This document shows, piece by piece, positions 1-64,000 of a stretch of DNA of 64,000 bases (position 1 is the first letter of the stretch; every line of letters starts with the position of its first letter). A program made the translations under genes and the position numbers. Source of the DNA: Ehretia macrophylla (lineage: Eukaryota; Streptophyta; Magnoliopsida; Boraginales; Ehretiaceae); the NCBI GenBank assembly GCA_037974665.1, contig CM075770.1:23857501-23921500 (forward strand), in the 5' to 3' direction. The notes under the pieces are model-generated. The model did no database searches, was not told the DNA's origin, and worked only from the letters and a program-made list of their open reading frames with translations.

Positions 1-226
1 TTTTTTCTGTCATGGATCGTACGTCATGAACTGTTAAAAGGATGACAACGTAACTCGTAGGACATTAGAGGGCCATACAACGCTTCGATATCACGTCTTG
101 CGAGGATGTTGCGTTGTGGAAGTGGATGGGTTTTCGTTAAGCCCTTTGGGCCTTTTGAATGGGCTATCTCTCTGGGCTGGGACTATGAACCGTCTACACA
201 TAAAGGATTTGTGCCCACAACATGAC

Positions 227-345
227 GAGTGCGATCATACCAGCACTAAAGCACCGGATCCCATCAGAACTCCGAACTTAAGCGTGCTTGGGCGAGAGTA
301 GTACTAGGATGGTTGACCCCCTAGGAGTCCTCGTGTTGCACCCCC
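227..345 (+). rRNA. 5S rRNA gene copy 1, diverged
   Basis: Changes are G2A, T24A (the base found in some other angiosperm 5S genes), G51C in box A, G87T in box C, and one base lost around nt 97-101. Confidence 0.9.
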
Positions 346-567
346 TATTTTCAATTTTTTTTTGCCCCGGTTAGGGTTGCCAAGATACTTTATCCGCCAC
401 ATTTCTATTACCGAATCCCACGGCACCTTGGGCAAGACAACTTCGCTTCACGTAGAGGCTGGGCCTGCAAACCGAGGGCGTAGGTCTTGTAACTAGGTCT
501 CCGTCGCACCGGTGCCCATAACTTTTGATCCGTACGGAGTTACACAGGGTATAGCATACCGTTGGAA

Positions 568-582
568 AGCTCTCTGAGAGCT
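568..582. repeat. Conserved palindrome AGCTCTC-N-GAGAGCT (first instance)
   Basis: Seven-base arms around one base, AGCTCTC T GAGAGCT here. It recurs in nearly every A and B unit directly after CCGTTGGAA, with the centre base C, T or G. It is followed by a second imperfect inverted repeat (GCAGC...GCTGC). Its role is unknown. Confidence 0.8.
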
Positions 583-820
583 CTACGATGGGGGCAGCAA
601 GCCAGCAAAGCTGTCCCTATTTTTGGAGCCCAAAATGGAACGTTTTCATCAGTTTCGGGCCACTTTTCTTGTTTTGCTCTGTTTTTCCGTCCTGGATCAT
701 ACGTCTTGAGCTACTAAAAGGACGACAACCTAACTCGCGGGATATTACAAGGCCCTACAACGCGTCAATATCATATCTTATGAGGATGCTGCGTAGTTGA
801 AGCAGATGGGTTGTCGTTAA

Positions 821-844
821 GCCCATTGGGCCTTTTGAATGGGC
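821..844 (+). repeat. Hairpin GCCCATT/AATGGGC upstream of 5S (first clear instance)
   Basis: The 7-bp arms at 821-827 and 838-844 flank a 10-nt loop, at -86 to -63 relative to the 5S start at 907. The element is in most A units and absent from B units. Many A3 units have GCCCTTT instead, which weakens the stem. Confidence 0.6.
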
Positions 845-906
845 CATCTCTCTAGGCTAGGACTGTGAACCATCAACACATAAAGGATTTGTGCCCTCAA
901 CATGAT

Positions 907-1026
907 TGGTGCCATCATACCAGCATTAATGCACCGGATCCCATCAGAACTCCGAAGTTAAGCGTGCTTGGGTGAGAGTAGTACTAGGATGGGTGACCCC
1001 TTGGGAAGTCCTCGTGTTGCACCTCC
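907..1026 (+). rRNA. 5S rRNA gene copy 2, diverged
   Basis: Six changes: G1T, G7C, C20T, C67T, C95T and C118T. Box A is intact. Confidence 0.92.
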
Positions 1027-1585
1027 CTTTTCAATTTTTTTTGCCCCGGTTAGGGTTGCCAAGATACTTTATCTACCACATTTCTATTACCGAATCCCAC
1101 GGCACCTTGGGCAAGACAACTTTGCTTCACGTAGAGGCCCGGCCCGTAAACCGAGGGCATAGGGCTTGTGACCAGGCCTCCGTCGCTCCGGTGCCCATAA
1201 CTTTTGATCTGCAAGGAGTTACGCGATGCACAGCATACCGTTGAAAAGCTCTCCGAGGGCTCTATGATGGGGGTAGCAAGGCTGCTTTGCTGTGCCCCAT
1301 TTTGGAGCCCAAAATCGAGCGTTTTCATCAGTTTCGGGCCATTTTTCTTCTTTTGCTCTGTTTTTCAGTCCCGGATCGTTCGTCGGGAGTAGTTAAAAGG
1401 ACAACAACCTAACTCGCGGGACATTAGAGGGCCATACAATGCGTCGATATCATGCCTTGCGAGGTTGCTGCGTTGTTGAAGCAGATGGGTTGTCGTTAAG
1501 CCCATTGGGCCTTTTGAATGGGCCATCTCTCTGGGCTGCGACTGTGAACTGTCAACACATAAAGGAATTGTGCCCTCAACATGAC

Positions 1586-1705
1586 GGGTGCTATCATGCC
1601 GGCACTAATGCCCCGGATCCCATCAGAACTCCGAAGTTAAGCGTGCTAGGGCGATGGTAGTACCAGGATGGGTGACCCCCTGGGAAGTCCTCGTGTTGCA
1701 CCCCC
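1586..1705 (+). rRNA. 5S rRNA gene copy 3, diverged
   Basis: Eight changes including G7T, A13G, A16G, A27C, T63A and G70T/A71G in the intermediate element. Confidence 0.92.
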
Positions 1706-2182
1706 CTTTTCAATTTTTTTTGCCCCGGTTAGGGTTGCCAAGATTCTTTATCCACCACATTTCTATTTCCGAATCCCACGGCACCTTGGGCAAGACAACT
1801 TTGCTTCACGTAGAGGCTAGGCCCGTAAACCGTGGGCATAGGGCTTGTGACCAGGTCTCTGTCTCTCCGGTGCCCATAACTTTTGATCAGTAAGGAGTTA
1901 CGCGGCGCACAGCATACAGTTGGAAAGCTCTCCGAGAGCTCTACGACGGGGGCAGCAAGCCTGCTCAGCTGTGCCTATTTTCGGAGCCCAAAATTGAATG
2001 TTTTCATCCGTTTTGGGCCAGTTTTCTGGTTTTACTCTATTTTTTCGTCCCGAATCGTATGTCGTGAGCTGTTAAATGGACGACAACCTAACGCGAGGTA
2101 TAATACAGGGCCCTACAACGCGTCGATATCATGTCTTACTGTGAACCATCAACACATAAAGGATTTGTGCCCTCAACATGAT

Positions 2183-2302
2183 GGGTGCCATCATACCGGC
2201 ATTAATGCATCGGATCCCAACAGATCTCCGAAGTTAAGCGTGCTTGGGCGAGAGTAGTACTAGGATGGGTGACCCCTTGGGAAGTCCTCGTGTTGCATCC
2301 CC
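2183..2302 (+). rRNA. 5S rRNA gene copy 4, diverged
   Basis: About eight changes, including G7C, A16G, T38A and A43T. The spacer before it lacks about 82 bp (join near 2139), which removes the upstream hairpin but keeps the -27 box. Confidence 0.92.
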
Positions 2303-2870
2303 TTTTCAATTTTATTTGCCCCAGTTAGGGTTGCCAAGATACTTTATCCACCACATTTCTATTACCGAATCCCACGGCACCTTGGTCAAGACAACTTCGA
2401 TTCACGTAGAGGCTGGGCCAGCAAACCGAGGGCGTAGGGTTTGTGACCAGGTTTTCGTCGCTCCGGTGCCGATAACTTTTAATCCGTAAGGAGTGACATG
2501 GCCCATGGCATACCATTGGAAAGCTCACCAAGAGTTCTACGACGGGAGCAGCAAGCCAGCTTGGCTGTGCCTATTTTCAGAGCCCAAAATCAAACGTTTT
2601 CATCACTTTCGGGCTACTTTTCTTCTTTTGCTCTGTTTTTTCATCCCGTATCGTACGTTGTGAGCTGTTAAAAGGACGACAAACTCGCAGGATATTACAG
2701 GACTTTTCTTCTTTTTCCCTACAATGCGTCAATATCACGTCTTATGAGTATGCTGCGTTATTGAAGCGGATGGGTTGTCATTAAGCCCATTCGACCTTTT
2801 CAATGGGCTATCTCTCTGGGCTAGGACTGTGAACCGTTAACACATAATGGATTTGTGCCCTCAACATGAC

Positions 2871-2990
2871 GGGTACGATCATACCAGCACTAATGCACCG
2901 GATCCCATCAAAACTCTGAAGTTAAGCGTGCTTAGGCGAAAGTAGGACTAGGATGGGTGACCCCTTGGAAAGTCCTCGTGTTGCACCCCC
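2871..2990 (+). rRNA. 5S rRNA gene copy 5, diverged
   Basis: Eight changes: G5A, G41A, C47T, G64A, G70A, T76G, C95T and G99A. The -27 box reads ATAATGG. Confidence 0.92.
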
Positions 2991-3549
2991 ATTTTCAACT
3001 TTTTTTGCCCCGGTTAGGGTTGCCAAGATACTTTGTCCACCACATTTCTATTACCAAATCCCACGCCCCCTTGGGCAAGGCAACTTCGCTTCACGTAGAG
3101 GCTGGGCTCGTAAACCGAGGGCGTGGGGCTTGTGTCTAGGTCTCCGTTGCTGCGGTGCCCATAACTTTTGATTCGTATCGAGTTGTGCGGCGCACAGCAT
3201 ACCGTTCGAAAGCTCTCCGAGAGCTCTACGACGGGGCCAGCAAGCTTGCTTAGCTGTGCCTATTTTTGGAGCCCAAAATAGAACGTTTTCATCAGTTTCA
3301 GGCCACTTTTCTTCTTTTGCTCTATTTTTCCATCCCGGATCGTACGTCGTGAGCTGTTAAAAGGACGACAACCTAACTCGCGGGATATTACAGGGCCCTA
3401 CAACGTATCAATATCACGTCTTACGAGGATACTGCGTTGTTAAAGCAAATGGGTTGTCGTTAAGCCCATTGGGCCTTTTGAATGGGCCATCTCTCTGGGC
3501 TGGGACTGTGAACCGTCAACACATAAAGGATTTGTGTTCTCAACATGAC

Positions 3550-3669
3550 GGGTGCCATCAAACTAGCATTAATGCACCGGATCCCATCAGAACTCCGAAG
3601 TTAAGCGTGCTTGGGCGAGAGTAATACTAGGATGGGTGACCCCTTGGGAAGTCCTCGAGCTGCACCCCC
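3550..3669 (+). rRNA. 5S rRNA gene copy 6, diverged
   Basis: Eight changes crowd the two ends (G7C, T12A, C15T, C20T; T109A, T111C), with G75A and C95T between. Confidence 0.92.
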
Positions 3670-4229
3670 CTTTTAAATTTTTTTTGCCCCGGTTAGGGTT
3701 GCCAAGATACTTTATCTATCACATTTCTATTACCGAATCCCACGGCACCTTGGGCAAGACAACTTCGCTTCACGCAGAGGCCTGGCCCGCAAACCGGGGG
3801 CTTAGGGTTTGTGACCAGGTCTCCGTCGCTCCGATGCTTATAACTTTTGATCCGTAAGGAGTTACGCGGTGCACAGCATACCGTTGGAAAGCTCTCCGAG
3901 AGCTCTATGACGGGGGCAGCAAGCCTGCCCAGCCTTTGCCTATTTTTGGAGCCCAAAATCGAACGTTTTCATCAGTTTTATGACACTTTTCTTCTTTTGT
4001 TCTATTTTTTCATCCCAGATCATATGTCGTGAGCTGTTAAAAGGACAACAACCTAACTCGCGGGACATTAGAGGGCCCTACAATACGTCAATATCACGTC
4101 TTGTGAGGATACTGCGTTGTTGAAGCGGATGGGTTGTCGTTAAGCCCATTGGCCCTTTTGAATAGGCCACCTCTCTGGGCTGGGACTGTGAACCGTCAAC
4201 ACATAAAGGATTTGTGGCCTCAACATGAC

Positions 4230-4349
4230 GGGTGCGATCATACCAGCACTGATGCACCGGATCCAATCAGAACTCCGAAGTTAAGCGTGCTTGGGCGAGA
4301 GTAGTACTAAGACGGGTGACCCCCTGGGAAGTCCTCGTGTTGCACCGCC
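4230..4349 (+). rRNA. 5S rRNA gene copy 7, well preserved
   Basis: Five changes: A22G, C36A, G81A, T84C and C118G. It is the last copy left of the duplicated segment. Confidence 0.93.
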
Positions 4350-4908
4350 CTTTTCAATTTTTTTTGCCCCAGTTAGGGTTCCCAAGATTTTTTATCCACC
4401 AGATTTCTATTACCGAATCCCATGGCACCTTGGGCTAGACTACTTCCCTTCACGTAGAGGCTGGGACCGCAAACTGAGGGCATGCGGCTTGTGACCAAGT
4501 CTCCGTCGCTCCAGTGCCAATAACTTTTAATCCGTAAGTAGTTACACGGCGCACAACATACCGTTGAAATGCTCTCCGAAAGCTCTACGACGAGGGCATC
4601 AAGCCTGCTCGACTGCGCCTATTTTCGGTGCCCAAAATCGAACGTTCTCATTAGTTTCAGGCCTCTTTTCCACTTTTTCTCAAATTTTCCGTCTCGGATC
4701 GTATTTCGTAAGCTGTTAAAAGGATGACAACCTAGGTCGCGGGATATTACAGGGCCCTAAAACACGTCGATATCATGTCTTGTGAGGATGCTGAGTTGTT
4801 GAAGCGGATGGGTTGTCGTCAAGCTCATTGGGCCTTTTGAATGGGCCATCTCTCTGGGCTGGGACTGTGAACCGTCAACACATAAAGGATTTGTGCCCAC
4901 AACATGAC

Positions 4909-5028
4909 GGGTGCGATCATACCAGTATTAATGCACAGGATCCCATCAGAACTCCAAAGTTAAGCTTGCTTGGGCGAGAGTAGTACTAGATTGGGTGACC
5001 CCTAGGGAAGTCCTTGTGTTGTACCCAC
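4909..5028 (+). rRNA. 5S rRNA gene copy 8, diverged
   Basis: About twelve changes, including C18T, C20T, C29A, G48A, G58T and G82A/A83T in box C. First copy inside the duplication; partner at 19518. Confidence 0.92.
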
Positions 5029-5587
5029 CTTGTCAATTTTATTTTCCCCGGTTAGGGTTGCCAATATTCTTTATCCATCACATTTCTATTAACGAGTCCA
5101 ACGACACCTTGGAAAAGACAACTTCGCTGCACATAAAGGCTGGGCCCGCAAACCGAGGGCGTAGGGCTTGTGACCAGGTCTCCGTCGCTCCGGTGCCCAG
5201 AACTTTTGATCCGTAAGAAGTTACGTGGCACACAGCATACCGTTGGAAAGCTCTCTAAGAGCTCTACGACGGGGCCATCAAGCCTACTCGACTGTGCTAG
5301 TTTTTGGAGCCCAAAATCAAAACTTTTCATCAATTTTGGGCTACTTTTCATCTTTTACTCAATTTTTTTATCCCGGATTGTACGTTGTGAGCTCTTAAAA
5401 GGACGGCAACCTAACTCGCAGGATATTACAGGGCCCTACAACGCGTCAATATCATATCTTACGAGGATGTTGCGTTGTTGAAGCGGATGGGTTGTCGTTA
5501 AGCCTATTAGGCCTTTTGAATGGGCCATCTCTCTGGGGTGGGACTGTGAATTGTCAACACATAAAGGATTTGTGCCCTCATCATGAT

Positions 5588-5707
5588 GGGTGCGATCATA
5601 CCAGCACTAATGTACTGGATCCCATCAGAACTCCGAATTTAAGCGAGCTTGGACGAGAGTAGTACTAGGATGGGTGACCCCCTGGGAAGTCCTCGTGTTG
5701 CACCCCC
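5588..5707 (+). rRNA. 5S rRNA gene copy 9, well preserved
   Basis: Five changes: C26T, C29T, G51T, T59A and G66A. Box C is consensus. Confidence 0.92.
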
Positions 5708-6266
5708 CTTTTCAATTTTTGTTTCCCCGGTTAAGGTTGCCAAGATACTTTATCCACCACATTTCTATTACCGAATCACATGGCACCTTGGGCAAGACAA
5801 CTTCACTTCACATAGAGGTTGGGCCCGCAAACCGAGGGCGTGGGGCTTGTGACCAGGTCTCTGTCGCTCCGGTGCCCATAACTTTTAATCCGTAAGGCGT
5901 TACGTGATGCACAGCATACCGTTGGAAAGCACTCCGAGAGCTCTACGACGGAGGCAGCAAGCTTGCTCGGCTGCGCCCATTTTTGGAGCCCAAAATCAAA
6001 CATTTTCATCAGTTTCAAGCCACTTTTCTTCTTTAGCTCTGTTTTTTCGTCCTGGATCGTATGTCGTGAGCTGTTAAAAGGACAACAACCTTACTCGCTG
6101 GACATTAGAGGGCCCTACAAAGCGTCGATATCACGTCTTGCAAGGATACTGCGTTGTTGAAGTGGATGTGTTGTCGTTAAGACCATTGGGCCTTTTGAAT
6201 TGGCCATCTCTCTGGGCTGGGACTGTGAACCGTCAACATATAAAGGAATTGTGCCCTAAACATGAC

Positions 6267-6386
6267 GGGTGCAATCATACCAGCACTAATGCACCAGATC
6301 CCATCAGAACTCCGAAGTTAAGCGTGCTTGGGTGAGAGTAGTACAAGGATGGGTGACTCCCTAGGAAGTTCTCATGTTGCACCCCC
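6267..6386 (+). rRNA. 5S rRNA gene copy 10, diverged
   Basis: Eight changes: G7A, G30A, C67T, T79A, C92T, G97A, C104T and G108A; most are transitions. Confidence 0.92.
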
Positions 6387-6945
6387 CGTTTCTATTTTTT
6401 TTGCCCTAGTTAGGGTTGCCAAGATATTTTATCCACCACATTTCTATTACCGAATCCCACGGCACCATGGGCAAGACAACTTCGCTACACGTAGAGGCTG
6501 GGCTCGTAAACCGAGGGCGTAGGGCTTGTGACCAGATCTCCATCGCTCCGGTGCCTATAACTTTTGACCCATAAGGAGTTAGGCGACGCACAACATACCG
6601 TTGGAAAGCTCTCCGAGAGCTCTATGACAGGGGTAGCAAGCCTGCTCAGCTGTGCCCATTTTTGGAACCCAAAATCAAACGTTTTCATCAATTTTGGGTC
6701 ACTTTTCTTCTTTTGCTCTATTTTTCCATCCCGGATCGTACGCTGTGAGATGCTAAAAGGACGACAACCTAACTCGCGGGACATTATAGTGCCCTACAAC
6801 TCGTCGATATCATGTCTTGCGAGGATGGTGCGTTGTTGAAGCGGATGGGTTGCCGTTAAGCCCATTGGGCCTTTTCAATGGGCCATTTCACTTGGCTGGG
6901 AAGGTGAACCGTCAATACATAAAGGAATTGTGCCCTAAACATGAC

Positions 6946-7065
6946 GGGTGCGATCATACCGACATTAATGCACCGGATCCCATCAGAACTCCGAAGTTAA
7001 GAGTGCTTGGGCGAGAGTAGTACTAGGATAGGTGACCCCTTGGGAAGTCCTCGTGTTGCACCCCC
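6946..7065 (+). rRNA. 5S rRNA gene copy 11, diverged
   Basis: Six changes: A16G, G17A, C20T, C57A, G85A and C95T. Confidence 0.92.
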
Positions 7066-7624
7066 TTTTTCAATTTTTTTTGCCCCGGTTAGGGTTCCCA
7101 AGATAGTTTATCCATCACATTTCTATTTTCGAATCGCATGGCACCTTACGCAGGACAACTTCGCTTCACGTAGGGGCTGGGCCCGTAAACCGAGGGTGTA
7201 GGGCTTGTGACCAGGTCTCCGTCGCTCCGATGCCCATAACTTTTGATCCGTAAGGAGTTATGCGGTGCACAGTATACCCGTGGAAAGCTCCCCGAGAGCT
7301 CTACTACGTGGGCAACAAGCCTGCTAGGTTGCGCTTGTTTTTGGATCCCAAAATTGAACATTTTCATCAGTTTTGGGCTACTTTTCTTCTTTTGCACTAT
7401 TTTTCCATCCCGGATCGTACGTCGTGAACTGTTAAAAGGACGACAACCTAACTCGCGAGATATTACAGGGCCCTACAACACGTCAATATCACGTCGTACG
7501 AGGATGCTGCGATGTTGAAGCAGATGGGTTGTCGTTAAGCCCATTGGGCCTTTTGAATAGGCCATCTCTCTGGGATGGGACTGTGAACCGTCAACACATA
7601 GAGGATTTGTGCCCTCAACATGAC

Positions 7625-7744
7625 GGGTGCGATCATACTAGCATTAATGCACCGGATCCTATCAGAACTCTGAAGTTAAGTGTGCTTGGGCGAGAGTAGT
7701 TCTAAGATGGGTGACCCCCTGGGAAGTCCTCATGTTGCAACCCT
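7625..7744 (+). rRNA. 5S rRNA gene copy 12, diverged
   Basis: Ten changes, including C15T, C20T, C36T, C47T, C57T, A77T, G81A, G108A and C116A. The -27 box reads ATAGAGG. Confidence 0.92.
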
Positions 7745-8276
7745 CTTTTCATTTTTTTTTGCCCCGGTTAGGGTTTCAAAAATACTTTATCCACCACATT
7801 TCTATTACCAAATCCCACAGCACATTGGGCAAGACAACTTCGCTTCAAGTAGAGGCTGGGCCCGCAAACCGAAGGCAGAAGGCTTGTGACCAGGTCTCTG
7901 TTGCTTCGGTTCCCATAACTTTTGATCCGTAAGGAGCTACGGGGCGCACAACATACCCTAGGAAAGCTCTCCGAGTGCTCTACTACGTGAGCAGCAGGCC
8001 TGCTATGCTGGGTCCCTTTTTGGAGCCCAAAATCAAATGTTTTCATCAGTTTCGGGCTACTTTTCTTCTTTTTCTCTATTTTTCCATCCCGTATCGTACG
8101 TCGTGAGATGTTAGAAGGACGACAACCTAACTCGCGGGACATTAGAAGGCCCTACAACGCGTCGATATCATGTCTTGCGAGGATGCAGCGTTGTTGAAGT
8201 AGATGGGTTGTCGTTTAGCCTATTGGACCTTTTGAATGGCCCATCTCTCTGGGCTGGGACAGTGAACCGTCAACAC

Positions 8277-8303
8277 ATAAAGGATTTGTGCCCACAACAT
8301 GAC
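8277..8303 (+). promoter_or_regulatory. Upstream 5S promoter, representative (copy at 8304)
   Basis: ATAAAGG lies at -27 to -21, GC at -14/-13 and C at -1. Plant 5S genes use a TATA-like box near -28, a GC dinucleotide near -12 and C at -1, so layout agrees within 1-2 bases. The same arrangement precedes most copies in A1, A2 and A3. Confidence 0.7.
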
Positions 8304-8423
8304 GGGTGCGATCATACCAACACTAATGCACCGGATCCCATCAGAACTCCGAAGTTAAGCATGCTTGGGCGATAGTAGTACTAGGATGGGTGACCCTCTT
8401 GGAAGTCCTCGTGTTGCACCCCC
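8304..8423 (+). rRNA. 5S rRNA gene copy 13, well preserved
   Basis: Five changes: G17A, G58A, G70T, C94T and G97T. Promoter and terminator are intact. Confidence 0.93.
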
Positions 8424-8424
8424 C

Positions 8425-8439
8425 TTTTCAATTTTTTTT
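8425..8439 (+). terminator. Pol III T-run terminator, representative (copy at 8304)
   Basis: T4 then CAA then T8 follow directly after the 5S 3' end. Four or more T on the non-template strand end RNA polymerase III transcription. Almost every A unit keeps both runs; B units have lost them. Confidence 0.75.
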
Positions 8440-8982
8440 GCCCCGGTTAAGGTTGCCAAGATATTTTATCCACCACATTTCTATTATCAAATTCCACGGC
8501 ACCTTGGGCAAGACAATTTCATTTCACGTAGAGGCTAGGCCCGCAAACCGAGGGCGTGGGGCTTGTGACCAGGTCTGCGTTGCTCCGGTGCCCATAACTT
8601 TTAATCTCTAAGGAGTTACGCGACGGACAGCATATCGTTGGAAAGCTCTCCAAGAGCTCGACGACGGGGGAAGCAAGCCTGCTCAGCTGTGCTAGTTTTT
8701 GGAGCCCAAAAGTGAATATTTTCATAAGTTTCGGGCCACTTTTCTTCTTTTGCTCTGTTTTTCCGTCCCGGATCGTACGTCGTGAGCTGTTAAAAGGATG
8801 ACAACCTAACTCGCGGTACATTAGAGTGCCCGACAATGCCTCGATATCACATCCTACGAGGATGCTGCGTTGTTGAAGCGGATAGGTTGTCGTTAAGCCC
8901 GTTGGGCCATTTGAATAGGCGATCTCTCTGGGTTGGGATAGTGAACCATCAACACATAAAGGAATTGTGCTCTCAACATGAT

Positions 8983-9102
8983 GGGTGCGATCATACCAGC
9001 ATTAATGCACTGGATCCCATCAGAATTCTGAAGTTTAGCGTGCTTGGGCGAGAATAGTACGAGGATGGGTGACCCCCTAGGAAGTCCTCGTGTTGCACCT
9101 CC
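8983..9102 (+). rRNA. 5S rRNA gene copy 14, diverged
   Basis: Nine changes, including C20T, C29T, C44T, C47T, a T for A in box A (GTTTAGC), G72A and T79G. Confidence 0.92.
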
Positions 9103-9661
9103 CTTTTCAATTTTTTTGCCCCGGTTAGAGTTGCCAAGATTCTTTATCCACCACATTTCTATTACCGAATCCCACGGCACCTTGGGCAAGACAGCTTCAC
9201 TTCACGTAGAGGCTGGGCCTGCAAACCGAGGGCGTAGGGCTTGTGACCAAGTCTCCATCGCTCCGGTGCCCATTACTTTTGATCCGTAAAGAGTGACGCG
9301 GCGCACAACATACCGTTGGAAAGCTCTCTGAGAGCTCTACGACGGGGGCAGCAAGCCTACTAAGCTGCGCCTATTTTCGGAGCCCAAAATCGAACATTTT
9401 CATAAGTTTCGAGCCACTTTTCTTCTTTTGCTCTGTTTTTCCATCCTGGATTCGTACGTCGTGAGCTGGTAAAAGGACGACAACCTAACTCGTGGGATAT
9501 CACAAGGCCCTACAACGCGTCGATATCTTGTCTTACGAGGATGATGCGTTATTAAAGCAGATGGGTTGTCGTTAAGCCCATTGGGCCTTTTGAATGGCCC
9601 ATCTCTCTGAGCCGGGACTGTGAATCGTCAACACATAAATGATTTGTGTCCACAACAAGAC

Positions 9662-9781
9662 AAGTGCGATCATACCAGCACTAATGCACCGGATCCCAAT
9701 AGAACCCCGAAGTTAAGCGTGCTTGGGCGAGAGTAGTACTAGGATGGGTGACCCCTTGGGAAGTCCTCATGTTGCACCCTC
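9662..9781 (+). rRNA. 5S rRNA gene copy 15, diverged
   Basis: Eight changes: G1A, G2A, T38A, C39T, T45C, C95T, G108A and C119T. Confidence 0.92.
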
Positions 9782-10340
9782 TTTTTCCATTTTTTTTCCC
9801 CAAGTTAGGGTTGCCAAGATACTTTATCCACCACATTTCTATTACCGAATCCCACGGCACCTTGGGCAAGACAACTTCACTTCACGTAGACGCTGGGCCC
9901 ACAAACTGAGGGCGTAGGGCTTATGACCAGGTCTCCGTCGTTATGGTACCCATAACTTTTGATCTGTAAGGAGTTACGCGGCACACAGCACACCGTTGGA
10001 AAGCTCTCCAAGAGCTCTACGATGGGGGTAGCAAGCCTGCTCAACTGTGCCCATTTTTGGAGCCCAAAATTAAACATTTTCATCAGTTTTGGTCCACTTT
10101 TCTACTTTTGCTCTGTTTTTTCGTCCCGGATCGTACGTCGTGAACTGTTAAAAGGACAACCACCTAACTCAAGGGATATTACAGGGCCCTACAACTCGTC
10201 GATATCATGTCTTATAAGGATGCTGCGTTGTTGAAGCAGATGGGTTGTCGTTAAGCCCATTGGGCCTTTTGAATGGGCCATCTCTCTAGGCTGGGACTGT
10301 GAACCGTCAACACATAAAGGATTTGCGCCCTCAACATGAC

Positions 10341-10460
10341 GAGTGCGATCATACCAGCACTAACGCACCGGATCCCATAAGAACTCCGAAGTTAAGCGTG
10401 CTTGGGTGAGAGTGGTACTAGGATGGGTGACCCCGTGGGAAGTCCTTGTGTTGCGCCCCT
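10341..10460 (+). rRNA. 5S rRNA gene copy 16, diverged
   Basis: Nine changes: G2A, T24C, C39A, C67T, A74G, C95G, C107T, A115G and C120T. Confidence 0.92.
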
Positions 10461-11019
10461 CTTTTCAATTTGTTTTTCCCCGATTAGGGTTGCCAAGATA
10501 CTTTATCCACCATATTTCTATTACCGAATCCCACAGCTCCTTGGGCAAGACAACTTCGCATCACGTAGAGGCTGGGCCCGCAAACTGAGGGCGTGGTGCT
10601 TGTCACCAGGTCTCCGTCACTCCAATGCCCATAACTTTTAATCTGTAAGGAGTTACGCGATGCACAACATACCGTTGGAAAGCTCTCCGAGAGCTCTACT
10701 CCGTGCGCAGCAAGCCTGCTTAGCTGTGCCCCTTTTTGGAGCCCAAAATCGAACGTTTTCATCAGTTTCGTGCCATTTTTCTTCTTTTGCTCTGTTTTTT
10801 CATCCCGGATCATATGTTGTGAGCTGTTAAAAGGACGACAACCTAACTCGCGGGACATTAGAGGGCCCTACAATGTATCGATATCACGTCTTGCGAGCAT
10901 GCTACGTTGTTGAAGCGGATGGGTTGTCGTTAAGCCCATTGGGCCTTTTGAATGGGCCATTTCTCTGGGCTGGGACTGTGAACTGTCAACACATAAAGGA
11001 ATTGTACCCTCAACAAGAT

Positions 11020-11139
11020 GGGTGCCATCATACCAGCACTAATGCACCAAATCCCATCAGAACTACGAAGTTAAGCGTGCTTGGGCGAGACTAGTACTAG
11101 GATGGGTGACCCCTAGGGAAGTCCTCGTGTTGTACCCCC
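11020..11139 (+). rRNA. 5S rRNA gene copy 17, diverged
   Basis: Eight changes: G7C, G30A, G31A, C46A, G72C, C95T, T96A and C114T. Confidence 0.92.
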
Positions 11140-11696
11140 TTTTCAATTTTTTTTGCCCCGGTTAGGGTTGCCATGATACTTTATCGACCACATTTCTATT
11201 ACCGAATCCCACAGTACCTTGGGCAAGAAAACTTCGCCTCACGTAGAGGCTGGGCCTGCAAACCGAGGGCGTAGGGCTTGTGACCAGGTCTTCGTCGCTC
11301 CGGTTCCCATAACTTTTAATTCAAAAGGAGCTATGCGGCGCACAGTATACCGTTGGAAACTCTCCGAAAGCTCTACGATGGGGGCAACAAGCTTGCTAAG
11401 GTGCACTTGTTTTCGGAGCCCAAAATAGAACGTTTTCATCAGTTTTGGGCCATTTTTCTTCTTTTGCTCTGTTTTCTCGTCCTGGATCGTACGTCGTGAG
11501 CTGTTAAAAGGACGACAACCTTACTCGCGGGATATTACAGTGCCCTACAATACATCGATATCACATCTTGCGAGGATGCTGCGTTGTTGAAGCAGATGGG
11601 TTGTCATTAAGCCTATTGGGCCTTTTGAATGGGCCATCTCTCTAGGCTGAGACTGTGAACCTTCAACACATAAAGTATTTGTGCCCTTAACATAAC

Positions 11697-11816
11697 AGGT
11701 GCTAACATACCAGCACTAATGCACCGGATCCTATCACAACTCCGAAGATAAGTGTGCTTGGGCGAGAGTAGTACAAGGATGGGTGACCCCCTGAAAAGTC
11801 CTCGTGTTGTACCATA
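11697..11816 (+). rRNA. 5S rRNA gene copy 18, strongly diverged
   Basis: About thirteen changes, including G1A, G7T, T9A, G41C, T52A in box A, G98A/G99A and a degraded 3' end (ACCATAC). Its A2 partner at 26270 is closer to consensus, so part of this decay is after the duplication. Confidence 0.9.
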
Positions 11817-12375
11817 CTTTTCAATTTTTTTTGCCCCGGTTAGGGTTGTCAAAATACTTTATCCACCACATTTCTATTACCGAATCCCACGGCACCTTGG
11901 GCAAGATAACTTCGCTTCGCGTAGAGGCTGGGCCCGCAAACCGGGGGCGTAGTGATTGTGACCAGGTCTCCGTGGCTCCGGTGCCCATAACTTTTAATTC
12001 GTAAGTAGTTACGCGACGCACAGCATACCGTTGGAAAGCTCTCCGAGAGCTCTACGACGAGGGCAATAGGCTTGCTAAGTTGCGCCTGTTTTCAGAGCCT
12101 AAAATCGAACGTTTTCATCAGTTTTGGCCTATTTTTCTTCTTTTGCTCTGTTTTTCCGTCCCAGATCGTACGTCGTGAGCTGTTAAAAAGATGACAACCT
12201 GACTCGCTGGATGCTAGAGGGCCCTATAACGCGTCGATATCATGTCTTCCGAGGATGCTACATTGTTGAAGCTGATGGGTTGTCGTTAAGCCCATTGGGC
12301 TGTTTGAATGGGCCATCTCTCTAGGCTGGGACTGTAAACCATCAACACATAAAGGATTTGTGCCCTCAACATTAC

Positions 12376-12494
12376 GGGTGCGATAATACCAGCACTAATG
12401 TACCGGATCCCATCAGAACTCCGAAGTTAAGCGTACTTGGGCGAGATTAGTACTTGGATGGGTGACCCCCTGGGAAGCCTCGTGTTGTACCCCC
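12376..12494 (+). rRNA. 5S rRNA gene copy 19, joined to LTR-like block
   Basis: One base is missing near nt 103, and C10A, C26T, G60A, G72T, A80T and C114T are present. The gene runs straight into TAGCCAGTAGCG of the foreign block, so the usual T-rich terminator is absent. Confidence 0.9.
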
Positions 12495-15400
12495 TAGCCA
12501 GTAGCGATAGCAAAACAATCAGAAGAGGATCTATATAGTTATAATTAGTATAAACCGAAAATTAGACCCCAAATTACAACGGGGGTCGTTTATAGTAGCG
12601 ACAGCAAGCAACATAAGAAATAGTCTTCAAAAAACAACATATCGTTCACAAAATAGCCACAGTCAAGTAAGGCACGTAGGGTAGGAAATCACTCTAAGGA
12701 GTCATCGATAGGCACGTTATCTTTAGGTACCTATTCCTGATCTTCCTCACCTGAGATGATAAAAGAGGGTGAGTCCTTATGAACTCAGCAAGGGGGAACG
12801 AGAAATAAGTTTTGAAACTCTTTTTTCGGTTCAACTTATGAAAATCCGTTTTGCAAGCATGACATATATCACAAGTAAGTTCACAATGTAATATAAAAGT
12901 AAAAGAACACAATTACGCATCTTTCCTCCCCGAGGTCCCCTAGGAACCAAGCGAGAGTACTTATACACATAGTGAAAAGGATACGGTGAGCTTTTGCTCT
13001 CAGTTCATTTCCAGTATTAGTTGTTGCGACCAACTTCAAATCATCCACTTATCACGCCAAATGGGTGTACTCCAGATGTACCCCGAAATCCTATGACCCA
13101 ACTCTCCGAGGGTGGAATGCCAAGCGAGAGAGGGAATTGGACCATGGTAGTCACGTTAGCAACGGCAAGCCCGATGCCGCCTGGCGTACGTGAAACGCTA
13201 CCATGCTACAATGAAAGGTTGCAACCATGTATGCAATGCACATTTATAACATCTAACATATCACATTAGGAGGACAACAACGTAGGTTGCCTCCGAGCAG
13301 TTATAAGATCGCACGTTGACAAGTAACACACAAGGAATGCTATGACATGTAATTTCACTTGTAAGGCATATGGAGTGATATGAATATTGAACAGACAGCC
13401 ATGTAACACATGTGAATCAAGTCATATAACTCATTTCGGGGTTCATGTAATCAAATAATAAGGTCATACAACATGCAATGACGTCTACATGGGATCGGGT
13501 GCAAGAGAGGTCTACTTGTCAACATGTGACCATCGGAATCACATTTAGGGCTATAAGGACAACTACGGGCAGCCCACTAATCGCATAATTAGACACGATA
13601 ACCATAGGATCAACACTTAGCAAGTTTTCATGGTCACTAGGGTTTCAATTCATGCTTACACGTGCGATTAAGCCACGAGTTGTCAAGTAATTAAACCCAA
13701 GCCATGCATTGATTGATTAAAACATCCTCAAGCATCCAAAACAGTCCACACAACATCTAAGTGCCACAATTCAAAGCATTTAATACCACAAGAGAAGTTA
13801 CAATAATTTTCAAAGCATATCACTATAGAAAAATCTCACTGCAATGGTCTGTTTTCCCACAATCAGTTAGACAAGCCAACAATCTCCAATTCCAGTTAGC
13901 AAAATGTAAAATTAAAGCTTAAGGAGTGATCTAAATCCAGAAACAAACCTCGCATCATTTGGAGTTCGGATTCAAGAGTTATAGCCAAAACTGTGAGACT
14001 ATGCAAAACTGTCCAGATTTGTACACATTTCAATACTTGTCATTTTTGAGGGCCTTAGGGTCAGATTTAGCCTTAGTCTATTTCTAAAAAAAATGTCCAA
14101 AACTGACAAATCTAGCAACCTACCAAATTTCATGAATTTTATATATCATTTACTAAGTCAAAACTGGTTCGTTCTATAGAGACAGTGAACTGCCAAAAAC
14201 CTGCTCCATTTTCCCAGATTTTCCAGATTTGGACACCTTTCGATGTTTTTCCATTTTGGAGACCTTAGAGTCAAAATTGGCCTTGGCATATTTCTATAAT
14301 AAATGCTCAGAACTGGCAAAACTAGTCACCGACCAATTTTCACACATTTTCAACATCATTTACCAGGTCAAATTTACTTCGTTCCAAGAAGCCAGAAATC
14401 GGTCATTTTCCCGATTTCACCTATCTTCAAATTCCAGCTAAATAACTTGCCATGCATGGTTACAAAAGCTCATGTACACACACATACCACAAGTACAGAG
14501 GTAAAAATAGACATATGAAGGCATGCATGTGGATTTCGAAAGCTTTTAAAAGGATTAACCCTCACCTTAGCAACTTTGTCAACAAAGGATGCTCAAAACT
14601 CTTGGAGATGCACAAACGGTGTTCTCTCCTTGTTTGGCCAAGGTATATTGCTTGATTTCCTTAATTCCTAGCTAAGTTACCATGTCCTTAGTATGTGCAT
14701 GTGTTTAGAACAAAAATGAAATGAAATAGAAGCTATCAAACATACCTAAACCGAAATGAAGGTTCTATGAGCTTGCATGCATGTCTTTTTGCTTCTAGCT
14801 TGCTTGGTCGAGTTCCTTAGTGTCTTGAATGTCATGATGAACCTTAGGATGATGAACTTAAGCTATGGAGACTAAGATTGCAGCCAAGGCCGAGAGAGAG
14901 AGAGGAATTGAGCTTGAGAGAATGTTTGCAAAGAATGAAATGTTGGTGTTTGTGAGTGTGTCAGCCTTGAGCTTCAAGATTTCTGATTTTTGTGTCTTCC
15001 AGAGCATATTTTGAATTGTCTAGCATGGGCATTGAATGGATCGAAAATGTGAAGCATGGTGGAGGATAAAATAATGCTTTGGTTTCATTTTTTTTTTTTT
15101 GCATTGTGTCATAACTTGTCTAAGTTTGATTTGAAATTGCAAAGCATCCACAAAACTCTTCAGATGGTCGGCCAAGGCTTGATCAAATCTGAATTTTTTG
15201 TCTTGTTTGTGCTTATTTTATTGTGTGCTTGGGATGTGCAAAAGAATAAGGAATAAAGAATAAGAATGTTTAGCTTTTGGTGAAATTTCGTCTTCTAGTG
15301 AGTTGAATTAGCATTTTAATATTAGTTAGTGGAGTTTGTAAGATTAATTAATGATATAGTGCTTCGTGTAAGATGCTCTCTTGATTAGCGTGCGGGCACG

Positions 15401-15540
15401 CTTTCCTAGGTTTAGGGTACGCACTACGAGATAAGGCACGAACTACGAGACGAATGCACATTTCCCAAGCAAATACACGTAAATCTAGGTTAGGGCACAT
15501 GAAGCGACATATCACACGCAAATCGAGGTCGGGCCTCACA
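12495..15540 (-). mobile_element. LTR-like block, copy 1 (probable solo LTR, Ty3/gypsy-like)
   Basis: This 3.05-kb stretch is unlike the flanking 5S repeats. Read on the minus strand it starts TGTGAGGCCCGACCTCG at 15540, which fits the TG start of many plant gypsy-type LTRs. It is AT-rich, has no gag, protease, RT or integrase frame, and contains phrases such as the 'gagttcggattcaagagtta' type (near 13963) that I associate with long plant LTRs. The other terminus merges into the 3' end of the 5S copy at 12376, so the CA end is uncertain. No target-site duplication is visible: the left flank is a 5S 3' end and the right flank is mid-spacer of the B family. A GA microsatellite lies near 14895 and a T run near 15089. 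Family is inferred from style only. It is a fossil, present before the 14.6-kb duplication. It could instead be an unrelated insertion. Confidence 0.5.
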
Positions 15541-18500
15541 GCTGCGCTTGTTTTTGGAGCCCAAAATTGAACGTTTTCATCAGTTTCGGCACACTTTTAT
15601 TCTTTTGCGCTGTTTTTCTGTCCCGGATCGTACGTCGTGAGCTGCAAAAAGGACGACAACCGAATCCATCACATTTCTATAACCGAATCCCACGGCATCT
15701 TAGGCAAGACAACTTCGCTTCACGTAGAGGCTGGGCCTGCAAACCGAGGGCGTGTGGCATGGGACCAGGTTTCCGTCGCTCCAGTGCGCATACTTTTGAT
15801 CCGTAAGGAGTTACACGACGCACAGCACACCGTTGGAAAGCTCTCTAAGAGCTCTACGATAGGGGCAGCAAGCCTACTCAGTTGCGCCTGTTTTCGGAGC
15901 CTAAAATTGAATGTTTTCATTATTTTAGGGATACTTTTCTTCTTTTTCGCTGTTTTTCCATCCCGGATTGAACGTCGTGAGCCGCAAAAAGGACGACGTT
16001 TTGATCCGTAAGAAGTTACGTAGCGCACAGCATACCGTTGGAAAGCTCTCCGAGAGCTCTACGATGGCGGCAGCAAGACTGCTTTGCTGCGCCTGTTTTC
16101 AGATAACAAAATCGAACGTTTTCATCAGTTACGGGACACTTTTCTTCTTTTGCGCTGTTTTTCTGTCCCAGATCGTACGTCGTGAGTCGCGAAAAGGACG
16201 ACAACCTAATCCATCATATTACCGAATCCCACGGCACCTTGGGCAAGACAACTTCGCTTCACGTAGAGGCTGGGCCCGCAAACCGAAGAATTGGGGCTTG
16301 GGACCAGGTTTCCATCGCTCTGGTGCCCATAAATTTTGATCCGTAAGGAGTTACGCAGCGCATAGCATACCGTTGGAAAGCTCTCCGAGAGCTCTACGAT
16401 AGGGGTAGCAAATCTGCTCAGCTATGCCTCTTTTCGAAGCCCAAAATTGAATGTTTTCCTTCGTTCTGGGACACTTTTCCTCTTCTGCTCTATTTTTCCG
16501 TCCCGGATTGTATGTCGTGAGCCGCAAAAAGGATGACAACCAAATCCATCATAATTCTATAACCGAATCTCATGACATCTTTGGTAAGACAACTGCGCTT
16601 CACGTAGAGGCTAGGCCCGCAAACCGAGGGCATGGGGCTTGGGACCAGGTCTCCGTCGCTCCGTTGCCCATAACTTTTGATCCGTAAGGAGTTACGCGGC
16701 GCACAACTTAACGTTGGAAAGCTCTCCGAGAGCTCTACGACGGGGGTAGCTAGCCTACTCGGCTGCGCGTGTTTTTGGAGCACTTAATTGAACATTTTCG
16801 TCAGTTCAGGACACTTTTCTTCTTTTAAGCTGTTTTTCCGTCACGGATCGTATGTCATGAGCCGCGAAAATGATGACAACCTAATCCATCACATTTCTTT
16901 AACCGAATCCCACGGCACCTTTGGTAAGACAACTTCACTTCACGTAGAGGCTGGGCCTGCAAACCGAGGACGTAGGGCTTGGGACCATGTCTTTGTCGAT
17001 CCGGGGCCCATTACTTTTGATCCGTAAGGAGTTACGCAGCGCGCAGCATACCACTTAAAAGGACGACAACCTAATCCATCACATTTCTATTACCGAATTC
17101 CACGTCACCTTGGGCAAGACAACTTCACTTCACGTAAAGGCTAGGCCCGCAAACCAAGGGGCATGGGGCTTGTGACCAGGTATCCGTCGTTCCAGTGCCC
17201 ATACCTTTTTGATCCGCAAGGCATTACGCGGCGCACAGCATATCGTTGGAAAGCTCTCCGAGAGCTCTACGATGGAGGCAGCAAGTCTGCTAGGCTGCGC
17301 CTCTTTTCGTAGCCCAAAATCGAACGTTTTCATTAGTTCCGGGATACTTTTCCTCTTCTACTCTGTTTTTTCGTCCCGGATCGTATATCGTGAGCTGTGA
17401 GAAGGACGACAACCTAATCTATCACATTTCTATTACTGAATCCCACGGCACCTTGGGTAAGACAACTTCGCTTCACGTAGAGGCTGGGCCCGCAAACTGA
17501 GGGCGTGGGGTTTGGGACCAAGTCTCCATCGCTCTGGTGCCCATAAATTTTGATCCGTAAGGAGTTACGCGACGCACAGCATAACGTTGGAAAGCTCTCC
17601 GAGAGCTCTAAGATGGGGGCAGAAAGCTTGCTTTGCTGCGCCTGTTTTCAGAGAACAAAATCGAATGTTTTCATCTGTTTTGGTATACTTTTCTTCGTTT
17701 ACGCTATTTTTCTGTCCCGGATCGTACGTCGTGAGCTGCGAAAAGGACGACAACCTAATCCATCACATAGTCTGGGCCCAGAAATCGAAGAATTGGGGCT
17801 TGGTACCAGGTCTCCGTCGCTCCGGTGCCCATAAATTTTGATCCATAACGAGTTGCGCAGCGCACAGCATACCGTTGGAAAGCTCTCCGAGAGCTCTACG
17901 ATGGGGGCAGCGAGTCTACTCGGCTGTGCCTCTTTTCATTGCCCAAAATCGAACGTTTTCATTCGTTCTAGGACACTTTTCATCTTCTGCTCTATTTTTT
18001 CGTCCCGGATCGTACGTCGTGAGCCGCAAAAAGGACGACAACCTAATCTATCACATTTCTATAACTGAATTCCACGGTACCTTGGACAAGACAACTTCGC
18101 TTCACGTAGAGGCTAGGCCCGCAAACTGAGGGCATGGGGCTTGCGACCAGGTTTCTGTTGTACCAGTGCGCATAACTTTTGATCCGTAAGGAGTTACACG
18201 ACGCACAGTATACCGTTGGAAAGCTCTCTGAGAGCTCCACCATGGGGACAACAAGCCTACTCGGCTCTGCCTATTTTCGTAGCCTAAAATTGAACGTTTT
18301 CATTATTTTCGGGATACTTTTCTTCTTTTGCACTGTTTTTCCGTCCCGGATCAAACGTTGTGAGCTGTAAAAAGGACGACAACTTAATCTATCACATTTC
18401 TTTAAACGAATCCCACGACACCTTTGGTAAGACAACTTCACTTCAATTAGAGGCTGGGCCCGCAAACCGAAGGCGTGCGGCTTGGGGCCAGGTTTTCGTC

Positions 18501-19246
18501 GCTCCAATACGTATAACTTTTGATCCGTAAGGAATTACGCGGCACACAGCATACCGTTGGAAAGCACTCCGAGAGCTCTACGATGGGGGCAACATTCCTA
18601 CTAGGCTACGCCTATTTTTTGTGCCCAAAATCGTACATTTTCATTAGTTTCGGGATACTTTTCTTCTTTTACGCGGTTTTTCCGTCCCGAATCGTATGTC
18701 GTGAGCCGTGAAAAGGATGACATCCTAATCCATCACATTTCTTTAACCGAATCCCATGACACCTTTGGTAAGACAACTTCGCTTCACGTAGAGGCTAGGC
18801 CTGCAAACCGAGGGCGTGGGACTTGGGACCAGGTCTCCGTCGCTCCGTTGCTTATAACTTTTGATCCGTAAGGAGTTATGCGGCGCAAAGCTTAACGTTG
18901 GAAAGCTCTCCGAGAGCTCTACGACGGGGGTAGCAAGCCTGCTCACCTGCGCGTGTTTTTGGAGCCCTTAATTGAACGTTTTCATTAGTTTCAGGTCATT
19001 TTTCTTATTTTTACGCTGTCTTTTCGTCATGGATCGTACGTCGTGAACCGCGAAAAGGACGACAATCTAATCCATCACATTTCTTTAATCGAATCCCACG
19101 TCACCTTTGGTAAGACAACTTCGCTTCACGTAGAGGCTAGGCCCGCAAACCCAGGGCGTAGGGCTTAGGACCAGGTCTCTGTCGCTCTGGGGCCCTTTAC
19201 TTTTGATATGTAAGGAATTACGCGGCGCACAGCATACCGTTGGAAA
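15541..19246 (+). repeat. B1: 341-bp satellite array derived from the 5S spacer, lacking 5S genes
   Basis: About eleven monomers of roughly 341 bp follow the LTR-like block. Each runs from CCATCACATTTCTATTACCG to GGACGACAACCTAAT, which is the spacer interval starting about 70 bp past the 5S gene in A units. The 5S gene, its upstream promoter and the T-rich leader are absent. Bases that separate B from A units recur: GGGACAC or GGATAC for GGGCCAC, GCGCTG for GCTCTG, GAGCCGCGAAAAGG for GAGCTGTTAAAAGG, and TTGGGACC for TTGTGACC. One monomer near 17051 is shortened by about 150-165 bp and one near 17767 lacks about 60 bp. Relative to the duplicate array B2, a 476-bp segment is missing at 15997. 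No gene is seen here. Confidence 0.9.
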
Positions 19247-19517
19247 TCGAACGTTCACATTAGTTTCAGGCCTCTTTTCCACTTTTTCTCAGTTTTTTCG
19301 TCTCGGATCGTATGTCGTAAGCTGTTAAAAGGACGACAACCTAGCTCGCGGGATATTACAGGGCCCTAAAACACGTCGATATCATGTCTTGCGAGGATGC
19401 TGCGTTGTTGAAGCAGATGGGTTGTCGTCAAGCCCATTGGGCCTTTTGAATGGGCCATATCTCTAGGCTGGGACTGTGAACCGTCAACACATAAAGGATT
19501 TGTGCCCACAACATGAC

Positions 19518-19637
19518 GGGTGCGATCATACCAGTATTAATGCACAGGATCCCATCAGAACTCCGAAGTTAAGCTTGCTTGGGCGAGAGTAGTACTAGAT
19601 TGGGTGACCCCTAGGGAAGTCCTCGTGTTGTACCCAC
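19518..19637 (+). rRNA. 5S rRNA gene copy 20
   Basis: Duplicate of the copy at 4909. It keeps ten of its changes but has consensus bases at G48 and C107, so those two changes in the partner are recent. Confidence 0.92.
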
Positions 19638-20196
19638 CTTGTCAATTTTATTTTCCCCGGTTAGGGTTGCCAATATTCTTTATCCATCACATTTCTATTA
19701 ACGAGTCCAACGGCACCTTGGGCAAGACAACTTCGCTGCACGTAAAGGCTGGGCCCATAAACCGAGGGCGTAGGGCTTGTGACCAGGTCTCCGTCGCTCC
19801 GGTGCCCAGAACTTTTGATCCGTAAGAAGTTACGCAGCACACAGCATACCGTTGGAAAGCTCTCTAAGAGCTCTACGACGGGGCCATCAAGCCTACTCGG
19901 CTGCGCCAGTTTTTGAAGCCCAAAATCAAAAGTTTTCATCAATTTTGGGCTACTTTTCATCTTTTACTCGATTTTTTTGTCCCGGATTGTATGTTGTGAG
20001 CTCTTAAAAGGACGGCAACCTAACTCGCAGGATATTACAGGGCCCTACAACGCGTCAATATCACATCTTACGAGGATGCTGCGTTGTTGAATCGGATGGG
20101 TTGTCGTTAAGCCTATTGGGCCTTTTGAATGGGCCATCTCTCTGGGGTGGGACTGTGAACTGTCAACACATAAAGGATTTGTGCCCTCATCATGAT

Positions 20197-20316
20197 AGGT
20201 GCGATCATACCAGCACTAATGTACTGGATCCCATCAGAACTCCGAATTTAAGCGAGCTTGGACGAGAGTAGTACTAGGATGGGTGACCCCCTGGGAAGTC
20301 CTCGTGTTGCACCCCC
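20197..20316 (+). rRNA. 5S rRNA gene copy 21
   Basis: Duplicate of 5588. It has the same five changes plus G1A. Confidence 0.92.
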
Positions 20317-20875
20317 TTTTTCAATTTTTGTTTCCCCGGTTAAGGTTGCCAAGATACTTTATCCACCACATTTCTATTACCGAATCACACGGCACCTTGG
20401 GCAAGACAACTTCACTTCACATAGAGGTTGGGCCCGCAAACCGAGGGCGTGGGGCTTGTGACCAGGTCTCTGTCACTCCGGTGCCCTTAACTTTTAATCC
20501 GTAAGGAGTTACGTGATGCACAGCATACCATTGGAAAGCACTCCGAGAGCTCTACGACGGAGGCAGCAAGCTTGCTCGGATGCGCCCATTTTTGGAGCCC
20601 AAAATCTAATATTTTCATCAGTTTCAAGCCACTTTTCTTCTTTTGCTCTGTTTTTTCGTCCCGGATTGTATGTCGTGAGCTGTTAAAAGGACAACAACCT
20701 TACTCGCTGGACATTAGAGGGCCCTACAAAGCGTCAATATCACGTCTTGCAAGGATACTGCGTTGTTGAAGTGGATGGGTTGTCGTTAAGACCATTGGGC
20801 CTTTTGAATTGGCCATCTCTCTGGGCTGGGACTGTGAACCGTCAACACATAAAGGAATTGTGCCCTCAACATGAC

Positions 20876-20995
20876 GGGTGCAATCATACCAGCACTAATG
20901 CACCAGATCCTATCAGAACTCCGAAGTTAAGCGTGATTGTGTGAGAGTAGTACTAGGATGGGTGACTCCCTAGGAAGTTCTCATGTTGCACCCCC
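20876..20995 (+). rRNA. 5S rRNA gene copy 22
   Basis: Duplicate of 6267, with extra C36T, C61A and G65T; T79 is consensus here. Confidence 0.92.
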
Positions 20996-21554
20996 CGTTT
21001 CTATTTTTTTTGCCCCGGTTAGGGTTGCCAAGATATTTTATCCACCACATTTCTATTACCGAATCCCACGGCACCATGGGCAAGACAACTTCGCTACATG
21101 TAGAGGTTGGGCTCGTAAACCGAGGGCGTAGGGCTTGTGACCAGATCTCCATCGCTCCGGTGCCTATAACTTTTGATCCATAAGGAGTTACGCAACGCAC
21201 AGCATACCGTTGGAAAGCTCTCCGAGAGCTCTATGACAGGGGTAGCAAGCCTGCTCAGCTGTGCCCATTTTTGGAGCCCAAAATCAAACGTTTTCATCAA
21301 CTTTGGGCCACTTTTCTTCTTTTGCTCTATTTTTCCATCCCGAATCGTACGCTGTGAGATGCTAAAAGGACGACAACCTAACTCGCGGGACATTATAGTG
21401 CCCTACAACTCGTCGATATCATGTCTTACGAGGATGGTGCGTTGTTGAAGCAGATGGGTTACCGTTAAGCCCATTGGGCCTTTTCAATGGGCCATTTCCC
21501 TTGGCTGGGAAGGTGAACCGTCAATACATAAAGGAATTGTGCCCTAAACATGAC

Positions 21555-21674
21555 GGGTGCGATCATACCAACATTAATGCACCGGATCCCATCAGAACTC
21601 CGAAGTTAAGTGTGCTTGGGCGAGAGTAGTACTAGGATAGGTGACCCCCTGGGAAGTCCTCGTGTTGCACCCCC
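21555..21674 (+). rRNA. 5S rRNA gene copy 23, best preserved class
   Basis: Only four changes: G17A, C20T, C57T and G85A. Duplicate of 6946. Confidence 0.94.
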
Positions 21675-22233
21675 TTTTTCAATTTTTTTTGCCCCGGTTA
21701 GGGTTCCCAAGATAGTTTATCCATCACATTTCTATTGTCGAATCCCACGGCACCTTGGGCAGGACAACTTCGCTTCACGTAGGGGCTGGGCCCGTAAACC
21801 GAGGGTGTAGGGCTTGTGACCAGGTCTCCGTCGCTTCGATGCCCATAACTTTTGATCCGTAAGGACTTATGCGGTGCACAGTATACCCGTGGAAAGCTCC
21901 CCGAGAGCTCTACTACGTGGGCAGCAAGCCTGCTAGGTTGCGCTTGTTTTTGGATCCCAAAATCGAACGTTTTCATCAGTTTTGGGCTACTTTTCTTCTT
22001 TTGCACTATTTTTCCATCCCGGATCGTACGTCGTGAACTGTTAAAAGGACGACAACCTAACTCGTGAGATATAACAGGGCCCTACAACACGTCAATATCA
22101 CGTTGTACGAGGATGCTGCGTTGTTGAAGCAGATGGGTTGTCGTTAAGCCCATTGGGCCTTTTGAATAGGCCATCTCTCTGGGATGGGACCATGAACCGT
22201 CAACACATAGAGGATTTGTGCCCTCAACATGAC

Positions 22234-22353
22234 GGGTGCGATCATACTAGCATTAATGCACCGGATCCTATCAGAACTCTGAATTTAAGTGTGCTTGGGC
22301 GAGAGTAGTACTAGGATGGGTGACCCCCTGGGAAGTCCTCATGTTGCAACCCT
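22234..22353 (+). rRNA. 5S rRNA gene copy 24
   Basis: Duplicate of 7625 with nine changes; it adds G51T but keeps consensus A77 and G81. Confidence 0.92.
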
Positions 22354-22913
22354 CTTTTCATTTTTTTTTTGCCCCGGTTAGGGTTTCCAAGATACTTTAT
22401 CCACCACATTTCTATTACCGAATCCCACAGCACATTGGGCAAGACAACTTCGCTTCAAGTAGAGGCTGGGCCCGCAAACCGAGGGCATAGGGCTTGTGAC
22501 CAAGTCTCCGTTGCTCCGGTTCCCATAACTTTTGATCCGTAAGGAGTTACGGGGCGCACAACATACTCTAGGAAAGCTCTCCGAGTGCTCCACTACGTGA
22601 GCAGCAGGCCTGCTATGCTGGGTCCCTTTTGGGAGCCCGAAATCAAATGTTTTCATCAGTTTCGGGCTACTTTTCTTCTTTTTCTCTGTTTTTCCATCCC
22701 GTATCGTACGTCGTGAGATGTTAAAAGGACGACAACCTAACTCGCGGGACATTAGAAGGCCCTACAACGCGTCGATATCATGTCTTGCGAGGATGCAGCG
22801 TTGTTGAAGTAGATGGGTTGTCGTTTAGCCTATTGGACCTTTTGAATGGCCCATCTCTCTGGGCTGGGACAGTGAACCGTCAACACATAAAGGATTTGTG
22901 CCCACAACATGAC

Positions 22914-23033
22914 GGGTGCGATCATACCAACACTAATGCACCGGATCCCATCAGAACTCCGAAGTTAAGCATGCTTGGGCGATAGTAGTACTAGGATTGG
23001 TGACCCTCTTGGAAGTCCTCGTGTTGCACCCCC
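22914..23033 (+). rRNA. 5S rRNA gene copy 25
   Basis: Duplicate of 8304: the same five changes plus G85T in box C. Confidence 0.92.
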
Positions 23034-23592
23034 ATTTTCAATTTTTTTTGCCCCGGTTAAGGTTGCCAAGATATTTTATCCACCACATTTCTATTATCGA
23101 ATTCCACGGCACCTTGGGCAAGACAATTTCATTTCACGTAGAGGCTAGGCCCGCAAACCGAGGGCGTGGGGCTTGTGACCAGGTCTGCGTTGCTCCGGTG
23201 CCCATAACTTTTAATCTCTAAGGAGTTACGCGACGGACAGCATATCGTTGGAAAGCTCTCCGAGAGCTCGACGACGGGGGAAGCAAGCCTGCTCAGCTGT
23301 GCTAGTTTTTGGAGCCCAAAAGCTAATATTTTCATAAGTTTCGGGCCACTTTTCTTCTTATGCTCTGTTTTTTCGTCCCGGATCGTACGTCGTGAGCTGT
23401 TAAAAGGATGACAACCTAACTCGTGGTACATTAGAGGGCCTGACAATGCGTCGATATCACGTCCTACGAGGATGCTGCGTTGTTGAAGCGGATGGGTTGT
23501 CGTTAAGCCCGTTGGGCCATTTGAATAGGCGATCTCTCTGGGTTGGGATAGTGAACCATCAACACATAATGGAATTGTGCTCCCAACATGAT

Positions 23593-23712
23593 GGGTGCGA
23601 TCATAGCAGCACTAATGCACTGGATCCCATCAGAATTCTGAAGTTTAGCGTGCTTGGGCGAGAATAGTACTAGGATGGGTGACCCCCTGGGAAGTCCTCG
23701 TGTTGCACCTCC
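23593..23712 (+). rRNA. 5S rRNA gene copy 26
   Basis: Duplicate of 8983. It adds C14G but keeps C20, T79 and G97. Confidence 0.92.
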
Positions 23713-24272
23713 TTTTTCAATTTTTTTTGCCCCGGTTAGAGTTGCCAAGATTCTTTATCCACCACATTTCTATTACCGAATCCCACGGCACCTTGGGCAA
23801 GACAGCTTCGTTTCACGTAGAGGCTGGGCCTGCAAACCGAGGGCGTAGGGCTTGTGACCAGGTCTCCATCGCTCCGGTGCCCATTACTTTTGATCCGTAA
23901 AGAGTTACGCGGCGCACAACATACCGTTGGAAAGCTCTCTGAGAGCTCCACGACGGTGGCAGCAAGACTACTAAGCTGCGCCTATTTTCGGAGCCCAAAA
24001 TCGAACATTTTCATAAGTTTCGAGCCACTTTTCTTCTTTTGCTCTGTTTTTCCATCCTGGATTCATACGTCGTGAGATGGTAAAAGGACGACAACCTAAC
24101 TCGTGGGATATCACAAGGCCCTACAACGCGTCGATATCTTGTCTTACAAGGATGCTACATTATTAAAGCAGATGGGTTGTCGTTAAGCCCATTGGGCCTT
24201 TTGAATGGCCCATCTCTCTGAGCCGGGACTATGAATCGTCAACACATAAATGATTTGTGTCCACAACAAGAC

Positions 24273-24392
24273 AGGTGCGATCATACCAGCACTAATGCAC
24301 CGGATCCCAATAGAACCCCGAAGTTAAGCGTGCTTGGGCGAGAGTAGTACTAGGATGGGTGACCCCCTGGGAAGTCCTCGTGTTGCACCCTC
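24273..24392 (+). rRNA. 5S rRNA gene copy 27
   Basis: Duplicate of 9662 with five changes: G1A, T38A, C39T, T45C and C119T. Confidence 0.92.
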
Positions 24393-24950
24393 TTTTTCCA
24401 TTTTTTTTCCCCAAGTTAGGGTTGCCAAGATACTTTATCCACCACATTTCTATTACCGAATCCCACAGCACCTTGGGCAAGACAACTTCACTTCACGTAG
24501 ACATTGGGCCTGCAAACTGAGGGCGTAGGGCTTATGACCAGGTCTCCGTCGTTCTGGTACCCATAACTTTTGATCTGTAAGGAGTTACGCGGCACACAGC
24601 ACACCGTTGGAAAGCTCTCCAAGAGCTCTACGATGGGGGTAGCAAGCCTACTCAGCTGTGCCCATTTTTGGAGCCCAAAATTAAACATTTTCATCAGTTT
24701 TGGTCCACTTTTCTACTTTTACTCTATTTTTTCATCCCGGATCGTATGTCGTGAACTGTTAAAAGGACAACCACCTAACTCAAGGATATTACAGGGCCCT
24801 ACAACTCGTCGATATCATGTCTTATGAGGATGCTGCGTTGTTGAAGCAAATGGGTTGTCGTTAAGCCCATTGGGCCTTTTGAATGGGCCATCTCTCTAGG
24901 CTGGGACTGTGAACCGTCAACACATAAAGGATTTGCGCCCTCAACATGAC

Positions 24951-25070
24951 GAGTGCGATCATACCAGCACTAACGCACCGGATCCCATAAGAACTCCGAA
25001 GTTAAGCGTGCTTGGGTGAGAGTGGTACTAGGATGGGTGACCCCCTAGGAAGTCCTTGTGTTGCACCCCT
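24951..25070 (+). rRNA. 5S rRNA gene copy 28
   Basis: Duplicate of 10341: G2A, T24C, C39A, C67T, A74G, C107T and C120T are shared, G97A is private. Confidence 0.92.
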
Positions 25071-25591
25071 CTTTTCAATTTTTTTTCCCCGATTAGGGTT
25101 GCCAAGATACTTTATCCACCATATTTCTATTACCGAATCCCACAGCTCCTTAGGCAAGACAACTTCGCATCACGTAGAGGCTGGGCCCGCAAACTGAGGG
25201 CGTGGTGCTTGTCACCGGGTCTCCGTCACTCCGGTGCCCATAACTTTTAATCTGTAAGGAGTTACGCGATGCACAACATACCGTTGGAAAGCTCTCCGAG
25301 AGCTCTACTCCGTGGGCAGCAAGCCTGCTTAGCTGTGCCCCTTTTTGGAGCCCAAAATCGAACGTTTTCATCAGTTTCGGGCCACTTTTCTTCTTTTGCT
25401 CTGTTTTTTCGTCCCGGATCATATGTTGTGAGCTGTTAAAAGGACGACAACCTAACTCGCGGGACATTAGAGGGCCCTACAACGTATCGATATCACGTCT
25501 TGCGAGCATGCTACGTTGTTGAAGCAGATGGGTTGTCGTTAAGCCCATTGGGCCTTTTAAACACATAAAGGAATTGTGCCCTCAACAAGAT

Positions 25592-25711
25592 GGGTGCCAT
25601 CATACCAGCACTAATGCACCAAATCCCATCAGAACTACGAAGTTAAGCGTGCTTGGGCGAGACTAGTACTATGATGGGTGACCCCTAGGGAAGTCCTCGT
25701 GTTGCACCCCC
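25592..25711 (+). rRNA. 5S rRNA gene copy 29
   Basis: Duplicate of 11020, with a private G81T. A 38-bp spacer deletion at about 25558 removes the hairpin arm and part of the proximal spacer, but the -27 box is kept. Confidence 0.92.
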
Positions 25712-26269
25712 CTTTTCAATTTTTTTTGCCCCGGTTAGGGTTGCCATGATACTTTATCCACCACATTTCTATTACCGAATCCCACAGTACCTTGGGCAAG
25801 AAAACTTCGCCTCACGTAGAGGCTGGGCCTGCAAACCGAGGGCGTAGGGCTTGTGACCAGGTCTTCGTCGCTCCGGTTCCCATAACTTTTAATTCATAAG
25901 GAGCTACGCGGCGCACAGTATACCATTGGAAAGCTCTCCGAGAGCTCTACGACGGGGGCAACAAGCTTGCTAAGGTGCACTTGTTTCGGAGCCCAAAATA
26001 GAACGTTTTCATCAGTTTTGGGCCATTTTTCTTCTTTTGCTCTGTTTTCTCATCCTGGATCGTACGTTGTGAGCTGTTAAAAGGACGACAACCTTACTCG
26101 CGGGATATTACAGGGCCCTACAATACATCGATATCACGTCTTACGAGGATGCTGGGTTGTTGAAGCAGATAGGTTATCGTTAAGCCCATTGGGCCTTTTG
26201 AATGGTCCATCTCTCTGGGCTGGGACTGTGAACCGTCAACACATAAAGGATTTGTGCCCTTAACATGAC

Positions 26270-26389
26270 GGGTGTGATCATACCAGCACTAATGCACCAG
26301 ATCCTATCAGAACTCCGAAGTTAAGCGTGATTGGGCGAGAGTAGTACTAGGATGGGTGACCCCCTGAAAAGTCCTCGTGTTGCACCACC
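26270..26389 (+). rRNA. 5S rRNA gene copy 30
   Basis: Duplicate of 11697 with seven changes: C6T, G30A, C36T, C61A, G98A, G99A and C118A. Confidence 0.92.
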
Positions 26390-26948
26390 CTTTTCAATTT
26401 TTTTTGCCCTGGTTAGGGTTGCCAAAATACTTTATCCACCACATTTCTATTACCGAATCCCACGGCACCTTGGGCAAGATAACTTCGTTTCGCGTAGAGG
26501 CTGGGCCCGTAAACCGGGGGCATAGGGATTGTGACCAGGTCTCCGTGGCTCCGTTGCCCATAACTTTTAATTCGTAAGTAGTTACGCGGTGCACAGCATA
26601 CCGTTGGAAAGCTCTCCGAGAGCTCTACGACGGGGGCAGCAGGCTTGCTAAGTTGCGCCTATTTTCAGAGCCTAAAATCGAACGTTTTCATCAGTTTTGG
26701 CCTATTTTTCTTCTTTTGCTCTGTTTTTCCGTCCCAGATCGTACGTCGTGAGCTGTTAAAAAGATGACTACCTGACTCGCTGGACGCTAGAGGGCCCTAC
26801 AACGCGTCGATATCACGTCTTCCGAGGATGCTACATTGTTGAAGCTGATGGGTTGTCGTTAAGCCCATTGGGCTGTTTGAATGGGCCATCTCTCTAGGCT
26901 GGGACTGTAAACCGTCAACACATAAAGGATTTGTGCCCTCAACATTAC

Positions 26949-27067
26949 GGGTGTGATAATACCAGCACTAATGTACCGGATCCCATCAGAACTCTGAAGT
27001 TAAACGTACTTGGGCGAGATTAGTACTTGGATGGGTGACCCCCTGGGAAGCCTCGTGTTGCACCCCC
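26949..27067 (+). rRNA. 5S rRNA gene copy 31, joined to LTR-like block
   Basis: Duplicate of 12376 with the same missing base near nt 103 and the same fusion to TAGCCAGTAGCG; it adds C6T, C47T and G56A. Confidence 0.9.
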
Positions 27068-30000
27068 TAGCCAGTAGCGATAGCAAAACAACCAGAAGAG
27101 GATCTATATAGTTATAATTAGTATAAACCGAAAATTAGACCCCAAATTACAACGGGGGTCATTTATAGTAGCGACAGCAAGCAACATAAGAAATAGTCTT
27201 CAAAAAATAACATATCGTTCACAAAATAGCCACAGTCAAGTAAGGCACGTAGGGCAGGCAATCACTCCAAGGAGTCATCGATAGGCACGTTATCTTTAGG
27301 TACCTATTCCTGATCTTCCTCACCTGAGATGATAAAAGAGGGTGAGTCCTTATGAACTCAGCGAGGGGGAACGAGAAATAAGTTTTGAAACTCTTTTTCC
27401 GGTTCAACTTATGAAAATCCATTTTGCAAGCATGACATATATCACAAGTAAGTTCACAATGTAATATAAAAGTAAAAGAACACAATTACGCGTCTTTCTT
27501 CCCCGAGGTCCCCTAGGAACCAAGCGAGAGTACTTATACACATAGTGAAAAGGATACGGTGAGCTTTTGCTCTCAGTTCATTTCCAGTATTAGTTGTTGC
27601 GACCAACTTCTAATCATCCACTTATCACGCCAAATGGGTGTACTCCGGATGTACCCCGAAATCCTATGACCCAACTCTCCGAGGGTGGAATGCCAAGCGA
27701 GAGAGGGAATTGGACCATGGTAGTCACGGTAGCAACGGCAAGCCCGATGCCGCCTGGCGTACGTGAAACGCTACCATACTACAATGAAAGGTTGCAACCT
27801 TGTATGCAATGCACATTTATAACATCTAACATATCACATTAGGAGGACAACAAAGTAGGTTGCCTCCAAATAGTTATAAGATCGCACGTTGACAAGTAAC
27901 ACACAAGGAATGCTATGATATGTAATTTCACTTGTAAGGCATATGGAGTGATATGAATATTGAACAGACAGCCATGTAACACATGTGAATCAAGTCATAT
28001 AACTCATTTCTGGGTTCATGTAATCAAATAATAAGGTCATATAACATGCAATGACGTCTACATGGGATCGGGTGCAAGAGAGGTCTACTTGTCAACATGT
28101 GACCATCGGAATCACATTTAGGGCTATAAGGACAACTACGGGCAGCCCACTAATCGCATAATTAGACACGATAACCATAGGATCAACACTTAGCAAGTTT
28201 TCATGGTCACTAGGGTTTCAATTCATGCTTACACGTGCGATTAAGCCACGAGTTGTCAAGTAATTAAACCCAAGCCATGCATTGATTGATTAAAACATCC
28301 TCAAGCATCCAAAACAGTCCACACAACATCTAAGTGCCACAATCCAAAGCATTTAATACCACAAGAGAAGTTACAATAATTTTCAAAGCATATCACTATA
28401 CAAAAATCTCACTGCAATGGTCTGTTTTCCCACAATCAGTTAGACAAGCCAACAATCTCCAATTCCAGTTAGCAAAATGTAAAATTAAAGCTTAAGGAGT
28501 GATCTAAATCCAGAAACAAACCTCGCATCATTTGGAGTTCGGATTCAAGAGTTATAGCCAAAACCGTGAGACTATGCAAAACTGTCCAGAGTTGTACACA
28601 TTTCAATACTTGTCATTTTTGAGGGCCTTAGGGTCAGATTTAGCCTTAGTCTATTTCTAAAAAAAATGTCCAAAACTGACAAATATAGCAACCTACCAAA
28701 TTTCATGAATTTTAGATATCATTTACTAAGTCAAAACTGGTTCGTTCTACAGAGACAGTGAACTGCCAAAAACCTGCTCCATTTTCCCAGATTTTCCAGA
28801 TTTGGACACCTTTCGATGTTTTGCCATTTTGGAGACCTTAGAGTCAAAATTGGCCTTGGCCTATTTCTATAATAAATTCTCAGAACTGGAAAAACTAGTC
28901 ACCTACCAATTTTCACACATTTTCAACATCATTTACCAGGTCAAATTTACTTCGTTCCAAGAAGCCAGAAATCGGTCATTTTCCCGATTTCACCTATCTT
29001 CAAATTCCAGCTAAATAACTTGCCATGCATGGTTACAAAAGCTCATGTGCACACACATACCACAAGTACAGAGGTAAAAATAGACATATGAAGGCATGCA
29101 TGTGGATTTCGAAAGCTTTTAAAAGGATTAACCCTCACCTTAGCAACTTTGTCAACAAAGGATGCTCAAAACTCTTGGAGATGCACAAACGGTGTTCTCT
29201 CCTTGTTTGGCCAAGGTATATTGCTTGATTTCCTTAATTCCTAGCTAAGTTACCATGTCCTTAGTATGTGCATGTGTTTAGAACAAAAATGAAATGAAAT
29301 AGAAGCTATCAAACATACCTAAACCGAAATGAAGGTTCTATGAGCTTGCATGCATGTCTTTTTGCTTCTAGCTTGCTTGGTCTAGTTCCTTAGTGTCTTG
29401 AATGTCTTGATGAATCTTAGGATGATGAGCTTAAGCTAGGGAGAGTGAGATTGCAGCCAAGGCCGAGAGAGAGAGAGAATGAGAGCTTGAGAGAATGTTT
29501 GCAAAGAATGAAATGTTGGTGTTTGTGAGTGTGTCGGCCTTGAGCTTCAAAATTTATGATTTTTGTGTCTTCAAGAGCATATTTTGGATTGTCTAGCATG
29601 GGCATTGAATGGATTGAAAAGGTGAAGCATGGTGGAGGATAAAATAATGCTTTGGTTTCATTTTTTTTTTTTTGCATTGTGTCATAACTTGTCTAAGTTT
29701 GATTTGAAATTGCAAAGCATCCACAAAACCCTTCAGATGGTCGACCAAGGCTTGATCAAATCTGAATTTTTTGTCTTGTTTGTGTTTATTTTATTGTGTG
29801 CTTGGGATGTGCAAAAGAATAAGGAATAAAGAATAAGAATGTTTAGCTTTTGGTGAAATTTCGTCTTCTAGTGAGTTGAATTAGCATTTTAATATTAGTT
29901 AGTGGAGTTTGTAGGATTAATTAATGATATAGTGCTTCGTGTAAGATGCTCTCTTGATTAGCGTGCGGGCACGCTTTCCTAGGTTTAGGGTACGCACTAC

Positions 30001-30074
30001 GAGGTAAGGCACGAACTACGAGACGAATGCACATTTCCCAAACAAATACACGCAAATCGAGGTCGGGCCTCACA
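27068..30074 (-). mobile_element. LTR-like block, copy 2
   Basis: This is the duplicate of the block at 12495-15540, about 3.01 kb long, with the same junctions to a 5S 3' end on the left and a B monomer on the right. In a 240-base sample (12541-12780 against 27114-27353) I count 5 substitutions, about 2%. Because both copies share both junctions, the block came with the segmental duplication and did not insert twice. No protein domain is visible on either strand. Minus-strand orientation follows from the TGTGAGGCCCG terminus at 30074. Confidence 0.5.
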
Positions 30075-31433
30075 GCTGCGCTTGTTTTCGGAGCCCAAAA
30101 TTGAACGTTTTCATCAGTTTCGGCACACTTTTATTCTTTTGCGCTGTTTTTCTGTCCCGGATCGTACGTCGTGAGCTACAAAAAGGACGACAACCTAATC
30201 CATCACATTTCTATAACCGAATCCCACGGCATCTTAGGCAAGACAACTTCACTTCACGTAGAGGCTGGGCCTGCAAACCGAGGGCGTGGGGCATGGGACC
30301 AGGTTTCCGTCGCTCCAGTGCGCATACTTTTGATCCGTAAGGAGTTACACGATGCACAGCACACCGTTGGAAAGCTCTCTAAGAGCTCTACGATAGGGGC
30401 AGCAAGCCTACTCGGTTGCGCCTGTTTTCGGAGCCTAAAATTGAATGTTTTCATTATTTTCGGGATACTTTTCTTCTTTTTCGCTGTTTTTCCATCCCGG
30501 ATCGAACGTCGTGAGCCGCAAAAAGGACGACAACCTAATCTATCACATTTCTATTACCGAATCCCACGGTACCATGGGCAAGACAACTTTGCTTCACGTA
30601 GATGTTGGGCCCGCAAACTGAGGGCGTGGGCTTGGGACCAGATTTCCGTCGCTCCAGTGCATATTACTTTTGATCTGTAAGGAATTACGCGGTGCACATC
30701 ATACCGTTGGAAAGCTCTCCGAGAGCTCTACAATGGGGGCAGCATGCCTACTCAACTGCGCCTGTTTTTTGTGCCCACAATCGTAAATTTTCATTCGTTT
30801 CGGGATACTTTTTTTCTTCTGCGCGGTTTTTCCATCCCGGATCGTACGTCGTGAGCCGCAAAAAGGATGACATCCTAATCCATCACATTTCTTTAACCGA
30901 ATCCCACAGCACTTTTGGTAAGATAACTTCGCTTCACGTAAAGGCTAGGCCCACAAACCGAAGAATTGGGGCTTGGGACCAGGTTTCCATCGCTCCAGTG
31001 CCCATAAATTTTGATCCGTAAGGAGTTACGTAGCGCACAGCATACCGTTGGAAAGCTCTCCGAGAGCTCTACGATGGCGGCAGCAAGACTGCTTTTCTGT
31101 GCCTGTTTTCAGATAACAAAATCGAACGTTTTCATCTGTTACGGGACACTTTTCTTCTTTTGCGCTGTTTTTCTGTCCCAGATCGTACGTCGTGAGTCGC
31201 GAAAAGGACGACAACCTAATCCATCATATTACCGAATCCCACGGCACCTTGGGCAAGACAACTTCGCTTCACGTAGAGGCTGGGCCCGCAAACCGAAGAA
31301 TTGGGGCTTGGGACCAGGTTTCCATCGCTCCGGTGCCCATAAATTTTGATCCGTAAGGAGTTACGCAGCGCATAGCATACCGTTGGAAAGCTCTCCGAGA
31401 GCTCTACGACAGGGGTAGCGAATATGCTCAGCT

Positions 31434-34250
31434 GTGCCTCTTTTCGAAGCCCAAAATCGAATGTTTTCCTTCGTTCTGGGACACTTTTCCTCTTCTGCTC
31501 TGTTTTTCCGTCCCGGATCGTATGTCGTGAGCCGCAAAAAGGACGACAACCAAATCCATCATAATTCTATAACCGAATCCCACGACACCTTTGGTAAGAC
31601 AACTTCGCTTCACGTAGAGGCTGGGCCCGCAAACCGAGGGCGTGGGGCTTGGGACCAGGTCTCCGTCGCTCCGTTGCCCATAACTTTTGATCCGTAAAGA
31701 GTTACGCGGCGCACAACTTAACGTTGGAAAGCTCTCCGAGAGCTCTACGACGGGGGTAGCAAGCCTACTCGGTTGCGCGTGTTTTTGGAGCACTTAATTG
31801 AACGTTTTCGTCAGTTCAGGACACTTTTCTTCTTTTGCGCTGTTTTTCCGTCACGGATCGTATGTCGTGAGCCGCGAAAATGATGACAACCTAATCCATC
31901 ACATTTCTTTAACCGAATCCCACAGCATCTTTGGTAAGACAACTTCACTTCACGTAGAGGCTGGGCACGCAAACCGAGGACGTAGGGCTTGAGACCAAGT
32001 CTTTGTCGATCCGGGGCCCATTACTTTTGATCCGTAAGGAGTTACGCAGCGCGCAGCATACCAGTGAAAAGGACGACAACCTAATCCATCACATTTCTAT
32101 TACCGAATTCCACGGCACCTTGGGCAAGACAACTTCACTTCACGTAGAGGCTAGGCCCGCAAACCAAGGGGCATGGGGCTTGTGACCAGGTATCCGTCGT
32201 TCTAGTGCCCATACCTTTTTGATCCGCAAGGCATTACGCGGCGCACAGCATATCGTTGGAAAGCTCTCCGAGAGCTCTACGATGGAGGCAGCAAGTCTGC
32301 TAGGCTGCGCCTCTTTTTGTAGCCCAAAATCGAACGTTTTCATTAGTTCCGGGATACTTTTCCTCTTCTACTCTGTTTTTTCATCCTGGATCGTATATCG
32401 TGAGCTGTGAAAAGGACGACAACCTAATCTATCACATTTCTATTACCGAATCCCACGGCACCTTGGGTAAGACAACTTCGCTTCACGTAGAGGCTGGGCC
32501 CGCAAACTGAGGGCGTGGGGTTTGGGACCAAGTCTCCGTCGCTCTGGTGCCATAAATTTTGATCTGTAAGGAGTTACGCGACGCACAGCATAACGTTGGA
32601 AAGCTCTCCGAGAGCTCTAAGATGGGGGCAGAAAGCTTGCTTTGCTGCGCCTGTTTTCAGAGAACAAAATCGAACGTTTTCATCTGTTTTGGTATATTTT
32701 TCTTCGTTTGCGCTATTTTTCTGTCCCGGATCGTACGTCGTGAGCTGCGAAAAGGACGACAACCTAATCCATCACATAGGCTGGGCCCGCAAATCGAAGA
32801 ATTGGGGCTTGGGACCAGGTCTCCGTCGCTCCGGTGCCCATAAATTTTGGTCCATAACGAGTTGTGCAGCGCACAGCTTACCGTTGGAAAGCTCTCCGAG
32901 AGCTCTACGACGGGGGCAGCGAGTCTACTCGGCTGTGCCTCTTTTCATTCCCCAAAATCGAACGTTTTCATTCGTTCTAGGACACTTTTCATCTTCTGCT
33001 CTATTTTTTCGTCCCGAATCGTACGTCGTGAGCCGCAAAAAGGACGACAACCTAATCCATCACATTTCTATAACTGAATTCCACGGTACCTTGGACAAGA
33101 CAACTTCGCTTCACGTAGAGGCTAGGCCCGCAAACTGAGGGCATGGGGCTTGCGACCAGGTTTCTGTCGCACCAGTGCGCATAACTTTTGATCCGTAAGG
33201 AGTTACATGACGCACAGTATACCGTTGGAAAGCTCTCTGAGAGCTCCACCATGGGGACAACAAGCCTACTCGGCTCTGCCTATTTTCGTAGCCTAAAATT
33301 GAACGTTTTCATTATTTTCGGGATACTTTTCTTCTTTTGCACTGTTTTTCCGTCCCGAATCAAACGTTGTGAGCTGTAAAAAGGACGACAACTTAATCTA
33401 TCACATTTCTTTAAACGAATCCCACGACACCTTTGGTAAGACAACTTCACTTCAATTAGAGGCTGGGCCCGCAAACCGAAGGCGTGCGGCTTGGGGCCAG
33501 GTTTCCGTCGCTCTAATACGTATAACTTTTGATCCGTAAGGAATTACGCGGCACACAACATACCGTTGGAAAGCACTCCGAGAGCTCTACGATGGGGGCA
33601 ACATGCCTACTAGGCTGCGCCTATTTTTCGTGCCCTAAATCGTACATTTTCATTAGTTTCAGGATACTTTTCTTCTTTTGCGCGGTTTTTTCGTCCCGAA
33701 TCGTATGTCGTGAGCCGCGAAAAGGATGACATCCTAATCCATCACATTTCTTTAACTGAATCCCATGACACCTTTGGTAAGACAACTTCGCTTCACGTAG
33801 AGGCTGGGCCTGCAAACCGAGGGCGTGGGACTTGGGACCAGGTCTCCGTCGCTCCGTTGCTTATAACTTTTGATCCGTAAGGAGTTATGCGGCGCAAAGC
33901 TTAACGTTGGAAAGCTCTCCGAGAGCTCTACGACGGGGGTAGCAAGCCTGCTCACCTGCGCGTGTTTTTGGAGCCCTTAATTGAACGTTTTCATTAGTTT
34001 CAGGTCATTTTTCTTATTTTTACGCTATTTTTTCGTCATGGATCGTACGTCGTGAACCACGAAAAGGACGACAACCTAATCCATCACATTTTTTTAATCG
34101 AATCCCACGTCACCTTTGGTAAGACAACTTCGCTTCACGTAGAGGCTGGGCCCGCAAACCCAGGGCGTAGGGCTTAGGACCAGGTCTCTGTCGCTCTGAG
34201 GCCCTTTACTTTTGATATGTAAGGAATTACGCGGCGCACAGCATACCGTT
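31434..34250 (+). repeat. Block repeated at about 7.3 kb offset (left copy)
   Basis: The monomer order matches about 38760-41590 at offsets of 7298-7353 bp. It includes the shortened monomer (32061 with 39363), the AGAGAACAAAATCG monomer (32657 with 39960) and the CGTA-CCTAAAATTG monomer (33286 with 40639). Confidence 0.7.
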
Positions 34251-37200
34251 GGAAAGCTCTCCGAGAGCTCTACAATGGGGGTAGCATGCCTACTCGGCTA
34301 TGCCTATTTTTCATGCCCAAAATCGTACATTTTCAATAGTTTCAGTATACTTTTCTTCTTCTGCGCGGTTTTTTTGTCCCGAATCGTACGTCGTGAGCCG
34401 ATAAAAGGATGACATCTTAATCCATCACATTTCTTTAACCAAATCCCACGGCACCTTTGGTAAGACAACTTCGCTTCACGTAGACGCTGGGCCCGCAAAC
34501 TGAGGGCGTGGGGCTTGGGACCAAGTCTCCGTTGCACCATTGCCCATAACTTTTGATCCGCAAAGAGTTATGCAGTGCACAACTTATCGTTGGAAAGCTC
34601 TTCGAGAGCGCTACGATGGGGGCAGCAATCCTGCTCGGCTGCGCGTGTTTTTGGTGCCCTTAATTGAACATTTTCATCAGATTCGGGACACTTTTCTTCT
34701 TTTGCGCTGTTTTTCCATCACGGATCGCACGTTGTGAGCCGCGAAAAGGACAACAACCTAATCCATCACATTTCTTTAACCGAATCCCACTGCACCTTTG
34801 GTCAGACAACTTGGCTTCACGTAGAGGCTGGGCCCGCAAACCGAGGGCATAGGGCTCGGGACCATGTCTCTATCGTTCCGAGGCCCATTACTTTTGACCC
34901 GTAAGGAGTTACGCGGCCCACAGCATGCCGTTGGAAAGCTCTCCGAGAGTTCTACGACGGGGGCAACAAGACTGCTCAGCTACGCCTATTTTCGGAGACC
35001 AAAATTGAACATTTTTATCAGTTTCGGGATACTTTTCTTCTTTTGCCCTATTTTTTCGTCCCGGATCGTACGTCATGAGCCGCGAAAAGAACGACAAGCT
35101 AATCCATCATATTTCTATTATCGAATCCCACGGCACCTTGGGCAAGAGAACTTTACTTCACGTAGAGGCTGGGCCTGCAAACCAAGGGACGTGGGGCTTG
35201 TGACCAGGTATCCGTCGTTCCCGTGCCCATAACTTTTTGATCCGCAAGGCATTACGCGGCGCATAACATACCGTTGGAAAGCTCTTCGAGAGCTCTACGA
35301 TGGAGAGAGCGAGTCTGCTCGGTTGCGCCTCTTTTCAGAGCAAAAAAATGATCATTTTCATCAGTTCCGAGACACTTTTCCTCTTCTACTATGTCTTTCC
35401 GTCCCGGATCGTACGTCGTGAGCTGTGAAAAGGACGACCACCTAATCTATCACATTTCTATTACCGAATCCCACGGCACCTTGGGCAAGAAAACCTCGCT
35501 TCACGTAGAGGCTGGGCCCGCAAACCGAGGGTGTGGGGCTTGAGACCAAGTCTCCGTCGCTCCGGTGCCCATAAATTTTGATCCGTAAGGAGTTGCGCAG
35601 CGCACAACATACCGTTGGAAAGCTCTCGGAGAGCTCTACCATGGGGGCAGCAAGCCTACTCGGTTACGCCTGTTTTTTGAGCCTAAAATTGAATGTTTTC
35701 ATTATTTTGGGATACTTTTCTTCTTTTGCGTTGTTTTTTCGTCCCAGATCAAACGTCGTGAGCTGCAAAAAGGACGACAACCTAATCTATCACATTTCTA
35801 TTACCGAATCCCACGGTACCGTGGGCAAGACAACTTCGCTTCATGTAGAGGCTGGGCCCGCAAACCGAGGGCGTGGGGATTAGGACCAAGTTTCCGTCGC
35901 TCCAGTGCGTATAACTTTTGATCCGTAAGGAATTATGCGACGCACAGCATACCGTTAGAAAGCTCTTCAAGAGCTCTATGATGGGGGCAGCATGCCTACT
36001 CGACTGCGACTATTTTTTGTGCCCAAAATTGTACATTTTCATTCATTTTGGGATACTTTTCTTCTTCTGCACGATTTTTCAGTCTCGGATCGTACATCGT
36101 GAGCTGCGAAAAGGATGACATCCTAATTCATCACAATTCTTTAACCGAATCCCATGGCACCTTTGGTAAGACAAGTTCGCTTCACGTAGAGGCTGGGCTT
36201 GCAAACCGAGGGCGTGGGACTTGGGACCAGGTCTCCGTCGCTCCGTTGCTTATAACTTTTGATCCGTAAGGAGTTATGCGGCGCAAAGCTTAACGTTGGA
36301 AAGCTCTCCGAGAGCTCTACGACGGGGGCAGCAAGCTTGCTCAGCTGCGCGTGTTTTTGGAGCCCTTAATTGAACATTTTCATTAGTTTCAGGTCATTTT
36401 TCTTCTTTTACGCTGTTTTTTCGTCATGGATCATACGTCGTGAACCGCGAAAGGGATGACAACCTAATCCATCACATTTCTTTAACCGAATCCCACGTCA
36501 CCTTTGGTAAGAAAACTTCACTTCACGTAGAGGCTGGGCCTGAAAACCGAGGGCATAGGGTTTAGGACCAGGTCTCTGTCGCTCTGGGGCCCTTTACTTT
36601 TGATCTGTAAGGAATTACGCGGTGCACAGCATACCGTTGGAAAGCTCTCCGAGAGCTCTACGATGGGGGCAGCATGCCTACTCGGCTGCGCCTATTTTTC
36701 GTGCCCAAAATCGTACATTTTCAATAGTTTCGGGATACTTTTCTTCTTCTGCGCGGTTTTTTTGTCCCGGATCGTACTTCGTGAGCTGCTAAAAGGATGA
36801 CATCCTAATCCATCATATTTCTTTAACCGAATCCCACGGCACCTTTGGTAAGACAACTTCGCTTCACGTAGATGCTGGGCCCGCAAACTGAGGGCGTGGG
36901 GCTTGGGACCAAGTCTCCGTCGCTCCGTTGGCCATAACTTTTGATATGTAAAGAGTTATGCAGTGCACAACTTAACGTTGGAAAGCTCTCCGAGAGCACT
37001 ACGACGGGGGTAGCACGCCTGCTCGGCTGCGCGTGTTTTTGGTGCCCTTAATTGAACGTTTTCATAAGTTTTGGGACACTTTTATTCTTTTGCGCTGTTT
37101 TACCATCACGTATCGTACATCGTGAGCCGCGAAAAGGACAACAACCTAATCCATCACATTTCTTTAACCGAATCCCATTGCACCTTTGGTCAGACAACTT

Positions 37201-38600
37201 CGCTTCACGTAGAGGTTGGGCCCGCAAACCGAGGGGTAGGGCTTGGGACTAGGTCTCTATCGCTCTGAGGCCAATTACTTTTGACCTGTAAGGAGTTATG
37301 TAGCACACAGCATGCCATTGGAAAGCTCTCCGAGAGTTCTACGACGGGGGCAACAAGACTACTCAGCTACGCCTATTTTCGGAGACCAAAATCGAATATT
37401 TTTATCAATTTTGGGACACTTTTCTTCTTTTGCCCTATTTTTTCGTCACGGATCGTACGTCGTTAGCCGCGAAGAGGTCGACAACCTAATCCATCACATT
37501 TCTATTACCGAATCCCACGACACCTTGGGCAAGAGAACTTCACTTCACGTAGAGGCTGGGCCCGCAAACCAAGGGACGTGGGGCTTGTGACCAGGTATCC
37601 ATCTTTCCGGTGCCCATAACTTTTTGATCCGCAGGGCATTACGCATCGCACAGCATACCGTTGGAAAGCTCTTCGAAAGCTCTACGATGAAGAGAGCGAG
37701 TCTGCTCGGCTGCGCCTCTTTTCGGAGCCCAAAATTGAACATTTTCATCAGTTCCGGGACACTTTTCCTCTTCTACTATGTTTTTCCGTCCCGGATCGTA
37801 TGTCGTGAGCTGCGAAAAGGACGACAACCTAATCTATCACATTTCTATTACCGAATCCCACGGTACCTTGGGCTAGAAAACTTCGCTTCACGTAGAGGTT
37901 GGGCCTGCAAACCGAGGACGTGGGGCTTAAGACTAGGTCTCCGTCGCTCCGGTGCCCATAAATTTTGATCCGTAAGGAGTTGCGCAGTGCACAGCATACC
38001 GTTGGAAAGCTCTCCGAGAGCTCTACCATGGAGGCAGCAAGCCTACTCGGTTATGCCTGTTTTCGGAGCCTAAAATTGAATGTTTTCGTTATTTTTGGGA
38101 TACTTTTCTTCTTTTGCGTTGTTTTTTCGTCCCGGATCAAATGTCGTGAGCTGCAAAAAGGATGACAACCTAATCTATCACATTTCTATTAACGAATCCA
38201 ACGGTACCGTGGGCAAGACAACTTCGCTTCACGTAGAGGCTGGGCCCGCAAACTGAGGGCATGGGGATTGGGACCAGGTTTCCGTCGCTCTAGTGCGTAT
38301 AACTTTTGATCCGTAAGGAATTATGTGGCGCACAGCATACCGTTAGAAAGCTCTCCGAGAGCTCTACGATAGGGGCAGCATGCCTACTCGACTGTGAATT
38401 TTTTTGTGCCCAAAATCATACATTTTCATTCATTTCGGGATACTTTTCTTCTTCTGCATGGTTTTTCTGTCCCGGATCGTACGTCGTGAGCCGCGAAAAG
38501 GATGACATCCTAATCCATCACATTTCTTTAACCGAATCCCACGGCAACTTTGGTAAGACAACTTCGCTTCACGTAAAGGTTGGGCCCGCAAACCGATGAA
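33188..38600 (+). repeat. Higher-order repeat, 7 monomers (about 2388 bp)
   Basis: Monomers repeat in type at 2387-2390 bp: 33188 with 35578 and 37965, 33529 with 35918 and 38306, 34212 with 36600. Markers include the run with GGCGCAAAGCTTAACG near 33890 and 36278, and GGAGACCAAAAT near 34995 and 37381. A little over two periods are present. Seven monomers of 341 bp give 2387 bp. Confidence 0.8.
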
Positions 38601-38759
38601 TTGGGGCTTGGGACAAGGTCTCCGTCGCTCCGGTGCCCATAAATTTTGATCCGTAAGGAGTTGCGCAGTGCACATCATACCGTTAGAAAGCTCTCCGAGA
38701 GATCTACGACAAGGGCAGCGAGTCTGCTCGGCTGTGCCTCTTTTTGAATCCCAAATCAA

Positions 38760-41590
38760 ACGTTTTCATTCGTTCTAGGACACATTTCCTCTTCTGCTCT
38801 GTTTTTCCGTCCCGGATCGTACGTCGTGAGCTGCAAAAATGACGACAACCAAATCCATCACATTTCTATAATCAAATCCCACGGCACCTTTGGTAAGACA
38901 ACTTCGCTTCACGTAGAGGCTGGGCCCGTAAACCCAGGGCGTGGGGCTTGGGACCAGGTCTCCGTCGCCCCATTGCCCATAACTTTTGATCCGTAAGGAG
39001 TTACGCGATGCACAGCTTAATGTTGGAAAGCTCTCCGAGAGCTCTACGATGGGGGTAGCAAGCCTGCTCGGCTGCGTGTGTTTTTGGAGCACTTAATTGA
39101 ACGTTTTCATCAGTTTTGGGACACTTTTCTTCTTTTGCGCTGTTTTTTCGTCACGAATCGTATGTCGTGAGCTGCGAAAAGGATGACAACCTAATCCATC
39201 ACATTTCTTTAACCGAATCCCACGGCACCTTTGGTAAGACAACTTCGCTTCACGTAGAGGCTGGGCCCGCAAATCGAGGGCGTAGGGCTTGGGACCAAGT
39301 CTCTGTCGCTCCGGGGCCCATTACTTTTGATCCGTAAGGAGTTACGCGGCGCACAGCATACCGTTGAAATGGACAACAACCTAATCCATCACATTTCTAT
39401 TACTGAATTCCTCGGTACCTTGTGCAAGACAACTTCACTTCACGTAGAGGCTGGGCCCGCAAACCAAGGGGCGTGAGACTTGTGACCAGGTATCTGTTGT
39501 TCCGGTGCCCATAACTTTTTGATCCACACAGCGTTACGGGGAGCACAGCATACTGTTCGAAAGCTCTCCGAGAGCTCTATGATGGAAGTAGCGAGTTTGC
39601 TCGGCTGCGCCTCTTTTCGGAGCCCAAAATCGAACGTTTTCATCAGTTTTGGGATACTTTTCCTCTTCTACTATGTTTTTCCATCCCGGATCGTACGTCA
39701 TGAGCTGCGAAAAGGACGACAACCTAATCTATCACATTTCTATTACTGAATGCCATGGCACCTTGGGCAAGACAACTTCGCTTCACGTAGAGGCTGGGCC
39801 CGCAAACCGAGGGCATGGGGCTTGGGACCAGGTCTCCGTCGCTCCGGTGCCCATAAATTTTGATCTGTAAGGAGTTATGCGGCGCACAGCATACCGTTGG
39901 AAAGCTCTCTAAGAGCTCTACAATAGGGGCAGCAAGCTTGCTTTGCTGCACCTATTTTCAGAGAACAAAATCGAATGTTTTCATCAGTTTCGGGACACTT
40001 TTCTTCTTTTGCGCTGTTTTTTCGTCCCGAAACGTACGTCGTGAGACGCGAAAAGGATGACAACCTAATCCATCACATTTCTATTACTGAATACCACGGT
40101 ACCTTGGGCAAGACAACTTCGCTTCACGTAGAGGCTGGGCTCGCAAATGGAAGAATTGGGGCTTGGGACCAGGTCTCCGTCGCTCCGATGCCCATAAATT
40201 TTGATCCATAACGAGTTACGCAGCGCACAACATACCGTTGGAAACCTCTCCGAGAGCTCTACGACAGGGGTAGAGAGTCTGCTCTGCTGTGCCTCTTTTC
40301 GGAGCCCAAAATCACACGTTTTCATTCTTTCTGGGACACTTTTCCTTTTCTGCTATGTTTTTCCGTCCCGGATCGTACGTCGTGAGCCGCAAATAGGACG
40401 ACACCTAATCCATCACATTTCTATAACCGAATCCCACTGTACCTTGGGCAAGACAACTTCGCTTCACGTAGAGGCTGGGCCCGCAAACAGAGGGCGTAGG
40501 GCTTGCGACCAGGTTTTCGTCGTACCAGTGCACATAACTTTTGATCCGTAAAGAATTACACGGCGCACAGTATATCGTTGGAAAGCTCTCCGAGAGCTCT
40601 ACCATGGGGACAGCAAGCCTACTCGGCTGTGCCTATTTTCGTAACCTAAAATTGAACGTTTTCATTATTTTCGGGATACTTTTCTTCTTTTGCCCTATTT
40701 TTTCATCCCGGATCAAACATCGTGAGCCAGAAAAAGGATGAAAACCTAATCCATCATATTTCTTTAAACGAATCCCACGACACCTTAGGTAAGACAACTT
40801 CACTTCACGTAGAGGCTGGGCTGGCAAATCGAGGGCGTGGGGCTTGGGATTAGGTTTCCGTCGCTCCAGTACATATAACTTTTGATCTGTAAGGAATTAC
40901 GCGGCACACAATATACCGTTGGAAAGCTCTCCGAGAGCTCTAAGATGGGGGCAGCAGGCCTACTCGGCTGCGCCTATTTTTCGTGCCCAAAATCGTAAAT
41001 TTTCATTAGTTTTGGGATACTTTTATTCTTTTGCGCGGTTTTTCCGTCCCGGATCGTATGTCATGAGTCGCGAAAAGGATGACATCCTAATCCATCACAT
41101 TTCTTTAACCAAATCCCATGGCACCTTTGGTAAGACAACTTCACTTTACGTAGATGCTGGGCCCGTAAACCAAGGGCGTGGGGCTTTGGACCAGGTCTCC
41201 GTCGCTCCGTTGCCCATAACTTTTGATCCGTAAGGAGTTATGCGGCGCACAGCTTAACGTTGGAAAGCTCTCCAAGAGCTCTATGACGGAGGCAGCAAGC
41301 CTGTTCAGATGCGCGTGTTTTTGGAGCCCTTAATTGAACATTTTCATTAGTTTCGGGTCATTTTCCTTCTTTTGCGCTGTTTTTCCGTCATGGATCGTAC
41401 GTCGTGAACCGCGAAAAGGACAACCTAATCCATCACATTTCTTTAACCGAATCCTACGTCACCTTTGGTAAGACAACTTCGCTTCACGTAGAGGCTGGGC
41501 ACGCAAACCGAGGGCGTAGGGCTTAGGACCTGGTCTCTGTCGCTCTGGGCCCCATTACTTTTGATCCGTAAGGAGTTATGCGGCGCATAG
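38760..41590 (+). repeat. Block repeated at about 7.3 kb offset (right copy)
   Basis: This is the partner of 31434-34250. It holds the second shortened monomer at about 39363, where ATACCGTTGAAATGG joins directly to ACAACCTAATCC. Divergence from the left copy is clearly higher than between the 15-kb duplicates, so it is the older event. Confidence 0.65.
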
Positions 41591-44500
41591 CATACCGTTG
41601 GAAAGCTCTCCGAGAGCTCTACGATGGGGGCAACAAGACTGCTCAGTTACGCCAATTTTTGGATACCAAAATTGAACGTTTTTATTAGTTTCGGGACACT
41701 TTTCTTCTTTTGCCCTGTTTTTTCATCCCGGATCGTACGTCGTGAGCCGCGAAAAGGACGACTACCTAATCCATCACATTTCTATTTCTGAATCCCACTG
41801 CACCTTGGGCAAGACAACTTCACTTCACGTAGAGGTTGGGCCCGCAAACCAAGGGGCGTGGGGTTTGTGACCAGGTATCCGTCGTTCCGGTGGCCATAAC
41901 TTTTTGATCCGCAAGGCGTTACGCGGTGAACAGCATACCGTTGGAAAGCTCTCTGAGAGCTCTATGATGGAAGTAGTGTGTCTGCTCGGCTGCGCCTCTT
42001 CTCGGAGCCCAAAATCGAACGTTTTCATCAGTTCCGGGATACATTTTCTCTTCTACTCTGTTTTTTTGTCCCGGATCGTAAGTCGTGAGCTGCGAAAAGG
42101 ATGACAACCTAATCTATCACGTTTCTATTACCGAATCCCATGACACCTTGGGCTAGACAACTTTGTTTCATGTAGAGACTGGGCCCGCAAACCGAGGGCG
42201 TGGGGCTTGGGATCATGTTTCTGTTGCTCAGGTGCGTATACCTTTTGATTCGTAAAGAGTTACGCGGCGCACATCATACCTTTGGAAAGCTCTCTAAGAG
42301 CTCTACGTTGGGGGCAGTGAGTATGCTCGGTTGCGCCTATTTTTGGATCCAAAAATCGAACGTTTTCATCAGTTTCGGGACACTTTTCTTCTTTTGCGCT
42401 GTTTTTTCATCTCGGATTGTACATCATGAACCGCGAAAAGGACGACAACCTAATCCATCACATTTCTATTATCGAATCCCATGACACCTTAGGCAAGACA
42501 ACTTCGCTTCACTTAGAGGCTGGGCCCGCAAACTGAGGGCATGGGGCTTGGGACTAGGTCTCCGTCGCTCCGGTGCTCATAACTTTTGATCTGTAAAGAG
42601 TTACGCGGCGCACTACATACTGTTGGAAAGCTCTCCAAGTGCTCTACGACGGGGGTAGCGAGTATGCCCTGCTGCGCCTATTTTCGGAGCCCAAAATCGA
42701 ACATTTTCATCAGTTTTGGGATACTTTTCTTCTTTTGCGCTGCTTTTCCGTCCCGGATCGTATGTCGTGAGCTGCGAAAAGGACAACAACCTAATCCATC
42801 ACATTTATATTACCGAATCCCATGGCATCTTGGGCAAGGCAACTTCACTTCATGTAGAGGCTAGGCCTGCAAACTGAGGGCGCGGGGCTTGGGACTAGGT
42901 CTCCGTCGGTTCGGTGCCCAAACCTTTGATCCGTAAGTAGTTACGCACCGCACAACGCACCGTTGGAAAGCTCTCCGAGAGCTCTAGGACGGGCGTAGCA
43001 AGCTTGCTAGGCTGCGCCTATTTTCGGAGCCCAAAATTGAAAGTTTTCATCTGTTCCGGGACACTTTTTCTATTCTGCTATGTTTTTTCGTCCCACATCG
43101 TACGTCATGAGCCGTGAAAAGGACGACAACCTAATCCATCACATTTTTATTACCGAATCCCACGACACCTTGGGCAAGACAACTTGGCTTCACGTAGAGG
43201 TTGGGCCTGCAAACCGAGGGCGTAGGGATTAGGACCAGGTCTCCACTGCTTCGGTACCCATAAATTTTGATCTGTAAGGAGTTACGCGGCATACAACATT
43301 CTGTTGGAAAGCTCTCTAGGAGCTCTACGATGGGGGCAGCAAGCTTGCCCAGCAGCGCCTATTTTCTAAGTCAAAAATCGAACGTTTCCTTCAATTTCGG
43401 GACACTTTTCTTCTTTTGTGCTGTTTTTTCGTCCTGGATTGTACGTCATGAGCTGCGAAAAGAAAGACAACCTAATCCACCACATTTCTATTACCGAATC
43501 CCATGGCACATTGGGCAATACAACTTCGCTTAACGTAGAGGTTGGTCCAGCAAATCGAGGGCGTGGGGCTTAGGACTAGGTTTCCGTCGCTCCGGTGCGC
43601 ATAACTTTTGATCCATAAGGAGTTACGTGGCGCACAACATACCGTTGGAAAGCTCTCTGAGAGCTCTACGACGGGGACAGCAAGGCTATTCGGCTATGCC
43701 TATTTTCGAGCCCAAAATCGAAAGTTTTCATTAGTTTCGGGATACTTTTATTCTTTTGCGCTATTTTTTCATCCCGGATCGTATGTCGTGAGCCGCGAAA
43801 AGGACGACAACCTAATCCATCACATTTCTATTACCGAATCCCATAGCACCTTGGGTAAGACAACTTTGCTTCACGTAGAGGCTGGGCCCGCAAACCGAGG
43901 GCGTAGGGCTTGGGACTAGGGCTCCGTCGCTCCGGTGCCCATAACTTTTGATCCGTAACAAGTTACGCAGCGCACAGCATAACGTTCGAAAGCTCTCCGA
44001 GAGCTCTACGACGGGGGTAGCAATCTTGCTCAGCTGCGCCTATTTTCAGAGCCCAAAATCGAACATTTTCGTCATTTCTGGAACACTTTTCCTCTTCTGC
44101 TTTGTTTTTTCGACCCGGATCGTACGTCGTGAGCCGTGGAAGGAACGAATTTTTTCCCCTTGTTAAGGTTACCAAGATACTTTAACCGCCACATTTCTAT
44201 TACCGAATCCCACGGCACCTTGGGCAAGACAACTTCGCTTCACGTAGAGGCTGGGCCCGCAAACCGACGGCGTGGGGCTTGTGACCAAGTCTCTGTCGTT
44301 ACGGTGCCCATAACTTTTAATCCGTAAAGAGTTACGTGACACACAACATACCGTTGGAAAGCCCCCCAAGAGCTCTACGATGGGGGCAGCAAGCTTGCTT
44401 GGCTGTGCCCGGTTTTGGAGCCCAAAATCAAATATTTTCATCGGTTTCGGGTAACTTTTCTTCTTTTGCTCTATTTTTCTGTCTCGGATCGTACATTGTG

Positions 44501-44697
44501 AGCTGTTAAAAGGATGACAACCTAACTCGCGGGATATGACAGGGCCCTACCACACGTCGATATCAAGTCTTACGAGGATGCTGCGTTGTTGAAGCAGATG
44601 GGTTATCGTTAAGCCCATTGGGCCTTTTGAATGGGCCATCTCTTTGGGCTGGGACTGTGAACCATCAACACATAAAGGATTTGTACCTCAACATGAC

Positions 44698-44816
44698 GGG
44701 TGCGATCATACCTGCACTAATGCACTGGATCCCATTAGAACTCTGAAGTTAAGCGTGCTTGGGCTAGAGTAGTACTAGGATGGGTGACCCTTAGGAAGTC
44801 CTCATGTTGCACCCCC
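44698..44816 (+). rRNA. 5S rRNA gene copy 32, diverged
   Basis: First 5S gene after the B2 array. Changes are A16T, C29T, C39T, C47T, G68T and G108A, and one base is missing around nt 94-97. Confidence 0.9.
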
Positions 44817-45374
44817 ATTTTCAATTTTTTTTGCCCCGGTTAGGGTTGCCAAGATACTTTATCCACAACATTTCTTTTACCGAATCCCACGGTACCTTGG
44901 GCAAGACAACTTCATTTCACGTAGAGGTTGGGCCCGCAAACCGAGGGCGTGGGCTTGTGACTAGGTCTCTGTCGCTACGGTGCCCATAACTTTTGATCCG
45001 TAAAGAGTTACGCGACACACAGCATACTGTTGGAAAGCTCTCTGAGAGCTCTACGATGGAGGCAGCAATCCTGCGCGGCTGCGCCTATTTTCTAAGCCCA
45101 AAATTGAATGTTTTCATCAGTTTTGGGCCATTTTTCTTCTTTTGCTCTATTTTTTTGTCTTGGATCGTGCATCGTGAGCTGTTAAAAGGACGACAAACTA
45201 ACTCGCGGGACATGATTGGGCCCTACAACGCGTCGATATCATGTCTTACAAGGATGCTGCATTGTTGAAGTGGATGGGTTGTCGTTAAGCCCATTAGGCC
45301 TTTTGAATGGGCCATCTCTCTGGACTGGGACTGTGAACCGTCAACACATAAAGGATTTGTGCCCTCAACATGAC

Positions 45375-45494
45375 CGGTCCGACCATACCAGCACTAATGA
45401 ACCAAATCCCATTAAAAATCAGATGTTAAGCGTGCTTGGGCGAGAGTAGTACTAGGATGGGTGACCCCCTGGGAAGTCCTCGTATTGCACCCCC
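45375..45494 (+). rRNA. 5S rRNA gene copy 33, strongly diverged
   Basis: At least twelve changes in the 5' half (G1C, G5C, T9C, C26A, G30A, G31A, C39T, G41A, C44A, C47A, A50T), whereas box A to box C is near consensus. It is probably unable to make normal 5S RNA. Confidence 0.88.
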
Positions 45495-46052
45495 CTTTTC
45501 AATTTTTTTTGCCCCAGTTAGGGTTGCCAAGATACTTTATTCACAACATTTCTATTACCAAATCCCACGGCACCTTGGGCAAGACAATTTCGCTTCACGT
45601 AGTGGCTGGGCCCGCAAACCGAGTGCGTAGGGCTTGTGACCAGGTCTCCGTTGCTCCGGTGCCCATAACTTTTGATCCATAAGGAGTTACGCGGCGTACA
45701 GCATACCGTTGGAAAGCTCTCTGAGAGCTCTCTGACGGGAGCAGCAACCCTGCTCCATAGCGCTCAATTTTGGAGCCCCAAATCAAACGTTTTCATCATT
45801 TTTGGACCACTTTTCTTCTTTTGCTCTATTTTTTCGACCCGGATCGTACGTCGTGAGATTTTAAAAGGATGACAACCTAACTCGCAGGACATTAGAGGGC
45901 CCTACGATGCGCCGATATCACGTCTTACGAGGATGTTGCGTTGTTGAAGCGGATGTGATGTCGTTAAGCCCATTGGGCCTTTGAATGGGCCATCTCTCTG
46001 GGCTGGGACTGTGAACCGTCAACACATAAAAGATTTGTACCTTCAACATGAC

Positions 46053-46172
46053 GGGTGCGATCAAACCAGTACTAATGTACCGGATCCCATTAAAACTCTG
46101 AAGTTAAGCGTGTTTGGGCGAGAGTAGTACTAGGATGGATGACCCCCTGTGTACTCCTCGTGTTGCACCCCC
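46053..46172 (+). rRNA. 5S rRNA gene copy 34, diverged
   Basis: About eleven changes: T12A, C18T, C26T, C39T, G41A, C47T, C61T, G87A, G98T, A100T and G102C. Confidence 0.9.
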
Positions 46173-46731
46173 CTTTCCAATTTTTTGTTCCCTGATAAGG
46201 GTTGCCAAGATTCTTTATCCACCACATTTCTATTACCGAATTCCACGGTACCTTGGGCAAGGCAACTTCGCTTCACGTAGAGGCTGGGCCCGCAAATCGA
46301 GGGCGTAGGGCTTGTGACCTGGTCTCCGTCGCTCCGGTGCCCATAACTTTTGATCCGTAAGGAGTTATGCGATGCACAGCATACCGTTGGAATGCTCTCC
46401 GAGAGCTATCTGACGGCGGCAGCAAGCCTGCTCAGCTGCGCCCATTTTTGGAGCCAAAAATCAAACATTTTCATCATTTTTGGGCCACTTTTCTTCTTTT
46501 GCTCTATTTTTTCGTCTCGGATCATACGACCTGAGCTGCTAAAAGGATGACAACCTAACTTGCAGGACATTAGAGGGCCCTACAACGCGTCGATATCATG
46601 ACCATCGAGGATGCTATGTTGTTGAAGTGGATGGGTTGTCGTTAAGCCCTTTGGGCATTTTGAATGGGCTATCTCTTTGGGGTGGGACTGTGAACCGTCA
46701 ACACATAAAGGATTTGTGCCCACAACATGAC

Positions 46732-46851
46732 GGGTACGATCATACTAGCACTAATGCATCGGATCCCATCAGAACTCTGACGTTAAGTGTGCTTGGGCGA
46801 GAGTAGTACTAGGATGGGTGACCCCCTGGGAAGTCCTCATGTTGCACCCCC
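46732..46851 (+). rRNA. 5S rRNA gene copy 35
   Basis: Seven changes: G5A, C15T, C28T, C47T, A50C, C57T and G108A. Box C is consensus. Confidence 0.92.
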
Positions 46852-47412
46852 TTTTTTCAATTTTTTTAGCCCCGGTTTGGGTTGCCAAGATACTTTATGC
46901 ACCATATATCTATTACCGAATTCCACGGCACCTTGGGCAAGACAACTTAGCTTCACGTAGAGGCTCGATCCGCAAACCGAGGGCATGGGGCTTGTGACCA
47001 GGTATCCGTCGCTCTGGTGCCCATAACTTTTAATCCGTAAGGAGTTTCGCGACACACAGCTGACCGTTGGAAAGCTCTCCGAGAGCTCTACGATGGGGGC
47101 AGCAAGCCTGCTCGGCTGCACCTATTTTCGGAGCTCAAAATCGAACGTTTTCATTAGTTTGGGCCACTTTTTTCTTCTTTTGCTCTATTTTTCCATCCCG
47201 GATCGTATGTCGTGAGCTGTTAGAACGACGACAATCTAACTCACGGGACATTACAGAGCTCTACAACTCGTCGATATCACATCTTACGAGGATGCTGCGT
47301 TGTTTAAGTGGATGGGTTGTCGTTAAGCCCATTGGGCCTTTTGAATGAGCCATCTCTCTGGGCTGGGACTGTGAACCGTCAACACATAAAAGATTTATGC
47401 CCTCAACATGAC

Positions 47413-47532
47413 AGGTGCGATCATACCAGCACTAATACACCAGATCCCATAAAAACTCCGAAGTTAAGTGTGCTTGCGCGAGAGTAGTACTAAGATGGGT
47501 GACCCCCTGGGAAGTACTCGTGTTGCACCCCC
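47413..47532 (+). rRNA. 5S rRNA gene copy 36
   Basis: Nine changes: G1A, G25A, G30A, C39A, G41A, C57T, G65C, G81A and C105A. Confidence 0.92.
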
Positions 47533-48091
47533 TTTTTCAATTTTTTTTGCCCCATTTTGGGTTGCCAAGATACTTTATCCACCACATTTCTATTTCCGAA
47601 TCCCACGGCACCTTGGGCAAGCCAACTTCGCTTCACGTAGAGGCTGGGCCCTTAAACCGAGGGCGTAGGGCTTCTGACCAGGTCTCCGTCGCTCTGGTGC
47701 CCATAACTTTTAATCCGTATAGAGTTACGCAGCGCACAACATACCGTTTGAAAGCTCTCCGAGAGTTCTCTGACGGGGGCAGCAAGCTTGCTCAGCTTCG
47801 CCTATTTTTAGAGCCCAAATTCGACTGTTTTCATCATTTTCGGGTAACTTTTCTTCTTTTACTCTGTTTTTCAATCCCGGATCGTATGTCGTGAGCTGTT
47901 AAAAGGATGACAACCTAACTCGCGGGACATTAGAGGGCCCTACAACGTGTCGATATCACGTATTGTGAGGATGCTACATTGTTGAAGTGGATGGGTTATC
48001 GTTGATCCCTTTGGGCCTTTACAATGGGCCATCTCTCTAGACTGGGACTGTGAACCGTCAACACATAAAGGATTTGTGCCCACAACATAAC

Positions 48092-48211
48092 GGGTGTGAT
48101 CATACCAGCACTAATGCACCGGATCCCATCAGAACTCCGAAGTTAAGCGTGCTTGGGCGAGAGTAGTACTAGGATGGGTGATCCCCCAGGAAGTCCTCGT
48201 GTTGCACCCCC
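48092..48211 (+). rRNA. 5S rRNA gene copy 37, best preserved class
   Basis: Only four changes: C6T, C91T, T96C and G97A. Box A is intact, ATAAAGG lies at -27, and T4 and T8 runs follow. It and 21555 are the likeliest in the window to be transcribable. Confidence 0.94.
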
Positions 48212-48766
48212 CTTTTCAATTTTTTTTCCCCGGTTAGGGTTTCCAAGATACTTTAACCACCACATTTCTATTACCGAATCCCACTGTACCTTGGGCAAGA
48301 CAACTTCGCTTCACGTAAAGGTTGGGCCAGCAAACCGAGGGCGTGGGCTTGTGACCAGGTCTCTGACGCTCCGATGCCCATAACTTTTAATCTGTAAGGA
48401 GTTGCGTGACACATAGCATACCATTGGAAAGCTCTCCGAGAGCTCCGCGACGTGGGTAGCAAGCCTGCTCGGCTACTGCCTTTTTTGGAGCTCAAAATCA
48501 AAAATTTTCATCAGTTTCGGGCCACATTTCTTATTTTGTTCTATTTTTCCGTCCCGCATCGTACGTTGTGAGCAGTTAAAAGGACGGCAACCTAACTCAT
48601 GGGATATGACAGGGCCCTATAACGCATCGATATCGCGTCTTACGATTATGCTGCGTTGTTGAAGCGGATGGGTTGTCGTTAAGCCCATTGGGCCTTTTGA
48701 ATAGGCCATCTCTCTGGGCTGGGACTGTGAACTGTCAACACAAAGGATTTATGCCTTCAACATGAC

Positions 48767-48886
48767 GGGTGTGATCATACCAGCACTAATGGACTGGATC
48801 CGATCGAAACTCGGAAGTTAAGCATGCTTGGGTGAGAATAGTACTAGGATGGGTGACCCCCTGGGAAGTCCTCATGTTGCCCCCCA
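48767..48886 (+). rRNA. 5S rRNA gene copy 38, strongly diverged
   Basis: About thirteen changes, including C26G, C36G, A40G, C47G, G58A, C67T and A115C. The -27 box has lost three bases (ACACAAAGG). Confidence 0.9.
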
Positions 48887-49445
48887 CTTTTCAATTTTTT
48901 TTGCCTCGGTTTGGGTTGCCAAGATACTTTATCCACCACATTTCTATTACCGAATCCCACGGCACCTTGGGCAAGACAACTTCGCTTCACGTAGAGGCTG
49001 GGCCCGCAAACCGAGGGCGTAGGGCTTGTGACCAGGTCTCCGTCGCTCCAGTGCCCATAACTTTTGATCCGTATGGAGCTACGCAGTGCACGGCATACCG
49101 TTGGAAAGCTCTCCGAGAGCTCTCTGACAGGGACAGCAAGCCTGCTCAGCTGCGCCAATTTTTGGTGCCCAAAATCAAACATTTTTATCATTTTCGGGCA
49201 ACTTTTCTTCTTTTGCTATGTTTTTCCTTCACGGATCGTACATCGTGAGTTGTTAAAAGGACGACAATCTAACTCGCGGGATATTACAGGGCCCTACATT
49301 GCGTCGATATCACGTCTTACCAGCATGTTGCGTTGTTTAAGTGGATGGGTTGTCGTTAAGCCCATTAGGCCTTTTGAATGGGCTATCTCTCTGGGCTGGG
49401 AGAGTGAACCGCCAACACATAAAGGATTTATGCCCCCAACATGAC

Positions 49446-49565
49446 GGGTGCGATCAAAGCAGCACCAATGCACCGAATCCCATCAAAACTCCGAAGTTAA
49501 GCGTGCTTGGGCAAAAGAAGTACTAGGATGTGTGACCCGTTAGGAAGTCCTCGTGTTGCAACCCC
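49446..49565 (+). rRNA. 5S rRNA gene copy 39, strongly diverged
   Basis: About thirteen changes: T12A, C14G, T21C, G31A, G41A, G68A, G70A, T73A, G86T, C94G, C95T, G97A and C116A. Confidence 0.9.
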
Positions 49566-50125
49566 CTTTTCAAATTTTTTTTTCCCCGGTTAGGGTTGCC
49601 AAGATACTTTATCCACCACATTTCATTTACCGAATACCACGGCACCTTGGGCAAGACAACTTCGCTTCACGTAGAGGCTGGGCCCGCAAACCGAGGGCGT
49701 AGGGCTTGTTACCAGGACTCTGTCGCCTCGATGCCCATAACTTTTGATCCGTATGGAGCTACGCATCGCACAACATACCCTTGCAAGGCTCTCCGAGAGC
49801 TCTCTGATGGGGGCAACAAGCCTGCTCAGCTGTGCCCATTTTTGGAGCCCAAAATTGAACGTTTTCATCATTTTCGGGCAACTTTTCTTCTTTTGTTCTA
49901 TTTTTCCGTCCTGGATCGTACGTCATGAGCTGTTAAAAAGACTACAACCTAACTCGCGGGACATTAGAGGGCCCTATAATGCGTCAATATCACGTCTTGC
50001 GAGGATGCTAAATTGTAGAAGTGGATGGGTTGTCGTTAAGCCCTTTGGGCCTTCTGAATGGGCCATCTCTCTGGGCTGGGACTGTGAACCGTCAACACAT
50101 AAAGGAATTGTGCCCACAACATGAG

Positions 50126-50245
50126 GGGTGCGATCATACCAGCACTAATGCACCAGATCCCATCAGAACTCCGAAGTTAAACATGCTTGGGCGAGAGTAG
50201 TATTAGGATGGGTGACCCTCTAGGAAGTCCTCGTGTTGCACCCCC
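50126..50245 (+). rRNA. 5S rRNA gene copy 40
   Basis: Six changes: G30A, G56A, G58A, C78T, C94T and G97A. The -1 base is G instead of C. Confidence 0.92.
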
Positions 50246-50777
50246 CTTTTTCAATTTTTTTTCCCTCGGTTAGGGTTGCCAAGATACTTTAACCACCACA
50301 TTTCTATTACCGAATCCCATGGTTCCTTGGGCATGACAACTTCGCTTCACGTAGAGGCTGGGCCCACAAACCGAGGGCGTGGGGCTTGTGACCATGTCTC
50401 TGTCGCTCCGGTGCCTATAGCTTTTAATCTGTAAGGAGTTACGGGACGCACAGCATACCGTTGGAACGCTCTCCGAGAGCTCTACGACGTGGGTAGCAAA
50501 CCTACTCGGCTGCGGCCATTTTTGGAGCTCAAACTTGAACATTTTCATTAGTTTCGGGCCACTTTTCTTCTTTTGTTATGTTTTTCCGTCCTGCTTCGTA
50601 CGTTGTGAGCTGTTAAAAGGACGACAACCTAACTCACTGGATATCACGTCTTACGAGGATGCTGCGTTGTTAAAGCGGATGGGTTGTCGTTAAGCTCATT
50701 GGGCCTTTTGAATGGGCCATCTCTTTGGGCTGGGACAGTGAGCTGTCAACACAAAGGATTTGTGCCCTCAACATGAC

Positions 50778-50897
50778 AGGTGTGATCATACCAGCACTAA
50801 TGCACTGGATCCCATCAAAACTCCGACGTTAAGTATGCTTGGGTGAGAGTAGTACTAGGATGGGTGACCCCCTGAGAAGTCCTTGTGTTGCACCCCC
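50778..50897 (+). rRNA. 5S rRNA gene copy 41
   Basis: Ten changes, including G1A, C6T, C29T, A50C, C57T and G58A. The -27 box is shortened (ACACAAAGG). The spacer has a deletion near 50640 between repeated GATATC-like sequence. Confidence 0.92.
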
Positions 50898-51453
50898 CTT
50901 TTCTATTTTTTTTGACCCGGTTTGTGTTGCCAAGGTACTTTATCCACCACATTTCTATTACCGAATCCCACGGCACCTTGGGCAAGACAACTTCGCTTCA
51001 CGTAGAGGCTGGGCCCGCAAACCGAGGGCGTAAGGCTTCTGACCAGGTCTCCGTTGCTCCGGTGCCCATAACTTTTGATCCATATGGAGCACAGTGCACA
51101 GCATACCGTTGGAAAGCTCTCCGAGAGCTCTCTGACTGGGGCAGCAAGCCTGCTCAGCTGCGCCCATTTTTAGAGCCCAAAATCGAACGTTTTCATCATT
51201 TTTGGGCAACTTTTCTACTTTTGCACTGTTTTTTCATCCTGGATCGTACGTCGTGAGCTGTTAAAAGGACGACAACCTAACTCGCGGGACATTAGAGGGC
51301 CCTACAACGTGTCAATATCACGCCTTGCAAGGAAGCTACATTGTTGAAGTGGATGGGTTGTCGTTAAGCCCTTTGGGCCTTTTGAATGGGCCATCTCTCT
51401 GGGCTGGGACTGTGAACCGTCAACAAATAAAGGATTTGTGACCACAACATGAC

Positions 51454-51573
51454 GAGTACGATCATACCAGTACTAATTCCCCGGATACCATCAGAACTCC
51501 GAAGTTAAGCGTGCTTGGGCGAGAGTAGTACTAGGATGGGTGATCCCCTGGGAAGTCCTCGTGTTGCACCCCC
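51454..51573 (+). rRNA. 5S rRNA gene copy 42
   Basis: Changes cluster in the first 35 bases (G2A, G5A, C18T, G25T, A27C and an A in GGATACC); box A is consensus. Confidence 0.92.
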
Positions 51574-52079
51574 CATTTTCAATTTTTTTTGCCTCGGTTA
51601 GGGTTACCAAGATACTTTAACCACCACATTTCTATTACCGAATCCCATGGTACCTTGGGCAAGACAACATCGCTTCATGTAGAGGTTGGGCCCGCAAACC
51701 GAGGGCGTGGGGCTTGTGACCAGGTCTCTGTCGCTCCAGTGTCCATAACTTTTAATCTGTAAGGAGTTACGTGACGCACAGCATACCGTTGGAAAGTTCT
51801 CCGAGAGCTCAACGACGCGGGTAGCAAGCCTGCTTGGCTGCTGCCTTTTTTGGAGCTCAAAATCGAACATTTTCATCAGTCTTGGGCCACTTTTCTTTTT
51901 TTGTTCTATTTTTCTGTCTCGCTTCATACGTTGTAAGTTGTTAAAAGGACGGCAACCTAACTCACTGGATATGACAGGGCCCTACAATGCATCGATATCA
52001 CGTCTTACGAGCATGGTGCGTTGTTGAAGAGGATGGGTTGTCGTTAAGCCCATTGGGCGCTTTGAATGGGTCATCTCTC

Positions 52080-52150
52080 TGGGCTAGGACTGTGAACCGT
52101 CAACGCAAAGGATTTATGCCCTCAAACCGAGGGCGTAGGGCTTGTGACCA
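52080..52150 (+). pseudogene. 5S gene lost from this unit by deletion
   Basis: The upstream sequence GGATTTATGCCCTCAA joins directly to ACCGAGGGCGTAGGGC, which normally lies about 130 bp beyond a 5S 3' end. The whole 5S gene, its terminator and the leader are gone. The join lies in CTCAAACC near 52124, where both parents have CAA(A). Confidence 0.85.
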
Positions 52151-52561
52151 GGTCTCCGTCGCTCCGGTGCCCATAACTTTTGATCCGTATGGAGCTATGC
52201 AGGGCATAACATACCCTTGGAAAGCTCTCCGAGAGCTCTCTGACGAGGGCAGCAAGCCTGTTTAGCTGTGCCCATTTTTGGAGCCCAAAATTGAACGTTT
52301 TCATCATTTTTGGGCAACTTTTCTTCTTTTGTTCTGTTTTTCCATCCCGGATCGTACGTTGTGAGCTGTTAAAAGGACGACAACCTAACTCGCGGGACAT
52401 TAGAGGGCCCTACAACGCGTCGATATCACGTCTTGTGAGGATGCTACATTGTAGAAGTGGATGGGTTGTCGTTAAGCCATTTGGGCCTTTTGATTAGGCC
52501 ATATCTCTGGGCTGGGACTATGACCCATCAACACATAAAGGATTTGTGCCCACAACATGAC

Positions 52562-52681
52562 GGGTGCGATCATACCAGCATTAATGCACCGGATCCCATC
52601 AGAACTCTGAAGTTAAGCGTGCCTAGGCGAGAGTAGTATTAGGATGGGTTACCCTATTGGAAGTCCTAGTGTTGCACCCCC
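52562..52681 (+). rRNA. 5S rRNA gene copy 43
   Basis: Ten changes, including T62C, G64A, C78T, G89T, C94T, C95A and C107A; box C is damaged. Confidence 0.9.
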
Positions 52682-53241
52682 CCTTTTCAATTTTTTTTTC
52701 ACCCGGTTAGGGTTGCCATGATACTTTAACCACCACATTTCTATTACCGAATCCCATGGTTCCTTGGGCAAGACAACTTCGCTTCACGTAGAGGCTGGGT
52801 CCGCAAACCGAGAGCATTGGGCTTGTGACCAGGTCTTTGTCACTCCGGTGCCCATAACTTTTAATCCGTAAGGAGTTACGCAATGAACAACATACCATTG
52901 GAATGCTCTCCGAGAGCTCTACAACGTGGGTAGCAAGCTTGCTCGGCTACGGCCCTTTTTGGAGCTCAAAATCGAATGTTTTCATCAGTTTTTGTGCCAC
53001 TTTTCTTCTTTTGTTATGTATTTTCATCCCGCATCGTATGTTGTGAGATGTTAAAAGGATGACAACCTAACTCGCGGGATATGATAGGGCCCTACAACGC
53101 GTCAATATCACGTCTTACGATGATGCTGTGTTGTTGAAGGATGTGGGATATCGTTAAGCTCATTGGGCCATTTGAATGGGCCATCTCTCTGGGCTGGGAT
53201 AGTGAACTATCAACACAAAGGATTTGTGCCCTCAATATGAC

Positions 53242-53361
53242 GGGTGCGATCATACCAGCACTAATGCACTGGATCCCATAAAAACTCCGAAGTTAAGCAG
53301 GCTTGGGCGAGAGTAGTACTAGGATGGGAGACCCCCTGGGAAGTCCTCGTGTTGTACCCCC
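53242..53361 (+). rRNA. 5S rRNA gene copy 44
   Basis: Seven changes: C29T, C39A, G41A, G58A, T59G, T88A and C114T. The -27 box is shortened (ACACAAAGG). Confidence 0.92.
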
Positions 53362-53917
53362 CTTTTCAATTGTTTTTGCCCCGGTTTGGGTTGCCAAGAT
53401 ACTTTATCCACCACATTTCTATAACTGAATCCCACGGCACCTTGGGCAAGACAACTTCGCTTCATGTAGAGATTGGGCCTGCAAATCGAGGGCGTAGGGC
53501 TTGTGACCTGGTGTCCATCGCTTTGGTGCCCATAACTTTTGATCCGTATGGAGCCCAGCGCACAGCATACCGTTGGAAAGCTCTCCGAGAGCTCTCTAAC
53601 GGGGGCAGCAAGCCTGCTCATCTGTGCCCCTTTTTGGAGCCCAAAATCGAACGTTTTTATCATTTTCGGGCAACTTTTATGCTTTTGCACTATTTTTCCG
53701 TCCCGGATCGTACGTCATAAGCTATTAAAGGGACGACAACCTAACTCATAGGATATTAGAGGGCCCTACAACGCGTCGATATCACGCCTTGCGAGGAAGC
53801 TACATTATTGAAGTGGACGGGTTGTCGTTAAGCACTTTGGGCCTTTTGAATGGGCCATCTCTCTGGGCTGGGATTGTGAATCGTCAACACATAAAGGATT
53901 TGTGCCCACAACATGAT

Positions 53918-54037
53918 GGGTGCGATCATACCAGTACTAATGCCCCGGATCCCATCAGAACTCCGAAGTTAAGTGTGCTTGGGCGAGAGTAGTACAAAGA
54001 TGGGTGACCCCTTGGGATGTCCTCGTGTTGCACCCCC
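53918..54037 (+). rRNA. 5S rRNA gene copy 45
   Basis: Seven changes: C18T, A27C, C57T, T79A, G81A, C95T and A101T. Confidence 0.92.
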
Positions 54038-54564
54038 CATTTTCAAATTATTTTGCCCCGGTTAGGGTTGCCAAGATACTTTAACAACCACATTTCTCTT
54101 TCCCAATACCACGGCACCCTGGGCAAGGCAACTTCACTTCACGTAGAATCTGGGCCCACAAACCGAGGGCGTGGGGCTTATGACCAGGTCTCCGTCGCTC
54201 CAGTGGCCATAACTTTTGATCTGTAAGGAGTTACGCGGCACACAATATACCGTTGGAAAGCTCTTCGAGAGCTCTACGACGAGGGCAGCAAGCTTGCTCG
54301 GCTTGGCCCATTTTTGGAGTCCAAAATCGATTGTTTTCATTAGTTTTGGGCCACTTTTATTCTTCTGCTCTGTTAAAAGGACGACAACCTAACTCGCGGG
54401 ACATTAGAGGGCCTTACAATGCATCGATATCACGTCTTGCGAGGATGCTGCGTTGTTGAAGTGGATGGGTTGTCGTTAAGCCCTTTGGGCCTTTTGAATC
54501 AGCCATCTCTCTGGGCTGGGACTGTGTACATCAAAACTTAAAGGATTTGTGCCCACAACATGAC

Positions 54565-54684
54565 GGGTGCGATCATACCAGCACTAATGCACTGGATCCC
54601 ATAAGAACTCTGAAGTTAAGTGTGCTTGGACGAGAGTAGTACTAGGATGGGTGACCCCCTAGGAAGTCCTCGTGTTGCACCCCC
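54565..54684 (+). rRNA. 5S rRNA gene copy 46
   Basis: Six changes: C29T, C39A, C47T, C57T, G66A and G97A. The spacer has lost about 31 bp near 54371, and the -27 box reads CTTAAAGG. Confidence 0.92.
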
Positions 54685-55244
54685 CCTTTTCAATTTTTTT
54701 TGCCCCGGTTAGGGTTGCCAAGATACTTTATCCACCACATTTCTCTTTTCGAATCCCACGGCACCCTGGGCAAGACATCTTCGCTTCACGTAGTGGCTGG
54801 GCCCGCAAACTGAGGGCGTGGGGCTTGTGACCAGGTCTCCGTTGCTCCGGTGCCCATAACTTTTAATCCGTAAGGAGTTTTACAACGCATCACATACTTT
54901 TGGAAAACTCTCCGAGAGCACTACGACGGGGGAAACAAGCCTGCTCAACTGTGCTTGTTTTTGGAGCCCAAAATTGAAGGTTTTCATCAGTTTCGGGCCA
55001 CTTTTCTTCTTTTGCTCCATTTTTCCATACCGGATCGTACATAGTGAGCTGTTAAAAGGATGACAACCTAAATCGCTGGATATTACAAGGCCCTACAATG
55101 CGTCGATATTATATATTATGAGGATGCTGCATTGTTGAAGCGGATGGGTTGTTGTTAGTACCATTGGGCCTTTTCAATGGGCCATCTCACTGGGCTGGGA
55201 ATGTGAACCGTCAACACATAAAGGATTTGTGCCCTCAACAAGAC

Positions 55245-55364
55245 AGGTGCGATCATACTAGCACTAATGCACCGGATCCTATTAGAACTCCGAAGTTAAG
55301 TGTGCTTGGGCGAGAGTAGTACTAGGATGGGTGACCCCCTGGGAATTCCTCATGTTGCACCCCC
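55245..55364 (+). rRNA. 5S rRNA gene copy 47
   Basis: Seven changes: G1A, C15T, C36T, C39T, C57T, G102T and G108A. Boxes A and C are otherwise consensus. Confidence 0.92.
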
Positions 55365-55923
55365 CTTTTCTATTTTTTTTGCCCCGATTAGGGTTGCCAA
55401 GATACATTATCCACCACATTTCTATTACCGAATCCCACAGCACCTTGGGAAAGACAACTTCGCTTCACGTAGAGGCTGGGCCCGCAAACCGAGGGCGTGG
55501 GGCATGTGACCAAGTCTGCGTCGCTCCGGTGCCCATAACATTTAATCCGTAAGGAGTTACACAACGCATAGCATACCGTTGGAAAGCTCTCCGAGAGCTC
55601 TATGACGGGAGCAAAAAGCCTGCACAGCTGAGCCAATTTTCAGAGCTCAAAATCGAACGTTTTCATCTGTTTCGGGCAACTTTTCTTCTTTTGCTCTATT
55701 TTTCCATCGTGGATCGTACGTTGTGACCTGTTAAAAGGACAACAACCTAACTCACGTGATATCACAGGGCCCTACAATGCATCGATATTACTTATTACGA
55801 GGATACTGCGTTGTTGAAGTGGATGGGTTGTCGTTAGGCCCATTGGGCGTTTTCAATGGGCCATCTCTCCGGGCCGGGACTGTGAACCGTCAACACATAA
55901 AGAATTTGTGCCCTCAACATGAC

Positions 55924-56043
55924 GAGTGCGATCATACCAGCACTAATGCACCGGATCCTTTTAGAACTCCGAAGTTAAGCGTGCTTGGGCGAGAGTAGTA
56001 CTAGGAAGGGTGACCCCCTGGGAAGTCCTCGTGTTGCACCCCC
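55924..56043 (+). rRNA. 5S rRNA gene copy 48, well preserved
   Basis: Five changes: G2A, C36T, A37T, C39T and T84A. Confidence 0.93.
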
Positions 56044-56603
56044 CTTTTCTATTTTTTTTTGCCCCGGTTAGGGTTGCCAAGATACTTTATCCACCACATT
56101 TCTATTACCGAATCCCCCGGCAGCTTGGGCAAGAAAACTTCGCCTCACGTAGAGGCTGGGCTTGCGAACTGAGGGGGTAGGGCTTTTGACCAGGTCTCTG
56201 TCGTTCTGGTGCCCAGAACTTTTGATCCATAAGGAGTTACGCGGCGCACAGCATACCGTTGGAAAGCTCTCCGAGAGCTATATGACGAGGGGAACAACCC
56301 TGCTCGGTTGCGCCCATTTTTGGAGCCCAAAATCGAACGTTTTCATAAGTTTCGGGCCATTTTTCTTATTTTGCTCTGTCTTTCCGTCCTGAATCATACG
56401 TCGTGTGTTGTTAAAAGGACGACAACCTTACTTGCGGGACATTAGAGGGCCCTACAAACTGTCGAGATCACATCCGGCGAGGATGCTGCGTTGTTGAAGT
56501 GGATGGGTTGTCGTTAAGCCCTTTGGGCCTTTTAAATAGGCCATCTGTCAGGGCTGGGATGGTGAACCGTCAACACATAAAGGATTTGTGCCATCAACAT
56601 GAC

Positions 56604-56722
56604 GGTTGCGATCATATCAGCACTAATGCACCGTAACCCACCAAAACTCCGAAGTTAAGCGTGCTTGGGCGAAAGTCGTACTAGGATTGGTGACCCCGGG
56701 GAAGTCCTCGTGTTGCACCCCC
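56604..56722 (+). rRNA. 5S rRNA gene copy 49, diverged
   Basis: About ten changes, including G3T, C14T, G31T, T33A, T38C and A74C, plus one base missing near nt 95. Confidence 0.9.
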
Positions 56723-57281
56723 CTTTTCAATTTTTTTTGCCCCGGTTAGGGTTGCCAAGATTCTTTATCCACCACATTTCTATTACCAAATCCCACAGCT
56801 TCTTGGGCAAGACAACTTCGCTTCACGTAGAAGCTGGGCCCGCAAACCGAGAGCGTAGGGCTTGTGACTAGGTCTCCGTCGCTCCGGTGCCCATAACTTT
56901 TGATCTGTAAGGAGTTACGTGGCACACAACATACCATTGGAAAGCTCTCCCATAGCTCTACGACGAGGGCGGCAAGCTTTCTCTGTTGCACCCATTTTTG
57001 GATCCCAAAATTGGATGTTTTCATCAGTTTCGGGCCACTTTTATTCTTTTGCTATGTTTTTCCGTCCTGGATCGTCCGTCATGAGCTGTTAAAAGGACGA
57101 CAACCTAACTCGTGGGACATTAGAGGGCCCTACAGTGCGTTGATATCACGTCTTGCGAGGATGCTGCGTTGTTGAAGTGGATGGGTTGTCGTTAAGCCCT
57201 ATGAGCCTTTTGAATAGGCCATCTCTCTGGGCTGGGACTGTGAACCGTCAACACATAAAGGATTTGTGCCTACAACATGAC

Positions 57282-57401
57282 GGGTGTGATCATACCAGCA
57301 CTAATGAACCAGATTCCATCAGAACTCTGAAGTTAAGCGTGCTTGGGCGAGAGTAGTATTAGGATGGGTGACTCTCTGGGAAGTCCTCGTGTTGCACCCC
57401 C
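57282..57401 (+). rRNA. 5S rRNA gene copy 50
   Basis: Eight changes: C6T, C26A, G30A, C34T, C47T, C78T, C92T and C94T. Confidence 0.92.
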
Positions 57402-57961
57402 GCTTTTCAATTTTTTTTGCTCCAGTTAGGGTTGCCAAGATACTTTATCCACCACATTTCTATTATTGAATCCCACAGCATCTTGGGCAAGACAACTTCG
57501 CTTCACGTAGAGGCTAGGCCCGCAAACCTAGGGCGTAGGGCTTGTGACCAGGTTTCCGTCGCTCCGGTACCCATAACTTTTGTTCCGTTAGGAGTTACGC
57601 GGCACACAGCATACCATTGGAAAGCTCTCCTAGAGCTCTACAACGGGGGCAGCAAGCCTACTTGGCTGCGCCCATTTTTGGAGCCCAAAATCAAATGTTT
57701 TCTTCAGTTTCGGGCTACTTTTATTCTTTTGCTCTATTTTTTCATCCCGGATTGTGCGTCGTGAGCTGTTAAAAGGATGAAAACCTAACTCACGGGACAT
57801 TGGAGGGCCCTACAATGCGTCGATATCACGTCTTGCAAGGATGCTCCGTTGTTGAAGTGGATGGGTTGTCGTTAAGCCCTTTGGGCCTTTTGAATGGGCC
57901 ATCTGTCTAGGCTGGGACTGTGAACTATCAACACATAAAGGATTTGTGCCCACAACATGAT

Positions 57962-58081
57962 GGGTGCGATCATACCAGTACTAATGCACCGGATACCATA
58001 AGAACTCTAAAGTTAAGCGTGCTTGGGTGAGAGTAATACTAGGATGGGTGACCCCTTGGGAAGTCCTCGTATTGCACCCCC
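57962..58081 (+). rRNA. 5S rRNA gene copy 51
   Basis: Nine changes, including C18T, C39A, C47T, G48A, C67T, G75A, C95T and G110A. Confidence 0.92.
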
Positions 58082-58558
58082 CATTTTAAATTTTTTTTCC
58101 CCGGTTAGGGTTGCCAAGATACTTTATCCACCACATTTATATTTCCGAATCCCACGTCCCCATGGGCAAGACAACTTCGCTTCACGTAGAGGCTGGGCCC
58201 GCAAACCGAGGGAATTCGAAAGCTCTCCGAGAGCTCTACGGCAAGGGCAACAAGCCTGCTCGGCTGCGCTTGTTTTCGGAGCCCAAAATCGAACGTTTTC
58301 ATCAGATTTTGGCCATTTTCTTCTTTTGCTCTATTTTCGGGTCACGGATCGTACATCGTGAGCTGTTAAAAGGAAGAAAACCTAACTCGCAGGATATTAT
58401 ACGGCCCTACAACGCGTTGATATCACGTCTTACGAGGATGCTGCGTTGTTCAAGGGAATGGGTTGTCGTTAAGCCCATTGGGCATTTTGAATGGGCCATT
58501 TCTCTGGGCTAGGACTATGAACCGTCAACACATAAAGGAATTGTGCCCTCAACGTGAC

Positions 58559-58678
58559 GGGTGCGATCATACCAGCACTAATACATCAGATCCCATCAGA
58601 ACTCCGAAGTTAAGCGTGCTTGGGCGAGAGTAGTATTAGGATAGGTGACCCCCTGGGAAGTCCTCATGTTCCACCCCC
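58559..58678 (+). rRNA. 5S rRNA gene copy 52
   Basis: Seven changes: G25A, C28T, G30A, C78T, G85A, G108A and G113C. The preceding spacer lacks about 82 bp at 58211, where GAGGG joins AATTCGAAAGCTC. Confidence 0.92.
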
Positions 58679-59237
58679 CTTTTCTATTTTTTTTGCCCTG
58701 GTTAGGGTTGCCAAGATACTTTATCTACCACAATTCTATTACCGAATCCCACGGCACCTTCGGCAAGAAAACTTCGCTTCACGTAAAGGCTGGACCTGCA
58801 AACTGAGGAAATAGGTCTTGTGACCTGGTCTCCGTCGCTCCGGTGCCCATAACTTTTGATCCGTAAGGAGTTACGCGGCGCACAGCATACTGTTGGAAAG
58901 CTCTCCGAGTGCTCTACGAAGGGGGCAGCCAGTTGCTCGGCTGTGCCCAATTTTTGGAGCCCAAAATTGAATGTTTTCAACAATTTCGGGCCATTTTTCT
59001 TCTTTTGCTCTGTCTTTTCATCCCGAATCATGCGTCGTGTGCTGTTAAGAGGACGACAACCTAACTTGCGGGACAGTAGAGGGCCCTATAAAGTGTCGAT
59101 GTGACGTCTTGCAAGGATGCTGCGTTATTGAAGTGGATGGGTTGTCATTAAGCCCTTTGGGCCTTTTCAATGGGCTATCTCTCAGGGCTGCGACTGTGAA
59201 CTATCAACACATAAAGGATTTGTGCCCTCAACATGAC

Positions 59238-59356
59238 GGGTGCGATCATACCAGCACTAATGCACCGGATCCCATCAGAACTCCGAAGTTAGCGTGCTTG
59301 GGCGAAAGTAGTACTAGGATTGGTGACGCCATAAGAAGTCCTCGTGTTGCACCCCC
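59238..59356 (+). rRNA. 5S rRNA gene copy 53
   Basis: The 5' 50 bases are consensus. Box A has lost one A (GTTAGCG), and G70A, G85T, C92G, C95A, G97A and G98A follow. Confidence 0.91.
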
Positions 59357-59885
59357 ATTTTCAATTTTTTTTGCCCCGGTTAGGGTTGCCAAGATTCTTT
59401 ATCCACCACATTTCTATTACTGAATCCCACGGCACCTTGGGCTAGACAACTTCACTTCACGTAGAGGCTGGGCCCGCAAACCGAGGGCGTAGGGCTTATG
59501 ACCAGGTCTCCGTTTCTTCGGTGCCCATAACTTTTGATCCGTAAGGAGTTATGCGGCGCACAACATACTGTTGGAAAGCTCTCCGAAAGCTCTACAACAG
59601 GGGTAGCAAGCTTGCTCTACTACGCTCTTCTTTGGACCCCAAATTCAAACGTTTTCATCAGTTTCGTGCCATGTTTCTTCTTTTGCTCGGTTTTTTCATC
59701 CCGAATCGTACGTCGTGAGCTGTTAAAAGGATGACAACCATGCGTCAAAATCACATCTTACAAGGATGCTACTTGTCAAAGTGGATGGGTTATCGTTAAG
59801 CCATTTGGGCCTTTTGACTGGGCCATCTCTCTGGGCTGGGACTGTGAACTGTCAACACATAAAGGAATTGTGCCCTCAACATGAC

Positions 59886-60005
59886 GGGTGCGATCATACA
59901 AGCTCTAATGCACCGGATCCTATCAGAACTCCGAAATTAAGCGTGCTTGAGCGAGAGTAGCACTAGGATGGGTGATCCCTTGAGAAGTCCTCGTGTTGCA
60001 CCCCC
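59886..60005 (+). rRNA. 5S rRNA gene copy 54
   Basis: Nine changes, including C15A, A19T, C36T, G51A, G65A, T76C and C91T. About 31 bp of the spacer are missing near 59738. Confidence 0.92.
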
Positions 60006-60537
60006 CTTTTCTATTTTTTTTTTGCCCCGGTTAGGGTTGCCAGGATGCTTTATCCACCACATTTCTATTATCGAATCCCACGGGACCTTGGGCAAGACAA
60101 CTTCGCTTCACGTAGAGGCTGGGCCTGCAAACCTAGGGCGTAGGGCTTGTGACCAAGGCTCCGTCGGTCCGGTGCCCATAACTTTTCATCCGTAAGGACT
60201 TACACGATGCACAGCATACCGTTGGAAAGCTCTCTGAGAGCTCTACGACGGGGGCAACAAGCTTGCTCGGCTACGCCCGTTTTTGGTGCCCAAAATTGAA
60301 CGTTTTCATCAGTTTTAGTCCATTTTTTTACTTTTGGTCCATTTTTCTGTCCCGGATCGTACGTGGTCAGCTATTAAAAGGACGACAACCTAACTCGCGC
60401 GACATTAGAGGGCCTTACAGCGCATCGATATCACGTCTTGTGAGCATGCTGTGTTGTTGAAGCGGATGGGTTGTCGTTAAGCCTATTGGGCCTTTTCAAT
60501 GGGCCATCTCTCTAGGCTGGGACTGTGAATCATCAAC

Positions 60538-60639
60538 ACTAATGCACCGGATCCCATCTGAACTCTGAAGTTAAGTGTGCTTTTGCGAGAGTAGTACTAG
60601 GATTGGGGACCCCTTGAGAAGTCTTCGTGTTGCACCCCC
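60538..60639 (+). pseudogene. 5S rRNA copy 55, 5' end missing
   Basis: CATCAACAC of the upstream spacer joins directly to TAATGCACCGG, so the promoter box and roughly the first 18 bases of 5S are gone. The join lies in repeated CAC (CAACAC before, CAGCAC inside 5S). The remaining part also has TTTGCG at nt 62-67 and GATTGGGGACC in box C. Confidence 0.88.
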
Positions 60640-61197
60640 CTTTTCAATTTTTTTGCCCCGGTTAGGGTTGCCAAGATTCTTTATCCACCACATTTCTATT
60701 ACCGAATCCCACGGCACCTTGGGCAAGACAACTTCGCTTCACGTAGAGGCTGGGCATGCAAACCGAGGGCGTAGGGCTTGTGACCATGGCTCCGTCGCTT
60801 CGGTGCCCATAACTTTTGATCCGTAAGTAGTTATGCGATGCACAGCATACCATTGGAAAGCTCTCCAAGAGCTCTACAACGTGGGTAGCAAGCCTGCTTG
60901 GCTACGCCCATTTTTGGTGCCAAAAATAGAATGTTTTCATCAGTTTTAGGCACCTTTTCTACTTTTGCTCTGTTTTTCTATCCTGGATCGTATGTCGTCA
61001 GCTGTTAAAAGGACGACAACCTAAATCGCACGACATTAGAGGGCCCTGCAACACTTCGATATCACGTCTTGTGAGCATGCTTTGTTGTTAAAGCGGATGG
61101 GTTGTCATTAAGCCCATTGGGCCTTTTTAACGGGCCGTCTCTCTAGGCTGGGACTGTGAATCGTCAACCTATAATGGATTTGTGCCCTCAACATGAC

Positions 61198-61317
61198 GGG
61201 TGCGATCATACCAGCACTAATGCACCGGATCCCATCAGTACTCTGAAGTTAAGCGTGCTTGGGTGAGAGTAGTACTACGATGGGTAACCCCTTGGGAAGT
61301 CCTCGTGTTGCACCCCC
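61198..61317 (+). rRNA. 5S rRNA gene copy 56
   Basis: Six changes: A42T, C47T, C67T, G81C, G89A and C95T. The 5' 41 bases are consensus. Confidence 0.92.
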
Positions 61318-61877
61318 CTTTTCAATTTTTTTTGCCCCGGTTAGAGTTGCCAAGATTCTTTATCCACCATATATCTATTATCAAATCCCACTGCACCTTA
61401 GGCAAGACAACATCGCTTCACGTAGAGGCTGGGCCCGCAAACCGAGGGCGTAGGGCTTGTGACTAGGTCTCCGTCGCTCCGGTGCCCATTACTTTTTTTT
61501 TTGTAAGGAGTTACATGGCGCAAAACATACCGTTGGAAAGCTCTCCGAGAGCTCTACGACTGGGGCAGCAAGCCTGCTTTGCTGCGCCCTTTTTTGGAGC
61601 CAAAAATTGAACGTTTTCATCAATTTCAAGGCACTTTTCTGCTTTTGCTCTGTCTTTCCATCCCGGATCGTACGTCGTGAGTTGTTAAAAGAATGACAAC
61701 CTAACTCGCGGGACATTAGAGGGCCCTACAACGCATTGATATCACGTCTTGCGCGGATGTTGCGTTGTTGAAGTGCATGGGTTGTCGTTAAGCCCTTTGG
61801 GCCATTTGAATGGGCCATATGTCTGGGCTGGGACTGTGAACCGTCAACACATAAAGGATTTGTTCCCACAACATGAC

Positions 61878-61997
61878 GGGTGCGATCATTCCAGCACTAA
61901 TGCACCTGATCCCATCAGAACTCCAAAGTTAAGCGTGCGTGGGCAAGAGTAGTACTAGGATGGGTGACCCCCCGAGAAGTCCTCGTGTTGCCCCCTC
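61878..61997 (+). rRNA. 5S rRNA gene copy 57, C-rich 3' extension
   Basis: Changes include A13T, G30T, G48A, T62G and G68A. The 3' end runs into an expanded C/T tract (61991-62014), giving the longest unit here (692 bp to the next copy). Confidence 0.9.
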
Positions 61998-62014
61998 CCC
62001 CCCCCTCCCCCTTT
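61991..62014 (+). repeat. C/T-rich expansion at a 5S 3' end
   Basis: An imperfect poly-C tract broken by single T replaces the usual five or six C after TTG. No other unit in the window has it, so it is probably slippage in one unit. Confidence 0.8.
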
Positions 62015-62569
62015 TCAATTTTTTTTGCCCCAGTTAGGGTTGCCAATATACTTTATCTACCACATTTCTGTTACCGAATTCCACGGCACCATGGGCAAGA
62101 CAACTTCGCTTCACGTAGAGGCTGGGCCCGCAAATTCGAGGGCGTGGGGCTTGTGTGCAGTTCTCCGTCGCTCCGTTGCCTATAACTTTTTATCCGCAAG
62201 GAGTTACCCGGCGCATAGCATACAGTTGAAAAGCTCTCTGAGAGCTCTACGACGGGGATAACAAGCATGCTCGGCTGCGCCTATTTTTGGAGCCCAAATC
62301 GAACATTTTTATCAGTTTCGGGCCAAATTTCTTCTTTTGCTCTGTTTTTTCGTCCCAGATCGTACGTCGTGAGCTGCTAAAAGGACGACAACCTAACTCG
62401 CGGGATATTACAGGGCCCTAAAATGCGTCAATATCACGTATTATGAGGATGCTGCATTGTTGAAGTAGATGAGTTGTCGTTAAGCCCATCGGGCCTTTTC
62501 AATGGGCCATCTCTCTGGGCTGGGACTGTGAACCGTCAAAACATAAAGAATTTTTGCCCTCAACATGAC

Positions 62570-62689
62570 CGGTGCGATCATACCAGAACTAATGCACCAG
62601 ATCCCATCAGAACTCCAAAGTTAAGCGTGCTTGGGCGATAGTAGTACTAGGATGGGTGACCCCGTGGGAAGTCCCCGTGTTGTACCCCC
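62570..62689 (+). rRNA. 5S rRNA gene copy 58
   Basis: Eight changes: G1C, C18A, G30A, G48A, G70T, C95G, T106C and C114T. Confidence 0.92.
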
Positions 62690-63248
62690 CATTTCAATTT
62701 TTTTTGCCTCGGTTAAGGTTGCCAACATTCTTTATCCACCACATTTCTATTACCGAATCCCACGGCACCTTGGGCAAGACAACTTCGCTTCACGTAGAGG
62801 CTAGGCCCGCAAACTGAGGGCGTAGGGCTTGTGACCATGTCTCCGTCGCTCCGGTGCCCATAACTTTTGATCCGTAAGGAGTTATGCGGCTCACAGCATA
62901 CCGTTTGAGAGCTCTCCGAGAGCTCTACGATGGGGACAGCAAGCTTGTTATGCTGCACCTATTTTTGCAGCCCCAATTCGAACATTTTCATCTGTTTTGG
63001 GCCACTTATCTTCTTCTGCATTGTTTTTCCTTCCCGAATCGTACGTCGTGAGCTGTTAAAAGGAAGAGAACCTTACTCGCGGGACATTAGAGTGCCCTAC
63101 AACGTGTCGATATCATGTTTTCCGAGGATGTTGCGTTGTTGAAGTAGATGGGTTGTCGTTAAGCCCTTTGGGCCTTTTGAATGGGCCATCTCTCTGGGTT
63201 GGGACTGTGAACCATCAACACATAAAGGATTTGTGCCCACAACATGAA

Positions 63249-63368
63249 GGGTGCGATCATATCAGCACTAATACACCATATCCCATCAAAACTTTGAAGT
63301 TAAGCGTGCTTGGGCGAGAGTAGTACTAGGATGGGTGACCCCCTGGGAAGTCCTCGTGTGGCACCCCC
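63249..63368 (+). rRNA. 5S rRNA gene copy 59
   Basis: Eight changes in the 5' half and at the end (C14T, G25A, G30A, G31T, G41A, C46T, C47T, T112G), while nt 48-111 are consensus, including both internal boxes. Confidence 0.92.
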
Positions 63369-63927
63369 CTTTTCAATTTTTTTTGCCCCAGTTAGGGTTG
63401 CCAAGATACTTTATCCACCACATTTCTATTACCGAATCCCACGGCAACTTGGGCAAGACAACTTCGCTTCACGTAGAGGTTGGGCCCGCAAACCGAGGGC
63501 GTGGGGCTTGTGACCAGGTCTCCGTCGCTCCGGTGCCCATAACTTTTAATCTGTAAGAAGTTACGCTATGCACAGCATACTGCTGGAAAGCTTTCCAAGA
63601 GCTCTACGATGGGGTTAGTGAGCTTGCTCGCCTGTGCCTGTTTTTGGAGCCCAAAATCTAACGTTTTCATCAGTTTCGGGCCACTTTTCTTCTTTTGCTC
63701 TATTTTTTCATCCCGGATCGTATGTCGTGAGCTGTTAAAAGGACGACAACCTAACTCGCGGGATATGGCAGGGCCCTACTACGCATCGATATCACGTCTT
63801 ACGAGGATGTTGCGTTGTTGAAGTGGATTGGTTGTCGTTGAGCCCATTGGACTTTTTGAATGGGCCATCTCCCTGGGCTGGGACTGTGAACTGTTAACAC
63901 ATAAAGGAATTGTGCCCTCAACATGAC

Positions 63928-64000
63928 GGGTGCGATCATACTCGCACTAACGCACCGGATCCCATCAGAACTCTGAAGTTAAGCATGCTTGGGCGAGAGT
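63928..64000 (+). rRNA. 5S rRNA gene copy 60, cut by window edge
   Basis: First 73 bases only, with C15T, A16C, T24C, C47T and G58A. Confidence 0.9.

Follow-up and report, generated by a model that had tools for sequence, protein, structure and literature searches.

The 64,000-nucleotide stretch of Ehretia macrophylla DNA analysed here (the window) carries 5S rDNA of plant type arranged as an array, with 60 matches to the Rfam 5S family RF00001 and a unit of ~679 bp (A units). We consider it probable that this is a silent, decaying 5S locus holding a local, spacer-only satellite of single origin, which most likely arose by one gene deletion. The satellite monomer (B) is 341 bp long and corresponds to A-unit positions 165-506, with a few extra bases at most in single alignments. 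Features are listed in Table 1.

Table 1. Positions of array, satellite, insert and rearrangements within the window.
Feature	Position	Strand	Evidence or description
5S rDNA array, A units of ~679 bp	1..12493	+	Rfam RF00001 matches, unit alignments
Insert, 3.05 kb	12494..15540	.	between 5S gene 3' end and B monomer
B block 1	15541..19246	+	13 pieces of 341-bp monomers, 8/12 joints canonical
B block 2	30073..44148	+	43 pieces, 38/42 joints canonical
Right edge of B	44130..44160	+	monomer broken near core 334, joined to A-unit 3' flank (~127-134)
A units right of B	44152..64000	+	Rfam matches, unit alignments
Independent gene-spanning deletion	51690..52555	+	A-unit ~672 joined to 236, microhomology CAA
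Duplication copy 1	4635..19246	+	holds twelve 5S genes (A units), the insert and B monomers
Duplication copy 2	19244..34255	+	self-matches
Duplication join	19244..19246	.	B core 177 to A-unit 406, 3-base overlap AAA
A units of copy 2	19247..27066	+	end in copy of 5S gene 12376-12493
Insert, second copy	27067..30072	.	97.9% over 2998 bp

The B blocks contain no 5S gene, no 5' flank and no terminator. A query made of the rest of the A unit (337 bp: 5' flank, gene and 3' flank) gave 75 matches in the window at E values up to 10, and the two that fall in B blocks are both 14-bp chance matches (E 8.9). The initial annotation was right that nothing but spacer is present, but placed its start ~70 bp after the 5S gene instead of 46 bp. 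Successive B pieces meet at the same 506/165 junction in 46 of 54 joints; we counted the join CCTAATCCATCAC 28 times inside the B blocks and never outside them, and the A continuation CCTAACTCGCG 23 times outside B and never within it. Forty-seven pieces are full length, and arithmetic gives ~52 monomer-lengths, in line with the ~53 monomers first reported. The founding deletion had been described as readable, which holds for the consensus join but not for the block edges, as neither keeps the A/B transition (spacer to promoter) that such a deletion should leave. The right edge in particular is not the founding join.

The B monomer shares homology with one portion of a 5S unit, and it forms a head-to-tail array of its own with diagnostic changes. 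The A and B consensus sequences differ at 15 alignment columns, only 5 of which reach at least 70% in both groups, and B monomers are 0.757-0.874 identical to A cores (mean 0.814). The proposed diagnostic bases are confined to B but are far from fixed there: GGGACAC occurs 15 times in B, GCGCTG 12 times and GAGCCGCGAAAAGG 6 times, with no occurrence of any of them elsewhere in the window.

We built a tree from the 103 full-length sequences among 119 core pieces, 56 of them A cores and 47 B monomers, and one branch (support 99/96) separates A from B in it. The labels change only once on the tree, as in 98% of 200 bootstrap trees, compared with a mean of 34 changes for shuffled labels, and B therefore arose once. 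These data support B as a spacer-only lineage that amplified separately, as originally proposed, and we did not find the repeated nesting of B with neighbouring A units that was to be looked for. Many origins of B, by repeated local gene loss from adjacent A units, are rejected by this tree and seem to us highly improbable. Gene-spanning deletions do recur in the array, at 52.1 kb and at 60.5 kb (the latter crosses a unit border and reaches into the gene), but their endpoints differ from those of B, most of whose joints share one join. Neighbour-to-neighbour homogenisation has left no sign in the A stretches or in B block 2, where adjacent copies are 0.850, 0.847 (two A stretches) and 0.822 (B block 2) identical, compared with 0.849, 0.844 and 0.825 overall. 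Thirty alignment columns show the same pair of alleles in A and in B, each reaching at least 15%, and many of these pairs are C/T or G/A; parallel decay explains part of these columns, and exchange between A and B is a further possibility.

The 5S genes of the array do not look like the conserved, selected genes of a functional plant 5S array. None of 59 scored genes (the sixtieth match is cut by the window end) is identical to the array consensus; copies carry 4-16 mismatches (mean 8.0), although a mismatch to the consensus does not prove any single copy non-functional. Three internal promoter blocks, at what we take to be their positions, are all exact in 2 of the 59. In an alignment of 48 of the 57 unit intervals (those of 670-690 bp; 38 once duplication copy 2 is removed), C-to-T change at CG is 0.180 in the gene, close to 0.184 in the core and 0.191 in the 5' flank. 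From these patterns the locus looks dead and is probably methylated, and we infer its silence from the same decay. Mean pairwise identity between A units is 0.874 in the gene, 0.845 in the core, 0.859 in the 5' flank and 0.888 in the 3' flank, and A sites change less in the gene. This slightly higher gene identity and the fewer A-site changes would be compatible with weak or past constraint.

Two other views of the A unit were discarded. It is not Cassandra, a 5S-bearing TRIM retroelement, since the tRNA-Met primer binding site, presumably represented by the motif we used, does not occur once per unit: the 64 kb hold 3 matches with at most 2 mismatches for 57 unit intervals, against 3.75 expected by chance. 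Nor is the unit made of two related halves (679 being close to 2 x 341), as self-comparison of the A consensus yields only a short palindrome at 332-364, besides matches with E of at least 2.4.

Comparing parent and offspring copy by copy, we can ask whether a satellite evolves differently once its gene is lost. At CG and CHG sites it does not do so here: decay is 0.186 in A and 0.183 in B at CG, and 0.188 and 0.185 at CHG, apparently because the parent genes decay too. The idea that loss of the Pol III promoter and terminator freed B to evolve as a satellite is not supported, given these equal rates and 5S genes that decay nearly as fast as their spacer. Elsewhere B is the more diverged, at A/T sites (0.050 versus 0.037 in A) and at C/G sites outside CG and CHG (0.114 versus 0.074), and therefore is not simply a young offshoot of the present A units. 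If rates are similar, the age of B seems to equal or exceed that of today's A cohort, with A, if anything, the younger.

The direction of change is suggested by the deletion at 52.1 kb, which left a second, gene-less 428-bp spacer stretch behind the first. The two stretches are 82% alike, as any two units are, which argues for deletion rather than fresh duplication. This deletion could be a model for how B started, and because it left a gene-less copy we favour loss of the gene from A over the opposite direction. In the latter, a ~338-bp 5S unit would have taken up a single monomer from a 341-bp satellite that was already there, and the resulting 679-bp unit would have taken over the array; B would be the parent and A the offspring, and we would be looking at a 5S locus with a captured satellite spacer, both partners side by side. 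We regard this as unlikely, though the likeliest of the alternatives considered. A length of 338 bp would be normal for a plant 5S unit, and B is the more diverged at slow sites. Capture, however, requires that exactly one monomer was inserted. Inspection of the consensus by eye shows no target-site duplication of at least 3 bp at the two A boundaries, and none of the 57 unit intervals is shorter than 597 bp, which leaves no core-less 338-bp unit among them.

Rooting leans towards capture by differences too small to decide. Midpoint rooting puts the root in B and makes A a star-like group nested there, but a recent sweep of the parent array would also give A this star shape. Minimum-variance rooting of the deduplicated set (84 rows, after 19 rows of copy 2 were dropped) gives an almost flat profile, in which the best root lies within B and the A/B branch ranks 9th of 166. 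A non-reversible root test did not reject the A/B branch (KH p 0.155, SH p 0.905), and among the roots listed many inside A or inside B were likewise not rejected.

B lies within its probable parent array, as the initial annotation stated, but the interleaved look arose later, because A units, insert and B monomers were duplicated as one tandem segment of 14.6-15.0 kb. Positions 4635-19246 match 19244-34255 in four collinear pieces at 97.2-97.8%. The two B blocks are, judging from these matches, products of this one duplication and not two interleavings, which rules out two separate B insertions. The span 15541-44147, first given as B, also holds the A array at 19247-27065 and the 3-kb insert at 27066-30072. 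Before the duplication there was one B block of ~41 monomers, built partly by multi-monomer duplications: within B block 2, 32778-36980 matches 35166-39366 (lag 7.0, 88.9%) and 30073-32777 matches 37364-40078 (lag 21.4, 86.9%).

The pattern might instead be an assembly artefact, with repeats misjoined and the duplication a false join. Tandem arrays are hard to assemble, the join of the duplication sits within repeats, and a tandem placement of two haplotypes would give a similar picture. We nevertheless find an artefact improbable, given that the two duplicates are 2.2-2.8% apart in every one of the four pieces, that copy 1 has a deletion of its own (~475 bp of B that copy 2 retains) and that A and B copies elsewhere show an average difference of 15-18%, so that long reads should be easy to place.

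We propose the following history, with gene loss from A as its start. Most likely, ~338 bp comprising 5' flank, 5S gene and terminator were deleted from an ancestral A array, joining spacer position 506 in one unit to position 165 in the unit that follows, with a 1-bp overlap. In a tandem array this single deletion would leave two adjoining gene-less spacers, that is, a B dimer already bearing the final join. Unequal exchange, which we infer as the motor, would then have multiplied the dimer, partly in multi-monomer blocks (7 monomers in one case), up to the ~41 monomers that preceded the duplication. Homogenisation of the neighbouring A array presumably fell in roughly the same period or a little after it. 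The process would then have stopped, leaving A and B to drift copy by copy, mainly through C-to-T change at CG and CHG sites, which is the pattern that methylated heterochromatin should show. The tandem duplication would be the last step. The locus lets one read in sequence how a satellite is born and then stalls: a single join comes first, growth in blocks follows, and some 80 copies (84 deduplicated rows) finally drift independently at one place.

Satellites derived from 5S rDNA are already known, one of them in Plantago, and B most likely adds another example. The satellites of potato, Vicia sativa and Phaseolus stem from 35S/45S spacers, B from the 5S spacer. All share with B an origin in an rDNA intergenic spacer, as PMC12692304 describes, and the different evolutionary courses of a satellite and the spacer it came from have been treated in print (Almeida et al. 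2012, cited in PMC12692304). PLsatB, which derives from 5S rDNA and belongs to a B chromosome of Plantago lagopus (Kumke et al. 2016, as described in PMC6410184), is likewise a plant satellite of similar length (a 325-bp B-specific cluster) that grew by amplification including 5S rDNA fragments. It is described there as B-chromosome specific, whereas the B monomer here is pure spacer inside a 5S array. Among animals, satellites from a 5S unit are also reported for Hoplias malabaricus (PMC5437419) and for frogs (PcP190; PMC11675491), although PcP190 retains 120 bp resembling the transcribed 5S gene and the B monomer lacks the whole gene. In an animal, Tribolium freemani, a sequence is common to 5S genes and gene-less satellite arrays, with retrotransposons between them; according to PMC11202950, the satellite represents the 5S spacer, and this case could exemplify a gene joined to an existing satellite, a point for capture. 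The wheat 5B 5S locus is a less conserved pool, thought to make more non-functional RNA, with mobile-element interruptions; unlike for our locus, no spacer-only satellite is described in the passages of PMC5688495 consulted.

The 5S gene at 12376-12493, the last of the left array, is a full-length Rfam match that lacks its terminator and spacer because the insert begins at its 3' end. The B monomer on the other side of the insert is cut at A-unit position 383. The 3.05-kb insert has no long open reading frame, and a Pfam scan of 5 of its 13 listed frames returned no family. It contains a 199-nt direct repeat.

The gene-less 341-bp monomers (B) within this 5S rDNA array have one origin. In a tree of 56 A cores (positions 165-506 of the roughly 679-bp 5S unit, A) and 47 B monomers, one branch splits A from B (support 99/96), 98% of 200 bootstrap trees concur, and none of 500 label shuffles was as low as the observed A/B tree, bearing out the initial annotation of B as a separate lineage. 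A is star-like and B has deeper sub-branches; mean identity is 0.848 among A cores and 0.827 among B monomers, against 0.814 for pairs of one A and one B sequence. B had also been proposed to be born from the A spacer; the single split stands, but descent of B from A is not given by the tree, because three rootings disagree or are nearly flat. The midpoint root falls inside B, as does the best minimum-variance root, with the branch between A and B ranking 9th of 166 at an almost equal value. A non-reversible model ranks one A tip first as root, followed by roots inside B, and does not reject the root between A and B (log-likelihood difference 1.76, KH p 0.155, SH p 0.905).

All 60 Rfam matches to 5S rRNA in the window lie on the forward strand (63.9-105.9 bits for the 59 uncut by the window end), and of the 57 gene-to-gene spacings within A stretches, 47 measure 675-681 bp. 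Neither B block contains an Rfam 5S match. The remainder of the A unit, used as a query, found nothing meaningful in the B blocks (of 75 matches in the window, 2 fell there, both 14 bp long and due to chance), and thus the claim that B is spacer only holds. The same join of position 506 to 165 occurs at 46 of 54 B-B joints, with a 1-bp overlap judged by eye from the consensuses (A left side, CCTAACTCG; A right side, CTTTATCC; B, CCTAATCC). Both consensuses share a palindrome (GGAAAGCTCTCCGAGAGCTC...) at A consensus positions 332-364.

Coordinates of the B blocks and of the insert copies
Feature	Positions	Size or make-up	Boundaries or basis
B block 1	15541-19246	tandem 341-bp monomers matching A-unit positions 165-506	unit alignment
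B block 2	30073-44148	tandem 341-bp monomers matching A-unit positions 165-506	unit alignment
Insert, copy 1	12494-15540	3 kb	starts at 3' end of twelfth 5S gene, ends on mid-monomer B
Insert, copy 2	27067-30072	3 kb	starts at 3' end of twelfth 5S gene, ends on mid-monomer B

We consider gene deletion from A to B the better guess over monomer capture, as the same type of event is found at 52.1 kb (51690-52555). There, an independent gene-spanning deletion with CAA microhomology joins position ~672 to 236, so that one spacer is followed directly by a 428-bp stretch lacking the gene; the two spacer stretches are 82% alike, as any two units are, which marks the event as a deletion and not a fresh duplication. 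In a tandem array, a single deletion from one spacer to the next would remove one gene and at once make two spacers adjacent. The right edge of B carries a further gene-less join, with different endpoints. Alternatively, a 5S unit may have taken up exactly one monomer of a pre-existing satellite, and a satellite standing for the 5S spacer is reported in Tribolium freemani (PMC11202950), but we saw no target-site duplication in the A unit.

Satellites derived from 5S units are already known, with reports describing the 325-bp PLsatB of a plant B chromosome (PMC6410184) and examples in fish (PMC5437419) and frogs (PMC11675491); satellites from rDNA spacers are reported in several plants (PMC12692304). 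In the published passages compared here, no satellite is described that is, like B, both spacer only and inside its own 5S array, and we claim no priority.

A and B positions do alternate, as initially annotated, but this interleaving is the product of a tandem segmental duplication inside the array. Segments 4635-19246 and 19244-34255 are collinear in four pieces at 97.2-97.8% identity, giving a 14.6-15.0-kb duplication spanning 4635-34255 and 2.2-2.8% diverged. The duplicated segment comprises A units carrying twelve 5S genes, the insert and the left part of the B block, and the join at 19244-19246 passes from mid-monomer in B to mid-spacer in A with a three-base overlap. The pre-duplication state was one B block of ~41 monomers, with A units on both sides and the insert at its left edge. 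The insert has an internal 199-nt direct repeat (71%), and its five scanned ORFs gave no Pfam match.

The locus looks like a dead 5S array rather than a working one, given that none of 59 uncut genes is identical to the array consensus and that CG- and CHG-biased decay has gone about as far in the gene as in the spacer. Genes carry 4-16 mismatches to that consensus (mean 8.0), and the three internal promoter blocks, at what we take to be their positions, are all exact in only 2 of 59. Across 38 units, C-to-T change at CG sites reaches 0.180 (gene), 0.184 (core) and 0.191 (5' flank), with values of 0.079 at the C and 0.211 at the G of the single CG site in the 3' flank; gene decay is nearly that of the spacer. 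Mean pairwise identity in these units is highest for the 3' flank (0.888); the gene (0.874) lies slightly above the 5' flank (0.859) and the core (0.845), and may therefore be under weak constraint or have been constrained in the past. On a simple reading, the array would have been homogenised, then silenced and, judging from its pattern of change, methylated, and would have drifted since. The 5S consensus and this CG/CHG decay point to a plant, probably a flowering plant.

The proposal that loss of the Pol III promoter and terminator freed B to evolve as a satellite is not supported by these data. Scored against a shared consensus, A and B decay alike at CG (0.186 and 0.183) and CHG (0.188 and 0.185) while A genes decay nearly like spacer, and the tempo did not visibly shift after gene loss. 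Slower sites have changed more in B than in A (other C/G, 0.114 versus 0.074; A/T, 0.050 versus 0.037), and this extra divergence suggests that B variants started separating before the last A sweep. Adjacent copies are no closer than distant ones in either A or B.

B grew partly by multi-monomer duplications, of which block 2 retains two: 32778-36980 pairs with 35166-39366, 7.0 monomers further on (88.9% identity), and 30073-32777 pairs with 37364-40078, 21.4 monomers further on (86.9%). Adjacent B monomers average 82% identity. Block duplication predicts the similar broken joint recurring at 17052/17074, 32071/32084 and 39369/39384. Right-edge monomers (42112-43815) have best partners of at most 0.871. 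Additionally, A units at 47273-54371 include duplicated blocks of about two units (~89-90% identity), and thus A too grew by blocks in places.
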